Shown here piece after piece: positions 1 through 64,000 of a stretch of 64,000 nt of DNA (position 1 is its first letter; the number at the start of each line of letters is the position of its first letter). Position numbers and translations under genes: made by a program. Source of the DNA: Hoylesella nanceiensis DSM 19126 = JCM 15639 (lineage in GTDB: Bacteria; Bacteroidota; Bacteroidia; Bacteroidales; Bacteroidaceae); assembly GCF_000379965.1 (NCBI RefSeq), contig NZ_KB904327.1, positions 248,001 through 312,000 of the forward strand. The letters run 5' to 3'. The notes below the pieces were generated by a model, which saw only the letters and a program-made list of their open reading frames with translations, was not told the DNA's origin and searched no databases.

Positions 1-39
1 ACAATTTATATTAAGAAACAATTAAACCTTAAAGAAGCT

Positions 40-1983
40 ATGAGTTATTTGCACTTCGAAAAATCCTTGATGACGAATTTAGAGGAAGCGCTTCCAAGAG
101 AGTTGCTCAGAACAAATCGTTCGGGTGCTTATTCGTGCTCAACCGTCGTTGATTGTAACACTCGCAAGTATCATGGACTACTTGTAATACCTATTCCTGA
201 ACTTGATGAAGAGAACCATGTCTTGTTATCTTCAATGGATGTTACCGTAATTCAGCATGGAGCAGAATTTAATCTTGGACTGCATAAATATCAAGGAGAT
301 AACTATAGTCCTAAAGGACATAAGTATATACGAGAATTTAACTGCGATAAAGTTCCCACAACTCTATATCGTGTAGGTGGAGTAATATTGAAAAAAGAAG
401 TTGTTTTTCAACATTACGAAGACAGAATTCTTATTCGTTACACCTTGGTAGATGCTCACTCTACTACAACTTTACGATTTAAGCCATTCTTAGCGTTTAG
501 AAGTGTAAGACAATTTACACACGAAAACTCGGTGGCTAGTCGTGATTATTTTGCGGTGACCAATGGTATTCAAACCCGAATGTATGAGGGCTATCCCGAC
601 CTTTATATGCAGTTTAGTAAGAAAAATACATTCGTTTTTCAACCAGATTGGTATAGAGGCATCGAATATACTAAGGAACAAGAACGTGGTTATGCATCAA
701 ATGAAGATTTGTATGTGCCAGGTTACTTCGAAATGAATATAAAGAAGGGTGAAAGTATCGTTTTCTCTGCTTCTATTTCAGAATGTAAAACAAAAGAATT
801 AAAATCACTTTTTGAAGCAGAAGTAGAAGAAAGATCTCCTAGAGATAACTTCTTGCACTGCTTAATTAATGCGGCACACCAGTTCCATAACCGAAGTAAA
901 AAAGATGAGAGATATATTCTTGCAGGATATCCTTGGTTTAAATGTCGTGCAAGAGACACCTTTATTTCTCTTCCTGGCTTAACGCTTTCTATTGAGGAGG
1001 CTGACTATTTCGAGTTGGTTATGGAAACAGCAGAGGTCGGATTGAGAGAATTTATGGAAGGAAAGCCTTTGTCTGTAGACATATATGAAATGGAACAACC
1101 AGACGTTTTGTTATGGGCAATATGGGCTATTCAACAATATTCAAAAGAAGAAGGAAAAGAAAAGTGTCTTGAAAAATACGGGAAACTTCTTCATGATCTT
1201 ATAGATTTCATCATTAATAACAAGCATTCAAACTTATTCCTTGATGAACAAGGTTTGTTAAAGACCAACGGACGAGATAAAGCCGTGACATGGATGAACT
1301 CTACTGTTAATGGAAAACCTGTTATTCCACGTACTGGTTATATCGTAGAGTTTAATGCCTTGTGGTATAATGCTCTAATGTTTGTGTCTAAACTCTTAGA
1401 AGAAACGAATAAAGAATTTACTGAAAAGCTTCTTGCAATTGCAGAGAAATGCCAGCAATCATTTGTAAATACTTTCTTAAATGATTATGGTTATCTCTTT
1501 GATTACGTTGATGGTAACATGATAGATTGGAGCGTTCGTCCTAATATGATATTCGCTGCAGCTCTTGATTACTCTCCATTGACACAAGAACAAAAGAAAG
1601 GTATTATAGAAATATGTACCAAAGAACTATTAACTCCTAAGGGTTTAAGAACCTTATCTCCAAAGAGTGGTGGTTACAACCCAATGTATACCGGTCCTCA
1701 AACACAACGAGATTACGCCTATCATCAAGGAACTGCGTGGCCATGGCTAGGTGGTTTCTATATGGAAGCGTGTCTAAAACTATTTAAACATACTCGATTA
1801 AGCTTTATAGAGCGCCAAATGGTGGGTTATGAAGACGAGATGACCAATCATTGTTTGGGCACTATTCCAGAGTTGTTCGATGGTAATCCCCCTTTTAAAG
1901 GGCGTGGAGCAATATCTTTTGCTATGAATGTTGCAGAGATATTAAGAACACTTGAGTTACTAGAAAAGTATAACTTTAAATAA
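40..1983 (+). CDS. Glycogen debranching enzyme (amylo-alpha-1,6-glucosidase type, GH133-like)
   Basis: Cytoplasmic enzyme that hydrolyses alpha-1,6 branch points of glycogen. The 647-residue protein has the two-part build of the bacterial/archaeal debranching family: an N-terminal beta-rich domain (about 15-250, with LRTNRSGAYSCS and CNTRKYHGLLV) and a C-terminal alpha/alpha-barrel catalytic domain (about 270-640, with YPWFKCRARDTFISLPG near 300 and GTAWPWLGGF near 568). The start at 40 keeps the conserved N-terminus. It is the first of three co-directional genes (GT4 synthase 15 bases downstream, then a GH57-like gene), an order I associate with Bacteroidetes glycogen loci. Its promoter may lie upstream of the window. 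Confidence 0.92.
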   Translation: MSYLHFEKSLMTNLEEALPRELLRTNRSGAYSCSTVVDCNTRKYHGLLVIPIPELDEENHVLLSSMDVTVIQHGAEFNLGLHKYQGDNYSPKGHKYIREFNCDKVPTTLYRVGGVILKKEVVFQHYEDRILIRYTLVDAHSTTTLRFKPFLAFRSVRQFTHENSVASRDYFAVTNGIQTRMYEGYPDLYMQFSKKNTFVFQPDWYRGIEYTKEQERGYASNEDLYVPGYFEMNIKKGESIVFSASISECKTKELKSLFEAEVEERSPRDNFLHCLINAAHQFHNRSKKDERYILAGYPWFKCRARDTFISLPGLTLSIEEADYFELVMETAEVGLREFMEGKPLSVDIYEMEQPDVLLWAIWAIQQYSKEEGKEKCLEKYGKLLHDLIDFIINNKHSNLFLDEQGLLKTNGRDKAVTWMNSTVNGKPVIPRTGYIVEFNALWYNALMFVSKLLEETNKEFTEKLLAIAEKCQQSFVNTFLNDYGYLFDYVDGNMIDWSVRPNMIFAAALDYSPLTQEQKKGIIEICTKELLTPKGLRTLSPKSGGYNPMYTGPQTQRDYAYHQGTAWPWLGGFYMEACLKLFKHTRLSFIERQMVGYEDEMTNHCLGTIPELFDGNPPFKGRGAISFAMNVAEILRTLELLEKYNFK

Positions 1984-1997
1984 GAGAGGGCTGAAAC

Positions 1998-3257
1998 ATG
2001 AAAGTATTAATGTTCGGATGGGAGTATCCACCTCATATTCTTGGAGGATTAGGAACAGCAAGTTTCGGTATATCTGAAGGCCTCCATGCTCAAGGTGACA
2101 TGGAAATTACATTCTGTTTGCCACGTCCTTGGGGTGATGAAGATAAGAAAGCTGCAAATATTATAGCAATGAATTGTGTGCCCATTGCATGGAGAGATGT
2201 TTCTGAAGATTATCTAAAAGAACGCATAGGACATGTGATGTCGCCTGAACTATATTATGATTTGCGTAATAATATATATGCAGATTTTAATTATATGCAG
2301 CTTAATGACCTTGGTTGTATAGAGTTTTCGGGTAAGTACTTAGATAACTTACACGATGAAATTAATAATTATTCAATTGTTGCGGGTGTTGTAAGTAGAC
2401 AGCAGCAATATGACATTATTCATGCACATGACTGGTTAACATACCCTGCAGGTATTCATGCTAAGCGCATATCTGGTAAACCTTTGTGTATACATGTGCA
2501 TGCAACAGACTTTGATAGATCACGTGGTCAAGTGAATCCAACTGTTTATTCTATTGAAAAAGATGGTATGGACCATGCCGATTGCATTATGTGTGTGAGT
2601 GAACTAACACGCCAAACGGTTATCAATCAATATCACCAAGATCCAAGAAAGGTATTTACTGTGCACAATGCAGTTTATCCTTTATCTGAAGAAATAGAAG
2701 CAATTCCACGTCCAAACCATAAAGGTAAAGATAAGATTGTTACGTTCTTAGGTCGTATAACCATGCAAAAAGGACCTGAATATTTCGTTGAAGCAGCAAG
2801 TATGGTGTTGCATAGAACTCGAAATGTCAGATTCTGTATGGCTGGAAGTGGTGATATGATGAATAAAATGATTAGGCTTGCAGCTGAGAAAGGCATTGCA
2901 GATAGATTTCATTTCCCTGGATTTATGAAAGGAAAAGAAGTATACGAGTGCTTGAAAAACTCTGATGTTTACGTTATGCCATCAGTAAGTGAGCCCTTTG
3001 GAATATCGCCTTTAGAGGCTATGCAATGTGGAACCCCAACCATAATATCTAAACAAAGCGGTTGTTCTGAAATCTTAACTAATTGTATAAAGGTAGATTA
3101 TTGGGACATACACGCTATGGCAGACGCCATTTACTCAATCTGTCACAATGATAGCTTGTTTGATTATCTACAAGAAGAAGGCTTGAAAGAGGTTAATCAA
3201 ATAACGTGGGCAAAGGTTGGTTTGTGGATTAGAGAACTGTATGAGCGTGTCCTTTAA
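1998..3257 (+). CDS. Glycosyltransferase family 4, probable glycogen synthase
   Basis: Predicted to build alpha-1,4-glucan from a nucleotide sugar in the cytoplasm. The 419-residue protein has a GT-B fold signature: the N-terminal glycine-rich loop GWEYPPHILGGLGT (about 7-20), the acceptor-side HAHDW motif (about 142), a donor-binding GRITMQKGPEYF stretch (about 251) and the E-x7-E motif in SEPFGISPLEAM (about 333-345). It sits 15 bases after the debranching enzyme and 45 bases before the GH57-like gene, so a glycogen role is inferred from context; the family alone would only say GT4. It lacks the longer GT5 N-terminal domain of classical GlgA. Confidence 0.85.
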   Translation: MKVLMFGWEYPPHILGGLGTASFGISEGLHAQGDMEITFCLPRPWGDEDKKAANIIAMNCVPIAWRDVSEDYLKERIGHVMSPELYYDLRNNIYADFNYMQLNDLGCIEFSGKYLDNLHDEINNYSIVAGVVSRQQQYDIIHAHDWLTYPAGIHAKRISGKPLCIHVHATDFDRSRGQVNPTVYSIEKDGMDHADCIMCVSELTRQTVINQYHQDPRKVFTVHNAVYPLSEEIEAIPRPNHKGKDKIVTFLGRITMQKGPEYFVEAASMVLHRTRNVRFCMAGSGDMMNKMIRLAAEKGIADRFHFPGFMKGKEVYECLKNSDVYVMPSVSEPFGISPLEAMQCGTPTIISKQSGCSEILTNCIKVDYWDIHAMADAIYSICHNDSLFDYLQEEGLKEVNQITWAKVGLWIRELYERVL

Positions 3258-3302
3258 AGTATTATAGTTGAATAACAATAAAAAATATCAATAGAAATAG
3301 CT

Positions 3303-4673
3303 ATGAAAACAATCTGTCTTTATTTCGAAATTCACCAAATAACTCACTTAAAACGCTATCGTTTTTTTGACATTGGTACCGATCATTATTACTATGATGA
3401 TTATGAAAATGAACGCACAATAAATGATATTGCCGAGAAATCATATATGCCTGCTCTTGAAACTCTTCACAAGATGATTAAAGAAAATGGCAAGTTTTTT
3501 AAAGTTGCCTTCTCTTTATCAGGTGTAGGAATTGAGCAATTAGAGATGCATGCACCACAAGTTTTAGATAAGTTGCAGCAACTTAACGAAACTGGTTGTG
3601 TGGAATTCTTAGCAGAACCCTATTCGCATGGTTTGTCTTCACTAACAAATGAAGAATGTTTTGTTGAAGAAGTAAAGAAACAATGTGCTAAAATAAAAGA
3701 TTATTTTGGACAAACTCCTAAGGTAATCAGAAACTCTTCACTTATCTATAGTGACGATATTGGCTTGCAAATGCAGCAAATGGGTTTCATTGGAGCATTG
3801 ACAGAAGGAGCAAAACACGTGTTAGGTTGGAAGTCTCCACATTACTTATATAATTGCGCTCTTACTCCAAAGTTGAAGCTTTTGCTAAGAGATATAACCT
3901 TAAGTGATGATATCTCGCTTCGTTTTAATAATAGTTCTTGGGACGAATATCCTTTATTTGCAGATAAATATATTAGCAAGATAACCGCACTTCCTGAAGA
4001 TGAGCAAGTTATCAACTTGTTTATGGAATTGTCAGCGCTAGGAATTGCACAGCCATTATCAAGCAATATTCTAGAATTCTTGAATGCTCTTCCAGCACAA
4101 GCAAAGGCAAAAGGCATTACATTCTCAACTCCTTCTGAAATCTGTATGAAGCTTAAGAGCGTTGGAGAACTACATGTTCCCGATGCAATCTCATGGGCAG
4201 ATGAAGAAAGAAACTTAAGTTGTTGGCTAGGAAATCCAATGCAACGTGAGGCATTTAATAAGCTTTATAGTATTGCAGACCGTGTAAGAATTACCAATGA
4301 ACCACGTATTAAGCAAGACTGGGACTATCTTCAAGCATCGAACAACTTTAGATTTATGAGTACAAAGCCATCTAGTGTGATGTTTGGTAGAGGTATTTAT
4401 GATAATGCTTTCGATGCATTTACCAACTACATGAATATTCTTGGTGACTTCATTAGTCGTGTAAATAGTTTATATCCTGAAGAAATTGACAACGAAGAGC
4501 TAAATAGTCTTCTAACAACTATTAGAAATCAAGGTGAAGAAATAGCTATTCGTGAAAAAGAAATCATTCGTCTTCAAACCAAAATCGAAAAGATGGAGCA
4601 GGAGAGAGTGAAGGATTCTGAAGAGAAAACAGCTAAGAAGAAAACTAAGAAAGCCGCAACTACAAAGAAATAA
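3303..4673 (+). CDS. GH57 alpha-amylase-like protein with altered catalytic motifs
   Basis: The 456-residue protein aligns in outline with GH57 alpha-amylases from Bacteroidetes: YFEIHQ at the N-terminus, FLAEPYSHGLSSL near 105, the nucleophile motif LTEGAKHVLGWKSP near 167-180 with its glutamate kept, and ISWADEERNLS near 298. Two other motifs are changed. The usual HQP reads HQI, and the general-acid motif, normally of the type MDYETFG, reads MELSALG (about 241-247), so the expected aspartate is a glutamate and the rest is lost. GH57 homologues lacking catalytic residues are known. The C-terminal 60 residues form a coiled coil with a lysine-rich tail. As the third gene of the glycogen operon it may bind glucan rather than hydrolyse it. 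Confidence 0.82.
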   Translation: MKTICLYFEIHQITHLKRYRFFDIGTDHYYYDDYENERTINDIAEKSYMPALETLHKMIKENGKFFKVAFSLSGVGIEQLEMHAPQVLDKLQQLNETGCVEFLAEPYSHGLSSLTNEECFVEEVKKQCAKIKDYFGQTPKVIRNSSLIYSDDIGLQMQQMGFIGALTEGAKHVLGWKSPHYLYNCALTPKLKLLLRDITLSDDISLRFNNSSWDEYPLFADKYISKITALPEDEQVINLFMELSALGIAQPLSSNILEFLNALPAQAKAKGITFSTPSEICMKLKSVGELHVPDAISWADEERNLSCWLGNPMQREAFNKLYSIADRVRITNEPRIKQDWDYLQASNNFRFMSTKPSSVMFGRGIYDNAFDAFTNYMNILGDFISRVNSLYPEEIDNEELNSLLTTIRNQGEEIAIREKEIIRLQTKIEKMEQERVKDSEEKTAKKKTKKAATTKK

Positions 4674-4776
4674 AGAATAAACTTTATTCATAATATTTCT
4701 ATTGTAAACAGATGGTTAAATAGACATTGTAAATAACAAGCTATCAATTGAATGTTGAAATTTCTTTATAAATAAT

Positions 4777-4807
4777 TTTGAGATATCAAATATTATCTTT
4801 ATATTTG
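4777..4807 (+). promoter_or_regulatory. Promoter: TTTG-N19-TATATTTG
   Basis: A full match to the Bacteroidetes promoter: -33 TTTG at 4777-4780 and -7 TATATTTG at 4800-4807 with a 19-base spacer. Transcription should start near 4812. No gene of useful length follows before the terminator at 4851, which suggests a short non-coding transcript. Confidence 0.6.
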
Positions 4808-4811
4808 TCAT

Positions 4812-4883
4812 GTTATTTTTTAGATTTCGACATTATTGAAATCATCCTCCGAGGTTGGTTGCATCCTGCACCAACCTCTTTTT
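4812..4883 (+). ncRNA. Candidate small RNA of about 70 nt
   Basis: The segment is bounded by a consensus promoter (4777-4807) and a strong intrinsic terminator (4851-4883). A second, separate promoter for the sigma factor follows at 4895-4926, so this segment is its own transcription unit. The only ORF inside is a 9-codon reading frame. The 3' half is the terminator hairpin; the 5' half is unstructured and U-rich. No known RNA family was recognised. A premature-termination leader for the sigma gene is a possible alternative, but the second promoter argues against it. Confidence 0.4.
4851..4883 (+). terminator. Intrinsic terminator
   Basis: A perfect 9-bp stem (GAGGTTGGT at 4851-4859 with ACCAACCTC at 4870-4878), a 10-base loop and a run of T residues. 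It ends the candidate small RNA and any read-through from the glycogen operon. Confidence 0.85.
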
Positions 4884-4894
4884 AATATTAATAA

Positions 4895-4926
4895 TTTGTT
4901 CAAATCAATCTTTTTATTTATCTTTG
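4895..4926 (+). promoter_or_regulatory. Promoter of the ECF sigma gene: TTTG-N20-TATCTTTG
   Basis: The -33 TTTG (4895-4898) and -7 TATCTTTG (4919-4926) are separated by 20 bases. The predicted start is near 4932, giving a leader of about 70 bases before the sigma factor at 5004. Confidence 0.7.
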
Positions 4927-5003
4927 CCACCGTTAATATTATTCTAAAAACAATAAAGAAGGAGCCTATCGACAAATATCTACTTCATCAGAACGAATAG
5001 AAA

Positions 5004-5600
5004 ATGAAGCAATTACATGAAATGACCAATGAAGAATTGGCATTATCTTATATAAATGGAGACAATAAAGCTTTTGATTTACTACTTTCAAGAAATCAAG
5101 AACAATTGTTCTCTTACATCTTCTTTATTGTGAAAGACCGTGCTTTAGCTGACGATTTATTTCAAGAAACCTTCATAAAAGTGATTACTAAGCTTAATGA
5201 AGGTAAGTATTGCACGAACGGAAGGTTTGGAGCTTGGCTCATAACTGTAGCACATAACACTATAATGGACTTCTATAGAAGTTCTAAAAATGACAAGTAT
5301 CTTAATAACATCGATACTAATGAGTTTGATAATGCAGTGAGCATATCACTTATGGATAGTTGTATTGAGAACCATTATGTCAATCAACAGGTGTTGAAAG
5401 ATGTGAAACGTATGGTTGATATGCTTCCAGCTCTTCAACGTGAAGTGGTGTTTATGCGCTTTTTTCAACAGTTATCGTTTAAAGAAATTGCAGAGATTAC
5501 CAATGTAAGTATTAATACAGCGTTGGGAAGAATGCGATATGCGATACTCAATTTACGCAGAATGGCAAAGACAAATGGTATTACTTTGCAGTTAGATTAA
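5004..5600 (+). CDS. ECF-type RNA polymerase sigma factor
   Basis: A 198-residue sigma-70 family protein with only regions 2 and 4. Region 2 spans about 25-95 (SYIFFIVKDRALADDLFQET, then WLITVAHNTIMDFYR). Region 4 spans about 130-190 (LPALQREVVFMRFF, then the helix-turn-helix LSFKEIAEITNVSINTALG). It would direct core polymerase to a specific promoter set. No anti-sigma (FecR-like) or SusC/D genes adjoin it, so it is an orphan regulator here. It has its own consensus promoter. The next 890 bases hold a terminator, a repeat array and the hexosaminidase leader. Confidence 0.93.
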   Translation: MKQLHEMTNEELALSYINGDNKAFDLLLSRNQEQLFSYIFFIVKDRALADDLFQETFIKVITKLNEGKYCTNGRFGAWLITVAHNTIMDFYRSSKNDKYLNNIDTNEFDNAVSISLMDSCIENHYVNQQVLKDVKRMVDMLPALQREVVFMRFFQQLSFKEIAEITNVSINTALGRMRYAILNLRRMAKTNGITLQLD

Positions 5601-5699
5601 TATAAAACCACCCATTTCTTAATCAGAATATAATTGAATTGCATATCATACAACGTTATATATTGTATGTGAATGAATTCATTTTCTATAACTTTGAAT

Positions 5700-5730
5700 A
5701 ATGCATGTTGAAAAACATGCATTTTATTTT
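5700..5730 (+). terminator. Intrinsic terminator of the sigma factor gene
   Basis: A perfect 10-bp stem (AATGCATGTT at 5700-5709, AACATGCATT at 5714-5723) closed by a GAAA tetraloop and followed by TTATTTT. It lies 100 bases after the stop codon and just before the 22-bp repeat array. Confidence 0.75.
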
Positions 5731-5746
5731 GCTCCATTTTGAGAGT

Positions 5747-5834
5747 AAAAGCATTCCTTTTGTGTAGTAAACTCAATTTATTTACATCTTAAAAACAGTG
5801 CTTTTACATCTGTAAATCACTGCTTTTATAAAAT
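5747..5834 (+). repeat. 22-bp tandem array A (4 units)
   Basis: Four contiguous 22-base units start at 5747, 5769, 5791 and 5813. The third, AAAAACAGTG-CTT-TTA-CATCTG, shows the pattern best; the first is AAAAGCATTC-CTT-TTG-TGTAGT. The second and fourth are more diverged but keep the register. This is the weakest of six arrays that share the period, the core AAwAGCAwTG and the TTA at unit positions 14-16. It lies between the sigma-factor terminator and the hexosaminidase promoter. Confidence 0.7.
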
Positions 5835-6098
5835 TCTGAAACAATTCTTTTAAACTATTCCTATCAAAATGCATTTTAATGATAAATCATTTTAATTTTT
5901 ATAGAAGGTAAAAAGGTCTGTTTAAAGCCATATTCTGTTACTTTTACAAAATAAAATGGGTGTGTTTTATCATCTAACAATAGCACTATTAATTTTGTTT
6001 ATGCTATTTATACTTGCTCATTTCCAGAAGAAATATTTTCTTTACAAATGAAAACCCAACCTAATTCGATGTAAAAGACAAAAAGTAGGTGTTTAAAA

Positions 6099-6129
6099 TT
6101 TGTCCGCTTGTAACTTTTATTTATATTTG
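6099..6129 (+). promoter_or_regulatory. Promoter of the hexosaminidase gene: TTTG-N19-TATATTTG
   Basis: The -33 TTTG at 6099-6102 and -7 TATATTTG at 6122-6129 have the ideal 19-base spacer. The predicted start is near 6135, about 355 bases before the start codon at 6492, so the mRNA would have an unusually long 5' leader. Between array A (ending 5834) and this promoter I see only AT-rich sequence. Confidence 0.7.
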
Positions 6130-6367
6130 CACTGCTCTGAGGTGATAAAAATCAAGAATTAACTTTCAATGATAATAGAATTGATTGCATGGAAAATAAT
6201 ATAGAAGACGTATTAATTTGAGTTTAATCGTTTACTATATAATTAGGTTCCTACTAATAATTTATACCTATTCTGGGCAACCAACAGATATATATAGATA
6301 TATCTTACCACTTGATATCACCACTTCTACTAAGGGATGAGGCTTCAAAGAGGATAGAGATTACTTG

Positions 6368-6433
6368 TTACCAATCCAATCTAGAATGCTTTCTTTAACT
6401 AAAGATAATTGGAAACGAAATCCAGGTTGGTAA
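6368..6433 (+). promoter_or_regulatory. Nested stem-loop in the long hexosaminidase leader
   Basis: Three concentric inverted repeats: TTACCAA (6368-6374) with TTGGTAA (6427-6433), TCCAAT (6375-6380) with ATTGGA (6408-6413), and TCTTT (6392-6396) with AAAGA (6401-6405) around an AACT loop. The first two stems stack directly on the 5' side. No known riboswitch family was recognised. A regulatory role is inferred from position, about 60 bases before the start codon. Confidence 0.35.
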
Positions 6434-6491
6434 TAGATGTGTAACGGAGAAATATTTTTAGAGACGAAACATAAATAACTATTTTAAGACA

Positions 6492-8141
6492 ATGTGTATT
6501 AAAAGATTACAATTAGTAGTGATTGGTCTTCTTTTCTCACTGTGTAGTTTTGCAGGAAAACAACCAGTTGGGAATTGGAACACCATTCCATTAGCTCAAA
6601 GTATTGAGCCGTTAAAAGAGAAGAACTTTGTATTGAATGGCAAAACAACAATCTATTGTCCTGATAATGCAAATGAATTACAAAAACGTAACGTTGAATT
6701 TCTCATTTCATATATAGAAGAAGTGACAGGAATGAAGTTGAAGGAGAATTCTAAGTTGACAAATAATCAAATTCGATTGTCACTTAATTCGTCTATCAAA
6801 GGAAACGAAGCGTATGAGATTAAGGCAACTCCAAAGGTGTTAATGCTATCGGGAAGCACTCCTGCAGGTGTGTTCTATGGTTTGCAAACATTGACTAAAG
6901 CATTGCCAATAGCAAAGAATGTGAAACAAGTTGAATTACCTTCTGTTATAATTTCAGATTCTCCACGCTTTGTTTATCGTGCTTTTTTGATCGATGTAGG
7001 TAGACATTTCTTTAGTATCGAATACTTAAAGAAGCTCATAGATATGTTTGCATTGCACCATATCAACTATTTCCATTGGCATTTAACTGAAGATCAAGGT
7101 TGGAGAATAGAAATAAAGAAATATCCTAAGCTAACAGAAATAGGCTCAAAGCGTACTGAAACGGTTCTACCTGGTGACAAAGGATATGATGGAACGCCTG
7201 TAAGTGGATACTATACTCAAGAAGAAGCACGTGAACTTGTGAAGTATGCGGCTGACCGTTTTATTACTATTATTCCAGAAATAGATATGCCTGGGCACAT
7301 ACAATCTGCGTTAGCTGCATATCCAGAGCTAGGATGTACTGGTGGACCATATCCTGTTTGTACTCATTTTGGCGTTATTAAAGAAGTTCTTTGTGCTGGA
7401 AATCCTAAAGCATTGCAGCTTGCAAAGGACGTTGTGAATGAGATTATGGATATCTTTCCATCAGAGTATATTCATCTTGGAGGTGACGAATGTCCTAAAG
7501 ATAGATGGAAAGAATGTGCTAAGTGTCAGCAAAAAATAAAGAACTTAAACCTAAAAGATGAAGAAAAACACTCGAAAGAAGAGTTGCTTCAGACTTGGTT
7601 TATGGGCGAATTAGAAAAGGATATTCGTGCAAGAGGTCGTAAAATGATTGCTTGGGACGAGATCTTAGATGGCTCTCCTTCGAAAACTGTGACTGTAATA
7701 GGATGGACTTCGAAAGATGCTTCTATTCGTTCTGCTCGTCAAGGTTATCCTACTGTAGTTGCACCAATTACCAATTTCTATTTCAGTAACCCACGAATCA
7801 ACAAAATAGAAGGTATTCCTAGTATTCAAAGAGTTTACGACTTAGATCCTTGTTTCGATGTATTAACTCCTGAAGAACAAAAGAATATAATTGGAGCAGA
7901 GGGCTGTATTTGGACTGAATGGGTGAAAGATAGTACTAAGTTGGAATGGCAATTGCTTCCAAGACTTGCAGCTTTGTGTGAAGTTCAATGGACACCTAAG
8001 GATAAAAGAAATCTTGATAACTTCTTATCACGTATGTTCCATATGCAAGAGTTGTATCAACTTAAGAATATGAATTATAGAAAAGACATTGGGGAAGATG
8101 TCTTAAAATCAAAAGACAATAAAGTTGTTTTCTGTAAATAA
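6492..8141 (+). CDS. Beta-N-acetylhexosaminidase (GH20), secreted
   Basis: Removes terminal beta-linked N-acetylhexosamine from glycans by substrate-assisted catalysis. The 549-residue protein has a signal peptide (residues 1-21, ending CSFA), a GH20b N-terminal domain (about 22-155) and the GH20 barrel (about 160-515). Landmarks are YRAFLIDVGRHFFS, HWHLTEDQGWRIEI, PEIDMPGHIQSALAAYP and the catalytic Asp-Glu pair in HLGGDECPKDRWK (near 331). It is monocistronic, with its own promoter and long leader, and shares a bidirectional terminator with rpe. It is expected in the periplasm or on the outer membrane, feeding on host mucin or N-glycans. Confidence 0.94.
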   Translation: MCIKRLQLVVIGLLFSLCSFAGKQPVGNWNTIPLAQSIEPLKEKNFVLNGKTTIYCPDNANELQKRNVEFLISYIEEVTGMKLKENSKLTNNQIRLSLNSSIKGNEAYEIKATPKVLMLSGSTPAGVFYGLQTLTKALPIAKNVKQVELPSVIISDSPRFVYRAFLIDVGRHFFSIEYLKKLIDMFALHHINYFHWHLTEDQGWRIEIKKYPKLTEIGSKRTETVLPGDKGYDGTPVSGYYTQEEARELVKYAADRFITIIPEIDMPGHIQSALAAYPELGCTGGPYPVCTHFGVIKEVLCAGNPKALQLAKDVVNEIMDIFPSEYIHLGGDECPKDRWKECAKCQQKIKNLNLKDEEKHSKEELLQTWFMGELEKDIRARGRKMIAWDEILDGSPSKTVTVIGWTSKDASIRSARQGYPTVVAPITNFYFSNPRINKIEGIPSIQRVYDLDPCFDVLTPEEQKNIIGAEGCIWTEWVKDSTKLEWQLLPRLAALCEVQWTPKDKRNLDNFLSRMFHMQELYQLKNMNYRKDIGEDVLKSKDNKVVFCK

Positions 8142-8205
8142 GGCAATGATTACTCCTTACAAATAGAATAAGTTCTATTAAATATCAATTTAAGGGAAAT
8201 GAAAT

Positions 8206-8240
8206 AAGGGTGAATCTCAATAGGAGATCACCCTTATTCT
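8206..8240. terminator. Bidirectional terminator between the hexosaminidase gene and rpe
   Basis: A 12-bp-class stem (AAGGGTGAATCTC at 8206-8218 with GAGATCACCCTT at 8224-8235) flanked by A/T runs on both sides, between convergent genes. Confidence 0.75.
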
Positions 8241-8306
8241 TATTTTATAGTTAAGTTGTTACTTGATATTTAATGATAAATAAAGTCTTTTAGTGTATTG
8301 GCTTGA

Positions 8307-8963
8307 TTATTGCTTTACTTGCTTTAAGCTTCTAATTGTCTCTTCAGGATTAGGAGAATTGAATATATAACTACCGCTAACAAGAGCATCTGCTCCTGCA
8401 TCTACTAAGGCTTGAGCATTCTCTCCTTGTACTCCTCCGTCTACTTCAATGATAGTTGATAAGTTTCTTTTATCAATTTCTTGTCGTAGTTGAGCAACTT
8501 TCTTAAGCGCATTGGGTATAAACTTTTGTCCTCCGAATCCCGGATTTACACTCATAATCAAAACCAAATCAAGGTCATCTAGTATATCTTCAAGAACAGA
8601 AACAGGTGTACTAGGATTTAATGCCACTCCTGCTTTCATGCCAGCAGCGTGAATTTCTTGAATAGTTCTATGCAAATGAACGCATGCTTCGTAGTGAACA
8701 CACATTATTTCAACGCCTAGTTTTGCTGTTTGAGCAATATAGTGTTCTGGATGTTCAATCATAAAATGAGCATCAAGTGTCTTTTTACACGCCTTTGCAA
8801 CAGCACTTATTACGGGAAAACCAAAAGAAATGTTAGGTACAAACATACCATCCATAATATCTAAATGAAGCCAATCTGCTTCACTTCTATTGATCATGTC
8901 AATATCTTTCTGTAGATTTATGAAATCTGCAGATAGGAGAGAGGGGGAAATAATTACTTCCAT
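8307..8963 (-). CDS. rpe: Ribulose-phosphate 3-epimerase
   Basis: Interconverts ribulose 5-phosphate and xylulose 5-phosphate in the pentose phosphate pathway. The 218-residue TIM-barrel protein has all family marks: SPSLLSADF at the N-terminus, the metal/catalytic segment HLDIMDGMFVPN (about 33-44), the second metal histidine in DAHFMIEHP, MSVNPGFGGQKF and EVDGGV with the phosphate loop VSGSYIF near the C-terminus. The length is typical. A 43-codon ORF lies 6 bases upstream on the same strand and may be co-transcribed. Confidence 0.96.
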   Translation of the reverse strand: MEVIISPSLLSADFINLQKDIDMINRSEADWLHLDIMDGMFVPNISFGFPVISAVAKACKKTLDAHFMIEHPEHYIAQTAKLGVEIMCVHYEACVHLHRTIQEIHAAGMKAGVALNPSTPVSVLEDILDDLDLVLIMSVNPGFGGQKFIPNALKKVAQLRQEIDKRNLSTIIEVDGGVQGENAQALVDAGADALVSGSYIFNSPNPEETIRSLKQVKQ

Positions 8964-8969
8964 TTAGTT

Positions 8970-9101
8970 TTAGTTTAGACAAATAACCTTCTTGTTGTTA
9001 TTTAAATGAAGAGTTTTATACGAGTAAGCTAATTGACGAATTAGCATTAATGTCTTCTCTGAAGGATTTAATTCTTCTGTAGTAAAAATTTTTATAGGCA
9101 T
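8970..9101 (-). CDS. Small hypothetical protein (43 aa) upstream of rpe
   Basis: An ATG-initiated reading frame of 43 codons with the N-terminus MPIKIFTTEELNPSEKTL, a basic middle and the end NNNKKVICLN. It ends 6 bases before the rpe start, so translational coupling or a shared transcript is likely. The FTxEELxPSxKTLxxIRQ pattern looks like a structured helical microprotein, but I cannot name a family. Support is the operon-like spacing and protein-like composition only. The rest of the 8964-9284 gap holds this ORF and the gdhA terminator. Confidence 0.5.
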   Translation of the reverse strand: MPIKIFTTEELNPSEKTLMLIRQLAYSYKTLHLNNNKKVICLN

Positions 9102-9208
9102 AAAATTTTATTGTTAAATACTATAGTTATAACGCCATTTTATTTCCTTTATTATATAAAAAACTAAATAATTCTATCTTTTTATTTTGACAGAAGAATA
9201 AAATAAAA

Positions 9209-9247
9209 AAGGAGAGTGTACCTTGTAATAAGGTGACACCTTCCTTT
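9209..9247 (-). terminator. Terminator of gdhA
   Basis: An imperfect hairpin (AAGGAGAGTGTACCTT and AAGGTGACACCTTCCTT) that reads into a T run on the minus strand, 38 bases past the gdhA stop codon. Confidence 0.65.
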
Positions 9248-9284
9248 TCAATTCTTAATTACTTATATATTCTTTTTAAAAAGC

Positions 9285-10619
9285 TTATATAATACCTTGT
9301 GCCATCATTGCATTTGCCACTTTTAAGAATCCTGCAATATTTGCACCTTTCACATAATTGATGTATCCATCTGCTTCAGTTCCATATTTAACGCAGTTCT
9401 CATGGATATCATCCATTATGCTATGTAGTTTAGAATCCACTTCTTCACGACTCCAATTCAATCGTTCTGAGTTCTGAGTCATCTCTAATCCAGATACAGC
9501 AACACCGCCTGCGTTAGATGCTTTGCCTGGAGCATATAGTATTTTTGCATCTTGGAACACCTTAATAGCTTCAGGAGTAGTAGGCATGTTCGCTCCTTCG
9601 CTGATCGCAATAACGCCATTTGCAACAAGAGTTTTTGCGTCTTCTTCAGTAATTTCGTTTTGTGTTGCACAAGGAGTAGCGATATCTGCCACTTCACTCC
9701 ATGGTCTTCCCCCTGGTACATACTTCACTCCATATTGCTCAGCATATTCCTTTATTCTTCCACGTTCAATGTTCTTTAGCTCCATTACGAATGCTAACTT
9801 CTCTGAATCAATGCCATCTGGGTCGTAAATATATCCATCAGAATCAGATAAAGTTACAGGAACTGCTCCTAATTCGATAAGCTTTTCAACAGTATATTGA
9901 GCAACATTTCCTGAACCAGAAACAAGAACACGCTTGCCTTTTAGTGACTGATTGCGTGTTTTAAGCATGTTTTGTAGGAAGTAGATATTACCATATCCAG
10001 TTGCTTCAGGACGTATATTAGAACCTCCAAAGTCTTTTCCTTTTCCGGTTAAAACGCCAGTAAAGACATGAGTTAACTTCTTATATTGACCAAACATATA
10101 GCCTACTTCACGACCTCCAACACCAATGTCGCCTGCAGGGATATCTTCATCAGCTCCAATATGACGATAAAGCTCTTGCATAAAGGCTTGACAGAAACGC
10201 ATAACCTCAGCATTACTCTTACCTCGTGGAGAGAAATCTGAACCGCCTTTTGCACCTCCCATAGGAAGAGTTGTTAAGGCATTCTTAAATGTTTGTTCAA
10301 AAGCTAAGAACTTTAAGATAGATAAGTTTACCGACTTATGAAAGCGGATACCACCTTTATATGGACCAATTACATTGTTATGTTGCACTCGATACCCCAT
10401 ATTGGTTTGTACATTACCCTTGTCGTCTACCCATGTTACTCTGAATTGAACAATTCTATCAGGAATACATAGACGTTCAATAAGGTTCACTCTCTCAAAC
10501 TCTGGGTGCTTGTTGTATTCTTCTTCAATTGTTTCTAGCACCTCTGTCACTGCCTGAATGTATTCAGGTTCATTTGGAAACCTTTGTTTAAGAGTTTCTA
10601 ATACTTCATTTGCTTTCAT
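9285..10619 (-). CDS. gdhA: Glutamate dehydrogenase, NADP-type hexameric
   Basis: Assimilates ammonium by reductive amination of 2-oxoglutarate. The 444-residue length matches the small hexameric class. Substrate and catalytic segments are GPYKGGIRFHKSVN (about 88), the catalytic-lysine motif PMGGAKGGSDFSPRGK (about 119) and PAGDIGVGGREVGYMFG (about 162). The Rossmann domain carries VSGSGNVAQYTVEKL (about 232). It appears monocistronic, with its own terminator downstream; no clear TAnnTTTG box was seen just upstream. Cofactor choice (NADP rather than NAD) is inferred from class and length. Confidence 0.95.
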   Translation of the reverse strand: MKANEVLETLKQRFPNEPEYIQAVTEVLETIEEEYNKHPEFERVNLIERLCIPDRIVQFRVTWVDDKGNVQTNMGYRVQHNNVIGPYKGGIRFHKSVNLSILKFLAFEQTFKNALTTLPMGGAKGGSDFSPRGKSNAEVMRFCQAFMQELYRHIGADEDIPAGDIGVGGREVGYMFGQYKKLTHVFTGVLTGKGKDFGGSNIRPEATGYGNIYFLQNMLKTRNQSLKGKRVLVSGSGNVAQYTVEKLIELGAVPVTLSDSDGYIYDPDGIDSEKLAFVMELKNIERGRIKEYAEQYGVKYVPGGRPWSEVADIATPCATQNEITEEDAKTLVANGVIAISEGANMPTTPEAIKVFQDAKILYAPGKASNAGGVAVSGLEMTQNSERLNWSREEVDSKLHSIMDDIHENCVKYGTEADGYINYVKGANIAGFLKVANAMMAQGII

Positions 10620-10751
10620 CTTTACCTTATTTGTTTTTATGTGAACAATTAATTTTTAATACTAATAATGTGTGTAAATAGATGATAATAAACAATCTTA
10701 ATCGTTATTCTATCTCCGTTATTATTCTTTGTTTTAAAATCTTTATGTCTA

Positions 10752-11393
10752 TTATTTCTTTACTTCTTCAAATTGAATATTGATTTTTTGAATTCCCATA
10801 GCCCTAAAAAAGTTCTTCATTTGCATTTCCGCATTCTCTTGGGCAGATGTGATATTCTCCTTTGTCATACATCTATTATAGATACGTTTGTAAGCTTTTT
10901 GATACATTTCTTGGCGTGCTTTGGCGTCCCAAGAACCTTTTTCAAAGAATGAAACCGTTTTAGCCTCATCAATAAAATTATTGTCTAGTAACTTAATCGG
11001 AGGCAATGTGGCAATTAAAGAATCACCTTCTAGTTTTGCCCAGCCTGGTTTTGCATCCCTAAAGTTTATGCCTAAATGAAGCGTTCCATAGTAAATACGA
11101 ACCAATTCTGCATCTCCAAAGAAGCCATGTCGAGTGGAATCAACCATTTCTTCTGTACTAATAGAAAGGAATTCCCATTCTCCAAGAGTCTTAATTTGTT
11201 GGATTTGAGTTACTGTAAATCCCGTATTTTCATTGTCATTTACACCAATAGAAGTCTTTCTTATACTGAAAAATATAAGAAGAGCCACTACAACTACAGC
11301 GCAAATAGCTAATATCAAGATATTACTTCTTTTAAAAAGCCATCTTAAAAGCAACTCTTTTATTTTATTAGATTTATTTTCCTGCTGATTCAT
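10752..11393 (-). CDS. DUF4230 family membrane-anchored protein
   Basis: A 213-residue protein with a short charged cytoplasmic N-terminus, one membrane helix at about 25-44 (ILILAICAVVVVALLIFF) and an extracytoplasmic domain of the DUF4230 type. Typical family stretches are IKTLGEWEFLSISTEE, YYGTLHLGINF, ATLPPIKLLDNNFID and the C-terminal helices ending in MGIQKINIQFE. The function of DUF4230 is unknown. Its start overlaps the end of the next upstream gene (11374-12051) by 20 bases, and the two proteins share the domain, so they look like co-translated paralogues. Confidence 0.75.
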   Translation of the reverse strand: MNQQENKSNKIKELLLRWLFKRSNILILAICAVVVVALLIFFSIRKTSIGVNDNENTGFTVTQIQQIKTLGEWEFLSISTEEMVDSTRHGFFGDAELVRIYYGTLHLGINFRDAKPGWAKLEGDSLIATLPPIKLLDNNFIDEAKTVSFFEKGSWDAKARQEMYQKAYKRIYNRCMTKENITSAQENAEMQMKNFFRAMGIQKINIQFEEVKK

Positions 11394-12051
11394 TTCGTGT
11401 TATTGTATTGGTTATTAACGATGAAGCATTGTTGCTATTAAGTTCTTTTCTAAATGTTATTGTGATGTTTTCTTCCTTAAATCCTAAGCCAACAAAAATA
11501 GGTATGAGTGTTTTTGCTGCACTTATGCGTGCCAGTTCTAATACATCTAACTTAGGAATATCTTTTATTATTGCCTTTCTTCCTTCTTGTTCATAGTGTG
11601 CTAGCTCTTCATCTGTAAAGTTACTGCGCATAAGAGCAACATATTGTTTGATATTAGAATGATCTATGCGAGAAGAAGTAAGGGTTAATTGTGGATCGGG
11701 CAATATAATATTTATTTGATCTTTGTTGCGTATTATATTGGAAGAAGAAAAATTATTAAAGTCGACGTAGGCTTTAATTGTTGCATCAAGAGGTATGGCC
11801 AGCTTGCGTTGGCTTACAGGAAGCTTTACGTTAAACGATTGATTGAGAAATGTTCCTGATATTTCTTTATCATCGGTGTGGGTTATTATCTTTCTAACTT
11901 TTACTTCTGCAGAATATAAGCGAGAACATTTTTGAACCTGAGTAACTAACATTGGAATGGTGTCTATACTCTCAGGAGCATCTAATGTTTTATTCTTTTT
12001 ACATCCTAATAATAGAAATACAAATAGAATAGCAATACTTAATACCTTCAT
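11374..12051 (-). CDS. DUF4230 family lipoprotein
   Basis: A 225-residue protein with a lipoprotein signal (FVFLLLGC, cysteine near 17). The mature part has the DUF4230 layout: VTQVQKCSRLYSAEVKVRKI, then IILPDPQLTLTSSRID (the counterpart of ATLPPIKLLDN in the downstream partner) and a C-terminal LVGLGFKEENITITFRK-like segment. It overlaps the partner gene by 20 bases. A -7 box TATCTTTG lies 23 bases upstream on the minus strand (12074-12081). Function is unknown; a lipid-anchored and a helix-anchored member may form a complex. Confidence 0.75.
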   Translation of the reverse strand: MKVLSIAILFVFLLLGCKKNKTLDAPESIDTIPMLVTQVQKCSRLYSAEVKVRKIITHTDDKEISGTFLNQSFNVKLPVSQRKLAIPLDATIKAYVDFNNFSSSNIIRNKDQINIILPDPQLTLTSSRIDHSNIKQYVALMRSNFTDEELAHYEQEGRKAIIKDIPKLDVLELARISAAKTLIPIFVGLGFKEENITITFRKELNSNNASSLITNTITRNESAGK

Positions 12052-12073
12052 ACCTTTATGATTTGAGTCGATG

Positions 12074-12142
12074 CAAAGATAATAAAATAATGTAGAAATA
12101 AAATAATTAAGTACTTTATTTTATGAAAAAGTTTTATCTTTG
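12074..12142. promoter_or_regulatory. Divergent promoter pair between 12051 and 12273
   Basis: Two -7 boxes with the same TATCTTTG sequence, one on the minus strand (12074-12081) facing the DUF4230 pair and one on the plus strand (12135-12142) facing the cysteine-rich secreted protein. Neither has a clear TTTG -33 box. The plus-strand start would give a leader of about 125 bases. Confidence 0.55.
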
Positions 12143-12272
12143 CATCTGAAATAGTGGTAAACTATCATTTAATTACTTATTATATAGTAGGTGATATTGT
12201 AGAAAAGTGATATTTTAATGGTATAAATTGCTATAAATTTAAAATTAAGAATTAAAGAAAAGGAGATTTATT

Positions 12273-12902
12273 ATGAAAAAAATGATGTTAGCATTGGTTG
12301 CAATGTTTGCGTTAAGCTCAGCAACTTTTGCTCAAGAATGTTGTAAAAAAGACGGAGAAAAGAAAGAAGTTAGTAAAGCAGATTTCGCTCAAAAGCGCAC
12401 AGAACAAATGGCTGAACGCTATGGTTTAAATAGCGATCAAAAGGCAAAATTACTTGCTGTAAATACTGCTTTCTTTGAAAAATATGGCAAAAAATGCAAT
12501 GGTTGCCCAAACAAAGAACAAGCAAACAAAGATTGTTGCGACAAAAAACAAGAAGCAAAGCAAGATTGCTGTAAAGACAAAAAAGAATGTTCAAAGAAAG
12601 ACGAAGCAGCAAAAGGCGACAAAAAAGATTGTTGTAAAAAGGCTAATAACGGTCAGCCAGTAGCTAAAAAGTGCGAAAAGGACGGAAAAGAATGTTCTAA
12701 AGACGCTCAAAAAAAAGGCGAATGCCCAAAAAGTAGTTGTGAGAAAGAAAACAACAAAGAACAAGTAAAGGCTGATGTAGCAAAGTATAAGAGCGACTTA
12801 AAGCAAATCTTTACAAAAGAACAATACGAAAAATACGAGAATGATATAAAGGAAAGACAAGAACGTCTTAAAGCTGCAATGGAAAAGAAACAAGCAGAGT
12901 AA
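12273..12902 (+). CDS. Secreted cysteine/lysine-rich protein, DUF4890/Spy-like
   Basis: A 209-residue secreted protein with a signal peptide (1-20, ending TFAQ). The flanks resemble the Bacteroidetes DUF4890 or Spy/CpxP-like helical repeats: KRTEQMAERYGLNSDQKAKLLAVN (about 41-65) and DLKQIFTKEQYEKYENDIKERQERL near the C-terminus. Between them lies a low-complexity insert (about 75-160) packed with Lys, Glu and Cys, containing repeated DCC pairs and KEC/CPK units, more than 20 cysteines in all. Such clusters suggest periplasmic metal binding or redox buffering; that is inference. It is monocistronic with its own promoter and terminator. Confidence 0.75.
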   Translation: MKKMMLALVAMFALSSATFAQECCKKDGEKKEVSKADFAQKRTEQMAERYGLNSDQKAKLLAVNTAFFEKYGKKCNGCPNKEQANKDCCDKKQEAKQDCCKDKKECSKKDEAAKGDKKDCCKKANNGQPVAKKCEKDGKECSKDAQKKGECPKSSCEKENNKEQVKADVAKYKSDLKQIFTKEQYEKYENDIKERQERLKAAMEKKQAE

Positions 12903-12960
12903 TATTTCAACTCAATTGTTTTATTTATAACCTGTATTCATTCTTGAATTGAAGTTATAA

Positions 12961-13003
12961 ACCGACACATTCCAATAAAAAAGAATGTGTCGGTCTTTTT
13001 TTA
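12961..13003 (+). terminator. Strong intrinsic terminator
   Basis: A perfect 12-bp stem (ACCGACACATTC at 12961-12972 with GAATGTGTCGGT at 12983-12994) followed by a long T run. It ends the cysteine-rich protein gene. Confidence 0.9.
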
Positions 13004-13016
13004 CACTATTTCTTTG

Positions 13017-13024
13017 TATCTTTG
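13017..13024 (+). promoter_or_regulatory. -7 box TATCTTTG
   Basis: This box directly follows the terminator and predicts a transcript start near 13030. Upstream in-frame start codons of the next gene are therefore unlikely to be used, and the start at 13059 is preferred. Confidence 0.6.
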
Positions 13025-13058
13025 CGCCCAAAATAATACTATTTTTATTTTAGTACAA

Positions 13059-13664
13059 ATGAAAAGAATTATGAACAAGACGTTATTCTATGCCTTTTTT
13101 GTTGCGGCTTTTGCTCTTTTACAAGTTGGATGTGCCAAGAAAAAGGAAACAACCAACATTATAACTCATAAAGAGAAGAAACAAAAGCCTAAGCCAACAC
13201 AAAAAGTGGGTGACTTTTCACAGACAAGAACCATCTCATGGTTAGGCAGTAATATTAGAATTACTACAGAACGTGTGGCGGATAAAAGTCTTTCTATTGT
13301 TCAAGATGAAAATGGAAATAAGTATTATGACAATAAAATCATATTGAAAATACAACGTGCTGATGGCTCAATGTTCTTAGAACGAGTGTTTTATAAATCA
13401 GATTTCTCTAAATTTATAGATGCTTCTGCGGATAAAACAACAGCTCTTCTAGGAGTCGTTTTTGATAGAGTAGATGGCGATCACTTAATATTTGCTGCAA
13501 GTGTTGGTTCACCTGATAAAATAAGTGACGAGTTTATCCCACTTGTTTTGAAAGTTTCTAAATCAGGTAGCTTATCAATGTATAGAGATTCTCAAATGGA
13601 TACCAACGATGGTAGCGTTCCAATAGGGGCAAATACTACTGATGAGGAAGAAGAAGGAGTATAG
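13059..13664 (+). CDS. Lipoprotein, possibly DUF4738 family
   Basis: The open frame extends upstream to 12987, but that part lies before the promoter and over the terminator, so I place the start at 13059 (an alternative ATG is at 13071). The resulting 201-residue protein has a lipoprotein signal (LLQVGC, cysteine near 25) and a mature beta-rich domain: TRTISWLGSNIRITTERV, FLERVFYKSDFSKFI, LLGVVFDRVDGDHLIFAASVGSP and EFIPLVLKVSKSGSLSM. It ends in an acidic tail. This resembles Bacteroidales DUF4738 lipoproteins, an assignment I hold loosely. Function is unknown. Confidence 0.7.
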   Translation: MKRIMNKTLFYAFFVAAFALLQVGCAKKKETTNIITHKEKKQKPKPTQKVGDFSQTRTISWLGSNIRITTERVADKSLSIVQDENGNKYYDNKIILKIQRADGSMFLERVFYKSDFSKFIDASADKTTALLGVVFDRVDGDHLIFAASVGSPDKISDEFIPLVLKVSKSGSLSMYRDSQMDTNDGSVPIGANTTDEEEEGV

Positions 13665-13698
13665 AACTAGATTATAAAAAGAAATAAAATAGAAAAGT

Positions 13699-13735
13699 AA
13701 ATGGTAGCTTCTTATGTTGAGAAGTTACCATTTTT
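13699..13735 (+). terminator. Intrinsic terminator
   Basis: The hairpin AAATGGTAGCTTCT / AGAAGTTACCATTT with loop TATGTTG is followed by TTTT. It lies 35 bases after the lipoprotein stop and before array B. Confidence 0.8.
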
Positions 13736-13806
13736 CTTGTTTATGTATTATAAAAACTCTTTCCATCATAACGTGGTTGTTTTTAAAGATTCTTCTTTTG
13801 CTATAT

Positions 13807-13894
13807 AAAAACAATGCTTTCACATTGCAATAGTAATGTTCTTATAAGCAAAAAGTAATGCTTTTAAAATGTAAAAGCATTACTTTTATTATAT
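13807..13894 (+). repeat. 22-bp tandem array B (4 units)
   Basis: Units start at 13807, 13829, 13851 and 13873. Examples are AAAAACAATG-CTT-TCA-CATTGC and AAAAGTAATG-CTT-TTA-AAATGT. The 10-base core is kept in all four with single changes, and positions 14-16 read TTA or a near variant. The array lies between convergent genes, after the lipoprotein terminator and 42 bases before the sulfatase stop codon. Confidence 0.8.
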
Positions 13895-13936
13895 GAATAT
13901 AACTAATTAATTATCTGGATATTAATAAAAATAACC

Positions 13937-15454
13937 CTAATAGGGTAGCGTTACACTAAAATAAGGATTATCAGTGTGCTCTTTTTTAATGATATCTATC
14001 ATCTTTTTCACGATATCGGGATGTTCATTGGCAATGTCATTATCCTCGTGAATATCGTTTGCTAGATTATAAAGATGAGGCTTTCCATGTTTAACCACTA
14101 ACTTCCAATCATCCATTCTCACTCCAATTTGATTGGTTTCATCGAATTCCCAATATAAAAAGTCGTGCTTCTTTTGTCCTTTTTCTCCATAAAGAGTGGG
14201 CAGAATAGATATACCATCAAAATAATCAGTTTGCTTTTTGTTGCCATATTTCTTCTGAACATCTTTAATTCCAATCATCTCACAGAATGTAGGCATAACA
14301 TCATAGAAGGCAAAAGGATGGTCATTAACTGTATTAGGTGTAACCTTTTTAGGATAGCTAACAATGAAAGGAATTCTTATTCCACCTTCATAGCATTGAC
14401 GTTTCAAGCCTCTTAGCTTGCCATCTCGTCCAAAGAATGTAGGATCTGCGCCTCCTTCTTCGTGAGGTCCATTGTCACTGGTAAATATAATCATTGTATT
14501 TTCGTATAAACCTTGTTCCTTAAGCAACTCAATAATTTCTCCCACATAAGCATCTAAACGAGTAATCATAGCTGCAAATTGTGCATGTGTATACACTGAA
14601 GGATTGTATCTTGAACCTTCTTGCCCTCCCCAAGTCTTGTCGTTAAAGAACTTTTGTTTATAATGAGCAACGATAGAGTCGTCTGGTTGCACAAGTTCTG
14701 CATGTGGAAGAGTGTAAGTAAAGATGCCAAAGAAAGGCTTATTACTATTTTGATTCTTTATCCACTCAAGAGCTTTTTGATGAATCAAGTCTGCAGAATA
14801 TTGTGGTCTTTTAAAATAATCCTTTCCAAACATCGGATATTTAATATTCTCTTCCAAAACAACTCTTGTGGTTTCCTTATCTCCAAGTTGCTTACTAAAT
14901 CTATTTAAGAAGTTTGGATAATAGAGATGTGCTTGAAATTGGCATATAAAACCATAAAATTCATCAATTCCTCGCTTATCTGGTGTAGATGAAGAACCTT
15001 CGTATCCGCCAGCCCATTTACCAAACATTCCAGTATTATAACCATTATCTTTCATTATTTCGGGCAAGATAATGTGATTTGGATTATAAGGATGTTGACC
15101 TACAACAGAAAAGTCTTCATTATTAAGATACTTTACTTTTGGAACGTTTTTCCAATATTCTTTATTTCCACGAACCTCACAATGGCCTGTGTGTTGACCT
15201 GTCATTAGAGACGCACGAGATGGTGCACTCACTGGACTTCCTGCGTATGCTTGAGTGAAACGCATTCCATTCTTTGCCAATTTATCAATATTGGGGGTCG
15301 AAATATAAGGTTGTCCATAGCAACCAAGGTCGCCATAGCCCATATCATCACACATAATAAAAATGATGTTTGGTTTATTCTTAACTTTTGAATAGGCGTT
15401 TTGAGCCAATAAAGATAATCCACCTAGGAAAAATATTACTTTAGATTGTTTCAT
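13937..15454 (-). CDS. Arylsulfatase-family sulfatase, Ser-type, secreted
   Basis: Hydrolyses sulfate esters, probably on host glycans. The 505-residue protein has a signal peptide (to about 22), the alkaline-phosphatase-like metal site start NIIFIMCDDMGYGDLGCYG (about 29-47) and the sulfatase signature SAPSRASLMTGQHTG (about 76-90). The modified residue is serine, so maturation to formylglycine would need an anaerobic sulfatase-maturing enzyme, which is not in this window. Later landmarks are FGKWAGG, TYTLPHAE, FTSDNGPHEEGGADPTFFG and KLRGLKRQCYEGGIRIPFI. The nearest upstream box, TATCTTTA, is one base off consensus. It stands alone, without SusC/D genes. Confidence 0.93.
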   Translation of the reverse strand: MKQSKVIFFLGGLSLLAQNAYSKVKNKPNIIFIMCDDMGYGDLGCYGQPYISTPNIDKLAKNGMRFTQAYAGSPVSAPSRASLMTGQHTGHCEVRGNKEYWKNVPKVKYLNNEDFSVVGQHPYNPNHIILPEIMKDNGYNTGMFGKWAGGYEGSSSTPDKRGIDEFYGFICQFQAHLYYPNFLNRFSKQLGDKETTRVVLEENIKYPMFGKDYFKRPQYSADLIHQKALEWIKNQNSNKPFFGIFTYTLPHAELVQPDDSIVAHYKQKFFNDKTWGGQEGSRYNPSVYTHAQFAAMITRLDAYVGEIIELLKEQGLYENTMIIFTSDNGPHEEGGADPTFFGRDGKLRGLKRQCYEGGIRIPFIVSYPKKVTPNTVNDHPFAFYDVMPTFCEMIGIKDVQKKYGNKKQTDYFDGISILPTLYGEKGQKKHDFLYWEFDETNQIGVRMDDWKLVVKHGKPHLYNLANDIHEDNDIANEHPDIVKKMIDIIKKEHTDNPYFSVTLPY

Positions 15455-15659
15455 AAAACGAGTATAATAGCGTGTTTAGAGTGTAAAGATAGCTATTTAT
15501 TTTGTTTTTATAAGTATCTTTGTAAGTGTTTTTTCAGAATACCATTGTTATACATCAATAAACTACCCCGCTATGTAATTTTGTTGAGTTTTATGGTGCT
15601 TATGGTATGATATTTGATGCTTTTCCTATCAAGAAATAAAATAACATAGGAGATTAATT

Positions 15660-17573
15660 ATGGATAAAAAGCAAATACCCGTTATTGGAATGTCTTGTTC
15701 TTCATGCTCTGCGCATGTAGAAAAGAAGTTACAATCATTAAAAGGAATCAAAACTGCTTCAGTTTCGTTGCCAATGCGCAGTGCATCTGTTGAATATGAT
15801 CCCGAAATGATTACTCCTGAGGATATGAAAAAGGAAATTCAAGCTTTGGGATATGATTTGATTTTAGATGAAGAAAAATCAGTAACGGAGATTGAAAATA
15901 GAAGTTATAAGTCATTAGTAAATAAAACTATAGCTTCTTGGGTGTTGTCAATATTGTCAATGGCAGTGTCTATGTCGTGGATTTCTATTGGAGATAAGAG
16001 TGCCACCTTGCAAGTGTTGTTCATTATCTCATTAATAAATATATTATATTGTGGAAGACAATTCTACATTGTTGCAATAAAACAGTTGTTGCATAGATCT
16101 GCCAATATGGACACGCTCATTGCTTTAAGTACATTTATTGCATTTGCTTTTAGTGCTTTAGTCACCTTTGGAGCATCTACAAACACCTTCTTATCTCATT
16201 TAAATGGACATGTTTACTATGATGCTTCGGTAATGATTATTACCTTTGCACTTACTGGTAGAGTGTTAGAAGAGCGTGCCAAGAAAAGTACTTCTACTGC
16301 CATTCGTTCTCTATTAGGTTTAACTCCTAAAGTAGCACATGTGGTAGATGAGGGTAAAATTATTGATGTTCCCTTGTCAACACTGCAACGAGGAGATATT
16401 ATTGAGGTGCGAATGGGAGAGAAGGTACCCGTAGATGGTGTTATTACAGAGTTAAAAACACCTGAAGTGTTTATTGATGAGAGTATGATAACGGGTGAAC
16501 CTATTGCTGTATCGAAAAGAATTAAGGATAAAGTGCTTGCTGGAACAATGAATAAAAAAGGAACATTGTTATTTAAAGCACAACAAGTGGGCGAGAAAAC
16601 AATGCTTGCAAACATTATAAAAATGGTGCAAGAGGCTCAAAACTCCAAAGCCCCTGTTCAACGAATTGTTGACAAAATTGCATTGATTTTCGTTCCTATA
16701 GTTCTTTGTTTGGCACTCATAACATTCCTTGTGTGGTACTTTATTGGTGGACCTGACATGCTAGCAAATGCCATTTTGGCAGCAGTTGCAGTGTTAGTGA
16801 TTGCTTGTCCGTGTGCAATGGGACTTGCAACGCCTACCGCTTTGATGGTTGGAATAGGTAAAGCTGCAGAAAATAGTATCTTAATAAAAGATGCAACAGC
16901 CTTAGAGAATATTAAGAATATCAATGCAATAGTTATCGATAAGACGGGAACATTAACCATTCCTAATCCTGATGTCGATTTCACTCAATCTTCAAACCTC
17001 TCTTTTGAAGAAAGAGAATCGTTAAAGCCTCATGCAAAAGAAGCGATGGAGCAATTACAAGGCATGGGCATTGAAGTGCACATGATGACGGGTGATAATG
17101 ATGAGGCAGCGCAATATTGGGCAAATAAAGCTGGTATTAAGCATTTTAAGAGTAAAGTATTGCCTCAAGATAAAGAAACATTGGTTCGTAGTTTGCAACA
17201 AGAAGGAAAGAAGGTGGCAATGATTGGTGATGGAATAAACGACAGTCAGGCTCTTGCTGCCGCTGATGTTAGTATTGCAATGGGCAAAGGAACAGACATA
17301 GCAATAGACATAGCACAAGCAACTTTGATGGGAACAGACTTGAGAAAAATTGTTAGTGTCATAACGCTTTCAAAGAAAACGGTGGCAACAATACATCAAA
17401 ATTTGTTTTGGGCATTCATTTATAACCTTGTATGTATACCACTTGCTGCGGGCGTACCTTTGCTCTTTGGTTTGCATTTCGTTATTACTCCAATGTGGGC
17501 AAGTGCGCTAATGGCATTGTCTAGTTGTAGTGTTGTACTTAATAGTTTGCGATTAAAGAGTGTACACCTTTAA
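15660..17573 (+). CDS. Copper/heavy-metal P-type ATPase, compact form lacking a recognisable N-domain
   Basis: A 637-residue P1B-type ATPase expected to pump Cu(I) or a related metal across the inner membrane. Domain order: HMA domain with GMSCSSC (9-15), membrane pairs (about 90-205), A-domain with the TGE motif in DESMITGEP (near 280), membrane motif IACPCAMGLATP (CPC near 383) and the P-domain with DKTGTLT (aspartate near 427) and GDGIND (near 522). Only about 50 residues separate DKTG from MMTGDN, where canonical members have well over 100 that form the ATP-binding N-domain with its SEHP-type motif. No HP dipeptide of that kind is present. The reading frame is intact. A -7 box TATCTTTG lies at 15515-15522. 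Confidence 0.88.
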   Translation: MDKKQIPVIGMSCSSCSAHVEKKLQSLKGIKTASVSLPMRSASVEYDPEMITPEDMKKEIQALGYDLILDEEKSVTEIENRSYKSLVNKTIASWVLSILSMAVSMSWISIGDKSATLQVLFIISLINILYCGRQFYIVAIKQLLHRSANMDTLIALSTFIAFAFSALVTFGASTNTFLSHLNGHVYYDASVMIITFALTGRVLEERAKKSTSTAIRSLLGLTPKVAHVVDEGKIIDVPLSTLQRGDIIEVRMGEKVPVDGVITELKTPEVFIDESMITGEPIAVSKRIKDKVLAGTMNKKGTLLFKAQQVGEKTMLANIIKMVQEAQNSKAPVQRIVDKIALIFVPIVLCLALITFLVWYFIGGPDMLANAILAAVAVLVIACPCAMGLATPTALMVGIGKAAENSILIKDATALENIKNINAIVIDKTGTLTIPNPDVDFTQSSNLSFEERESLKPHAKEAMEQLQGMGIEVHMMTGDNDEAAQYWANKAGIKHFKSKVLPQDKETLVRSLQQEGKKVAMIGDGINDSQALAAADVSIAMGKGTDIAIDIAQATLMGTDLRKIVSVITLSKKTVATIHQNLFWAFIYNLVCIPLAAGVPLLFGLHFVITPMWASALMALSSCSVVLNSLRLKSVHL

Positions 17574-17639
17574 TGATTAGATAATAAAAGAAGATTGTTC
17601 TTATTAAAATGCTTTCTCTTTTACACTAGAATATCAATA

Positions 17640-17674
17640 AAAAGTCCCCCAAATAAATGGTTTGGGGGACTTTT
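17640..17674. terminator. Bidirectional terminator between the ATPase gene and uvrA
   Basis: A perfect 14-bp stem, AAAAGTCCCCCAAA (17640-17653) with TTTGGGGGACTTTT (17661-17674), between convergent genes. Confidence 0.9.
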
Positions 17675-17705
17675 ATTAATAGGACTTGTCTAATATTGAT
17701 GATGT

Positions 17706-20552
17706 TTATTCCTTTGTATATTTGCCATTCTTTAATTCTTCTGCAATGAAAGGCGATGTAAATCCGTTTTTGTTTTTAGCCACTTCTTCAGGAGTTCCGC
17801 TTGCAAGGACATAGCCTCCGTTGCGTCCTCCCTCTGGTCCCATATCAATAATGTGGTCTGCTAATTTGATAACGTCAAGGTTATGCTCAATAACAAGTAC
17901 TGTATTTCCTTTATCAACAAGCTTTTGTAGCACTTCCATTAATATTCTAATGTCTTCAAAATGCAAACCAGTTGTAGGCTCATCAAGGATAAACAAAGTC
18001 TTTCCAGTATCCTTCTTACTGAGTTCTGTTGCAAGTTTTACACGCTGACTTTCACCTCCTGAGAGGGTAGTAGAGGGCTGTCCTAATTTTATATAGCCTA
18101 ATCCTACATCTTGAATGGTTTTTATTTTGTGTAGAATACTTGGTACATTTTCAAAGAATTCCACTGCCTGATTGATGGTCATGTCGAGTACATCGGCAAT
18201 ACTTTTACCCTTATAGCGAACTGCAAGTGTTTCTCTGTTGTAGCGTTTACCATGACAAACTTCGCAAGGAACGAGTACATCAGGTAAGAAGTTCATTTCT
18301 ATTGTTTTGTAACCATTTCCTCCACAGGTCTCACAGCGTCCTCCTTTTACATTAAAAGAGAATCTACCTGGTTTATAGCCTCTTATCTTTGCTTCAGGAA
18401 GATTGACAAAAAGGGCTCTAATATCACTGAATACGCCTGTATAAGTGGCAGGATTACTGCGTGGAGTTTTGCCCAATGGGGATTGATCTACAGTGACAAC
18501 CTTATCTACATTCTCAAGTCCTTCAATGCTTTTATAAGGCATTGGCTTTTTAAGAGAGTTGTAGAAATGCTGTGACAAGATGGGTTGAAGGGTTTCATTA
18601 ACAAGAGTAGACTTACCAGAACCAGAGACTCCGGTGACCAAAATGAGCTTTCCTAATGGGAATTCAACATCTACATCTTTTAGATTATTACCGCTTGCGC
18701 CATGTAAAATGATGCTTTTACCATTACCTTTTCTGCGTTTTGAGGGGATTTCAATATTAAGTTCTCCATTTAAATAGCCTGAAGTAATGGTGTTTTTTTT
18801 AAGCATGTTGGGTACATCTCCTTGGTAAACAACTTCTCCTCCCTTTCTTCCTGCACGTGGACCGATATCGATTACATAGTCAGAATGAAGTATCATGTCC
18901 TTATCATGCTCAACAACTATAACTGTATTTCCAATGTCTCTTAGGTCTTTGAGTGATTTAATTAGGCGCTCATTGTCTCGTTGGTGAAGTCCAATACTAG
19001 GCTCATCAAGAATGTAAAGCACATTAACAAGCTGTGAACCAATTTGAGTCGCAAGGCGAATTCGTTGGCTTTCTCCTCCCGAAAGTGATACCGATTGTCT
19101 GTTCAAAGAAAGGTAATCCAATCCTACATCCAATAAAAATGAGACACGAGTTTTTATCTCTTTAATGATTTCTCGTGCGATAGTTTCTTGCTTTTTATCT
19201 AGATGTTGATTCAAATTGTCTAACCATTCCTTTAATTCTGATATGTCTAAGTTGGCAACTTCTGCAATGTTTTTATCCGCAATACGATAAGATAACGATT
19301 CTTTCTTTAAGCGCATGCCATCACATACGTTACATTTTGTGGTAGCTAAGAATTGATCTGCCCATTTCTTTCCTGTGGAACTCTCATCACTTTCCATCAC
19401 AGTTTGAAGGTATTTAATGATACCATCGAAAGGAATAAAGTAGTCAGAAGAAGTCTTAACGATATCCTTTGATATTCTAATATTCTCCAATGAACCATAT
19501 AATATCTCATCAATTGCTTCTTGAGGAATATCTTTAAAAGGAGTTTTTATATTGACATCGTATTTCTGAAGAAGTGCATCTATCTGCCAAAATATCATCT
19601 GATTCTTGTATTTTCCTAAGGGACTAATAGCTCCTTCGTGAATACTTAGCTCTGGATTAGGTATTACTTTCTTCAAAGAAATTTCGTTAACACGTCCTAA
19701 TCCCTTACAATGCGGGCATGCACCTTCAGGTGAATTGAATGAGAAAATGTTTGGAGCTGGCTCGCCATAAGATATTCCTGAGATAGGGTCCATAAGTCTT
19801 TTAGAGAAGTTTCTGGCATCTCCTGTTTCCTTATCTATAATCATTACAACGCCATCACCTTGCTTTAAAGCTAATCGAATGCTATTTTTTATGCGTTCAA
19901 AGTCCTTTTCTTTGACTTGAAGTTTATCGATAATCACCTCAATATTGTGGTTTTTATAGCGATCAACCTTCATTCCTCGCTTTATTTCTTCAATCTCTCC
20001 GTCTATTCGTATGTTAAGAAATCCCTTCTTTCTCATACTCTCAAAGAGTTCACGATAATGTCCTTTACGTTGTCTAACGAGTGGTGACAGAATATAAATA
20101 CCTTTATTTAGGTATTCAGTTAGAATCATTTCAAGAATCTTTTCCTCTGTGTATTTCACCATTTTTTCGCCTGAAATGTAGCTAAAAGCAGTTCCAGCTC
20201 TAGCGTAAAGCAAGCGAAGAAAGTCGTAAATTTCGGTAGTTGTTCCTACAGTTGAGCGTGGATTCTTGTTTGTTGTCTTTTGTTCTATACTGATAACAGG
20301 GCTTAATCCTGTTATTTTATCAACGTCAGGACGTTCCATATTGCCTAAGAAATTTCTTGCATAAGCAGAGAATGTCTCTATATATCGTCGTTGTCCTTCT
20401 GCAAATATGGTGTCAAATGCCAATGAAGACTTACCAGAACCGGACAAACCTGTAATGACTGTAAGCTTGTTTCTTGGTATTTCTACATCAATATTTTTTA
20501 GGTTATGCACTCTTGCACCCCACACATTTATTTTATCGTCTTCTCTATTCAT
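17706..20552 (-). CDS. uvrA: Excinuclease ABC subunit A
   Basis: Damage-recognition ATPase of nucleotide excision repair, working with UvrB. The 948-residue protein has two ABC cassettes: Walker A GLSGSGKSSLAFDT (about 34) and GVSGSGKSTLVNET (about 643), and signature motifs LSGGESQRIRLA and LSGGESQRVKLA, each followed by ILDEP. It also has the zinc-binding clusters CPHCKGLGRV and CETCGGNGYK...CEVCHGKRY. Length and order are normal. It starts 50 bases after the end of the T9SS cargo gene on the same strand and may be co-transcribed with it. Confidence 0.97.
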   Translation of the reverse strand: MNREDDKINVWGARVHNLKNIDVEIPRNKLTVITGLSGSGKSSLAFDTIFAEGQRRYIETFSAYARNFLGNMERPDVDKITGLSPVISIEQKTTNKNPRSTVGTTTEIYDFLRLLYARAGTAFSYISGEKMVKYTEEKILEMILTEYLNKGIYILSPLVRQRKGHYRELFESMRKKGFLNIRIDGEIEEIKRGMKVDRYKNHNIEVIIDKLQVKEKDFERIKNSIRLALKQGDGVVMIIDKETGDARNFSKRLMDPISGISYGEPAPNIFSFNSPEGACPHCKGLGRVNEISLKKVIPNPELSIHEGAISPLGKYKNQMIFWQIDALLQKYDVNIKTPFKDIPQEAIDEILYGSLENIRISKDIVKTSSDYFIPFDGIIKYLQTVMESDESSTGKKWADQFLATTKCNVCDGMRLKKESLSYRIADKNIAEVANLDISELKEWLDNLNQHLDKKQETIAREIIKEIKTRVSFLLDVGLDYLSLNRQSVSLSGGESQRIRLATQIGSQLVNVLYILDEPSIGLHQRDNERLIKSLKDLRDIGNTVIVVEHDKDMILHSDYVIDIGPRAGRKGGEVVYQGDVPNMLKKNTITSGYLNGELNIEIPSKRRKGNGKSIILHGASGNNLKDVDVEFPLGKLILVTGVSGSGKSTLVNETLQPILSQHFYNSLKKPMPYKSIEGLENVDKVVTVDQSPLGKTPRSNPATYTGVFSDIRALFVNLPEAKIRGYKPGRFSFNVKGGRCETCGGNGYKTIEMNFLPDVLVPCEVCHGKRYNRETLAVRYKGKSIADVLDMTINQAVEFFENVPSILHKIKTIQDVGLGYIKLGQPSTTLSGGESQRVKLATELSKKDTGKTLFILDEPTTGLHFEDIRILMEVLQKLVDKGNTVLVIEHNLDVIKLADHIIDMGPEGGRNGGYVLASGTPEEVAKNKNGFTSPFIAEELKNGKYTKE

Positions 20553-20602
20553 TCTTAAATATTGTCGTTGTTGCTTGCGTTTTTATTTACTATCAAATCA
20601 CA

Positions 20603-21319
20603 TTATGGTAGAGTTGAACCACTAGTTTCAGTGTACTCTCGTAGTAAATTTACATCTTTCTTAATTTTATACTTATATCCATCAGCTCCTTGAGCCTCGA
20701 CTAATACAAAGTAAACACCTGCTTTTACATCCTTACCTCTATATTTTCCGTCCCAACCTTGTGAAGGATCAGACCATTCAAACAGCTTTTGTCCAAATCT
20801 ATTAAAGATAATTGCTCTGAAAGAAACAATACTTCTATAACCTTCTTTGGCTTTATATATATCATTTATTCCATCACCGTTAGGAGAGAAAGCGTTAGGC
20901 ATTTCCAGCTTACTTGTTGATATTGATATCTTGAAAGGAATGTTGTTTCCCCAATATTCTTTAGCAAATGCGATGGTATCATTATTCTTTGTGAAGGTTG
21001 CATACAATATAATGTTATGCGTTCCTGCTTTAGTAAAAGTATAGTTAGTATTCTCCTCATATCTAATAAGATAGGGAGAGTTACTTCCTTCTTCACTAAA
21101 TCTCCATTCATAATGTGCTTCCCAACCTGTTGTTTGACTGCTATTGGCTTTAAACTCTACAGTTAGTGGTGCAGAACCTTGGTAAGAATCAATGTTCTCT
21201 CGTTCACCATTCTCTTGCACAATTGTTGCTTCTGGATTGATACTAGGAGCGGTTTGAGCCCACACTAGATTAGAAATAAAACAGAAGAGTGCAACAAGTA
21301 TTTTATCTTTATAAATCAT
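20603..21319 (-). CDS. Secreted protein with T9SS type B (gliding-motility C-terminal) sorting domain
   Basis: A 238-residue exported protein: signal peptide (1-21, ending VWAQ), a PKD-like immunoglobulin domain (about 45-120, with WEAHYEWRFSEEGSN and TFTKAGTHNIILYATF) and a C-terminal gliding-motility/type B sorting domain (about 140-225). The latter has the hallmark LEMPNAFSPNGDGINDIYK, then FNRFGQKLFEWSDPSQGWDGKYRGKDVKAGVYFV. This domain marks cargo of the type IX secretion system. The substrate or partner is unknown. A -7 box TATTTTTG lies at 21340-21347 on the minus strand, 21 bases from the start. Confidence 0.85.
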   Translation of the reverse strand: MIYKDKILVALFCFISNLVWAQTAPSINPEATIVQENGERENIDSYQGSAPLTVEFKANSSQTTGWEAHYEWRFSEEGSNSPYLIRYEENTNYTFTKAGTHNIILYATFTKNNDTIAFAKEYWGNNIPFKISISTSKLEMPNAFSPNGDGINDIYKAKEGYRSIVSFRAIIFNRFGQKLFEWSDPSQGWDGKYRGKDVKAGVYFVLVEAQGADGYKYKIKKDVNLLREYTETSGSTLP

Positions 21320-21414
21320 TATTCATACATATATTTATGCAAAAATAATCAATAAAGTTGATTTTGCAGTCTTTTTTTTGTATTTTTGCGCTAGATAAAA
21401 TAAGGAAACACAGT

Positions 21415-22779
21415 ATGAATAGACTCTTTAAATATTTATTATTATTAATTTTTATAGGTTCGTCTGCCGCTCTATTTGCTCAAAAAAGCAAGTTGAGAGA
21501 TATGTATCAGGTAAAGAAAAAGGATACGATTTATGGCATTGCAAAGATGTATGGCTTAACTGTTGATGAGTTAGTGAGAGCTAATCCTGAAATGACTAAG
21601 CCAGATTACGTCCTTAAAAAGGATTCATATATTATGATTCCCTTTCATCAAGAGGAAGCCGTTGCCGCACCAGTAAAAGCAAATACCAATGCACCTAAGG
21701 TTCAAACTGTTGCAACTTCGAGCAAAAATGTAACTATTGGAGTGATGCTTCCATTGCATAATAATGATGGAGACGGTAGAAGAATGCTTGAATACTATCG
21801 AGGTGTGCTTATGGCATGTGATAGTTTGAAACTTCAAAATATATCTGTTCAAGTAAATACATGGAATGTTGATATCAATGTTGATATAAAACAATTCCTT
21901 TCAGAGCCTAATTTAGAAAAGTGTGACATTATCTTTGGCCCTTTATATTCTAAGCAAGTAAAGCCACTTGCAGATTATTGTAAGGCTAAAAAGATAAAGC
22001 TTGTAATTCCATTCTCAATCACTGGCAATGAAGTTGCAACCAATTCACAAATATTCCAAGTATATCAAAGCAACTCATTATTTAATGAAAAGGCAATAGA
22101 AGTATTCCTTTCAAAATTTAAATCGTATCATCCTATATTCATAGATTGTAATGATGCGTCTAGTGATAAAGGTATATTTACATTTGGATTGCGTAAAAAA
22201 TTAGAAGAGCAGGGCATTAGCTACGGCATAACCAACTTAAAATCAAGTAATGAGATGTTTGCTAATGTGTTTAGTTCTACCAAACCTAACATCGTAATTC
22301 TTAACACAGCACGCTCTCCAGAGCTTAATTCTGCATTGGCAAAGCTAGATGCTTTATTGGCAAAAAGAAGTGATTTGAAGATTACAACTTGGGGATATAC
22401 AGAGTGGTTGATGTACACTAAGGTTTATTCTGATTATTTCTTTAAGTACGATACCTATATTCCTACAACATTCTTCTTCAATCCTTGGCAAACAAGTACA
22501 CGTGGATTAGAAGCTAATTATAAGCGCTGGTTCAATACTGATATGCAACAAGCACTTCCTCGTTTTGCAATAACTGGCTACGATCATGCACAATTCTTCA
22601 TTAATGGAATTGTAAAATATGGTAAGAGCTTCACAGGTTCAACAACCGAAAATAGCTATAAAGCAGTTCAAACACCGCTACATTTCAAACGTGTAAGTAA
22701 TGTAGGTGGATTGCAAAATACCAATTTTATGCTTGTTCATTATTTGAATAATCGTACCATTCAAACCATAAATTATTAA
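21415..22779 (+). CDS. LysM domain protein with periplasmic-binding-like domain
   Basis: The frame is open from 21358, but the -7 box TATTTTTG at 21381-21388 predicts a start near 21394, so the start at 21415 is chosen; it also gives a proper signal peptide (MNRLFKYLLLLIFIGSSAA, cleavage after LFAQ). The mature protein of the 454-residue product has one LysM motif (about 28-80, MYQVKKKDTIYGIAKMYG and DELVRANPEM) for peptidoglycan binding. A type 1 periplasmic-binding fold follows (about 105-400), with VTIGVMLPLHN, CDIIFGPLYSKQVKPLADYC and a conserved C-terminal TGYDHAQFFING. It likely senses or organises the cell wall. First gene of a three-gene operon. Confidence 0.82.
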   Translation: MNRLFKYLLLLIFIGSSAALFAQKSKLRDMYQVKKKDTIYGIAKMYGLTVDELVRANPEMTKPDYVLKKDSYIMIPFHQEEAVAAPVKANTNAPKVQTVATSSKNVTIGVMLPLHNNDGDGRRMLEYYRGVLMACDSLKLQNISVQVNTWNVDINVDIKQFLSEPNLEKCDIIFGPLYSKQVKPLADYCKAKKIKLVIPFSITGNEVATNSQIFQVYQSNSLFNEKAIEVFLSKFKSYHPIFIDCNDASSDKGIFTFGLRKKLEEQGISYGITNLKSSNEMFANVFSSTKPNIVILNTARSPELNSALAKLDALLAKRSDLKITTWGYTEWLMYTKVYSDYFFKYDTYIPTTFFFNPWQTSTRGLEANYKRWFNTDMQQALPRFAITGYDHAQFFINGIVKYGKSFTGSTTENSYKAVQTPLHFKRVSNVGGLQNTNFMLVHYLNNRTIQTINY

Positions 22780-22782
22780 GAG

Positions 22783-23529
22783 ATGCATTTAAAAAGAATC
22801 TTGTTCTTTGTTGTCTTATTATCTTGTTTCACAGCCTCTAAAGCGCAGATAGGAAAGCATCGCAACGATTTATCTGTGGGTGTGAATGGTGGTTTTGTGA
22901 TGAGTAGGGTAAATTTCATGCCAACTGTAACACAAAGTCAATATCCAGGATTCACTGGTGGCTTATCTGTTAAGTATGTTTCAGAAAAGTATTTCAACAC
23001 AATATGCTCTATTTATGGTGAAATAAACTATTCTGTGATAGGCTGGAAAGAGAACATTCGTGATGCAAATCGTCAACCCGTTATTAATTCAGTAACGTCA
23101 GTTGCCGAAGAATATCAACGCAATTTAGGATATATTCAGGTTCCTATTTTTGCCCATTTAGCGTGGGGGCGAGAGTATAAGGGAGCACAATTCTTCCTTA
23201 ATTTAGGACCTCAATTTGGCTTCCTTATTAGCGAATCGACAACAACTAATTTTGACTTTAGTCAGAGAAACACTACAGATAGAGTAAATCAAACAGCGGC
23301 ACAAGACACTTTAAGTGTTGAACATAAGTTCGATTATGGCATTGCTGCTGGTTTAGGTGTAGAGTATGTTGTTCCCAAAGTGGGTCATTTCTTATTAGAA
23401 GGACGTTATTATTATGGATTAGGAAATATCTTTGGAGATAGAAAGAAAGATTATTTCTCACGTTCAAATATCGGTAATATCGTTATAAAACTCACTTATT
23501 TATTTGATATAACCAAAACTAAAAAATAA
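22783..23529 (+). CDS. PorT-like outer-membrane beta-barrel protein
   Basis: A 248-residue protein with a signal peptide (about 1-21, ending SKAQ) and alternating hydrophobic strands that end in an aromatic strand (NIVIKLTYLFDITK). Segments such as GGFVMSRVNFMP, GFTGGLSVKYV, YIQVPIFAHLAW and FFLNLGPQFGFLIS match the outer-membrane beta-barrel/PorT family of Bacteroidetes. PorT itself is a type IX secretion component; this protein is only a family member, so that role is not claimed. It begins 3 bases after the LysM gene and 8 bases before the POT transporter. Confidence 0.8.
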   Translation: MHLKRILFFVVLLSCFTASKAQIGKHRNDLSVGVNGGFVMSRVNFMPTVTQSQYPGFTGGLSVKYVSEKYFNTICSIYGEINYSVIGWKENIRDANRQPVINSVTSVAEEYQRNLGYIQVPIFAHLAWGREYKGAQFFLNLGPQFGFLISESTTTNFDFSQRNTTDRVNQTAAQDTLSVEHKFDYGIAAGLGVEYVVPKVGHFLLEGRYYYGLGNIFGDRKKDYFSRSNIGNIVIKLTYLFDITKTKK

Positions 23530-23537
23530 TAATAACT

Positions 23538-25067
23538 ATGTTTGAAAATCAACCGAAAGGACTTTTTGCCTTAGCTTTGGCAAACACTGGCGAGCGATTT
23601 GGATATTACACCATGCTTGCTATCTTTGTACTTTTCTTGCAAGCAAACTTTGGATTCTCTTCAGCTCTTGCAGGAAATATCTATGGTATCTTCTTGGCTG
23701 CAGTTTACTTCCTACCATTTATCGGCGGAATTCTTGCTGATAAGTTTGGTTATGGCAAGATGGTTACTCTTGGAATCGTTGTAATGTTCCTAGGGTATAT
23801 ATTGCTTTCTTTGCCATTAGGTGCTACAACTGTTGCTGCTATTGCTATGTTTGCAGCTCTAGCAATGATTGCTTTAGGAACAGGACTCTTTAAAGGTAAC
23901 TTGCAAGTAATGGTGGGTAATCTTTATGATGACCCTAAGTATGCAGATAAGAGAGATTCTGCTTTCTCTATTTTTTATATGGCAATCAATATTGGTGCAT
24001 TGTTCGCACCAAGTGCTGCAGAAGCAATTATGAACTTTGTTCAAAAGAACTATGGAATAAGCGAGCAAGATTCTTATCATGCAGCCTTTGCCGTTGCATG
24101 TATTTCGCTCATCGTTTCTATGGCGATTTACTATGCTTGCCGTCGTACTTTCAAACATGTTGAAGGTGAAAAGAAAACTACTGCTACACAATCTGTTCAA
24201 AAAGAGAATGAAGTTGAAATTTCTAAAGAAGAAACAAAAGCACGTATTCAAGCACTTGTACTTGTATTTGCAGTGGTTATTTTCTTCTGGATGGCATTCC
24301 ATCAAAATGGACTTACCCTAACATTGTTTGCTAAAGAGTTTACAACAAAGAATGTAACAGGTCTTCAAGGTATGGTATTCAATGTTTGGAACCTTGTTGC
24401 TTGTGTATTTATTGTTTACTCTTTGTTCGGTTTATTCCAATCAAAAACAAGTAAAGGAAAACTCATTTCAGCTTTAGTTTGTCTTCTTGCAGTGGCATTC
24501 TTAGTATTTGAATACTTCGAAGCAGGTGATGTTGAGTTCAAAGCTTCAATCTTCCAACAATTCAACCCATTCTTTGTTATTGCACTAACTCCAGTTGCAA
24601 TGGGTGTATTTGGTTGGCTAGCAAAACTTGGTAAAGAGCCTTCTGCACCACGTAAGATTGCCTATGGTATGCTTGTCGCAGCGCTAGGATTCTTGATTAT
24701 GTTCGTAGGTTCAATGAACTTATTAAGTCCTGTAGAGCAAACTGCAGCTGTAGAAGCTGGTACAGCTAGCTTTGTTTCACCCAACTGGCTTATCTCTACT
24801 TATCTAGTTCTTACCTTTGGAGAACTTCTATTGTCTCCAATCGGAATCAGCTTTGTATCTAAAGTGGCTCCACCTAAGTATAAAGGAATGATGATGGGTG
24901 GTTGGTTTGTGGCAACTGCGATTGGAAATTACCTAACAAGTATTCCTGCATTGCTTTGGGAAAAGACCTCTCTAACCGTCATTTGGGGTGTTCTTATTCT
25001 CCTTTGCTTCATTTCATTCATCTTTATCATGCTTATTATGAAACGTCTAGAAAAGGTTTCTAAATAA
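23538..25067 (+). CDS. POT-family proton-coupled peptide transporter
   Basis: Imports di- and tripeptides across the inner membrane with protons. The 509-residue protein has about 12-14 membrane helices and the POT motifs: N-terminal ANTGERFGYYTMLAIFVLFL (with the ExxERFxYY proton-coupling motif in the form GERFGYY), GGILADKFGYGKMVTLG (about 56) and GTGLFKGNLQVMVGNLY with FSIFYMAINIGALFAP (about 114-150). It is the last gene of the LysM/PorT-like/POT operon and is followed by a strong terminator. Peptide import fits an amino-acid-fermenting, Prevotella-like life style. Confidence 0.93.
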   Translation: MFENQPKGLFALALANTGERFGYYTMLAIFVLFLQANFGFSSALAGNIYGIFLAAVYFLPFIGGILADKFGYGKMVTLGIVVMFLGYILLSLPLGATTVAAIAMFAALAMIALGTGLFKGNLQVMVGNLYDDPKYADKRDSAFSIFYMAINIGALFAPSAAEAIMNFVQKNYGISEQDSYHAAFAVACISLIVSMAIYYACRRTFKHVEGEKKTTATQSVQKENEVEISKEETKARIQALVLVFAVVIFFWMAFHQNGLTLTLFAKEFTTKNVTGLQGMVFNVWNLVACVFIVYSLFGLFQSKTSKGKLISALVCLLAVAFLVFEYFEAGDVEFKASIFQQFNPFFVIALTPVAMGVFGWLAKLGKEPSAPRKIAYGMLVAALGFLIMFVGSMNLLSPVEQTAAVEAGTASFVSPNWLISTYLVLTFGELLLSPIGISFVSKVAPPKYKGMMMGGWFVATAIGNYLTSIPALLWEKTSLTVIWGVLILLCFISFIFIMLIMKRLEKVSK

Positions 25068-25092
25068 TAAAATAAAGTATTTTTAATGATAT

Positions 25093-25130
25093 AAGCGACT
25101 AGTCTTTATTCAAGATTAGTCGCTTTTTAA
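25093..25130 (+). terminator. Intrinsic terminator of the LysM-POT operon
   Basis: A 14-bp stem with one G-T pair (AAGCGACTAGTCTT at 25093-25106, AAGATTAGTCGCTT at 25112-25125) followed by TTT. It lies before array C. Confidence 0.9.
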
Positions 25131-25220
25131 TGCTCACTTTATAGCTTTTCTTTACCTCCTCATTTACTCTTCACTTTTACCTCTTTGTAATAATTCTCTT
25201 GTTACATTTTATTTCATTCT

Positions 25221-25308
25221 AAAAGCATAGAGTTTGCAATGTAATAGCATTGCTTTTATGATCTAATAGTGTTGCTTTTACAAGTCAAAAGCATTGATAT
25301 TGAATTGA
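25221..25308 (+). repeat. 22-bp tandem array C (4 units)
   Basis: Units start at 25221, 25243, 25265 and 25287. Examples are AATAGCATTG-CTT-TTA-TGATCT and AATAGTGTTG-CTT-TTA-CAAGTC. The array lies after the POT terminator and about 100 bases before dinB. All four units keep the AAwAG start; the outer two have TTG at positions 14-16. Confidence 0.8.
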
Positions 25309-25406
25309 AGTAGAAAACTCTTCTTTTATAGGATATTATAATGATGTATGTAAAGCTTGTTGATATTAAAATGGATATAAAGGAGAATCTGCCCGCATTT
25401 TTTTCG

Positions 25407-25414
25407 TATCTTTG
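25407..25414 (+). promoter_or_regulatory. -7 box TATCTTTG of dinB
   Basis: The box ends 6 bases before the ATG at 25420, the distance at which transcription normally starts, so the dinB mRNA is predicted to be leaderless. Confidence 0.65.
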
Positions 25415-25419
25415 TGTGG

Positions 25420-26514
25420 ATGTTAGGGCGAAAGATAATACATATAGATATGGATTCGTTCTTTGCTTCGGTTGAACAACGGGATAACGAAGAACTAAAA
25501 GGACAACCAATAGCCGTGGGTTCGGATACTATGCGAGGGGTAGTGAGTACTGCCAGCTATGAAGCACGAACCTTTGGGGTGCGTTCTGCCATGTCTGTTG
25601 TTAAGGCAAAGCAACTCTGTCCGCATCTTATTTTAGTTCCTCCACGCTTTAAAGCATATAAAGAGGTATCGAAAGCAGTTCATGAAATATTTCGTGAATA
25701 CACAGAATTGATTGAGCCTTTGTCACTCGATGAAGCTTTCTTAGATATAACAGCTATCGCATCAACATTTGATGAGGCTATAAATATTGCACAAGAGATA
25801 AAGGATAAAATACAAGAACGTACCCAATTAACGGGTTCTGCGGGCATTTCGTATAACAAATTCTTAGCAAAGATAGCATCAGACTATAATAAACCTAATG
25901 GACTATTTGTGATTACAGAAGCTGAAGCACCTGGTTTTATTGACAATTTATTAGTGGAACGTTTTTGGGGAGTGGGTAGAAAGACAACCATTCGATTGCA
26001 TCGTATGGGCATTTTTACTGGTAAAGATTTGAAAAACTTATCGCTAAAGCGGTTAAACGATATCTTTGGTAAGATGGGAAACCTATATTATAACTTTTCA
26101 AGAGGAATAGATAACCGAATTGTAGACATTAATAGTGTACGCAAATCTGTGGGTTGTGAGTGTACTTTTGAAAAGAACTTACAAGATAAAAGTGCGCTTA
26201 CCATTGAGTTATATCATCTTGTTTTAGATTTAATTCATCGTATAGAAAAGATACAATTTAAAGGGAAAACATTAACTTTAAAGGTGAAATATGCCGATTT
26301 TCATCAGATAACACGGAGTGTGACGAGTCTAGATGCCTACGATACGAAGAACAGAATTCTGCCAGCAGCAAAGAAACTGCTATTTGATATCAAGGGTTTT
26401 GATTATTCAATTCGCTTGATGGGCTTGTCTGTTTCTAATCCTTCAACTACCGACCTGCATGAGGAAACAAATCAATGGCAAGAAGGGGAGTTATTTGTTG
26501 ATGAACTTTTATAA
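25420..26514 (+). CDS. dinB: DNA polymerase IV (Y-family translesion polymerase)
   Basis: Error-prone polymerase for lesion bypass. The 364-residue protein has the palm motif IIHIDMDSFFASVEQ (about 5-19), GVVSTASYEARTFGVRSAM (fingers), the catalytic SLDEAFLDIT (about 105) and the GVGRKTTIRLHRMGI helix-hairpin-helix (about 190), then a little-finger domain. The open frame begins with GTG at 25414, but that codon is inside the -7 box, so the ATG at 25420 is the usable start. The C-terminus lacks an obvious clamp-binding tail beyond FVDELL. Confidence 0.94.
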   Translation: MLGRKIIHIDMDSFFASVEQRDNEELKGQPIAVGSDTMRGVVSTASYEARTFGVRSAMSVVKAKQLCPHLILVPPRFKAYKEVSKAVHEIFREYTELIEPLSLDEAFLDITAIASTFDEAINIAQEIKDKIQERTQLTGSAGISYNKFLAKIASDYNKPNGLFVITEAEAPGFIDNLLVERFWGVGRKTTIRLHRMGIFTGKDLKNLSLKRLNDIFGKMGNLYYNFSRGIDNRIVDINSVRKSVGCECTFEKNLQDKSALTIELYHLVLDLIHRIEKIQFKGKTLTLKVKYADFHQITRSVTSLDAYDTKNRILPAAKKLLFDIKGFDYSIRLMGLSVSNPSTTDLHEETNQWQEGELFVDELL

Positions 26515-26684
26515 TAAAAGGCTTTGTAAATTAGAAATGGATTGATAAAAATCTTCAAAGAGATAAATTGCGAAATAACATGGGTTTACGAGATATTTTA
26601 TAGCGAGGTTGATCGATATCTCAAAAAAAATATGTAGATTTGCAATATATTATTTTTTATTCTAAATTTCAATACATAACATAT

Positions 26685-28148
26685 ATGAAACAAACCAAAA
26701 TAGTTTGCTCGATTAGTGACTTTCGTTGTGATGAAGACTTTCTAAGAAAGCTCTTTTTTGCAGGAATGAATGTCGTTCGAATGAACACCGCACACGCACC
26801 CGCTGAAGGTATTAAAAAGATTATAAAGAATGTTCGTGCTGTTTCTCCACATATTGCTTTATTGATAGATACTAAAGGTCCTGAAATTAGAACAACATCT
26901 GTAGATGAACCAATTCAATATCATATTGGTGAGAAAGTGAACATCTATGGTTGTCCTGATAAACTTACTACACACGACCATATTAATGTTTCTTACACAG
27001 AAATCGTAAGAGACGTGAAAGTAGGAGATCATATCTTGTTTGATGATGGTGCATTGGATATGTTAGTAACAGGTAAAGAAAACGACCATCTTCTTGTTGA
27101 AGTACAAAACGAAGGCGTTTTAGGTGCTCGTAAGAGTGTGAATATTCCTGGAGAACATATCGACCTTCCTGCATTAACAGAACGTGACAAAGAAAACATT
27201 CTTCTTGCTATTGAACAAGATATTGATTTCATTGCTCACTCATTTGTACGCTCGGCAGCTGACGTTAAAGCTGTTCAAGATATCTTAGATGAACACGGAA
27301 GTGATATTAAAATTATCTCAAAGATTGAAAACCAAGAAGGAGTTGATAACATAGATGAGATTATTGACGCTTCGTATGGTATAATGATTGCTCGTGGTGA
27401 CTTAGGTATTGAGGTGCCAATTGAATGTATTCCAGGTATTCAACGCTCTATTATACACAAATGTGTGTTGAAGAAGAAACCTGTAATTGTTGCGACTCAA
27501 ATGTTGCACACTATGATTAATAACCCAAGACCAACACGTGCAGAGGTTACCGACATTGCAAATGCTATCTATTATCGTACTGATGCTTTGATGCTTAGTG
27601 GTGAAACTGCTTCAGGAAAGTACCCTGTTGAAGCTGTAAAGACAATGGCTGCTATTGCTGAACAAGCTGAAAAAGATAAGATGAGAGAGCACGATATCGA
27701 TCCAGTTGCTGACGTAACAGATCAAAGAGAGTTCCTTGCCCGTGCTGCAATTGAGGCAACTCAGCACTTAGGTGTTAAGGGAATTATCACTGATAGTGAA
27801 ACAGGACAGACCGCAAGAGCACTTGCTTCATTTAGAGGACCTACTCCTGTACTTGCTATTTGCTACAAAGAAAAGACTCAACGTTTATTAAATTTGAGTT
27901 ATGGAGTTATTCCTGTTTATCAAAAAGAACATGTTTCTTCACAGCATACTTTCATTGCTGCGCTCAGAATGTTAATACAAAAGCACTACTTAGAGCTTGA
28001 TGATAAGATTGCATATCTTAGCGGTTCGCTTGGAGCTGGTAGCGGAACAAGTATATTAGAGCTAAATAAAGTACGCTCAGTGTTTGATAGAAACTATACA
28101 TTTCACTTGCCAGATCAATTCCAAGACTCAAAAAATAACAAAGAATAA
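26685..28148 (+). CDS. pyk: Pyruvate kinase
   Basis: Last step of glycolysis: phosphoenolpyruvate plus ADP to pyruvate plus ATP. The 487-residue product starts at the ATG at 26685 because the -7 box TAGATTTG (26635-26642) predicts transcription from about 26648; the in-frame codons upstream are not used. Motifs: KIVCSISD at the N-terminus, AGMNVVRMNTAHA (about 24), the K/E active-site stretch IKIISKIENQEGVDNIDEII (about 207), MIARGDLGIEVP and ATQMLHTMINNPRPTRAEVTDIANAI. The C-terminal allosteric domain is complete. It ends at a bidirectional terminator shared with recA. Confidence 0.96.
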   Translation: MKQTKIVCSISDFRCDEDFLRKLFFAGMNVVRMNTAHAPAEGIKKIIKNVRAVSPHIALLIDTKGPEIRTTSVDEPIQYHIGEKVNIYGCPDKLTTHDHINVSYTEIVRDVKVGDHILFDDGALDMLVTGKENDHLLVEVQNEGVLGARKSVNIPGEHIDLPALTERDKENILLAIEQDIDFIAHSFVRSAADVKAVQDILDEHGSDIKIISKIENQEGVDNIDEIIDASYGIMIARGDLGIEVPIECIPGIQRSIIHKCVLKKKPVIVATQMLHTMINNPRPTRAEVTDIANAIYYRTDALMLSGETASGKYPVEAVKTMAAIAEQAEKDKMREHDIDPVADVTDQREFLARAAIEATQHLGVKGIITDSETGQTARALASFRGPTPVLAICYKEKTQRLLNLSYGVIPVYQKEHVSSQHTFIAALRMLIQKHYLELDDKIAYLSGSLGAGSGTSILELNKVRSVFDRNYTFHLPDQFQDSKNNKE

Positions 28149-28204
28149 ATAGGTAATAAAAACCTATTTATTCAATAGATTGAAAAATAAGTGTACAAAA
28201 TAAG

Positions 28205-28239
28205 AAAGCGATGACATTATAATAACGTCATCGCTTTTT
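28205..28239. terminator. Bidirectional terminator between pyk and recA
   Basis: An 11-bp perfect stem, AAAGCGATGAC (28205-28215) and GTCATCGCTTT (28227-28237), with T runs on the plus strand, between convergent genes. Confidence 0.85.
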
Positions 28240-28261
28240 GTTGTTTTGTAGCAACTTGTTT

Positions 28262-29293
28262 TTATTTCTTTTCGTTGCGAATGGCTTCTTTGATTAAATC
28301 TTCAATCTCTTCGCATAATTCGGGATTGTCTTTCAATAGCTTTTTCGCAGCATCTCTTCCTTGACCGAGTTTAGATTCTTTATAAGAGAACCATGAACCG
28401 CTCTTTGTTATGATGTTATGTTCAACGCCAAGATCGATGATTTCACCTATTTTAGAGATACCTTCGCCATACATAATATCAAATTCTGCCTTCTTAAATG
28501 GCGGAGCTACCTTGTTTTTAACCACCTTTACACGTGTTTCATTACCGATAGGTTCATCTCCATCCTTTATTGCTGTACCACGTCTAATATCTAAACGCAC
28601 GCTAGAATAGAACTTCAAAGCGTTTCCACCCGTTGTTGTTTCAGATGGACCGTATGTTACTCCAATCTTATCACGTAGCTGATTGATGAAGATACATGTT
28701 GTATTTGTTTTGTTGATGGTGCTTGTTAGCTTTCTAAGAGCTTGGCTCATAAGGCGTGCTTGCAATCCAACATTGTTGTCACCCATATCTCCATCGAGTT
28801 CTTTCTTAGGTGTAAGAGCTGCAACTGAGTCGATAACTACAATGTCAACAGCAGAAGAACGAATCAATTGATCTGCAATTTCAAGAGCTTGTTCACCTGT
28901 GTCTGGTTGCGAGATCCATAGCTCATTGATATTAACTCCAAGCTTTTCAGCGTAAAAACGATCGAAAGCATGTTCCGCATCGATAAATGCTGCAACGCCA
29001 CCAGCCTTTTGTGCTTCTGCAATAGCATGTATAGCAAGAGTTGTTTTACCTGAAGATTCAGGGCCATAGATTTCTATAATACGTCCTTTGGGGTAGCCTC
29101 CGACACCTAAAGCGAGGTCAAGTCCAATACTACCTGTAGGGATTACATCGATATTCTCAATGTTGTCATCTCCCATACGCATAATAGCACCTCGTCCAAA
29201 GTCTTTCTCTATCTTTGCCATTGCGGCTTGTAGAGCTTTTAGTTTATTTTCTTGTAAACCCTCTTGTGGGCTCTTTTCTTTTTCTTTAGCCAT
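28262..29293 (-). CDS. recA: Recombinase A
   Basis: DNA strand-exchange ATPase for homologous recombination and SOS co-protease. The 343-residue protein has the full family pattern: Walker [15 protein letters not shown] (about 74), [20 protein letters not shown] with Walker B (about 150-170), [31 protein letters not shown] with L1/L2 loops and [19 protein letters not shown]. It lies 100 bases downstream of the carboxynorspermidine synthase-type gene on the same strand. No LexA-type box was recognised in front of it. Confidence 0.98.
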
Positions 29294-29393
29294 GTTTGTT
29301 TTTCTAACTAGTTTAAAGTTTATAATTTATAATGAAATAAACAACCTCACAAAGAGGTGTGTTTATCTCATTAATATATTGTGGTTTAGATTC

Positions 29394-30587
29394 TTATAAC
29401 TCAAGATCTCCGTTAAATACTTCATGCCATGGGAGTCCTTGTTTGTTGAGTTCTTCCATGAATGGATCTGGATCAAACTCCTCAACATTCCACACACCAG
29501 GTCTTTTCCATAAGCCTTTGAAGAACATCATGGCTCCAATCATAGCAGGAACTCCTGTTGTATAGCTAACTCCTTGCATACCCGTTTCATTATAAGCGTC
29601 TTGGTGTTTGCAGTTGTTATATACATAATAAGTAAGTTCTTTACCATCTTTAATACCACGAATTCTACAACCAATACTTGTTTCTCCTTCGTAGTTCTCA
29701 CCTAAGTCTTGTGGGTTAGGTAATACAGCCTTCAAGAATTGCAATGGAACAATTTGCTGACCGTTATAATCAATGGGCACAATACTTGCCATACCGATAT
29801 TCTCTATCACTCTAAGGTGATTGATATATTGTTCTCCGAAGGTCATCCAGAAGCGAGCTTGCTTAATAGTTGGATAGTTCTTTACCAAGCTTTCGAGTTC
29901 TTCATGATGAAGAAGATAACTCTCTCTAGGACCAATATTAGGATAAGTTAGTGGCTGGTGGATTTCCAATGGTTCAGTTTCAATCCATTGACCATCTTTA
30001 TAATAAAGTCCTTTTTGAGTGATTTCACGAATATTTATCTCAGGGTTAAAGTTGGTGGCAAATGCTTTATGGTGATTACCTGCATTGCAATCAACAATAT
30101 CTAGATAGTGAATTTCATCGAAATAATGCTTAGCAGCGTACGCTGTAAAGATACCAGATACACCTGGATCAAAGCCACATCCAAGGATAGCAGTTAAGCC
30201 TGCGTCTTCAAAACGCTTCTTATATGCCCACTGCCAGCTATACTCAAAGTGTGCTTCATCTTTGGGTTCATAGTTCGCAGTGTCCAAATAATTAACCCCA
30301 CATGCTAGACATGCCTCCATAATTGTTAAGTCTTGATAGGGGAGAGCCAAGTTTATTACGAGTTCAGGTTTGTAACTATTGAATAGTTCTTTTAGCTGTT
30401 CAACATCATCAGCATCAACTTGTGCTGTCTTAATGTTTGGGTTTCCTATTGCTTTTACAATTTGATCACATTTTTCTTTGCGACGAGAGGCGATCATAAA
30501 TTCAGTAAAAACATCGGCATTTTGTGCGATTTTGAATGCAGCAACAGTAGCAACACCACCTGCACCAATCATTAATACTTTTCCCAT
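29394..30587 (-). CDS. Saccharopine dehydrogenase family; probable carboxynorspermidine synthase
   Basis: A 397-residue Rossmann protein (VLMIGAGGVATVAAFKIAQN at the N-terminus). The central catalytic domain contains CGVNYLDTANYEPKD and GCGFDPGVSGIFTAYA, and the C-terminal stretch is TGMQGVSYTTGVPAMIGAMMF. This full-length pattern is that of carboxy(nor)spermidine dehydrogenase, which condenses putrescine or diaminopropane with aspartate semialdehyde in the alternative spermidine route of Bacteroidetes. The decarboxylase partner (nspC) is not in the window. It follows the 30626-31231 gene by 38 bases. Lysine-pathway saccharopine dehydrogenase is the alternative, judged unlikely. Confidence 0.85.
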   Translation of the reverse strand: MGKVLMIGAGGVATVAAFKIAQNADVFTEFMIASRRKEKCDQIVKAIGNPNIKTAQVDADDVEQLKELFNSYKPELVINLALPYQDLTIMEACLACGVNYLDTANYEPKDEAHFEYSWQWAYKKRFEDAGLTAILGCGFDPGVSGIFTAYAAKHYFDEIHYLDIVDCNAGNHHKAFATNFNPEINIREITQKGLYYKDGQWIETEPLEIHQPLTYPNIGPRESYLLHHEELESLVKNYPTIKQARFWMTFGEQYINHLRVIENIGMASIVPIDYNGQQIVPLQFLKAVLPNPQDLGENYEGETSIGCRIRGIKDGKELTYYVYNNCKHQDAYNETGMQGVSYTTGVPAMIGAMMFFKGLWKRPGVWNVEEFDPDPFMEELNKQGLPWHEVFNGDLEL

Positions 30588-30625
30588 ATTTGTTATATTG
30601 TTATTATTTTGTTTATTTCTTGATA

Positions 30626-31231
30626 CTAATCTTTTAACTCTGAGCCTTTAATTCCGAGTGCACTCATTAGCGAATAACCAAGAATCTCTTGTTTAAAGTT
30701 ACCGCCTGGCATTGGTTGCATAGCAAAAAGAGTGATTTTTTTGTTCTCGTCATCAACTCTGTTAAGTGTCATTCTTAAGTCATTCCACAACGCTTCTTTT
30801 TCGTGATTAGGAATAATCATTACTCGTTTAACGTTGGCATGATTGCATATTGTTGATGTTATATCTGTAAAGAGAGCATCTTTCTCAACGATTTCTTCAT
30901 AAGGAAACGAAGAAATAACGAATTCTCCAAGATGATCTTTAAATGCTTTTTGGTTGAGTTCTTCTTCGAAATTAGAGGGAGTAAAGTTATTTAATTGCTT
31001 TGAATTTTTATCGTGCAGCAGAATCACTTGAATGTTATTTTCTCCTTCTCTTATTCCTCCATCTAATGCAATACAATCTAACCAATGAGCAAAATCTGCC
31101 TTAGGAATACGACGTTCAAGCATTCTTTCGAAGTTTACGGTAAGGTGAAAGGCTGTATTATCAATACATTCAGCATCGATAATGATAACATTTTCACTCC
31201 AACTTTCTGTATTTAAAAGATTATTTTCCAT
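30626..31231 (-). CDS. Conserved hypothetical protein (possibly DUF6621)
   Basis: A 201-residue cytoplasmic protein with no signal peptide or membrane segment. Visible features are an NVIIIDAECIDNTAFHLTVNFERMLERRI start, a DGGIREGENNIQVILLHD strand and MQPMPGGNFKQEILGYSLMSALGIKGSEL at the C-terminus. It resembles a hypothetical family common in Prevotella and Bacteroides (I think DUF6621, not certain). It is the first gene of a probable transcript with the spermidine gene and recA. The -7 box TATCTTTG ends 6 bases before the start, so the mRNA is probably leaderless. Confidence 0.7.
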   Translation of the reverse strand: MENNLLNTESWSENVIIIDAECIDNTAFHLTVNFERMLERRIPKADFAHWLDCIALDGGIREGENNIQVILLHDKNSKQLNNFTPSNFEEELNQKAFKDHLGEFVISSFPYEEIVEKDALFTDITSTICNHANVKRVMIIPNHEKEALWNDLRMTLNRVDDENKKITLFAMQPMPGGNFKQEILGYSLMSALGIKGSELKD

Positions 31232-31236
31232 TAATG

Positions 31237-31244
31237 CAAAGATA
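31237..31244 (-). promoter_or_regulatory. -7 box TATCTTTG with adjacent start codon
   Basis: Minus-strand box; its last G (31237) is 6 bases from the A of the ATG at 31231. This predicts a leaderless transcript for the hypothetical gene heading towards recA. Confidence 0.6.
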
Positions 31245-31309
31245 ATAAAAAAAGATCATATGACACCTTATTATGTTTATTGTTTTTACTTATTAAATTA
31301 TTCGTTTAT

Positions 31310-31397
31310 AAAAGCAATGAAATTAGGGCGTAAAAACAATGTAATTAGAAGATAAAAGCATTGCTTTTAAGGAGTAAAAGTGATGCAGTTAGAATGG
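31310..31397 (+). repeat. 22-bp tandem array D (4 units)
   Basis: Units start at 31310, 31332, 31354 and 31376: AAAAGCAATG-AAA-TTA-GGGCGT, AAAAACAATG-TAA-TTA-GAAGAT, AAAAGCATTG-CTT-TTA-AGGAGT and AAAAGTGATG-CAG-TTA-GAATGG. This array shows the conserved core and the TTA most cleanly. Both flanking genes are on the minus strand, yet the units read on the plus strand like the other five arrays. Confidence 0.85.
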
Positions 31398-31414
31398 GAG
31401 AAAAATGGAGGAAT

Positions 31415-31464
31415 AGAAAAAGAGTATTATTGCTGTTTTGTAAATACATTGCAATAATACTCTT
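31415..31464 (-). terminator. Terminator of ygiQ
   Basis: A perfect 14-bp stem (AAGAGTATTATTGC at 31420-31433 with GCAATAATACTCTT at 31451-31464); on the minus strand it ends in CTTTTTC. It separates ygiQ from array D. Confidence 0.85.
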
Positions 31465-31548
31465 ATTAAAACTTTAATGTAAGTCTTATAAGTAATTCGA
31501 TATAAGTTATTTAAACTTATCTCGTATAAAGATCTTTTATTCTTGTTA

Positions 31549-33507
31549 TCAATTCCTTTTTCTTCTTCCTTCTTTTTTGTTGTTTTTAGGAGCGAAGTTG
31601 GGATTATATGACTTCTTTTCGTTTGGTTTATTCTTGTGTTCAGAACTCTTTCTAGGATTGTTAAACTTTGGAGCTGGAGTCTTATCGAAAAGTTGTTGAA
31701 TGAGGTCTGCACGACCAATCTTTCTTAATTCCTGTTCGATACCTCTTCGCTCTTCAGGTTTATACCAGAAGAAGAATTGTCTTTGTGCTAATTTTTCTTT
31801 TGGAGTTTTAGCACTATAGATAGGCTCTAAAGTATAAGGATGATAGCCCGTGTACCACGCTTCGGTACTTACTGTCATTGGAGTAGGGGTAAAGTCTTGT
31901 ATTTGTTCTAGCTTAAAGTCTAGATTTTTAGTCTTTACTGCCAAGTCTGCCATATCTTCCGGTTTGCAACCTGGGTGACTACTAATGAAATAAGGAATGA
32001 TTTGTTGTTTTAAATTCTCTTCTCTATTAATTCTATCGAATATCTTTTTAAATTCATAGAATTGCTCAAAAGAGGGCTTTCTCATTAGTCCTAACACATC
32101 ATCACTCGTATGTTCGGGAGCAACCTTCAAACGACCACTAACGTGTTTGGTGATAAGTTCGTGTATATACTCTTTTGCTGCAGCGTTAGTTTTATCATCT
32201 TTGCTCTTATGAAGCAATAAATCGTATCTTACACCACTACCAATAAAGCTCTTCTTTAAGCCTGGTAGGGCATCAACCGCACGATAAATCTCTAATATTT
32301 TAGTGTGGTCGGTATTTAAATTAGGACAAATCTTAGGACTGATACACGAAGGACGTTTGCACTTTTCGCATACATTTAGGTTTTTACCTGCCATTCCATA
32401 CATATTAGCAGATGGTCCTCCTAGGTCTGAAAGATATCCTTTAAAGTCGGGCATACTTATTATTTGCTTCACCTCTTTAATGATACTTTCTTTTGAGCGA
32501 CAAGTAACAAATTTGCCTTGGTGAGCAGATATGGTACAAAAAGAGCAGCCTCCAAAACAACCTTGATGAATGTTTACCGAGAATTTGATCATCTCGTAGG
32601 CAGGAATACGTTTGTTTTTGTATTTAGGATGGGGCAAACGTGTATAAGGAAGGTCGAACATTGCATCGAGCTCAGCAGTGGTCATAGTTGGGAAAGGTGG
32701 GTTAACAACCGTATATTTTCCGTCTACCTCTTGCAGAAGTCGTTGTGCGTGCATCTTGTTAGACTCTTCTTCTATATACTTAAAGTTCTCTGCATGCGCT
32801 TTTTTATTTTGCAAACATTCTTCGTAACTATGCAAAATAATATCTTTATCTGTTATTCCTCCTTGTATATTATCTTTGCTTGAAAGATATACTGTTTGTG
32901 GAATTTCGGTAATTTTTTTGATGTTTCGACCTTGTTCTATGGCCTCAGCAAGAGCAAGAATAGATTTAGCTCCAACGCCATATAATAACATGTCTGCTCC
33001 AGAATCGCACAAAATAGATTTTCTAAGCTTGTTTTGCCAATAATCAAAGTGGGTTAAACGGCGCAGAGAAGCTTCGATTCCACCAATTACAACAGGAACA
33101 TCAGGGAATAGTTTCTTTAATATTTGTGTGTAAACAATTGAAGGATAATCGGGTCTGCAATCGTGTCGTCCATCGGGACTGTATGCATCTTCAGATCTAA
33201 GTCGTTTGTTTGCAGTGTATTTATTCACCATAGAATCCATGTTTCCAGGCGAAACTGCAAAAAAAAGGCGTGGTTTTCCAAGCTTTTTAAAATCACGAAA
33301 ATCCCCATGCCAATCTGGTTGTGGAACAATTGCGATGCGATATCCAGCCGCTTCTATTGAGCGTCCGATAACAGCAGGACCAAAAGAAGGGTGGTCTATG
33401 TATGCATCTCCAGTGAAGAGAATAATATCTAATTCGTCCCAACCACGTAAAGTACATTCTTTCTTTGTTGTGGGTAGGAAGTCAGTAAGTAAGTATTTGC
33501 TTTCCAA
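31549..33507 (-). CDS. ygiQ: YgiQ family radical SAM protein
   Basis: A 652-residue radical SAM enzyme of unknown substrate. N-terminal YgiQ domain (LTDFLPTTKKECTLRGWDELDIILFTGDAYIDHPSFG at about 7-42, in two conserved runs), the radical SAM cluster motif CFGGCSFCTISAHQGKFV (three cysteines, near 316) and DLGGPSANMYGM. A further cysteine set CEKCKRPSC follows. The C-terminal 60 residues are a lysine/asparagine-rich basic tail. The start codon is TTG: no in-frame ATG exists between an upstream stop and the conserved N-terminus. Confidence 0.93.
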   Translation of the reverse strand: MESKYLLTDFLPTTKKECTLRGWDELDIILFTGDAYIDHPSFGPAVIGRSIEAAGYRIAIVPQPDWHGDFRDFKKLGKPRLFFAVSPGNMDSMVNKYTANKRLRSEDAYSPDGRHDCRPDYPSIVYTQILKKLFPDVPVVIGGIEASLRRLTHFDYWQNKLRKSILCDSGADMLLYGVGAKSILALAEAIEQGRNIKKITEIPQTVYLSSKDNIQGGITDKDIILHSYEECLQNKKAHAENFKYIEEESNKMHAQRLLQEVDGKYTVVNPPFPTMTTAELDAMFDLPYTRLPHPKYKNKRIPAYEMIKFSVNIHQGCFGGCSFCTISAHQGKFVTCRSKESIIKEVKQIISMPDFKGYLSDLGGPSANMYGMAGKNLNVCEKCKRPSCISPKICPNLNTDHTKILEIYRAVDALPGLKKSFIGSGVRYDLLLHKSKDDKTNAAAKEYIHELITKHVSGRLKVAPEHTSDDVLGLMRKPSFEQFYEFKKIFDRINREENLKQQIIPYFISSHPGCKPEDMADLAVKTKNLDFKLEQIQDFTPTPMTVSTEAWYTGYHPYTLEPIYSAKTPKEKLAQRQFFFWYKPEERRGIEQELRKIGRADLIQQLFDKTPAPKFNNPRKSSEHKNKPNEKKSYNPNFAPKNNKKEGRRKRN

Positions 33508-33621
33508 AACTATTCTATCGAAATTTGAACTCTAAGTAACTAATGTGTATAACAAATGATTTCACCTATTTATTAATAGGGAACAAGTCGCATTTGCTAT
33601 GATTTTAATGCTAAATTATTT

Positions 33622-33912
33622 CTATGTTTCTTGAATATATAGTAATATAAGCTGATGAAGTCCAAAGGCTTTCATATACTTATGATATATTACATCAAGA
33701 CAAAGGTCTAACAACTCTTTGCTTGTATTCTCTTCATTTCCTAAAAGAGAACGAATATTGAGTCGTAATTTATCTAATAAATCCTCATCGATAATTCCAT
33801 TACTATCAACAAGGTTGCGAAACAATGAATATTTTTGTATTGTTTTGAGGTGCTCGTCGCTTACCTCAATAAACTTACTTCCACTTGAATTAGCTTGTAT
33901 TTTATGAATCAT
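33622..33912 (-). CDS. Small hypothetical protein (96 aa)
   Basis: Unrecognised. A 96-residue, mostly helical, soluble protein (IQANSSGSKFIEVSDEHLKT, then DEDLLDKLRLNIRSLLGNEEN and LDLCLDVIYHKYMKAFGLHQ). It starts 11 bases after the stop of the large amidase-like gene on the same strand, so it is probably the last gene of a four-gene envelope operon (37369 down to 33622). No signal peptide or membrane helix. The 33508-33621 gap before ygiQ shows no obvious feature. Confidence 0.6.
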   Translation of the reverse strand: MIHKIQANSSGSKFIEVSDEHLKTIQKYSLFRNLVDSNGIIDEDLLDKLRLNIRSLLGNEENTSKELLDLCLDVIYHKYMKAFGLHQLILLYIQET

Positions 33913-33923
33913 AATTATTTTTG

Positions 33924-36524
33924 TTAGGGCGTTAATAAATAATTAAGAATACCTCTCATAAGTTTATTACGTGCTTCTTTATTAATGATACATTCGAATG
34001 GAAACCCCATAGTAAAGCAAGAATAGTCTGAACCCTTATAAGCTACAGCAGAACTTGTTTGATCTGCGTATTGCATTGCGCAGATTGCAGATGATGTAGG
34101 GTGAATAATATCAGTCTTAGGAGCAGCGTAATGTGTGTCGTTATAATAACTATATAAATTGAGATTTAATCCTAATCCTGCTATAGATGAGTTGTTTGTG
34201 CAACTATCTGTAGGACTATAATTAATCTTTAATACGTTTTCTAAGAATTGTTTGTCGCTAAATGATTTCATATCCGATGCAACATAAGCACCGCTAACAA
34301 TAAGAGAACCACCTTTTTGAGTGTATTGTTGCAAGAGTCTTTGCATGTCGGGAGTAAACGTTTTATAGTACTTCAAACTATTGGTTGTACTCTTTTCAAG
34401 CCCAAGAATCAAGTCAATACATTTATATTTATCGAGATTAAGCTTTCTTGTGAGTGCAGCTTCACTCGAACTGCTTACAATATTATATTTATGTGCAGTG
34501 GCAATAGCTTCTGTATGTTCGACAGTATAGTTAAATGTGTTTCCCATTATCACTTTTCCTGCGAGTGATTCATCAGAGAAACCTAAACCATCAGGACCCT
34601 CAATACCTGCATTATACTTAGAGAATACCTGCTGATAGCCATTCCAACCTAAGGTTTTGCCATACGAAACACCAATATCTTCTCTTAAATCAAATCCTTG
34701 TTCGTCTTCATTATTGATGACTGCAGGACCTGATAAACGATTGAATCCATTTACTATCAATACAGTTTCTGTAGCTTGTGGTTGATAATAAGCTGACAAT
34801 ACCTCTGTTGGGAAACTCTCACCACCACTGTTACAAGCTGTGATATAAAAGTTATATTGCACATCTGGTTCGAGTTCCATAGTGTAATGGTTAGACTTTA
34901 TATTTGTTCCATTATCAAATCCACTTGTTCCTGTAGCCATATATACATTAAAAGAGGTAGCATTTGAGGTGGATTCGCTATGGTCTGGAGTTGCTTCCCA
35001 CGATAATTCGACTTTTGATTTGTCTTTAAACTCAATTTTAAAGCACTTTGGTGCCAAAGGAGCAACGACGTAATCTTCTCCATGTTGATTGGCAACGTAC
35101 TTTAATAATGTCTTATATAAAGAACGAGCAAAGGTGAATTTAAAGTTGGGATCTTGTCCTAATAACATGTCGGGGAAATTCTGATGCGACATGGTTTCAA
35201 TGATAGCCGATGGCACTTCGGGAATTCTTGTCTCAGAATAGTTGCGGTCCCAAAGGTGACGTTTAGCCCATTTCCCGTATTTTTGTTGAATATCTTTCAC
35301 CAGATTGTTAAGTACAGAAGAAGCTAAATCTTTAGAAGCGTATCTTGAAATACCTGAATTTAGTCTACCATCATTATAATTTGTTGTGTAAATAGCAAGC
35401 GAACCAACAAGCGAATTGAAATCTTTTGCATAGCCAGCATCGCTATGTACGGCCAAAGAAAGCTCTAAAGGAACTTTCAATCCTTTGATAGTTGGTACAT
35501 AAACAGAGCCTCCCGCTAGCCAGTTTACCATGTGAGAGCGACTATTTATGTCGTCTGCATAATCGTCTTCTCCACCTTTCCCACTATAAACAGAGTAGGG
35601 AGCACCCGACCATTGTGCAGTATATCGAGCACCTTCAACACAACGTGGCAATCCGCTTTTAATACCTCCACGATTGATATTGCCCATTCCTCCACCAAAA
35701 CGAATGGCATCTGAAGTTATAACACCTTTATGATGAGAGCGGTTTGTTACAACAACTCTGTTGAATGGGTTGCATCCTCTGTCAAAAGAAAAGGTGCCAA
35801 TATACACCCAAGTGCCTCCACCCATCTGTTGGTTTACTGTTATTTTTGTTTCAACACCTTTGTGATAAACGATGTATTCTGCATCATCTACACTTTTCTC
35901 TAATGTTGAATAGCTTACATAAACAGCATATTCACCTTCTTGAGGGATATTGGGTTGGTATGAGATACTTGAAAAATGTTTCCCTTTTGTGGTCTTAATC
36001 ATTCTTGAAGTACCGCCCATAAAAGGATTTACTCCATCATATAAATCTCCTTGAATATTGCTAAAACCATTGATTGGAGATGATTCCCAGGTTTTAGAGT
36101 TATTTACTTCTACATAATAGGGGTATTTATATTTGTCATCATTGTCAACGATTACTTCATTACATTGCCAGTCTCTTTCTCTTGGTGTAAAGACATTGGC
36201 CCCTGCTTTCTCAAGCATTGGAATAAGATAGGGTACAACTATAGTTTGAGTAAATAAGTCTTCAGTGGTTCCAAACATACTGGGACGTTGCCATCTCCAT
36301 GCTTGTTTTCTTGCATCATAAAACCTTCCGTGACTTGCCCACACTGCAATATGTCTGTTTTGAAGTCCTTTTGTAATATGATGAGGTTGTGAATTGTTCT
36401 TTACCCACGCATTATCTTTATAGTCAATATCCCCCCATGCGTTTTCCATCTCGTTGGAAGTTTGTCCAAAGAGATTAGAGTAGAAGAATAAAAATGAAAA
36501 TAAACAGATATAAATTTTGTTCAT
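33924..36524 (-). CDS. Secreted golvesin-domain protein, amidase/xanthan-lyase-like
   Basis: An 866-residue exported protein. Signal peptide (1-21, ending LFGQ). An N-terminal region is related to N-acetylmuramoyl-L-alanine amidases, with GLQNRHIAVWASHGR, SLAVHSDAGYAKDF and VPSAIIETMSHQNFPDML as candidate zinc/catalytic stretches. Between them lies a golvesin C-terminal-like domain (about 160-270, with YAVYVSYS and WVYIGTFSFDRGCNPFNRVVVTN). A fibronectin-type III domain (about 500-590) and a C-terminal Rossmann-like module (about 600-865) follow. Bacteroidetes homologues are often labelled xanthan lyase. Cutting of cell-wall peptide bonds is inferred. In an operon with an acyltransferase and two small genes. 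Confidence 0.72.
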   Translation of the reverse strand: MNKIYICLFSFLFFYSNLFGQTSNEMENAWGDIDYKDNAWVKNNSQPHHITKGLQNRHIAVWASHGRFYDARKQAWRWQRPSMFGTTEDLFTQTIVVPYLIPMLEKAGANVFTPRERDWQCNEVIVDNDDKYKYPYYVEVNNSKTWESSPINGFSNIQGDLYDGVNPFMGGTSRMIKTTKGKHFSSISYQPNIPQEGEYAVYVSYSTLEKSVDDAEYIVYHKGVETKITVNQQMGGGTWVYIGTFSFDRGCNPFNRVVVTNRSHHKGVITSDAIRFGGGMGNINRGGIKSGLPRCVEGARYTAQWSGAPYSVYSGKGGEDDYADDINSRSHMVNWLAGGSVYVPTIKGLKVPLELSLAVHSDAGYAKDFNSLVGSLAIYTTNYNDGRLNSGISRYASKDLASSVLNNLVKDIQQKYGKWAKRHLWDRNYSETRIPEVPSAIIETMSHQNFPDMLLGQDPNFKFTFARSLYKTLLKYVANQHGEDYVVAPLAPKCFKIEFKDKSKVELSWEATPDHSESTSNATSFNVYMATGTSGFDNGTNIKSNHYTMELEPDVQYNFYITACNSGGESFPTEVLSAYYQPQATETVLIVNGFNRLSGPAVINNEDEQGFDLREDIGVSYGKTLGWNGYQQVFSKYNAGIEGPDGLGFSDESLAGKVIMGNTFNYTVEHTEAIATAHKYNIVSSSSEAALTRKLNLDKYKCIDLILGLEKSTTNSLKYYKTFTPDMQRLLQQYTQKGGSLIVSGAYVASDMKSFSDKQFLENVLKINYSPTDSCTNNSSIAGLGLNLNLYSYYNDTHYAAPKTDIIHPTSSAICAMQYADQTSSAVAYKGSDYSCFTMGFPFECIINKEARNKLMRGILNYLLTP

Positions 36525-36529
36525 TATGG

Positions 36530-37081
36530 TTATTCTCCTATAGTGAACTTCTCAGGATATTTAGCTTTGAAGTCTTTAAAATATTGTTTTATTTCATGTA
36601 TGTCTTTATCAACATCTCCTGTAGGAATAAATGTTTTAGTGCATTGAATCAGTTTCTTTTCATAATCTACACCATATAAAAGTAGGGGGATATTAGCTTT
36701 TAAGGCAATGAAATAAGCCCCTTTTTTCCATTCTGGGTTAAGTGAACGGGTTCCTTCTGGAGTGATACAGATAGTAAAGGTCTTTGATAATCGGGCCATT
36801 TCAGCAAGATGATCTGTCATAGAAACATGCTTAGAACGCCATACTGGAATTCCTCCTATACTGCGAAAGAACATGCCTAATGGTCCAACAAACCATTCTT
36901 TCTTCATCAAGAAATTAATTTTATATCCTTCAGCTCTCATATATAGCTGTCCTAAAATAAAGTCCCAGTTACTTGTATGAGGTGCTAAACATATAATATA
37001 TTTATTAGGATGCTCTTCTGTAACATCTTTTTTCCATCCTAATACTCGATAAAGTATAAAATGGCATATTGATTTTAACAT
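36530..37081 (-). CDS. PlsC-like 1-acyl-glycerol-phosphate acyltransferase family
   Basis: A 183-residue acyltransferase with the HX4D motif (APHTSNWDFILG, about 33-44) and the acceptor-binding motif ITPEGTRSLNPEWKKGAYFIA (about 107-127). Substrate-binding FFRSIGGIPVWRS lies between them. It would transfer an acyl chain onto a glycerolipid or related phosphate at the inner membrane. It ends 5 bases before the golvesin/amidase gene and begins 15 bases after the 90-residue gene, so it is in the same operon. Confidence 0.85.
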   Translation of the reverse strand: MLKSICHFILYRVLGWKKDVTEEHPNKYIICLAPHTSNWDFILGQLYMRAEGYKINFLMKKEWFVGPLGMFFRSIGGIPVWRSKHVSMTDHLAEMARLSKTFTICITPEGTRSLNPEWKKGAYFIALKANIPLLLYGVDYEKKLIQCTKTFIPTGDVDKDIHEIKQYFKDFKAKYPEKFTIGE

Positions 37082-37096
37082 GAAATAAATTTAAGA

Positions 37097-37369
37097 TTAA
37101 TGTAAATTGGATATTTGATCTACGATTTCATTCACTCTCTTTTCGAAGTCATTTATCAAGATAGTAAAATACTTTTTAGGAGCAATTCCCGGCTCAGGGT
37201 GTGAGATTCTGCACACAAAATCATTGCGCAATGTTATGATGCATGATAATAATGTATTTACACTCTCTTCGTTTTTAACATTATTATATAATGATGCTGC
37301 GATACATTCAGCAAATAAATCTCTGCAAACATAGTTTACTGTTTGCTTAATGTCTTTTCTACTACTCAT
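37097..37369 (-). CDS. Small conserved-looking hypothetical protein (90 aa)
   Basis: Unrecognised 90-residue soluble helical protein (DIKQTVNYVCRDLFAECIAAS, then a conserved-looking RISHPEPGIAPKKYFTIL loop and a C-terminal helix). First gene of the envelope operon. A minus-strand -7 box TATCTTTG at 37514-37521 would give a leader of about 139 bases. No motif points to a function. Confidence 0.6.
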   Translation of the reverse strand: MSSRKDIKQTVNYVCRDLFAECIAASLYNNVKNEESVNTLLSCIITLRNDFVCRISHPEPGIAPKKYFTILINDFEKRVNEIVDQISNLH

Positions 37370-37667
37370 AATTATATAGTATTTGGTTGTTTTTTCTGTT
37401 GAGATATGGTCAAAATACCATATTTAAAGTTAGTTATCCCGCTTTAGATTTTAGATAAATCTTATACTTTAGGGAACGCTAAGTAAAGCAACAAAATCGT
37501 TATTTACTTTTTACAAAGATAGAAAAAAAATAAAATCAAGTGTTGTTTTCTTGCAAAAAGTTTCTTAAAAAGATGTTTTCTTATTGTTTTATCTATCATT
37601 ATCCATTAAAAACTTGTATTTTTGCAAAAAGAAAAATATTTATAAACACAATTATAAAATAGTAAAG

Positions 37668-39311
37668 ATGAAAACAAGTGCATTGCAACAAGCAAGAGCA
37701 GCTTATCAACCTAAGCTTCCAAAGGCGCTTCAAGGCGCAGTGAAAGTACAAGAAGGTGCTCCCACACAAAGTGTAGATAACCAAGAAGAGATCAAAGCGT
37801 TGTTCCCCAACACTTATGGTATGCCTCTTGTTGAGTTTGTTCCTGGCGAAACGGAGAACACTAAAGAAATGAATGTGGGTATCATTTTAAGTGGTGGACA
37901 AGCACCTGGTGGACACAATGTTATTAGTGGTTTGTTCGATCAAGTTAAGAAATTAAATCCAAATAACAAACTATATGGTTTCTTAATGGGACCTGGTGGC
38001 CTTGTAGATCACGACTATGTTGAAATCACAGAAGAGCTTTTGAAAGATTATCGCAATACTGGTGGTTTCGACTTGATTGGTAGTGGTAGAACAAAACTTG
38101 AAAAAGAAGAACAATTCGAAAAAGGACTTGAAATCATTCGTCAATTGAATATCAATGCTATTGTAATCATTGGTGGTGACGATTCTAATACAAATGCTTG
38201 TGTTCTTGCTGAATACTATGCTGCAAAGAACTATGGCGTACAAGTTATTGGATGTCCAAAAACAATTGATGGTGACTTGAAGAATAGTCAAATTGAAACT
38301 TCTTTCGGTTTCGATACTGCAACAAAGACTTATTCAGAAGTTATCGGTAATATTGAACGTGACTGTAATTCAGCTCGCAAATACTGGCACTTCATTAAGT
38401 TAATGGGTAGAAGTGCATCTCATATTGCACTTGAATGTGCTCTACAGACACAACCTAACATTTGCTTAATCTCTGAGGAAATCGAGGCTAAAGACCAAAC
38501 TCTTAACGATATTATTGAGAACATTGCAGAAGTAGTTGCTTATCGTGCAAGTCAAGGAAACAACTTCGGTGTAGTTCTAATTCCTGAAGGATTGGTAGAA
38601 TTTATTCCTGCAATCGGTCGCTTAATCCAAGAGTTGAACGACTTGTTAGCTGCTCATGGCGCTGATTATGCAGACCTAGACAAAGATGCTCAACGTGCTT
38701 ATATCCTTGCACACCTTACAGAAGAGAACAGAGCAACATTCGAGACTCTTCCTGAAGGCGTAGCTCGTCAATTGTCATTAGATAGAGACCCACACGGAAA
38801 CGTTCAAGTTTCTTTGATCGAAACAGAAAAACTTATTTCTGATATGGTTGGTGCTAAGCTTGCACAATGGAAGAAAGAAGGTAAATACAATGGTAAGTTC
38901 TCTGCTCTTCATCACTTCTTTGGTTATGAAGGACGTTGTGCTGCTCCTTCAAACTTTGATGCAGACTATTGCTATGCCCTTGGAACTAGTGCAGCATTGC
39001 TTATTGCAAGCAGTAAAACTGGTTACATGGCAATCGTTAAGAATACAACAGCTAGAACAGATGAGTGGAAAGCTGGTGGTGTGCCCATCACAATGATGAT
39101 GAACATGGAAAGAAGAAATGGCGAAATGAAGCCTGTTATTCGTAAGGCATTAGTTGAGTTAGAAGGTAAGCCTTTCAAAGCATTTGTTGCGCAACGTGAC
39201 CAATGGGCGAAAGAAACTTGCTATGTTTATCCTGGTCCAATTCAATATTGGGGTCCTGCAGAGGTTTGCGATCAACCTACAAAGACTCTAGAATTAGAAC
39301 AAGAAAAATAA
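37668..39311 (+). CDS. pfp: Pyrophosphate-dependent 6-phosphofructokinase
   Basis: Phosphorylates fructose 6-phosphate with pyrophosphate in a reversible glycolytic step. The start at 37668 is preferred over the upstream open frame because the -7 box TATTTTTG (37617-37624) predicts transcription from about 37630. The 547-residue length fits the long PFP class. Motifs: GIILSGGQAPGGHNVI (about 71-86), IIGGDDSNTNA, whose GGDD in place of ATP-PFK GGDG marks pyrophosphate specificity, and CPKTIDGDLKN. An MGRSASHIALECALQ stretch follows. Monocistronic with a strong terminator. Confidence 0.95.
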   Translation: MKTSALQQARAAYQPKLPKALQGAVKVQEGAPTQSVDNQEEIKALFPNTYGMPLVEFVPGETENTKEMNVGIILSGGQAPGGHNVISGLFDQVKKLNPNNKLYGFLMGPGGLVDHDYVEITEELLKDYRNTGGFDLIGSGRTKLEKEEQFEKGLEIIRQLNINAIVIIGGDDSNTNACVLAEYYAAKNYGVQVIGCPKTIDGDLKNSQIETSFGFDTATKTYSEVIGNIERDCNSARKYWHFIKLMGRSASHIALECALQTQPNICLISEEIEAKDQTLNDIIENIAEVVAYRASQGNNFGVVLIPEGLVEFIPAIGRLIQELNDLLAAHGADYADLDKDAQRAYILAHLTEENRATFETLPEGVARQLSLDRDPHGNVQVSLIETEKLISDMVGAKLAQWKKEGKYNGKFSALHHFFGYEGRCAAPSNFDADYCYALGTSAALLIASSKTGYMAIVKNTTARTDEWKAGGVPITMMMNMERRNGEMKPVIRKALVELEGKPFKAFVAQRDQWAKETCYVYPGPIQYWGPAEVCDQPTKTLELEQEK

Positions 39312-39339
39312 TAATATAGATTTTATTTATTTTAGAGTT

Positions 39340-39390
39340 AAATGTTGCTCTGATTGCTCTTTTTTGATCAGGGCAACATTTCTCTTTTTA
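39340..39390 (+). terminator. Intrinsic terminator of pfp
   Basis: A 15-bp stem with one wobble pair, AAATGTTGCTCTGAT (39340-39354) with ATCAGGGCAACATTT (39367-39381), followed by CTCTTTTTATTTT. Confidence 0.9.
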
Positions 39391-39403
39391 TTTTATACAC
39401 ATC

Positions 39404-40237
39404 ATGTCTTCTCGTAGGCATCAATCACGGAGATCAAGAAAAAATAATAAGGTATTCTTTTGGAAGAGATTACCACGCTGGGTACGAATTCTACTACTTT
39501 TCTTAGGTGGAATTGTGTACGCATGGGCATTCTATTACTTTTTCGTTAGTCCCACAGGTTTTCGTTGGAGAGCATTGTATGGAGATGCAGAATACCCCGA
39601 TGGATATGAGATTCATGGTATAGATATATCGCATTATCAAGGCGATATTGATTGGAATAAGCTTAAAACGGCTAAGATAGAAAATAGTCCTGTGAAGTTT
39701 ATTCTCATTAAATCAACTGAAGGTTCTAATCAACTCGACGAAAATTTCAATGATAACTTTTATCAAGCACGTGAACATGGATTTATAAGAGGGGCTTATC
39801 ACTTTTGGAGTAATAAGTCAACTCCACGTCAACAGGCCTATTATTTCTTAAAACAAGTGCATTTGGAAGATGGCGATTTGCCTCCCGTTCTTGATGTAGA
39901 ACACAAACCAAAAGATAAAAGTAATGAAGAGTTTCAACGTGATGTCTTAACTTGGCTACATATTGTAGAAGACAAGTATCATGTAAAGCCCATTCTTTAT
40001 ACCTACTATAAATTTAAAGAAGCTTATTTAAATACACCCGTTTTCGATGATTATCCATATTGGATTGCTCACTATTATGTAGAAAAGGTGGCTTATAAAG
40101 GCCCTTGGAAGTTTTGGCAACATACTGATGTGGGTAAACTTCCTGGTATAAAAGGGTATGTAGACTTTAATATTTATAATGGTTCGTATTATGATTTAAG
40201 AAAGCTAACCATCGGAAATCAAGATAACGATTGGTGA
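39404..40237 (+). CDS. GH25 lysozyme-like muramidase, membrane-anchored
   Basis: A 277-residue protein with a basic N-terminus, one membrane helix (about 28-48, VRILLLFLGGIVYAWAFYYFF) and a GH25 domain (about 70-265). The catalytic segment starts with IHGIDISHYQGDIDWNKL and continues with FILIKSTEGSN, GAYHFWSN and PPVLDVEHKP, which supplies the DxE acid pair. Members cleave the MurNAc-GlcNAc bond of peptidoglycan. It starts 14 bases after the pfp terminator. Downstream is a 550-base gap with array E and no gene I can support. Confidence 0.88.
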   Translation: MSSRRHQSRRSRKNNKVFFWKRLPRWVRILLLFLGGIVYAWAFYYFFVSPTGFRWRALYGDAEYPDGYEIHGIDISHYQGDIDWNKLKTAKIENSPVKFILIKSTEGSNQLDENFNDNFYQAREHGFIRGAYHFWSNKSTPRQQAYYFLKQVHLEDGDLPPVLDVEHKPKDKSNEEFQRDVLTWLHIVEDKYHVKPILYTYYKFKEAYLNTPVFDDYPYWIAHYYVEKVAYKGPWKFWQHTDVGKLPGIKGYVDFNIYNGSYYDLRKLTIGNQDNDW

Positions 40238-40616
40238 TTTCTGAGTCATTTTGTAATTCCTTTTAAAATAGGTGTGACTTTCTGTTTACCCGTGTGGTGT
40301 ATAGTATGTACTTCAATAAGTACCAAGTAAATTCTAATTTAGTTTATTTGACCTTATCTTTACAACATTCTTTGTGGTTTGTTGTTCATTAATTGTATTC
40401 TTTATCCTTCTTTTTCTTGGGAAGAGATTTGCTTTCGTACTTTAATAAGACCTTTTATTAAAGCTATTTTATATCTAATATATAATGAGTTACTACATGT
40501 TTTACGTTTTTTGTTGCTCCTTGATTACTCAAAGTATGATGTTTTCATCTCAAGATATATTGTTCATCATAAATTCATCTGTGAGTTTATATCTCAATTC
40601 TATTTTTCTTCCTTCC

Positions 40617-40704
40617 AATATCATTGCTTTTATGTCTCAAAAGCATTGTTATTACACTGCAATAGTATAGCTTTTGTAATGCAATATCATTAACATTGTG
40701 CAAT
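40617..40704 (+). repeat. 22-bp tandem array E (4 units)
   Basis: Units start at 40617, 40639, 40661 and 40683, for example AAAAGCATTG-TTA-TTA-CACTGC and AATATCATTG-CTT-TTA-TGTCTC. The array sits in the 550-base gap between the GH25 gene and the Omp85 gene; the rest of that gap is AT-rich sequence without recognised features apart from the Omp85 promoter. Confidence 0.8.
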
Positions 40705-40775
40705 GAGTCTGTGTAATTCACTACTTTTTATATGCTTTTAAAAGAATTTATTATCAGCAATTGGGGTATTATTTG

Positions 40776-40783
40776 TATTTTTG
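40776..40783 (+). promoter_or_regulatory. -7 box TATTTTTG of the Omp85-family gene
   Basis: The last G is 5 bases before the ATG at 40788, which predicts a leaderless transcript. Confidence 0.55.
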
Positions 40784-40787
40784 CGGT

Positions 40788-43016
40788 ATGAATATACAAT
40801 TTACTTTGAGTAGAAACGTAACAATAAAAGTAGGCTCTTGCTTTGTTTTAGCATTATTATCTGCTTGTTCTGCAGAGAAATTTATCCCCGAAAACAATTA
40901 TATGTTGACTCGTGTTGAGGTGAAATCTCAGGATAAGAAGCTCAATGTAACATCGCTTGAACCTTATTTAAAGCAAAAAGCCAACTCAAAATGGTTTTCT
41001 TTATTCAAAGTTCCCATGGGTACTTATACCATGGCAGGGACAGATTCTACCAAATGGATCAATCGTTTCTTAAAAGGAATAGGAGAGAAACCCATTATTT
41101 ATGATTCTCTTTTAACAAAAGAAACGAAAGAAAATTTGCGCAAAGCCCTTTGGGATATGGGTTATTTAAATGCGCAAGTTGATACCATCTCTGAGATTAA
41201 GAAGAAAAAGATAAAACTAACTTATCTGCTGAAACCTGGAGAGCAATTCAAAATTCGCCATGTCTTTTACGACATAAAAGATGATAGTATTGCTTCTCTT
41301 TTGCAGATAGATGACGAGAAAAATAGAGGTCTGCGCACTGGAATGCCTTTTAGTGTAGAGGTGTTGAATAATGAAAGAAAACGAATTACCTCTGTATTGT
41401 CGAATTTAGGATACTATAAATTCCATAGAGATTTTATGTTATATCGGGTTGATTCGGTGGCAGGAGAGAAAAAGGTGGATGTAGAGCTTGATTTATTAAA
41501 ATATAAAGAGAACTCACAATCACCAGATACTCTTCATCCAAGATATCAAATACGAGATGTAATCTATTCGAATATTGGAAGCGATACCTTGCGTCTGTCA
41601 AAGAAAACATTAAAGTATAACACTTTGATAGATAAAGGAGATTATTATAGTAGCAGTGATATCCTTAAAACGTATAATAAGTTATCGAAGATACAAATAA
41701 TAAATTATTCGAACATAAGATTTACAGAGATTCCTGATACCAATCTCCTTGATTGTCATATTCAGTTGAAAGGTAATAAAACTCATCTGTTATCACTTCA
41801 ACCAGAGGGTACTAATACATCTGGAGACCTAGGTGCTGCACTTACATTTATATATGAAAATAGAAATATTTTTCATGGTGGTGAGGTGTTTAGTGTGAAG
41901 CTTCGTGGAGCATATGAAGCAATAACACGACTTGAAGGTTATAAGGATAAGAATTATCAAGAATATAATGTTGAAACAAAACTTGTGTTTCCACGTTTCT
42001 TAGCGCCTTTCTTGTCGCATTCATTTAAAAAACATAATAATGCTTTATCGGAGCTTTCTGTTCGATATGATCTTCAAAATCGTCCTGAATTCCATAGACG
42101 AGTGTTCTCTACTGCATGGAGATATCGATGGAGTGAGCCCAAACATAATCTAGCATATCGGTTTGATTTACTTGATGTAGACTATGTTTATATGCCTTGG
42201 ATTTCAGAGACTTTCAAGCGAGATTATCTCGATAATGCTTATAGCAGAAATGCTATTTTGCGCTATAACTATCAAGATCTCTTTATAGTAAAAATGGGAT
42301 TTGGATTAACTTACAATGATGGAACAAATGCTTTGAGAGTCAACTTTGAATCGTCGGGTAATCTTTTGAATGCTTTTTCACGTGCAAGTAAGGCTACAAA
42401 GACAAGTGAAGGCAGGTATACTTTATTTAATATTGCCTATGCACAATATGTAAAAGGAGATATTGATTATTCTAAATTAGTGAAGTTAGACGAACGCAAT
42501 GCGCTTGCTTTTCATGTTGGTTTAGGTGTAGCTTATCCTTACGGAAATAGTAAAATCTTGCCTTTTGAGAAACGATACTTTTCTGGTGGTGCTAATTCTG
42601 TTCGTGGTTGGAATGTAAGATCGTTAGGTCCTGGAACATTTGCAGGTGTAGATCGCAGAATAGACTTTATTAATCAGACGGGTGACTTGCGATTAGATTT
42701 GAATGCAGAGTATCGTACTTTCTTATTTTGGAAGCTTAATGGAGCTCTCTTTGTGGATGCAGGAAATATCTGGACGTTGCGTAATTATTCCGATCAACCA
42801 GGTGGAATGTTTAAGTTAAACGAATTCTATAAACAGATAGCTGTGGCTTATGGATTAGGATTAAGATTTAATTTCGATTATTTTATCTTACGATTTGATT
42901 TGGGAATAAAGGCCGTAAATCCTGTATATACAAATGGTAAAGAACATTATCCTATATGGCATCCAAACTTTAAGCGTGATGCAACGCTACATTTTGCTGT
43001 GGGATTACCATTCTAA
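40788..43016 (+). CDS. BamA/TamA-family (Omp85) outer-membrane protein
   Basis: A 742-residue Omp85 protein. The start at 40788 gives a lipoprotein-like signal (ALLSACSAEKF, cysteine near 27). POTRA-like repeats occupy about 30-380 (YLKQKANSKWFSLFKVP, LRKALWDMGYLNAQV, LLKPGEQFKIRHVFY, TSVLSNLGYYKFHRDFM). The C-terminal 16-strand barrel has the family motif KRYFSGGANSVRGWNVRSLGPG (in part, near 600) and a terminal aromatic residue (FAVGLPF). It would help insert or move proteins or lipids at the outer membrane. The acylated N-terminus is a Bacteroidetes trait. It appears monocistronic. Confidence 0.87.
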   Translation: MNIQFTLSRNVTIKVGSCFVLALLSACSAEKFIPENNYMLTRVEVKSQDKKLNVTSLEPYLKQKANSKWFSLFKVPMGTYTMAGTDSTKWINRFLKGIGEKPIIYDSLLTKETKENLRKALWDMGYLNAQVDTISEIKKKKIKLTYLLKPGEQFKIRHVFYDIKDDSIASLLQIDDEKNRGLRTGMPFSVEVLNNERKRITSVLSNLGYYKFHRDFMLYRVDSVAGEKKVDVELDLLKYKENSQSPDTLHPRYQIRDVIYSNIGSDTLRLSKKTLKYNTLIDKGDYYSSSDILKTYNKLSKIQIINYSNIRFTEIPDTNLLDCHIQLKGNKTHLLSLQPEGTNTSGDLGAALTFIYENRNIFHGGEVFSVKLRGAYEAITRLEGYKDKNYQEYNVETKLVFPRFLAPFLSHSFKKHNNALSELSVRYDLQNRPEFHRRVFSTAWRYRWSEPKHNLAYRFDLLDVDYVYMPWISETFKRDYLDNAYSRNAILRYNYQDLFIVKMGFGLTYNDGTNALRVNFESSGNLLNAFSRASKATKTSEGRYTLFNIAYAQYVKGDIDYSKLVKLDERNALAFHVGLGVAYPYGNSKILPFEKRYFSGGANSVRGWNVRSLGPGTFAGVDRRIDFINQTGDLRLDLNAEYRTFLFWKLNGALFVDAGNIWTLRNYSDQPGGMFKLNEFYKQIAVAYGLGLRFNFDYFILRFDLGIKAVNPVYTNGKEHYPIWHPNFKRDATLHFAVGLPF

Positions 43017-43018
43017 AA

Positions 43019-43053
43019 AAATAAAGGGGATTATCAATTAATCCCCTTTATTT
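43019..43053. terminator. Bidirectional terminator between the Omp85 gene and mscL
   Basis: A perfect 15-bp stem, AAATAAAGGGGATTA (43019-43033) with TAATCCCCTTTATTT (43039-43053), between convergent genes. Confidence 0.85.
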
Positions 43054-43064
43054 GTGTTTTATCA

Positions 43065-43448
43065 TTATTTATTCTTAAGTAAATCTCTGATTTCAGTAAG
43101 AAGTTTTTCTTCTGTTGAAGGTTCAGGAGCAGCTGCTGGAGCTTCTTCTTCTTTCTTCTTAAAGCTGTTAATACCTTTAATTAGTAAGAAGATACAGAAT
43201 GCTACAATGATGAAGTCGATGATATTCTGAATGAATAGACCATAACCAATGTTTGCATCTCCTACAGTTACAGCTAGTTTAGAGAAGTCTATTCCACCTG
43301 TAACGGTACCAATAAGAGGCATAAGGATATTATCAACAAGTGAAGAAACAATCTTACCGAATGCTGCGCCGATTATAACACCGACTGCCATATCTAACAC
43401 ATTACCTCGCATTGCGAAGTCTTTGAACTCATTTAAAATTTTACTCAT
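43065..43448 (-). CDS. mscL: Large-conductance mechanosensitive channel
   Basis: Pentameric emergency release valve in the inner membrane. The start at 43448 gives a 127-residue protein of normal length; the frame is open upstream, but that part overlaps the promoter region. Motifs: [27 protein letters not shown] with TM1 (about 8-34), [15 protein letters not shown] loop, TM2 (about 70-95, [20 protein letters not shown]) and the C-terminal helical bundle [15 protein letters not shown]. Its promoter is divergent from that of gapA. Confidence 0.94.
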
Positions 43449-43486
43449 ACTTAAGTTTTTGTTTAAATTAATCTTGAAAACTTCTG

Positions 43487-43514
43487 CAAATATAGAAACT
43501 TTTTTGTAACTTTG
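43487..43514. promoter_or_regulatory. Back-to-back mscL and gapA promoters
   Basis: The minus-strand -7 box TATATTTG (43487-43494) serves mscL, with a leader near 33 bases. The plus-strand -7 box TAACTTTG (43507-43514) serves gapA, with a leader near 110 bases. The boxes are 12 bases apart, so each promoter's upstream half overlaps the other and polymerases would compete. Confidence 0.55.
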
Positions 43515-43629
43515 CTGCGTAAAGAGGGGAGAAAATCTCCAATTACATATGAAAAAGGTCCAAAATGGATTTTTATTGAAATAAAACGACAAAATAAATA
43601 AATTTAAACCTTTAAATAAGTAAGTATAA

Positions 43630-44649
<1,020 letters not shown>

Positions 44650-44671
44650 TATTAGTAGTTATCTAACATAT

Positions 44672-44708
44672 AAAAGCTATTCAGTATTTGCTGGATAGCT
44701 TTTTTTTT
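44672..44708 (+). terminator. Intrinsic terminator of gapA
   Basis: The hairpin AAAAGCTATTCAG / CTGGATAGCTTTT has the loop TATTTG and a run of T residues to 44708. The loop supplies the -33 box of the following miaA promoter. Confidence 0.85.
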
Positions 44709-44717
44709 ATATATTTG
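44687..44717 (+). promoter_or_regulatory. miaA promoter embedded in the gapA terminator
   Basis: The -33 TTTG (44687-44690) lies in the terminator loop, the 19-base spacer is formed by the terminator 3' arm and T run, and the -7 TATATTTG is at 44710-44717. The predicted start is near 44723. Confidence 0.65.
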
Positions 44718-44738
44718 CAAGAAGATATCTCGAATGGC

Positions 44739-45692
44739 ATGAAATATAAAATGATAACAATCTTAGGACCAACAGCGAGTGGAAAAACTAGCTTGGCGGC
44801 TGCACTTGCTTATCATCTCGATGCTGAAATAATAAGTGCAGACAGCAGACAGGTTTATCAGGGTATGGATATTGGGACAGGAAAGGATCTTGCAGATTAT
44901 ATAGTTGCAGGTAAACACATTCCTTATCATCTAATAGATATATTCAAGGCAGGTTCTAAGTATAATGTTTATCAATATCAACAAGATTTCTTAGAGGTAT
45001 ATAATAAAATAAAAGAAGCGAACAAGCTTCCTATATTATGTGGTGGTTCAGGTCTTTATCTTGAGGCAATCTTAAAGGGATATCATTTATCTACAGTTCC
45101 TCCAAACGAAGAATTAAGAAAACAACTTAACGATATGGCGCATGAATCTCTTATTCAAATGCTTGTAGAAATACAAGAGCAGTTGAATACGAAGATGCAT
45201 AATTCTACAGATTTAGATTCTAAGCAGAGAACAATAAGGGCTATCGAGATTGGTAAGCACATGCTAACAGAGGCTGATCCCAAAACAAACTTCCCTGAAA
45301 TTCCATCATTAATAATAGGTGTAGATATTGATAGGGAGGAAAGAAGGCGTAAAATCACAACTCGACTTCATCAACGTTTAGAAGAGGGTATGATAGAAGA
45401 AGTGAAGCAATTACTCAATCAAGGGATAGCACCTGAAGACCTTATATATTATGGTTTAGAGTATAAATTCGTTACAGAGCATATCATAGGAAAGTTACCC
45501 TATGACGAAATGATTCGACAATTGGAAATTGCAATCCACCAATTTGCTAAAAGACAGATGACTTGGTTTCGTGGAATGGAACGAAGAGGAATCAAAATTA
45601 ACTGGATAAATGCAAGTTTACCGTTGGAAGAAAAGATAGAAATGATACAAACACTTTATAAAGAAGGGAATAAAGATGAGTCTAAATACTGA
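44739..45692 (+). CDS. miaA: tRNA dimethylallyltransferase
   Basis: Adds the isopentenyl group to A37 of tRNAs that read UNN codons. The start at 44739 follows the predicted transcript start near 44723 (an alternative ATG is at 44751). The 317-residue protein has the P-loop ILGPTASGKTSLAAAL, ISADSRQVYQGMDIGTGK, PYHLIDIFKAGSKYNVYQY, CGGSGLYLEAIL and RQMTWFRGMERRGI. It overlaps the next gene by 17 bases, so translation is probably coupled. Confidence 0.94.
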   Translation: MKYKMITILGPTASGKTSLAAALAYHLDAEIISADSRQVYQGMDIGTGKDLADYIVAGKHIPYHLIDIFKAGSKYNVYQYQQDFLEVYNKIKEANKLPILCGGSGLYLEAILKGYHLSTVPPNEELRKQLNDMAHESLIQMLVEIQEQLNTKMHNSTDLDSKQRTIRAIEIGKHMLTEADPKTNFPEIPSLIIGVDIDREERRRKITTRLHQRLEEGMIEEVKQLLNQGIAPEDLIYYGLEYKFVTEHIIGKLPYDEMIRQLEIAIHQFAKRQMTWFRGMERRGIKINWINASLPLEEKIEMIQTLYKEGNKDESKY

Positions 45693-46626
45693 TAATTCTA
45701 CCAAGTGGGGGGTTCTGTTTTGTCCTTCACAAAACATTTGGAACAGCGATAAAAGATATAAAGAGATTAAGGAGCTTCTTGATTCTAATGATGTTATGTA
45801 TGATATTTTCACTGCAGAAACATCAGATAGGGTGCAATATGTTTCTAAAATGTGTATCAATAATAATTATAAAACGATTGTTATTGTGGGAGGTGATCAT
45901 GCCCTTAACGACTTTATAAATGTGTTATTCTCTTATGAAAACGATATTATCAAGACCATTTCTTTCAGTATTATTCCTGATGGAGTAATGAATGACTTTG
46001 CCTTTTTCTGGGATGCTAAGGAGAAAGATGAAGATAATATCATTAAGTCTATAAAGAAAAACAGAGTTAGAAAGATTGATGTTGGACTTCTACAATACAC
46101 CAATGGTAAAGGAGAAGCATGCCGTCGATATTTCTTAAACAGTATAAATATAGGCTCAATAGCTTATGTAATGGGAATAAAGAGTAAGATGAATAATATC
46201 TTTTCTTCTCGTTTCTTCTCATTTTTATTATCTTTCTTTTTTCTTCTTTTTAAGAGTTTCGAGTATAAAATGTCGCTTAAAACCGATCAAGAAGATATGC
46301 CAAACAAGTTTATGGCATTGTGCATAGGCAACTGTCGTGGCTATGGACAAACCCCAAATGCAGTTCCTTATAATGGAACTCTAGATGTATCACTCGTTAC
46401 AAAAGAAAAGGTTAGTCAGCTATTTAAAGGAATTTATCTGTTTATTAGAGGTAAGTTCTTGAATTATAAACATATATCAGTATATCGAACAACTAAAGTA
46501 GAGATAGAAGAAATTGCCAAAGCACCTATCACAATTGATGGCCGTTCAATGAAATTACCTATGAGCAAAGTAATGATAACTATAAAGAAAGAAATAGTAA
46601 ATTTCATTATTCCAAAGATTTTGTAA
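45676..46626 (+). CDS. Diacylglycerol/sphingosine kinase-like protein with modified nucleotide loop
   Basis: A 316-residue protein with the diacylglycerol kinase catalytic fold. The usual GGDGTxND loop reads GGDHALNDF (about 73), and the second motif PxGTxNDFA reads PDGVMNDFAFFW. The C-terminal half has VPYNGTLDVSLV and ITIDGRSMKLP, as in lipid kinases of this class. The altered loop may be a lineage feature of a Bacteroidetes subfamily, since I believe related proteins show similar changes. The substrate is unknown. It overlaps miaA by 17 bases. Confidence 0.72.
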   Translation: MSLNTDNSTKWGVLFCPSQNIWNSDKRYKEIKELLDSNDVMYDIFTAETSDRVQYVSKMCINNNYKTIVIVGGDHALNDFINVLFSYENDIIKTISFSIIPDGVMNDFAFFWDAKEKDEDNIIKSIKKNRVRKIDVGLLQYTNGKGEACRRYFLNSINIGSIAYVMGIKSKMNNIFSSRFFSFLLSFFFLLFKSFEYKMSLKTDQEDMPNKFMALCIGNCRGYGQTPNAVPYNGTLDVSLVTKEKVSQLFKGIYLFIRGKFLNYKHISVYRTTKVEIEEIAKAPITIDGRSMKLPMSKVMITIKKEIVNFIIPKIL

Positions 46627-46740
46627 TGTCGTTTATTCCTTCTTTTCATTAAGATAGAGTGGGTTGTGAAGAAAATAAGATACTTTTTGTGATATAATAT
46701 TAAAGAAAAACTATCTTTTCATCAACTCACATATTTTCTT

Positions 46741-46748
46741 TATCTTTG
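46741..46748 (+). promoter_or_regulatory. -7 box TATCTTTG of pyrK-pyrD
   Basis: The box is 25 bases upstream of the pyrK start at 46773, with a TTTT-type -33 about 20 bases further up. Confidence 0.6.
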
Positions 46749-46772
46749 CACATTAATTATTATACAAACAAA

Positions 46773-47549
46773 ATGAAAAAGTTTTGCCTAGATTTAACCG
46801 TTGTTTCCGTGTCGAAAATAAACGACCGTTATGTGCTAATTAAGCTTACACATAATGAAGAACTACCACAAATGGAACCAGGACAGTTTGTTGAAGTGCG
46901 TGTAGATGGTTCTCCTACAACCTTTTTGCGCCGCCCAATTTCAATCAATTTTATAGATAGAAAGAATAATCAGCTTTGGTTATTGGTGGCAACGGTAGGA
47001 GATGGAACACATAAAATGGCACAACTAAAAGAAGGAGAGATACTTAATTGTGTACTACCATTAGGTAAATCATTCACAATGCCGCAACAACCACAAGAAA
47101 AGTATTTATTAGTTGGAGGTGGAGTAGGTACAGCTCCAATGCTTTATCTAGGTGAACAATTAAAGAAAATGGGATGTACTCCCACATTTTTGTTAGGTGC
47201 TCGCTCTCAAAAAGATCTTCTTGAACTTGAATACTTTGAGCCATTAGGCAGACTCTTTGTTACTACTGAAGATGGAACTGCAGGCGAAAAAGGATTTGTA
47301 ACCAATCATTCCATATTGCAAAACGAAACTTTCGATAGAATATGCGTGTGCGGTCCAACTCCAATGATGAAGGCAGTGGCTCAATATGCACGTCAAAATA
47401 ATATCGAATGTGAAGTTTCTTTAGAGAATATGATGGCTTGTGGTGTTGGAGCATGCTTGTGTTGTGTAGAAAAAACCACAGAAGGTAATTTATGTGTGTG
47501 CACTGATGGACCTGTATTTAATATCAAACAACTGTTATGGCAAAGCTAA
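46773..47549 (+). CDS. pyrK: Dihydroorotate dehydrogenase B, electron-transfer subunit
   Basis: Flavoprotein that passes electrons from dihydroorotate dehydrogenase to NAD. The start at 46773 follows the -7 box. The 258-residue protein has FAD-binding [10 protein letters not shown] (about 51), the NAD-binding [19 protein letters not shown] (about 112), [11 protein letters not shown] and a C-terminal 2Fe-2S cysteine set in [19 protein letters not shown] plus a later CVCTDGPVF. It overlaps pyrD by 13 bases, so the two subunits are translated together. Confidence 0.95.
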
Positions 47550-48448
47550 ATGTAAACATCAATAAGCTGGAATTAAAGAATCCAGTGATGACTGCTTCTG
47601 GAACATTTGGTTACGGATTAGAATTTAACGACTTCATTTCAATAGATGAAATAGGTGGTATCATTGTTAAAGGAACAACTTTAGAGCCTCGCCAAGGTAA
47701 TGACTATCCTCGTATGGCTGAAGTTCCTTCGGGTATGTTGAATTGCGTTGGACTTCAAAATAAGGGTGTAGAATATTTCTGTTCCAACATATATCCACAG
47801 ATAAAGGATATCAACACCAACATGATTGTGAATGTGAGTGGTTCTACTTTAGAAGATTATGCATCATGTGCAGCACGTATCAACGAACTAGATAACATAC
47901 CAGCAATAGAATTAAACATCTCTTGTCCTAATGTAAAGGCGGGTGGAATGGCTTTTGGTGTAACCGCATCGGGAGCTGCAAGTGTAGTTAAAGCAGTAAG
48001 AGAGGTGTATGATAAGACGCTTATTGTGAAACTATCACCCAATGTAACAAGTGTTGTTGATATTGCAAAGGCTTGTGAAGATGAAGGAGCTGATAGTGTT
48101 TCATTAATCAATACTTTAATGGGAATGGCAATAGATATCGAAAAGAGAAAGCCAATATTAAGTATTGCTACTGGCGGATTGAGTGGACCTGCAGTAAAAC
48201 CTGTTGCTTTACGCATGGTTTGGCAAGTTGCTAAAGCCGTGAACATTCCTGTTATTGGTTTAGGAGGAATAAGCTCGGCAACCGATGCTATTGAGTTTTT
48301 GATGGCAGGAGCAACTGCAATTCAAATAGGAACAGCTAATTTTTTAGACCCAACAATAACTATAAAGGTTCGTGATGGAATCAATCAATGGTTAGATGAA
48401 CATAATATATCTGATGTAAATGATATTATCGGGAGTCTTAATGCATAA
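47537..48448 (+). CDS. pyrD: Dihydroorotate dehydrogenase B, catalytic subunit
   Basis: Fourth step of UMP biosynthesis, class 1B (NAD-linked through PyrK). The 303-residue TIM-barrel protein has [15 protein letters not shown] (about 14), [15 protein letters not shown], the active-site cysteine motif [14 protein letters not shown] (about 124), [19 protein letters not shown] and [31 protein letters not shown] with the FMN-phosphate site. The 104-base gap to the next gene shows no terminator I could identify. Confidence 0.96.
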
Positions 48449-48552
48449 ATCTTAATGAGATAAGACAAAAGCATCAAGAGTATAAATACTTGATGTATTC
48501 AGGATAAAAGAATTGAAAAACAAATAGATTTACGAAACTAAAAAAGAAGAAT

Positions 48553-49476
48553 ATGAATAAAATGAAATGGTTATTTGTTTCGTTACTAGCATCAGTTATG
48601 CTGGCTTGCGGAACAACAAGTACTGTGCCCATAACAGGACGCAAGCAACGTTTATTGGTTTCTGATGAACAAATTCTATCGTTAAGTAATCAACAATACC
48701 GCCAATATATGGCAAAAGCTAAGGTTTCAACCAATCCAACCAACACTGCAATGGTGAAAAGAGTAGGTCAAAGACTAGCAAATGCGGTTACAACCTATCT
48801 TTCTGCTAATGGACTTGGGGCGGAAGTGAAGAACTATCAATGGGAGTTTAACCTTGTACAAGATAATGCAGCCAATGCATTTTGTATGCCTGGAGGAAAG
48901 ATTGTAGTGTATGAAGGCTTGTTACCATATACAAAAGATGAAGCTTCTTTAGCTATTGTGCTTGGTCATGAAATTGCTCATGCTGTAGCAAAACACTCTG
49001 CAGAACGACTAAGTAAGCAACTACAACAACAATATGGAGCAAATATCTTAGGAACAGTTTTAGGTGCAAGCGGTGCAAGTTCAGGTATTTCTCAAGTTGC
49101 TCAAATGGGTTTTGGCTTGGGTAGTCAACTTAATACTCTTAGATATTCAAGAAAGAACGAGAGTGAAGCAGATTATATGGGACTTGTTTTTGCTGCAATG
49201 GCAGGATATGACCCACGAGTTGCTGTTAGTTTTTGGCAAAGAATGGCTGCTGGAAAACAAAGTTCTCAACCTGAATTCTTAAGTAGTCACCCTTCTGACT
49301 CTAAGCGTATTGCTGATATTCAACGTGAATTGCCAGAGGCTTTGAAATACTATAAAGGTGGAAGTGCAACCACCACCACTTCAACAACGACTACAAAATC
49401 AAATTATAAGTCAAACAACACTGGTTCAATCTCTGTTAATGACTTATATAAGTCGACAAAGAAAAACAAACGATAA
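48553..49476 (+). CDS. M48-family metalloprotease, lipoprotein
   Basis: A 307-residue lipoprotein (signal ASVMLACG, cysteine near 19) with an M48 catalytic domain. The zinc motif is VLGHEIAHAVAKH (HExxH, about 138) with the third ligand region NESEADYMGLVFAAMAGYDP (glutamate near 205). FLSSHPSDSKRI is typical for LoiP/BepA-like outer-membrane quality-control proteases. The C-terminus is a Thr/Ser-rich tail followed by SVNDLYKSTKKNKR. It probably degrades misfolded outer-membrane proteins at the inner leaflet. Confidence 0.9.
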   Translation: MNKMKWLFVSLLASVMLACGTTSTVPITGRKQRLLVSDEQILSLSNQQYRQYMAKAKVSTNPTNTAMVKRVGQRLANAVTTYLSANGLGAEVKNYQWEFNLVQDNAANAFCMPGGKIVVYEGLLPYTKDEASLAIVLGHEIAHAVAKHSAERLSKQLQQQYGANILGTVLGASGASSGISQVAQMGFGLGSQLNTLRYSRKNESEADYMGLVFAAMAGYDPRVAVSFWQRMAAGKQSSQPEFLSSHPSDSKRIADIQRELPEALKYYKGGSATTTTSTTTTKSNYKSNNTGSISVNDLYKSTKKNKR

Positions 49477-49514
49477 GTAAACTTTTAAGTAGCTTTTAAA
49501 GCTCAATTGAAATA

Positions 49515-49560
49515 AAAAGAGGTTCATCAATGATTGTGTTGATGAACCTCTTTTGTTTTG
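49515..49560 (+). terminator. Intrinsic terminator of the M48 protease gene
   Basis: A perfect 16-bp stem, AAAAGAGGTTCATCAA (49515-49530) with TTGATGAACCTCTTTT (49539-49554), followed by GTTTTG. It lies 20 bases before array F. Confidence 0.9.
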
Positions 49561-49580
49561 TCTAAATTAAATGTCCTTAT

Positions 49581-49690
49581 AATAGCAATGAGTTTACCAT
49601 ATAAAAGCAATGAGTTTACCATATAAAAGCAATGCTATTACTATGTAAAAGCATAATAATTGGATCTTAAAAGCACTTCTATTATTTAGT
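49581..49690 (+). repeat. 22-bp tandem array F (5 units)
   Basis: Units start at 49581, 49603, 49625, 49647 and 49669. The first two are identical except for one base (AATAGCAATG or AAAAGCAATG followed by AGT-TTA-CCATAT), which shows recent duplication by a whole unit. The third is AAAAGCAATG-CTA-TTA-CTATGT. It lies between convergent genes. From 49691 to 49856 I see nothing further. Confidence 0.88.
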
Positions 49691-49856
49691 AAGAGGAATA
49701 TAAGGTGGTTAAGGAGCGGATAACTCTTAGGTGTCTAAGAGAGTGTGTTATAGTTCTCTTGTAATAGATCTTAGAGATGAAAGATATAAATTCGGTAGAA
49801 GCTTCTTGTTTTTTATTAATAAGGGAGGAGTAATAAACCTTATGGACTCTTATCTT

Positions 49857-50960
49857 TTACGATTTTAGTAGTTGTAAATAAAGGTCTTCATATTGTTTTG
49901 CCACTTTGTTTGCATCGTGATGTTTCTCAATATAACGAATACTATCTTCTTTTAATTGCTGAATTTTATTGGGTGATAGAACCAGCTCTTCGAGTGCTTT
50001 TTCAATACTTTTATAGTTAGGCTCAACATTAATAATCGGCTTTAAGGAACTCTCATTCAACATGTTATAGTTCTCAGGTTCACCGCCACCCACACATATT
50101 ATACCCTTACTCATTGCTAAGAGTCCATTCATTGCGGGAGTATAGCTATATAACTGGTCGAGAAGAACATCACTTCCATTCATAATTTGCTGATATTCAT
50201 TAAATGGAACACCATTCACTTCGTGCAAAATAACCTTTGAAGGGTATTTCGTTGCTATTGCCTTTGCTGCTTGTAGCATGATGTCGGTACCCTTATATTC
50301 GTGTCTATGTTTACTTATTCCAATGAATATTTTCAACGGATAATGAAAAGATCCTATCTCTTTGGGTTGTGATTCAGTAGAAATAGGGAAGGGAATAAAT
50401 GTATTTTTCTGAGGAAAATAGAGTTGATAGGTTGCCCAATACTCGTATAATCCACTAACAATAGCATCGCATGTATTAGCAATATGTTTGTTTAATGTTT
50501 CTTTAGAGGTGCTTAGCCAATCCTTTTGTTCTGCTATAGCGTCCTTGTTAGTGCGCAGTTGGTCGTGAATATTAAAGTCGCTATATCTTAAATGCTTATG
50601 AATTGTGCAGGCATCAACCCAATAATGGTCCATTCCCATAGCGCAAAGAACAATGCGTTTATTGTGTTTTTTTAGGTAGTTATAAATAGGAAAAATGCGT
50701 TGAGCCTTTAGTTCTAAGAACATTGGGTTGATAATTTGAACAATATCAAAGTTGCGTAAACGAGGTAAAAGCATCATTACCTTTAGCCAATAAAGCAGTC
50801 CTCCTAATTTAGTATATCGTCTACTAAGGTCTATGTCACGTGGATAGTTCTTCCAAAAATCTCCATTTGAGATTGAAAGAACTTCATGTCCACGTTTCTT
50901 TAATGCCTTAGAAAGAGTTGCATGAACATTGCTATATTCGCCCAATAATAATATTTTCAT
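49857..50960 (-). CDS. Glycosyltransferase family 4-like
   Basis: A 367-residue GT-B type glycosyltransferase, probably acting in surface polysaccharide or lipopolysaccharide assembly. N-terminal KILLLGEYSNVHATLSKALKKRGHEVL, the donor-domain start PLKIFIGISKHRHEYKGTDIMLQAA (about 208-232) and a C-terminal YTPAMNGLLAMSKGIICVGGGEPENY with the family's acidic pair near 300. Its start overlaps the end of the upstream GT2 gene by 4 bases (ATGA type). It is the last of three glycosyltransferase genes on the minus strand. Confidence 0.8.
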   Translation of the reverse strand: MKILLLGEYSNVHATLSKALKKRGHEVLSISNGDFWKNYPRDIDLSRRYTKLGGLLYWLKVMMLLPRLRNFDIVQIINPMFLELKAQRIFPIYNYLKKHNKRIVLCAMGMDHYWVDACTIHKHLRYSDFNIHDQLRTNKDAIAEQKDWLSTSKETLNKHIANTCDAIVSGLYEYWATYQLYFPQKNTFIPFPISTESQPKEIGSFHYPLKIFIGISKHRHEYKGTDIMLQAAKAIATKYPSKVILHEVNGVPFNEYQQIMNGSDVLLDQLYSYTPAMNGLLAMSKGIICVGGGEPENYNMLNESSLKPIINVEPNYKSIEKALEELVLSPNKIQQLKEDSIRYIEKHHDANKVAKQYEDLYLQLLKS

Positions 50961-51913
50961 TTCGTTTTTGCAATTAATTTGAATAATATTTTTTGCCCAA
51001 GAGTAGATAAAGTAAGTGCTCTAAATAGATAATATTTTGTAGTGTAATATCTATTTTTTAGAGGAAATAAATGATATCTTCTTAGTTCTTGTAATGTATT
51101 TATAAATACCTTGTAATCATTTAGATATATAATTGTGTTATAGATATAGTCCATTGTTAGTTGAGCCGTTCTTCTTTCGAGTGCTAATTGTTCTGTATTT
51201 GAAAGACTTGGTAGCAAATTATTGAATTGTAGAAGGATATTTTTTGTATCTTCTAATCGCTTTTTAAGAATGGTAATATCTATATTATTAGAGCATGATT
51301 CTTGTCGAGTATCATAGAAATAAGCATTTGCATCAATGGAAATGAAATATTTTGCTCGTAGTAACAATAAAGGCATAAACTCCTCATCTTCATTCAATCT
51401 ACCACAAGAGAATCGTAAATCTCCTAAAATACTACGCTTAAAGATAGATGTGTCGACAGATAGTTGAAGATTATTATGCAGCATATAATCGGCTCCTGTT
51501 ATGCTCTTACTTCTTTGGTAGCTTCCTTCGTAATCCTTAGTCTTCGTATATTTAAATAATAATAGTTGTGGTTTTTCTTGTTTAAGTATGTCAATACAGT
51601 GGTTATAAGGCTTAGTTAGAAGATAATCATCACCATCGATAAACTGAAGATATTCTCCTTTTGCATGCTCTACGCCCGTATTTCGGGCACCAGCAGCTCC
51701 TTTATTGTCTTGATATATATAACGAATGGTGTTTCGATATTGTTTTAATTCAGGTAGAACTTTTGATTTACTACCATCATCAACCAACACTATCTCAAAC
51801 TCATCTTTATTTAATGAACTTGAGAATACACTGTCAATGCACCTTAATAAATAGTGGGCAGGTAAGTTGTAAGTCGTTATTATAAAGCTAATTAGCGGTT
51901 TCGTTGCCTCCAT
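50957..51913 (-). CDS. Glycosyltransferase family 2
   Basis: A 318-residue GT-A enzyme with the GT2 start SFIITTYNLPAHYLLRCIDSV, the nucleotide site EIVLVDDGSKSK (about 41), NKGAAGARNTGVEHAKGEYLQFIDGDDYL (about 69-97, with the DGDD metal site) and an acceptor region with CGRLNEDEEFMPLLLLRA. It overlaps the downstream gene by 4 bases and the upstream GT2 by 22 bases, giving a tightly coupled trio. Sugar and acceptor are unknown. Confidence 0.88.
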   Translation of the reverse strand: MEATKPLISFIITTYNLPAHYLLRCIDSVFSSSLNKDEFEIVLVDDGSKSKVLPELKQYRNTIRYIYQDNKGAAGARNTGVEHAKGEYLQFIDGDDYLLTKPYNHCIDILKQEKPQLLLFKYTKTKDYEGSYQRSKSITGADYMLHNNLQLSVDTSIFKRSILGDLRFSCGRLNEDEEFMPLLLLRAKYFISIDANAYFYDTRQESCSNNIDITILKKRLEDTKNILLQFNNLLPSLSNTEQLALERRTAQLTMDYIYNTIIYLNDYKVFINTLQELRRYHLFPLKNRYYTTKYYLFRALTLSTLGQKILFKLIAKTK

Positions 51914-52782
51914 TTATATAAAAGGTTCATTATTTTACATGTGGTTTTAACACCTAAGCAGCTAACTAAAACGAGCTTAAAGCTTGTCCAATATTGTTTA
52001 TAAGGGAGTAGGATAGGGGCTTTAAGTCGATTATATACATCGATCTGAACATTTAAAATACTTAGATAATAATCTGCATTTTGATATTGTTCGAACGCTT
52101 TTAAATGAGCATTTAGCAGGTCTTGTAAAGCCTTTCCATCGGCAGTAGCAGTTATTCCGTGTGGATTATAATAATAATGGTAATATCCGCAAGGTGTTGT
52201 TGCAATGGTTTGGCATTGTTGAATGATGTTAGGTAGAAGCCAAACATCTTCGAATTTCTTTCCTTTTGGATAGCGTAAATCCTTAAAGATCTCTCTCTTA
52301 TAAATTTTATTACATGCAAAAGCGTGAGTATAAGCACGAGTTTTAAACCAATAATCTCTGTGATTATGATAAATAGAATCACGGAATTTGAAAAGTATTT
52401 CAGTTTTATTTTGTGCTTCTTTTATAAGAGAATATTCTAAGAGATCTATGTTTTTATGAGTATTAAGTTGCTCTAATAGGTGACAATAGAGGTCTTTTGA
52501 TATATAATCATCAGAGTCTACAAAAGTGATGTATTGTCCTTTTGCTATGCCTAATCCTGCATTTCTCGCTGCTGAAAGTCCTTGATTTTTTTGATGAATA
52601 ACCTGAACTTGTTCTGGATAACTATTCTTATATGACTCACAAATATTAGCAGAATTATCTGTAGAGCCATCGTTTACTAAAATAATTTCAAAATTATTCA
52701 ACGATGACTGTAATACACTGTCTACACATTTTTCTAATGTTTGTTCAGTATTATATACAGGAATAATGATGCTAAGTTTCAT
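51892..52782 (-). CDS. Glycosyltransferase family 2
   Basis: A 296-residue GT2 enzyme: MKLSIIIPVYNTEQTLEKCV start, FEIILVNDGSTDNSANICE (about 33), NQGLSAARNAGLGIAKGQYITFVDSDDYIS (about 65-94) and KKFEDVWLLPNIIQQCQ in the acceptor half. The open frame extends to 52824, but the -7 box at 52788-52795 lies within that extension, so the start at 52782 is chosen; it is 6 bases from the box, again leaderless. First gene of the glycosyltransferase trio and the last host gene before the provirus. Confidence 0.88.
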   Translation of the reverse strand: MKLSIIIPVYNTEQTLEKCVDSVLQSSLNNFEIILVNDGSTDNSANICESYKNSYPEQVQVIHQKNQGLSAARNAGLGIAKGQYITFVDSDDYISKDLYCHLLEQLNTHKNIDLLEYSLIKEAQNKTEILFKFRDSIYHNHRDYWFKTRAYTHAFACNKIYKREIFKDLRYPKGKKFEDVWLLPNIIQQCQTIATTPCGYYHYYYNPHGITATADGKALQDLLNAHLKAFEQYQNADYYLSILNVQIDVYNRLKAPILLPYKQYWTSFKLVLVSCLGVKTTCKIMNLLYKWRQRNR

Positions 52783-52787
52783 TATTG

Positions 52788-52795
52788 CAAAAATA
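52788..52795 (-). promoter_or_regulatory. -7 box TATTTTTG of the glycosyltransferase operon
   Basis: Minus-strand box ending 6 bases before the ATG at 52782, with a near -33 TTTC about 20 bases upstream. It predicts a leaderless operon mRNA. Confidence 0.6.
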
Positions 52796-52934
52796 AAGAT
52801 TTTTTTCTCTATAGCGAAATGCATTCAATGAAAACATGATTAATATATAAAATAAACCTATTTATATACTGATTGCAGTAGATTATTAATGGATATCAGC
52901 CTAAATAAAACAACTATTGATATTTAAAAGTAAT

Positions 52935-52962
52935 AAGAAATATAATTAATAGTATGATTAAT
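52935..52962 (+). repeat. Left dif-like attachment site
   Basis: XerC-like arm AAGAAATATAA, centre TTAATA, XerD-like arm GTATGATTAAT. It matches the right copy at 24 of 28 positions, with 12 identical bases across the arm/centre junction. It lies in the promoter-distal upstream region of the glycosyltransferase operon. Confidence 0.75.
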
Positions 52963-53011
52963 GTTTTTTAAGATTTATATATTTTTAGTAGTGTTTAGTA
53001 TAGGTTTTTTG

Positions 53012-53035
53012 AAAACTGACGAGGTGTCAGTTTTT
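53012..53035. terminator. Bidirectional terminator-like hairpin at the provirus left end
   Basis: A perfect 9-bp stem, AAAACTGAC (53012-53020) with GTCAGTTTT (53026-53034), loop GAGGT, and T runs on both strands. In the circular phage it would sit just upstream of the promoter at 59061, insulating it. Confidence 0.7.
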
Positions 53036-53373
53036 CCTGTAAGAAACAAGTTTTTTGACAAACGTCGGAGGCGTTTGCGTTTTATATTTGTGTTTGTAGA
53101 AAGATTTTTTTTTGACTTTTAAGGGGCGCATTAGTTCCTACATTTCGCATACGCTTATTCCGTCACACGACCGCAAGCGGTTGCGCCTTAACCGCTTTTC
53201 GCTTTTCGGGGCTAAACGCTATGGGAGGCATTAAAAATGCCCCCTATACCCCCAAATAAATAACTCCACGTTTCACAACGTAGAGTTAAGAAAGTATAAG
53301 ATTTACATTAAATCTATAAGCAAAGACAAATTAATAACTATATTTGTACATCAATAACTAAAATATTAATCAT
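53036..53373. other. Structured, GC-richer non-coding region of the provirus (candidate origin/packaging region)
   Basis: About 340 bases without a supported gene. It holds hairpins CAAACG/CGTTTG (53059-53077), AAGCGGTT/AACCGCTT (near 53173-53196), GGGAGGCATT/AATGCCCCCT (near 53223-53245) and a 12-bp stem with one mismatch and a 4-base loop at 53261-53288, then a plus-strand -7 box TATATTTG at 53339-53346. The 53130-53255 part is clearly less AT-rich than the surroundings. Structured intergenic regions of this kind carry origins or complementary-strand start sites in ssDNA phages; that role is inference. Resemblance to mobilisation-region sequences of Bacteroides elements also crossed my mind. 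Confidence 0.5.
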
Positions 53374-53541
53374 ATGAATGAAGATGTAAAGCAAAAACTA
53401 ACTGCATATTTAGAGAATGAGAAAGCCAAACAACAGAAAGTTATTAAATATGTTATAATAGTTTCTATAACTATAGGCTTAATAATTCCTTTATTATATA
53501 TATTATTTGCTTTTATAATGGTATTTAAATACAATATGTAA
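53374..53541 (+). CDS. Small membrane protein (55 aa), convergent to the phage genes
   Basis: A 55-codon ORF starting with MNEDVKQKLTAYLENEKAKQ: a charged N-terminal helix (about 1-24) followed by one or two hydrophobic helices (about 25-51, VIKYVIIVSITIGLIIPL and YILFAFIMV). It ends 2 bases before the VP2 stop, on the opposite strand. A -7 box TATATTTG (53339-53346) lies about 28 bases upstream. Microviruses normally code on one strand only, so this gene is unusual. Lysis, superinfection exclusion or lysogeny functions are possible; none can be shown from sequence. Confidence 0.6.
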   Translation: MNEDVKQKLTAYLENEKAKQQKVIKYVIIVSITIGLIIPLLYILFAFIMVFKYNM

Positions 53542-53543
53542 TA

Positions 53544-54833
53544 TTAAAGTTTAAGTAAAGTACCAAAAGCACCGCCTAAAGCACGAACATTATTTAAAAA
53601 TGGATTATTAGAATATAAATTAAAATAATTCATAAGATTACGTTGCCATTCATGTGCTTTATCATAATTTAGATCATAATTAAGTCTATCTAATTGACCA
53701 TTTTTCAAATTAAAATCAGAAATCAAACCAGCAATTTTATACGGATTTGACCGCTGAATGTCCCAAGCAGAAGTATTATTATAATTCGCACGTGACTCTA
53801 ACTCTCTCTTTTTAAAAGGGTTAAGTTCTTTCAAATCCCAAGCAGAAACATTATAAAAGTTAGATAAAGAATAATTCATGTTTGCAGCAGCTTGAAAATT
53901 CATACGTTTGAAATATTCAGTTACTGCCATTTCTAAGTTTAATTTAATATCTGAATTTAATTTCTTTACCTCTGTGTTATACTTTTCAGTTAAAGCACGC
54001 ATTTGGTTAAGGGTTTCAGGCATTAAATTTCTAAGCTGATATTCTTTTATAAGATTATCCCATTTAATCGTATTACCTTGTTCTACGATATTTGCAATCT
54101 CTTGCGATAACTTCTCAATCGTTTTGTATTGCTGTGATACTATACCTTTGTTTTTGGCGTCGCTGTACGTCATCGGAGAGCCGTCCGGATTTGTCATCGG
54201 TTGGGAATTCTCATCGTATGCTTGTGACTGCATAAATGTTGTATTTAATTCCTCTTGAACTGCCAAAGCTAATTCTTTACGAGCGTGTGCGCCTGCTAAT
54301 TTAGCGTTGCCGACTGCTTCCTGTGCTTCCGTCTCACCTTCACCACCTGATAATACGTCTTTTTTATTATCTATTAATTGTTTACGTCCTAAATCGTAAT
54401 TGTTACGCTCAAAATCTTTGATTTTATTCATACTATCAGCAAATAAATTACCTGCATTTTGTAGAGCGTTTCCAAAACTTGGATCAAATCCACTTGGCAT
54501 ATTTTCCACAGGGGCAGAGCCTGCTGAATTAGAACCTACTGCACTTGCTTGGGCGTTATTGTCGTATAAATAAGGGTTATATCCTGCGCTTTCTATACGA
54601 TTTCTTACGTTAACTTCGTTTGTCCAATCTCTATTCTCTTGATTTACTTTGTCATTGTACTCCTGTTGTCGTTTTAACATCAGTTCTTGATGTGCTCTAT
54701 TTCGGGCGTTTTCTTTTCTTTGTGCTCGTGCTCCAAAAATCGAATTTATAGCACCTCCAACAAGTCCTAAAGCACCTGAAGATAATCCACCTGCAAGTGC
54801 TGCACCTACTCCGTTACTTTGTTGTTGTTCCAT
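53544..54833 (-). CDS. Microviridae minor capsid/DNA pilot protein VP2
   Basis: Counterpart of phiX174 protein H, which forms the tube that delivers DNA. The 429-residue protein has a glycine-rich hydrophobic N-terminal segment (about 8-33, GVGAALAGGLSSGALGLVGGA), then the family pattern QRKENARNRAHQELMLKRQQEYNDK and NVRNRIESAGYNPYLYDNN (near 80). Long helical, coiled-coil-prone stretches follow (about 120-330). SAWDLKELNPFKKRE and SAWDIQRSNPYKIAG form an internal repeat near 330-370. It is the last structural gene of the phage transcript. Confidence 0.9.
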   Translation of the reverse strand: MEQQQSNGVGAALAGGLSSGALGLVGGAINSIFGARAQRKENARNRAHQELMLKRQQEYNDKVNQENRDWTNEVNVRNRIESAGYNPYLYDNNAQASAVGSNSAGSAPVENMPSGFDPSFGNALQNAGNLFADSMNKIKDFERNNYDLGRKQLIDNKKDVLSGGEGETEAQEAVGNAKLAGAHARKELALAVQEELNTTFMQSQAYDENSQPMTNPDGSPMTYSDAKNKGIVSQQYKTIEKLSQEIANIVEQGNTIKWDNLIKEYQLRNLMPETLNQMRALTEKYNTEVKKLNSDIKLNLEMAVTEYFKRMNFQAAANMNYSLSNFYNVSAWDLKELNPFKKRELESRANYNNTSAWDIQRSNPYKIAGLISDFNLKNGQLDRLNYDLNYDKAHEWQRNLMNYFNLYSNNPFLNNVRALGGAFGTLLKL

Positions 54834-54887
54834 AATTTACAAATTAAAAGTTATGAAATAGTAGGGGGCAAATTCCCCCTACTTTTA

Positions 54888-55328
54888 TTATTCAGTAGCA
54901 CCTGTACCTGTTTCAGTACTTCCTGTATCGGTTGCGGTTGTTTCTTTTCCACTTTCAGCTACATAATCAGTAAAGTTAGCGATGTGATTTGCAAACTTAT
55001 CATTATCGGTCATCGTCATGTTTCTACGACTTGGCAGAGTCGCCATAAGTGTGTCATCGTCAACACCTCTATTACCGTTATCTGTTGGTATTGCCTCCAT
55101 CATCTTTGCATACTTTTCTTTTTCTAAAGCTGAAACAGTAGGCGATAATAATTTTGTTACTGCTGAGGTTGGATTTCCTGTAAGTGGGTCGATTGGAAAG
55201 AGTGTATCGACTACTTCCTCTATCTCTCTGTTAAGTGCAGGTAAATCTCTGTTAGGTTCGGTTTGAACTTCCATTGCCTTTATCTCATCGTTAGATAAGT
55301 AAGGGAAAAAGATATTTAAATTACTCAT
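54888..55328 (-). CDS. Phage protein between VP1 and VP2, candidate internal scaffolding protein (VP3 position)
   Basis: A 146-residue acidic, mostly helical protein (NIFFPYLSNDEIKAMEVQTE, KLLSPTVSALEKEKYAKMMEA) with a low-complexity Thr/Gly/Glu tail. It starts 17 bases after VP1 and ends 54 bases before VP2. Small size, charge and location fit an internal scaffolding protein (gokushovirus VP3), but no sequence motif confirms this. It could instead be a clade-specific accessory protein. Confidence 0.65.
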   Translation of the reverse strand: MSNLNIFFPYLSNDEIKAMEVQTEPNRDLPALNREIEEVVDTLFPIDPLTGNPTSAVTKLLSPTVSALEKEKYAKMMEAIPTDNGNRGVDDDTLMATLPSRRNMTMTDNDKFANHIANFTDYVAESGKETTATDTGSTETGTGATE

Positions 55329-55345
55329 ATTTATATTCCTTTCTT

Positions 55346-57052
55346 TTATACTTTAGGCATTCCGTCAATAGACATGTCTGAAACTTTTACGATATTGAAA
55401 TAACAACCTCCAAAAACTTGGTCGGTTAACTCTGTACCGTTATAGTTTACGGCAAATACATCATCAAGCCACTTAGGATTGATTTTGAACGTAGAGATAT
55501 TAAAGTTAGACATACTTTCGCCTCTTGCTCGGGCAACGGTCCAATAGCTTAGGGGTTCTTGATGCACAAATTGACCGTGATTGATGTCTAACGCTGTCTT
55601 ATACTCGCTGTATCTTGGTTGCCAACCAAAAGCACCTAAATTCTTTATTCTTGAATTAGCTGTATTATTATTATACTTATAGCTAATATTTTTAGCAAAT
55701 AATGGTTGCATTCCAAGGTTTTCAAATTCAGGAACGAAGAAGTCACCACGCTCTATCTTTTGTACGAATGGGTCAACACGTTTACTATCATACTGAACAT
55801 CAGGAACAAGTGAATAAATGCACATTAATATACCATGTTCTTTTGCATCAAATCTAATATGACCGCTACCACTTCCTGTTGCCTTTCCTGTCGTTCTACC
55901 AAGATAACCACCAAAAGATGTATCTTTTGTACCTGTCACGGTTGTACCGCTTGATTGGGTAACGTCACCAACTTGTATATTACTATCAAAGCCACCGATA
56001 TATGTACATCTACCATCTCTACCTTCTTCAACAGAAATGCCGAAATGTGCCTCCATTTGCTCCTTATAGGTCTTTCCTGCTCTCATGGTTACAGATGCAA
56101 GCTTTTCAAGTGCAAAAGCGTTGCGAATGTCTGCAACAGAAATCATAGTTCTCTTACTATCTACACCGTTCTCTTTAAGATTTTTTCCAACAATAACGAC
56201 ACTATCTCTATACTCGTGTGTTCCACCTGTGACATTAGGTCCTTTTTCCATAACGATATCACTACCACCTGTAAAAAATTGAGGGTTAAAATCGTCAATC
56301 GAGAACAAAGGAGTAGGGCGAACGTTCGTTAATAGGTCTTTTTGAGCGTTTCGATATCGGAGGGTAAACCAATCATAGTCCCATGGCTCGTTAGGAATTG
56401 TTTCCTTTACCTTTCCACTGCCGTAGAACATATCAACGTTAAAACTTTCAAGTTGATATTCTTCATAGGTTGTATTACGATAGAAGTCGTTATATATCTT
56501 TTGGTACGCTAAACCTCTAAAAGGTGTACATTTTCCCATAGTTGTAGATGTTGGGTTTGTGTATGGAACACCTGCGGAATTTGCATATTTACCATATCCG
56601 AGTAAATCAAGAATTCGGTAAACGCCTTTGTTTTTATCAAAACCGTGTATATCTTTAGCGGTATTTGTTTTGCACCAATCCACTAATTTTTGAACATCGA
56701 AAGAAACGCAAGAGGGGGGTGTTTTACCTTTGAAAGCGTACATAAATGATGATTTATAATCGCTCATACCTGTTATAAATTGGTCAAATCCTGACCATAG
56801 CTGTTTGTAAGGCACGAAATAGAACTCATAAACGCCTCGCATAGACATAAATGCGGCACTGTTCATTGGCAAGGTTCTCATGAAATCACTTGCATTAATT
56901 TCCACATGGTCGTGGGGTAGGAGGTCAAGCGATAAGACAGGGAGCAAAGCGCCTGCAGGTGCTGTAAATAGGTGACGCTGTGAAATGTCGAAAGCATTTC
57001 GAGGGCGTGTCGCCTTACTTGGTTTAATTAAAGGGACTTTTGAAGTTGACAT
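55346..57052 (-). CDS. Microviridae major capsid protein VP1
   Basis: The 568-residue F-type capsid protein. The N-terminal signature is unmistakable: RNAFDISQRHLFTAPAGALL (about 18-37), then PVLSLDLLPHDHVEINASDFMRTLPMNSAAFMSMRGVYEFYFVPYKQLW in consecutive short runs. The C-terminal part has FGWQPRYSEYKTALDINHGQF and PLSYWTVARARGE. The middle (about 230-420) holds variable glycine/threonine-rich loops that would form surface protrusions. It lies 46 bases downstream of VP4. Confidence 0.96.
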   Translation of the reverse strand: MSTSKVPLIKPSKATRPRNAFDISQRHLFTAPAGALLPVLSLDLLPHDHVEINASDFMRTLPMNSAAFMSMRGVYEFYFVPYKQLWSGFDQFITGMSDYKSSFMYAFKGKTPPSCVSFDVQKLVDWCKTNTAKDIHGFDKNKGVYRILDLLGYGKYANSAGVPYTNPTSTTMGKCTPFRGLAYQKIYNDFYRNTTYEEYQLESFNVDMFYGSGKVKETIPNEPWDYDWFTLRYRNAQKDLLTNVRPTPLFSIDDFNPQFFTGGSDIVMEKGPNVTGGTHEYRDSVVIVGKNLKENGVDSKRTMISVADIRNAFALEKLASVTMRAGKTYKEQMEAHFGISVEEGRDGRCTYIGGFDSNIQVGDVTQSSGTTVTGTKDTSFGGYLGRTTGKATGSGSGHIRFDAKEHGILMCIYSLVPDVQYDSKRVDPFVQKIERGDFFVPEFENLGMQPLFAKNISYKYNNNTANSRIKNLGAFGWQPRYSEYKTALDINHGQFVHQEPLSYWTVARARGESMSNFNISTFKINPKWLDDVFAVNYNGTELTDQVFGGCYFNIVKVSDMSIDGMPKV

Positions 57053-57098
57053 AATTAATTTAAAATTAAATAGTTATACATATTTGTTTAATAATTGG

Positions 57099-58883
57099 TT
57101 AAGCCATTTTTCTAACTCCATTAACTGTTGTATTATTTACTTTCTTCGACTTATTTCTAAGATCAAGCTTTTTCTTTTGCTCATTCTTATAGGTTTCGAA
57201 AAAAGTTGTTTTTCGGGGGTTATACTCTTTATCAAATTTTTCATCGTCAAAATAGCCGTGAAAGTTGTAAGGAGTTACCCAATATTTAAAAGGAGTTCTT
57301 TCTATATAATTAATATATGGTTGTAAATTTATATCTTTTCTATTTTCTCGTTCAAAGTTCAAGTTATAGCCGTGAACTGTAAATTTTTTAATATGTGGAA
57401 TAGCCTGGCGGAGAATTGGAAAACATTCTAATTCTGCTGAATAATAGCCTATTTCCTCAATTAAGTTATTAAACGTATTATAGAAGTTAGACAGCTTATC
57501 CTGTTCATATAAATAAAGATAGCGGTCAAACATAAAGAGATACACAGAAGTAAAGTCAGAAAAATGACAATATCTCCTAAGGTCAATGTCTTTAGAGCAT
57601 TCATAACACTTTTTGCTACTATACCAATTCGTGTCGTTATCCATTTCAAGTTGAAAATACTCATCAGCTTTGTAATTAATACACCAATTCCTGAAAGTAT
57701 CTTCACGGTATACTCTAAGATAACTAGACAAATTAACTCGATTAAATCTAATATTATTCTTAAAAGCATATTCTATAAGTTTAACGTTAATATACTCTTT
57801 CCATTCTCTGATGTGCTTAGAATAGAAGTTATAAGTGTGATATTTGATATCATTAGATAAGTTACTATATCTATAACATTTGCGGAATACGGTAGATAAT
57901 GTATCTTTGGATATAAGAAGATTAACTGTCTTTTGAGTTCCATCTTTTTTAGTAAACGTTGTAGGTTTTCTAAGCATTCCGATATCGATGCGTGCGAAAA
58001 CTTCTTCTTTGCTATTTTGGAATTCACCAATAATAGGGTTTTTACTTTGTAAGTGGAACGGCTTTGTACAACGTTCTCGTAGCACCTTTGGTAAACCCAA
58101 ATTGCCTGCAACATACTCCGCAACATAGTAAGCTGTGTTTGGGTCGCAGATATTGATGTGTTCGGAGGTAAGAAAAGTATCCGCAAACGGTTTAAACTCA
58201 TACTTATTAAATGTGTCTTTTTTCTTGACCCAAAGACCCCACGACTCAACGATGAAAGCTTTAATCTTAGAGAGGACTGTGGGGGAATCGATGAACAACA
58301 CACCGTGGTAATGCGGACGGTAGGTCTTTGGTCCATACTCTGATGCGATAAAATAGCGAATTTTTTTTTCATTTTGTGGAATATTTAATTTATCAATTTT
58401 TTTCCTCAATCTTTTGAGAAAATTCTGTATATCTTTTTTGCTAACTGTTGCAAATTGTAGATTATTCTTACAATAAATTTTGTTATTTTCTATCCAAGGT
58501 ATACGTGTATCATCGTTAAAGCGATAATCACCGTTATAGTTTTTAGAATTAAAAGGGCAACTATCATGTAAATCAGCAGTTCTGCCAATAGGTTTAAGTT
58601 GCATTTCTCCATGTTTGCCTGCAAATGCCTCCATTCGTGGAATATACACATTATCATATGTCAAAGTAAACATAACACTAAATAGATGTTGTTTTATCTC
58701 TTCACGAACTCGTCGAGATTGTTTGCTTGCCTCAACATTTACACAATATGTACAATTATGACAAGGCACAGTTTCATAATGTCCTGTATTTTTATTGTAA
58801 ATATAGGAGGGTGAAAGACAGCCAAAAAGGTTATCGTTTGGCTCAAATTCTTTAGCGGTAAAAGATTTAGTTTCATCTATCAT
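57099..58883 (-). CDS. Microviridae replication initiation protein VP4 (HUH endonuclease)
   Basis: Rolling-circle initiator that nicks the phage origin. The 594-residue protein (starting at the ATG at 58883) has an N-terminal cysteine set (PCHNCTYCVN), then the HUH metal motif in RPHYHGVLFIDS (near 190) and the catalytic tyrosine motif TAYYVAEYVAGNLG (near 250), where the usual lysine between the tyrosines is Glu. A long C-terminal extension has a second cysteine cluster (KKCYECSKDIDLRRYC). The frame is also open to an ATG at 58895, but the ATGA overlap with the upstream small ORF favours 58883. Confidence 0.93.
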   Translation of the reverse strand: MIDETKSFTAKEFEPNDNLFGCLSPSYIYNKNTGHYETVPCHNCTYCVNVEASKQSRRVREEIKQHLFSVMFTLTYDNVYIPRMEAFAGKHGEMQLKPIGRTADLHDSCPFNSKNYNGDYRFNDDTRIPWIENNKIYCKNNLQFATVSKKDIQNFLKRLRKKIDKLNIPQNEKKIRYFIASEYGPKTYRPHYHGVLFIDSPTVLSKIKAFIVESWGLWVKKKDTFNKYEFKPFADTFLTSEHINICDPNTAYYVAEYVAGNLGLPKVLRERCTKPFHLQSKNPIIGEFQNSKEEVFARIDIGMLRKPTTFTKKDGTQKTVNLLISKDTLSTVFRKCYRYSNLSNDIKYHTYNFYSKHIREWKEYINVKLIEYAFKNNIRFNRVNLSSYLRVYREDTFRNWCINYKADEYFQLEMDNDTNWYSSKKCYECSKDIDLRRYCHFSDFTSVYLFMFDRYLYLYEQDKLSNFYNTFNNLIEEIGYYSAELECFPILRQAIPHIKKFTVHGYNLNFERENRKDINLQPYINYIERTPFKYWVTPYNFHGYFDDEKFDKEYNPRKTTFFETYKNEQKKKLDLRNKSKKVNNTTVNGVRKMA

Positions 58884-59056
58884 AATAATATACATTTATC
58901 GGTTAATTTTACATCGGGATGCATAGGATGATTCGAACAAATAAAGCCGGCAAAGTGTCCAACTGAATTAAAGTTAACCACGCACCAAGAGCAATCACCA
59001 CAAGTAAGAGTGTAATTGCATATTTCATCGAAATTTTGCGACATATCAAAGTTCAT
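58880..59056 (-). CDS. Cysteine-rich small phage protein (58 aa), first gene of the phage transcript
   Basis: ORF starting MNFDMSQNFDEICNYTLTCG with the zinc-finger-like pattern CxxCxxC in LTCGDCSWCVV and further Cys/His residues (CSNHPMHP, DKC). Its TGA stop overlaps the VP4 start as ATGA, the classic sign of translational coupling. The -7 box TATATTTG ends 5 bases before its ATG, so the transcript may be leaderless or the second ATG (59044) may be used. A small DNA-binding or host-interaction protein is possible; function is unknown. Confidence 0.65.
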   Translation of the reverse strand: MNFDMSQNFDEICNYTLTCGDCSWCVVNFNSVGHFAGFICSNHPMHPDVKLTDKCILL

Positions 59057-59060
59057 GCCA

Positions 59061-59068
59061 CAAATATA
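59061..59068 (-). promoter_or_regulatory. -7 box TATATTTG of the phage transcript
   Basis: Minus-strand box that uses the host Bacteroidetes promoter code. The -33 region would fall within the right dif-like site, so its upstream sequence changes between the integrated and the circular phage form. Confidence 0.6.
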
Positions 59069-59084
59069 AATAATTGAGACGAAA

Positions 59085-59112
59085 AAGTTATATAATTAAT
59101 ATTATGATAAAT
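59085..59112 (+). repeat. Right dif-like attachment site
   Basis: XerC-like arm AAGTTATATAA, centre TTAATA, XerD-like arm TTATGATAAAT. The XerD arm differs from the E. coli dif arm (TTATGTTAAAT) by one base. Closer to consensus than the left copy, so this end may be the host-derived site or the site regenerated by integration. Confidence 0.75.
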
Positions 59113-59190
59113 AGGTATTATATAAAACAATATTGTGCTTTAATCTCTTCTCCTATCCATTTTTAAAGGTTATTCTTTGGTAAGCAATAG

Positions 59191-60492
59191 TTATTCTCTT
59201 TTCTTACTAAAGTTGTTATCTATTTTGATAAAATATGTAACTACGAAAGTTATAATGCAAGTTATCAAAACAAAGATGAAGAAGTTTTGATATCCAAGTA
59301 TAGATTGTAACCGGCCTGAAACCATTCCAGGTAACATCATAGATGCTGCCATAAATCCTGTACAAATGGCATAATGACGTGTTTGGAACTGTCCTCTACA
59401 GAAATACAACATATATAATGTGTAGGCAGTAAAACCAAAACCATAACCAAATTGTTCAATAAAAATAGATGTATTGATTAGCCACAAGGCATCTACTTGA
59501 TAATAACTTAGATAGATATATACGGCATCTGGAACTGTAATAGCAATGACCATAGGCCATAACCACTTCTTAAGTCCGTCTTTGCTCACTAAATATCCGC
59601 CTATAATTCCACCGCCAAGTAAACCTATAACACCCACAGTTCCATATACTAAGCTAAATTCTTGAGGGGATAATCCTAAACCTCCAGCATGCTTAAAGTC
59701 TCTAAGAAATAGGATAGAAACCTTAGATAACAATGCTTCTGGGAATCTATATAACAGCAAGAATAATATAGTTGTGACGATATAAGGTTTTTTAAAGAAG
59801 CTAGAGATGGTCTCTATTAAGTCTTTCCCTATCCTTTTAATATCTTTTTGGTTGATATTTTTATCCTTCTTTGGCGTAGGAAGTCGTTTAATGTGATAGA
59901 GATAAATCGCTATAAATAAAGCAGATACGATGTAAAAGATAATACTCCACGAGAAACGGATTTGCCATCTGAATAGAACTTGCAGTGAACCTGCAAGGAA
60001 TACGAGAAATCCTTTACCAAAGATAGATGCTATTTTGTAGAAAGTATTGCGTATTCCGTTGAATAAGGCTTGATCGTGTTCGCTCAAGCCAAGCATATAA
60101 AAGCCATCTGCAGCAATGTCATGAGTGGCACTTGAGAAAGCGATTATCCAAAATAAGCATATCGTTGATTGCAACCAAAAGGTGGTTGGAATACTAAAAG
60201 CCATAGCTGCAAATGATGCACCAAGCAATAGTTCCATTGCAATAATCCACCATCTTTTTGTTTTAAGTAGTTCAACAAAAGGACTCCAGAATGGTTTTAA
60301 CACCCAAGGAAGATAGAACCAACTAGTGTAAAAGGTGATGAGTTCATTGCTAAGTCCTAATTGTTGGTACATTAATACAGAAATTTCTGCAACTAAGATA
60401 TTAGGAAGTCCCTCAGAGAAATATAGAGTTGGTACCCATTTCCAAGGACTTTTCTGATTCAATTGATTGTGGTGTATAGTATGTTGTTTCAC
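59191..60492 (-). CDS. MFS transporter, AmpG-like muropeptide permease
   Basis: A 433-residue, about 12-helix inner-membrane protein. N-terminal PTLYFSEGLPNILVAEISVLMYQQLGLSNELI (in two runs), FYLPWVLKPFWSPFVEL and SSATHDIAADGFY (near 125) match AmpG permeases, which import anhydro-muropeptides for cell-wall recycling. A cytoplasmic loop separates helices 6 and 7 (LPTPKKDKNINQKD). It follows the SpoIID fusion gene by 20 bases on the same strand, which supports a peptidoglycan recycling unit. The provirus sits 78 bases downstream of its stop. Confidence 0.87.
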   Translation of the reverse strand: MKQHTIHHNQLNQKSPWKWVPTLYFSEGLPNILVAEISVLMYQQLGLSNELITFYTSWFYLPWVLKPFWSPFVELLKTKRWWIIAMELLLGASFAAMAFSIPTTFWLQSTICLFWIIAFSSATHDIAADGFYMLGLSEHDQALFNGIRNTFYKIASIFGKGFLVFLAGSLQVLFRWQIRFSWSIIFYIVSALFIAIYLYHIKRLPTPKKDKNINQKDIKRIGKDLIETISSFFKKPYIVTTILFLLLYRFPEALLSKVSILFLRDFKHAGGLGLSPQEFSLVYGTVGVIGLLGGGIIGGYLVSKDGLKKWLWPMVIAITVPDAVYIYLSYYQVDALWLINTSIFIEQFGYGFGFTAYTLYMLYFCRGQFQTRHYAICTGFMAASMMLPGMVSGRLQSILGYQNFFIFVLITCIITFVVTYFIKIDNNFSKKRE

Positions 60493-60512
60493 TTTTATTG
60501 TAAGGTTTCAAA

Positions 60513-63500
60513 TCATTTAGTATATATTTTCTTGATCTCTACATTCTTATAGTAATGTAGTAAGATTTCTTTATAATCAAATCCTTGCTCTCCCATCACT
60601 GCAGCTCCAATCTGACACAATCCTACTCCATGTCCCCACCCTGCTCCTTTAAGCGTGAAAGAAGTTGGTATATTGTTTGAGTCTACTGACTTTTCAATGA
60701 TGAATGCAGAGCTGTATAGATGAGAACTACTAAGAGTTCTACGAATCTCAAGCTCTTTTCCAATAATTATCTCTTTCTCAGAGCCAACGATTTTTAATCT
60801 ATATATGCGTCCACTTTTACCTCTTTCTAGAGCAATAATATCTATAATGTTCCCTAAATCGGTATTTAGTTTCTTGCTAATGAGTTCTTTTAGCTCCTCT
60901 TGAGAGTAGCTAATTTCCCATCTATAGAAATCTTTTGTTTCTTGATCGTAATCTTTTAATACTTGAGATAGAATCTTTTTATCTGTTGTATTGCAGAAAG
61001 CATCAGGCGAATCAACTATCCATTGATGTGCGGTTGACTCAGAGGTTAAATCTATTTCTTTTCCCTCTTTGTCATCTTTTAGTGCAATAAGATAATCTTT
61101 AGGATTGTTGTCCCAGCAATATTGATATTCTTCCGTAGCACCACCACAGCATTTACTAAATCTAGCATCGCATATTTCATTGTTTGAAAGCAATACTTCT
61201 CCAGTTGTTTCTTTAATTGCTTTAGCTGCATTAGGAGTGATTCCTTTTGATATTCCTTGATATCTTTGGCAGTGATCGTCGCCACAAACATCAAATAAAG
61301 AATGGTCTTCTCTATCGTACCAACGAATAATTTCCTTGTCAGTCTTTGTAAATGAGAAGAAATTATTGCTCTGTTCGCTTTTCGACTGGTTATGTTTTTC
61401 AATTTGATTCAATAACCAACTTCTCGAAATAACAGAATGAGCCTTTAATAATTCTAATGACGATGTTGCACTCATTTCACTAGAAATAACCGAAGAAAGA
61501 TAATTTTCTAGAGGTAAAATATTGATAGCCCAGATTTTATCAGAATCAATAATCAACTTTAAGGCACCTTCAAAGGTTTGTTCTTCTTTTCTTTCCCAAT
61601 GGAAATTGATACCTATTGAAACATTCTTTAGTGTGAATGAGGCATTAGAAGTTTGTGGGTGGAAGGTAATTTCTTGATAATTTTTACCATTCCAAAGTAT
61701 TCCTCCGTCATCAAAAACAAGACTTTGCTCTCCTTGAATCGATTGTCCTTTGGCTGTATAAACATCATTTAAAATGATATCTATTTGTTTGTCACAAAGA
61801 ATTCCCACAGAGATTGTAGGCTGTTCAGATAGCAATGCTGTTGTGAATGAAGTGGGTTTAAAATGCTTGTTTCTTTCAATTACATCGCATACACGATTTA
61901 CTTTCTCGCTTGTAAAGCCACATTCTTGAATAATACTAACAGCTTCTGCTCCTGAAAGAGTATCAAAATCCTCTTTTTTAGGAGTGATAATTAAGCCTGA
62001 CATATCAAGAGCTCCAGGACTAATCATGCGCTGAAGATTTCCTTTGGCATAATAACATTCTGGTCTATGCTTTTCTCTTGGGATCACAACAGTGATGAAT
62101 TCTTTCTCGTTTCTCCAAGAAATGATATTCATCATTGGCTCTTCTGTTTCAGGTTGTATTTCCTTTAAGCTATTATATAGAAGCTTAAACAACTCAATTT
62201 GAGATTGGCCTCGTTGATATTGAATTACAAATACAGGAACAATAAATGTATTGATGATACCTAATTGTTCTTGTTCATTAATCAATACAAGTGGTTTTAT
62301 GTCGTTTTTAAGTCTGTTCCAATCATTTTGTAATGGTAAAATGCCATTTGTTCCCGCTTGGAAATGCAAGTGATCGGGCGCAGAAGCACCACTTAAAGGA
62401 CCATTATAGAATAGCATCATCTCAGGGAATTCACAAAGGAAATGATACACTTCATCTATATTCGAATAGATTCTTTGTGGTTGATGTTGTGTAGATGCAA
62501 TTGTAAAGTGGATAGGAAGAATTGGAAAAGGATTCACTAATATCTCAAATCTACTATCAAATCGCTTTATTAACTGCTCTTCTGGGCGTTGTTTCTTGCA
62601 TAAAAAACAAGGACGTTGCTCTATATCTGCTTTAGAAATACTAGCTCCCGTAGAGACAAGTCTGCTTGGGTTATGTTGTAATTTCACATAGTTCTCCCCT
62701 ATTTCTAAGGTTTTTGTTTCTATTTCAGAAAGCCTTTTATATCGCTTCTCAACCTCTTTCCAATGTGAAAGCTGTTGATTAAAGAATCTATTTAAGCTAC
62801 TATTAACCAATGAATTATTATTGGTTATATTCTTATTAAAACGAGCTAATATCTCAATCGTTCTAATTTTATCTTTATATAGGTTGTTGGCATTTACCTT
62901 TTCAATGCTTAGAGCAGCATCAGAGTTACCTCCCCAGCGTCTACAAAGATAGAGTTCGTCGTATATTCTACCTATTTTATAGTCACGAGAGATGCGTAAT
63001 CCCACAGCGTAGTCTTCTCCATAACTTGTGTTAGGGAAACCTATTTCACGCAATATAGGTGTGTAAAAGGCTCTAGGTGCGCCTAATCCGTTTATTCTTA
63101 GAGCATTATTACAACCATTATTGTCTGTCCACTCTTTGTGATCGATAAGACCTGGAGGTAGAGTTTCTAGCTCAAAGTTGCATATTCTGTAGCTACCAAC
63201 AATCATTGCAGCCTTTTGTTTATAGAAAGCATCAACGACTTTTTGAAGTGTAGAGCTACTAGAATAAAGATCGTCGCTATCTAATTGCACTGCAAACTTA
63301 CCACAATGAGTTGAGTTTATAGCATAGTTCCAACAGCCTCCAATACCCAAATCTGTTCTTTCAGGTATAAGATGAACTAAGTTTTGGTAACTCTTTGAGA
63401 GCTCGGATAATATATTTGTTGTATCATCTGTAGAATGATTGTCAACAACAATCACGTTAAATCTAAAACTTGTTTTTTGTTTTAGGGCAGAAAGAACAGC

Positions 63501-64000
63501 ATCTGATATTGTTTTTTCTCTATTGAATACAGGAATAATAACCGACGCTTCGAGGTTAAAGTGATAGTCATTAAATTGAATGGGTTGATAATTTGCAATG
63601 TTTACAAGCATCTTTTGTTTATCAAGAAATACTGTAAAGGCCTTTTCCATATCAATTTGTATGTCTCGAAAAGCCGCATTTACATAATCAAACTGTTTCT
63701 CCCCACTCTTCCTATTGTCTGTTTCTGTTTTTGTGTAGAGGTATTCATCAATATGAACAATTTTATTATTGGCTCCAGCAAACAAGCGGAACGAATACCA
63801 ACCAGCATACTTATAGCTTTCTTCTTTGTTTGAATTGAGGAATTCTCTCAATGCTTGAGTTTTGATAAGAACAAGCTGTCCAAAGTCAAAATCATCTCTA
63901 ACACTTCCTATTTGATAGTTTATTAGAGGATGTTTTTGTATTTGTCCTTCAATGATGTCATAATGATCTGCATACACAATATCTGCATCAGTATCTTTTG
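60513..64000 (-). CDS. Giant fusion: GT2 (partial) - GT2 - DUF4922 (HIT-like) - SpoIID/LytB, 5' end outside the window
   Basis: The frame is open to the window edge, so the N-terminus is missing; at least 1160 residues are visible. Counted from the last in-window codons: the end of a first GT2 domain (about 1-115, DADIVYADHYDII), a complete second GT2 (about 140-400, ASVIIPVFNREKTISDAV, DNHSTDDT, QLDSDDLYSS). Next a DUF4922 module (about 430-720) with a cysteine pair CFLCKK and a HIT-like DHLHFQAG. Last a SpoIID/LytB amidase-enhancer domain (about 760-1154, KAHSVISRSWLL, CCGGATEEYQYCW, GAGWGHGVGLCQIGA). Neighbouring AmpG suggests a role in cell-wall turnover. Confidence 0.85.
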   Translation of the reverse strand, partial: KDTDADIVYADHYDIIEGQIQKHPLINYQIGSVRDDFDFGQLVLIKTQALREFLNSNKEESYKYAGWYSFRLFAGANNKIVHIDEYLYTKTETDNRKSGEKQFDYVNAAFRDIQIDMEKAFTVFLDKQKMLVNIANYQPIQFNDYHFNLEASVIIPVFNREKTISDAVLSALKQKTSFRFNVIVVDNHSTDDTTNILSELSKSYQNLVHLIPERTDLGIGGCWNYAINSTHCGKFAVQLDSDDLYSSSSTLQKVVDAFYKQKAAMIVGSYRICNFELETLPPGLIDHKEWTDNNGCNNALRINGLGAPRAFYTPILREIGFPNTSYGEDYAVGLRISRDYKIGRIYDELYLCRRWGGNSDAALSIEKVNANNLYKDKIRTIEILARFNKNITNNNSLVNSSLNRFFNQQLSHWKEVEKRYKRLSEIETKTLEIGENYVKLQHNPSRLVSTGASISKADIEQRPCFLCKKQRPEEQLIKRFDSRFEILVNPFPILPIHFTIASTQHQPQRIYSNIDEVYHFLCEFPEMMLFYNGPLSGASAPDHLHFQAGTNGILPLQNDWNRLKNDIKPLVLINEQEQLGIINTFIVPVFVIQYQRGQSQIELFKLLYNSLKEIQPETEEPMMNIISWRNEKEFITVVIPREKHRPECYYAKGNLQRMISPGALDMSGLIITPKKEDFDTLSGAEAVSIIQECGFTSEKVNRVCDVIERNKHFKPTSFTTALLSEQPTISVGILCDKQIDIILNDVYTAKGQSIQGEQSLVFDDGGILWNGKNYQEITFHPQTSNASFTLKNVSIGINFHWERKEEQTFEGALKLIIDSDKIWAINILPLENYLSSVISSEMSATSSLELLKAHSVISRSWLLNQIEKHNQSKSEQSNNFFSFTKTDKEIIRWYDREDHSLFDVCGDDHCQRYQGISKGITPNAAKAIKETTGEVLLSNNEICDARFSKCCGGATEEYQYCWDNNPKDYLIALKDDKEGKEIDLTSESTAHQWIVDSPDAFCNTTDKKILSQVLKDYDQETKDFYRWEISYSQEELKELISKKLNTDLGNIIDIIALERGKSGRIYRLKIVGSEKEIIIGKELEIRRTLSSSHLYSSAFIIEKSVDSNNIPTSFTLKGAGWGHGVGLCQIGAAVMGEQGFDYKEILLHYYKNVEIKKIYTK

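Follow-up and report, generated by a model that had tools for sequence, protein, structure and literature searches.

The window analysed here is a stretch of 64,000 nucleotides from Hoylesella nanceiensis DSM 19126 = JCM 15639 (contig NZ_KB904327.1, positions 248,001–312,000), whose genome is called the own genome below; array positions follow the numbering of the window. Six of its intergenic regions contain head-to-tail units of 22 bp, flanked by genes of different kinds (Table 1). No tRNA genes and no Rfam matches were found in the window.

Table 1. Arrays of 22-bp units in the window, with their matrix-defined extents and scores and the neighbouring genes
Array	Position	Strand	Units	Matrix extent	Score (bits)	Neighbours	Remarks
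1	5747..5834	no strand	four	5733-5831	61	ORF ending at 5600 / GH20 gene	
2	13807..13894	no strand	four	13795-13888	79	DUF4738 gene / sulfatase gene	spacer convergent
3	25221..25308	no strand	four	25210-25307	84	POT/MFS transporter gene / impB/mucB-family polymerase gene	
4	31310..31397	no strand	four	31299-31396	70	radical-SAM gene / DUF6621 gene	own-sister synteny broken at this array
5	40617..40704	no strand	three full and a weaker fourth	40611-40691	70	GH25 gene / Omp85 gene	
6	49581..49690	no strand	five	49575-49699	93	array lies 3' of M48 peptidase gene	spacer convergent

The six arrays are real. The original prediction had placed them between 5747 and 49690, which are the first start and the last end found here, and had counted four units in each, once five; we find five in the last array and about four in the others. 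A lag scan of the window yields nine self-match segments in six places at lag 22, and none or one at the other lags from 15 to 39. In 454 kb including the window, 41 segments are present at lag 22, 23 at the harmonic of 44 and at most four at the other lags tested. Trained on and then applied to the same 452 kb, a 22-column matrix locates 53 arrays at 25 bits or more, versus none when reversed; at 20 bits there are 65 arrays (none reversed, seven in first-order Markov sequence) and at 18 bits 93 (five reversed). A two-site pattern with up to two mismatches has 533 matches in the entire own genome and none in the control. Genome-wide, intergenic dispersal is thus borne out, and neither of the outcomes named beforehand as fatal to it, a lack of lag-22 excess and a lack of further arrays, was observed. 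That the arrays measured exactly 88 or 110 bp, as stated earlier, was a product of hand framing: the matrix-defined length is 3.5–4.5 units in 76 of 103 own arrays, with a range of 2–7.5.

Architecture and constraint of the unit

Each unit is a single dyad-symmetric site in the 22-column matrix, approximately YAAWAGCAWTGCTWTTR, followed by a 5-bp linker. What had been described as a 10-base core with a separate TTA is this one site, with the TTA at the outer edge of its right half-site. The half-sites occur as a set of synonyms, including AAAAGCA, AATAGCA, AATAACA, AATTGCA and AAACTCA. Own units are 0.598 identical within the same array, 0.571 between different arrays and 0.579 between units of equal rank.

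The AA and TT steps are the most constrained part of the unit. Between orthologous arrays of the own and sister genomes, the AA/TT columns changed at 16 of 348 positions and the linker at 104 of 439 (Fisher p 1e-14), while 27 of 39 changes in the flanking R/Y columns are transitions. In columns 3–4 and in columns 10–11, the two bases are mutually dependent. Alignment of 21 arrays to the sister genome shows 12 free of indels, one with a change of 18 bases and eight with changes of 1–4 bases. The register is very stable, yet not perfect as had been claimed; the proposal that the 22-bp step is maintained while the sequence drifts holds good.

Self-complementary half-sites inside units number 14 in the own genome versus 34.7 expected (sd 4.6, n=386) and 20 in the sister genome versus 35.4 (sd 4.7, n=401), with no depletion of same-orientation half-sites in either. 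The same avoidance is seen in genomes G108 (0 versus 11.4 expected) and G012 (0 versus 3.8), and is absent from G070 (3 versus 2.9). Identical half-sites are avoided both inside units and across the linker, and complementary partners fall below expectation at nine of ten symmetric pairs. A hairpin is disfavoured, because self-complementary half-sites are rarer than expected.

Placement and spacing along the chromosome

All but five of the own arrays (98/103) lie outside called genes, and 17/103 are in divergent spacers. Many are located 3' of genes, with a median distance of 132 bp on the stop side (n=115). Among spacers of 200 bp or more, an array is present in 24/31 convergent, 11/31 divergent and 34/94 tandem ones. 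The distribution is chromosome-wide and the adjoining genes are of many kinds, as looked for in an array bound by a nucleoid-associated protein.

The arrays are evenly spaced when compared with 5000 random draws of spacers matched in length and orientation. On the own contig C1 (712 kb), the coefficient of variation (CV) of the gaps is 0.49 versus 0.80 for the matched null, and four gaps are under 4 kb versus 20.4 expected, neither value being reached in any of the 5000 draws. Three further species, each scored with a matrix trained on the same DNA, also have even spacing (G070, p<0.001; G012, p=0.011; G108, p=0.022). The scarcity of long gaps is weaker than that of short ones (p=0.039 for the own genome, 0.003 for G070, 0.065 for G012 and 0.10 for G108). 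At a cut-off of 55 bits, the own arrays lose their evenness (CV 0.97 versus 0.83–0.90). The sampled sister chromosome is not even overall (CV 1.03 versus 0.93, p=0.86), nor is its first 425 kb (CV 1.24 versus 0.89). Its terminus half has about half the array density, and an 80-kb stretch with relaxase and TraM genes contains no arrays. Of four sister segments without the 80-kb gap, with edges chosen by the analyst, three are even (p=0.035–0.047) and the fourth is not (p=0.43). The original interpretation, supported in part, had missed both this even spacing and the dyad symmetry.

Conservation and related repeats

Of 15 own arrays in or at the edge of blocks aligned with the sister genome, 13 are conserved in place, both misses being at block edges. 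Own spacers at which synteny with the sister is broken have an array in 43/90 cases, versus 16/330 for collinear spacers (Fisher 1e-20). By length, the breaking and collinear values are 5/15 versus 1/24 at 200–300 bp and 16/21 versus 2/14 at 300–450 bp, with no difference at 450–700 bp (13/22 versus 4/6). For sister spacers the values are 11/75 at breaks versus 15/330 (p=0.003 when length is ignored), with no consistent link by length class. Adjacency in outgroup loci was found for 1/21 testable own breaks, 0/18 sister breaks and 15/49 collinear pairs.

Some other Prevotella have the 22-bp period with a different sequence. G108, with 19 arrays in 140 kb, and G017, both of this genus, contain a dispersed and fairly homogeneous element of about 190 bp, found at at least 40 places in each (40 places scored of 296 and 334 candidates, respectively). 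In G108, four to five 22-bp units of the same design lie within it. Neither the own genome (40 of 47 candidates scored) nor the sister (40 of 44) gave a match to the G108 element at E 1e-5. The scan of G192 is uninformative, because the reversed matrix gives nearly as many arrays in its 137 kb (2 versus 3).

REP, BIME and REPIN elements are dispersed intergenic palindromic units associated with RAYT. The arrays are likewise dispersed and intergenic, and differ in their fixed 22-bp step, in the avoidance of self-complementarity and in the lack of a Y1 transposase: the RAYT-type family (PF01797) is present in one of nine array genomes (G016) and has no match in the own genome. BrickBuilt of the related Porphyromonas gingivalis, according to passages of PMC4596501, is a 23-nt repeat located within a MITE that has terminal inverted repeats, with 19 copies in ATCC 33277. 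It shares with the arrays the head-to-tail units, similar unit length and intergenic location, but its sequence is unrelated, and the array units, at 0.60 identity within arrays, are far from the near-identical tandem units of such a MITE. A search of open-licence PMC papers, judged by title and the start of the abstract, returned no description of 22-bp arrays, and the passages of PMC5771137 and PMC12306157 contain nothing on them. The remark that no named family of this form was known had overlooked a published repeat, PINSR of P. intermedia, which may be a relative. According to PMC4755523, PINSR is a single 188-bp intergenic repeat of one species group, with 177 and 184 copies in two strains; the two have some three quarters of its places in common, it is missing from most strain-specific mobile regions, and the term '22-bp' does not occur in the main text. 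The arrays are also intergenic and dispersed, and from its length and dispersal the element of G108 may be PINSR itself, although the array density in G108 would extrapolate to more copies than the paper gives.

Proposed role of the arrays

We think it about an even chance (probability around 0.5) that the arrays are operators for a putative dimeric DNA-binding protein that would organise the chromosome. A binding array, as suggested originally, is the best reading; the suggestion of a protein polymer found no support. In each array, about four operators for a single dimeric protein would be clustered. With a step of two helical turns, the dimers would lie on the same face of the duplex and could bind together. 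The arrays would serve the whole chromosome instead of the adjoining genes, anchoring or bordering domains of some 8–12 kb, and the sequence read by the protein would shift between species at a constant 22-bp step. ParB/Noc, SlmA and MatP also read short dyad sites scattered over the chromosome, as architectural proteins, but these are single sites, whereas the arrays have about four in tandem. ParB (PF02195) has one match in each of eight of nine array genomes, in which none beyond the housekeeping protein was found, and two in G063, of which one lies at a contig edge. HU-HIG proteins, with four matches in the own genome (three over cut-off), do not discriminate, and no protein binding the arrays was found.

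Bacterial chromosomes are generally described as divided into domains of some 10 kb, but for most species we know of no sequence that sets the borders. Tentatively, and with the odds somewhat against it, the arrays may form a genus-wide lattice of one operator array per 8–12 kb, set by a putative Prevotella architectural protein whose specificity turns over fast while step, symmetry and domain length are conserved. Such a lattice would provide a bacterial example of site and protein co-evolving fast on a fixed architecture. With step, symmetry and even spacing measured, the arrays offer direct access to the putative protein, and the species form a series found in nature, with a constant step and a changing recognised sequence.

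The arrays might instead mark places between transcription units where topoisomerases act or supercoils are relieved, comparable to tandem REP (BIME) sites, which are bound by gyrase in E. coli. Their intergenic position and preference for convergent spacers agree with this and even spacing would suit it, but gyrase is conserved while the array sequence shifts between species, self-complementary half-sites are avoided and eight of nine array genomes lack the Y1 transposase, so that we consider it unlikely. Still less likely is a selfish repeat spread by copying, with mutual deletion of close copies creating the spacing. Copying has occurred in the lineages of G108 and G017, because their element is fairly homogeneous, and PINSR is treated as an amplified repeat in passages of PMC4755523; against this, own units are hardly more alike within an array than between arrays, the unit columns evolve under constraint, the arrays stay in place between species and none is present in the 80-kb stretch of the sister genome with conjugation genes.

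A role of the arrays as recombination or fragile sites in chromosome rearrangement appears improbable. It would account for the array-rich synteny breaks of the own genome, also seen in the two shorter length classes, and some P. intermedia inversions lie between PINSRs (passages of PMC4755523), but own spacers of 450–700 bp show no difference, the sister breaks have no consistent link by length class, an identity of 0.57 between arrays offers little to homologous recombination, and orientation to replication is retained, as in inversions around the terminus. Terminators or processing hairpins acting at the RNA level are very improbable: many arrays do lie 3' of genes, and for two of the six in the window 199 or all of 200 shuffled sequences fold less well (z -2.8 and -5.7), but z ranges from 0.18 to -1.85 in the remaining four, stem pairing is at or below chance, both complementary partners and identical half-sites are avoided, the window has no Rfam match and arrays occur in divergent spacers.

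Shufflon-like site-specific recombination lost weight because most matching sister block ends lack an array. A phage origin was also set aside; one stretch has an exact match in the viral contigs. No one gene family flanks the arrays everywhere, seven families doing so in three genomes and none in more. One of the seven resembles a tyrosine recombinase by eye.

Arrays of 22-bp units between genes

The six intergenic arrays of 22-bp units that the original prediction placed in the window are real. When the window is matched against itself (66-base window, threshold 38, lags 15 to 39), only lag 22 is in excess: it gives nine self-match segments, spread over six places, and no other lag gives more than one. 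The period and the arrays also extend beyond the window: in 454 kb, 41 segments occur at lag 22, 23 at its harmonic 44 and at most four at every other tested lag, and a 22-bp matrix, trained on 452 kb and scored on the same 452 kb, finds 53 arrays of at least 25 bits against none with its columns reversed (93 against 5 at 18 bits). A search of the whole genome for the 16-base core, allowing two mismatches, finds 489 forward matches and, with the reversed control, 2; a longer two-site pattern gives 533 against 0.

The arrays are placed outside genes, with 98 of 103 lying between genes called by a simple, purpose-made caller (34 convergent, 47 tandem and 17 divergent). On C1, the contig containing the window (at 248001–312000), arrays occupy 24 of 31 convergent, 11 of 31 divergent and 34 of 94 tandem spacers of 200 bp or more. 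A separate tandem repeat in the window overlaps a called coding frame.

Locations of the arrays and of related features
Feature	Genome	Location	Remark
Six arrays of 22-bp units	H. nanceiensis	window, starts 5747–49581	
Tandem repeat	H. nanceiensis	window 12489–12587	period 33
Array-free stretch, 80 kb	G276	C1 ~138000–218000 (L167–L171)	
Array-poor region	G276	C1 ~433000–958000	array density about half that of the remaining sampled chromosome

Each unit is a dyad-symmetric site, approximating YAAWAGCAWTGCTWTTR followed by five bases. The matrix is symmetric about two centres, 11 bp apart: AA at columns 0–1 (0.96, 0.98) is mirrored by TT at columns 13–14 (0.97, 0.95), columns 8–10 mirror columns 4–6, and Y at column 21 mirrors R at column 15. 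In the linker, five columns wide, there is a weak preference for CAWTG. The AA-nnn-CA half-sites use a limited repertoire of triplets, the second and third bases of which are interdependent. Most arrays (76 of 103) cover 3.5–4.5 units. Identity is 0.598 between adjacent units, 0.571 across arrays and 0.579 between units of the same rank in different arrays, so the arrays have not arisen by recent tandem duplication or by recent copying of a single element.

Selection on the sites

The sister genome G276 is 90% identical at the DNA level in the radical-SAM gene and mostly 87–95% in aligned blocks; 21 of the 103 arrays can be aligned to it with their flanks. Whole arrays change as much as these flanks (14.3%, and 14.0% of 5832), and the sites are constrained column by column. 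Changes number 16 of 348 in the AA/TT columns, 39 of 335 in columns 2, 3, 11 and 12, 63 of 490 in the core columns, 39 of 176 in the R/Y columns and 104 of 439 in the linker, so that the AA/TT columns, the strongest, vary about a fifth as often as the linker and a third as often as the DNA around the arrays.

Identical, and hence self-complementary, half-sites are avoided in four of five genomes tested. Within units, they number 14 of 386 in H. nanceiensis (34.7 expected, s.d. 4.6) and 20 of 401 in G276 (35.4 expected); across the linker, 12 of 283 (23.1 expected) and 17 of 295 (26.1 expected), respectively. Among other genomes of the genus, none are seen in G108 (11.4 expected) or G012 (3.8 expected), and G070 shows no avoidance (3 seen, 2.9 expected). 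Half-sites in the same orientation show no depletion of identical pairs. Column constraint and avoided self-complementarity together count against a conserved hairpin and favour recognition of the double-stranded site by a dimer; a candidate dimeric protein would bind the sites jointly.

Family and flanking-gene searches identified no candidate for this protein. Eight of nine array genomes have no Y1 transposase and eight of nine have a single copy of ParB. HU-HIG gives four matches in H. nanceiensis, three of them above the cut-off, and no array-flanking gene family is common to more than three genomes.

Spacing along the chromosome

In the 712 kb of C1, 76 of 287 spacers carry an array, at a mean gap of 9.2 kb. 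Compared with a null in which array spacers are redrawn within classes of orientation and length, the gaps have a CV of 0.49 against 0.80, and only 4 are shorter than 4 kb against 20.4 (0 of 5000 draws for both). The longest gap is 26.8 kb against 36.6 kb (p = 0.039). Exclusion at short range is the solid part of this result; the lack of long gaps is held with moderate confidence. Evenness is present at a cut-off of 40 bits (CV 0.56 against 0.77–0.87) and lost at 55 bits (0.97 against 0.83–0.90), so the gaps are filled by weak arrays.

Matrices retrained on each genome's own DNA find 15, 15 and 19 arrays in G012, G070 and G108, against 1, 0 and 0 when reversed, and spacing is even in all three (observed and null CV 0.41 and 0.72, p = 0.011; 0.33 and 0.77, p < 0.001; 0.46 and 0.73, p = 0.022). 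It is also even in parts of G276: four segments, with edges drawn by hand deliberately to exclude the 80-kb array-free gap, give 0.54 and 0.71 (p = 0.035), 0.63 and 0.78 (0.039), 0.65 and 0.88 (0.047) and 0.76 and 0.80 (0.43). With the gap included, spacing is not even in the first 425 kb (1.24 against 0.89) or the whole 1.14 Mb (1.03 against 0.93, p = 0.86). That gap contains relaxase and conjugative TraM genes (10 of the 29 proteins listed were scanned, 9 giving a Pfam family), and four further array-free stretches of G276 measure 39–46 kb each.

C1 and G276 are scrambled around the terminus, with a median block of 5.7 kb and orientation to replication retained. The terminus half of G276 is array-poor, arrays being missing through much of its scrambled half. 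In H. nanceiensis, 43 of 90 spacers at synteny breaks carry an array against 16 of 330 collinear ones, a link present in spacers of 200–450 bp and absent at 450–700 bp; in G276 the figures are 11 of 75 and 15 of 330. Fifteen H. nanceiensis arrays lie within aligned blocks or at their edges; for 13 of them G276 has an array in the corresponding position, and the other two are both at block edges. The arrays may serve chromosome architecture.

Distribution and known repeats

The pattern occurs in 54 of 299 genomes of the genus, H. nanceiensis included, with high counts in G276 (393), G063 (230), G192 (151), G199 (102), G012 (83), G215 (65), G070 (50) and G006 (34); none of 294 genomes from elsewhere in the order has more than two matches. 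Exact matches among those listed include Hoylesella saccharolytica, Prevotella oulorum, P. illustrans, P. ruminicola KHT3 and many rumen MAGs; those in other groups, such as Chryseobacterium, are presumably chance.

In G108 and another genome, G017, an element of about 190 bp has at least 40 near-full-length places each, 40 candidates per genome having been scored of 296 and 334; in the 75 and 60 match rows many places are entered twice, once per strand. In G108 it is built on 22-bp units, and it may be PINSR or a close relative. PMC4755523 describes PINSR as an intergenic repeat of 188 bp, present in 177 copies in one P. intermedia strain and 184 in another; the two strains have about three quarters of its regions in common, and strain-specific mobile regions are mostly without it. 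The density in G108 (19 arrays in 140 kb) exceeds the copy number published there. BrickBuilt, which according to PMC4596501 has 23-nt units of its own and terminal repeats, differs from the 22-bp arrays and was rejected as their identity.

In at least three further genomes the 22-bp step persists with a different sequence, so the step is more widespread than the H. nanceiensis sequence. G016 (L295–L296) lacks the H. nanceiensis type and has 22-bp arrays around TTGMNKCAA, the two-unit pattern of which gives 159 matches against 1 in the control, with 52 against 2 in G198 and 33 against 0 in G310. Some match occurs in 163 of 299 genomes, mostly at a count close to that of the control, which in G287 exceeds the pattern (15 against 2). 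In G229, a TTGACTCAA-type sequence is found at 7 places.
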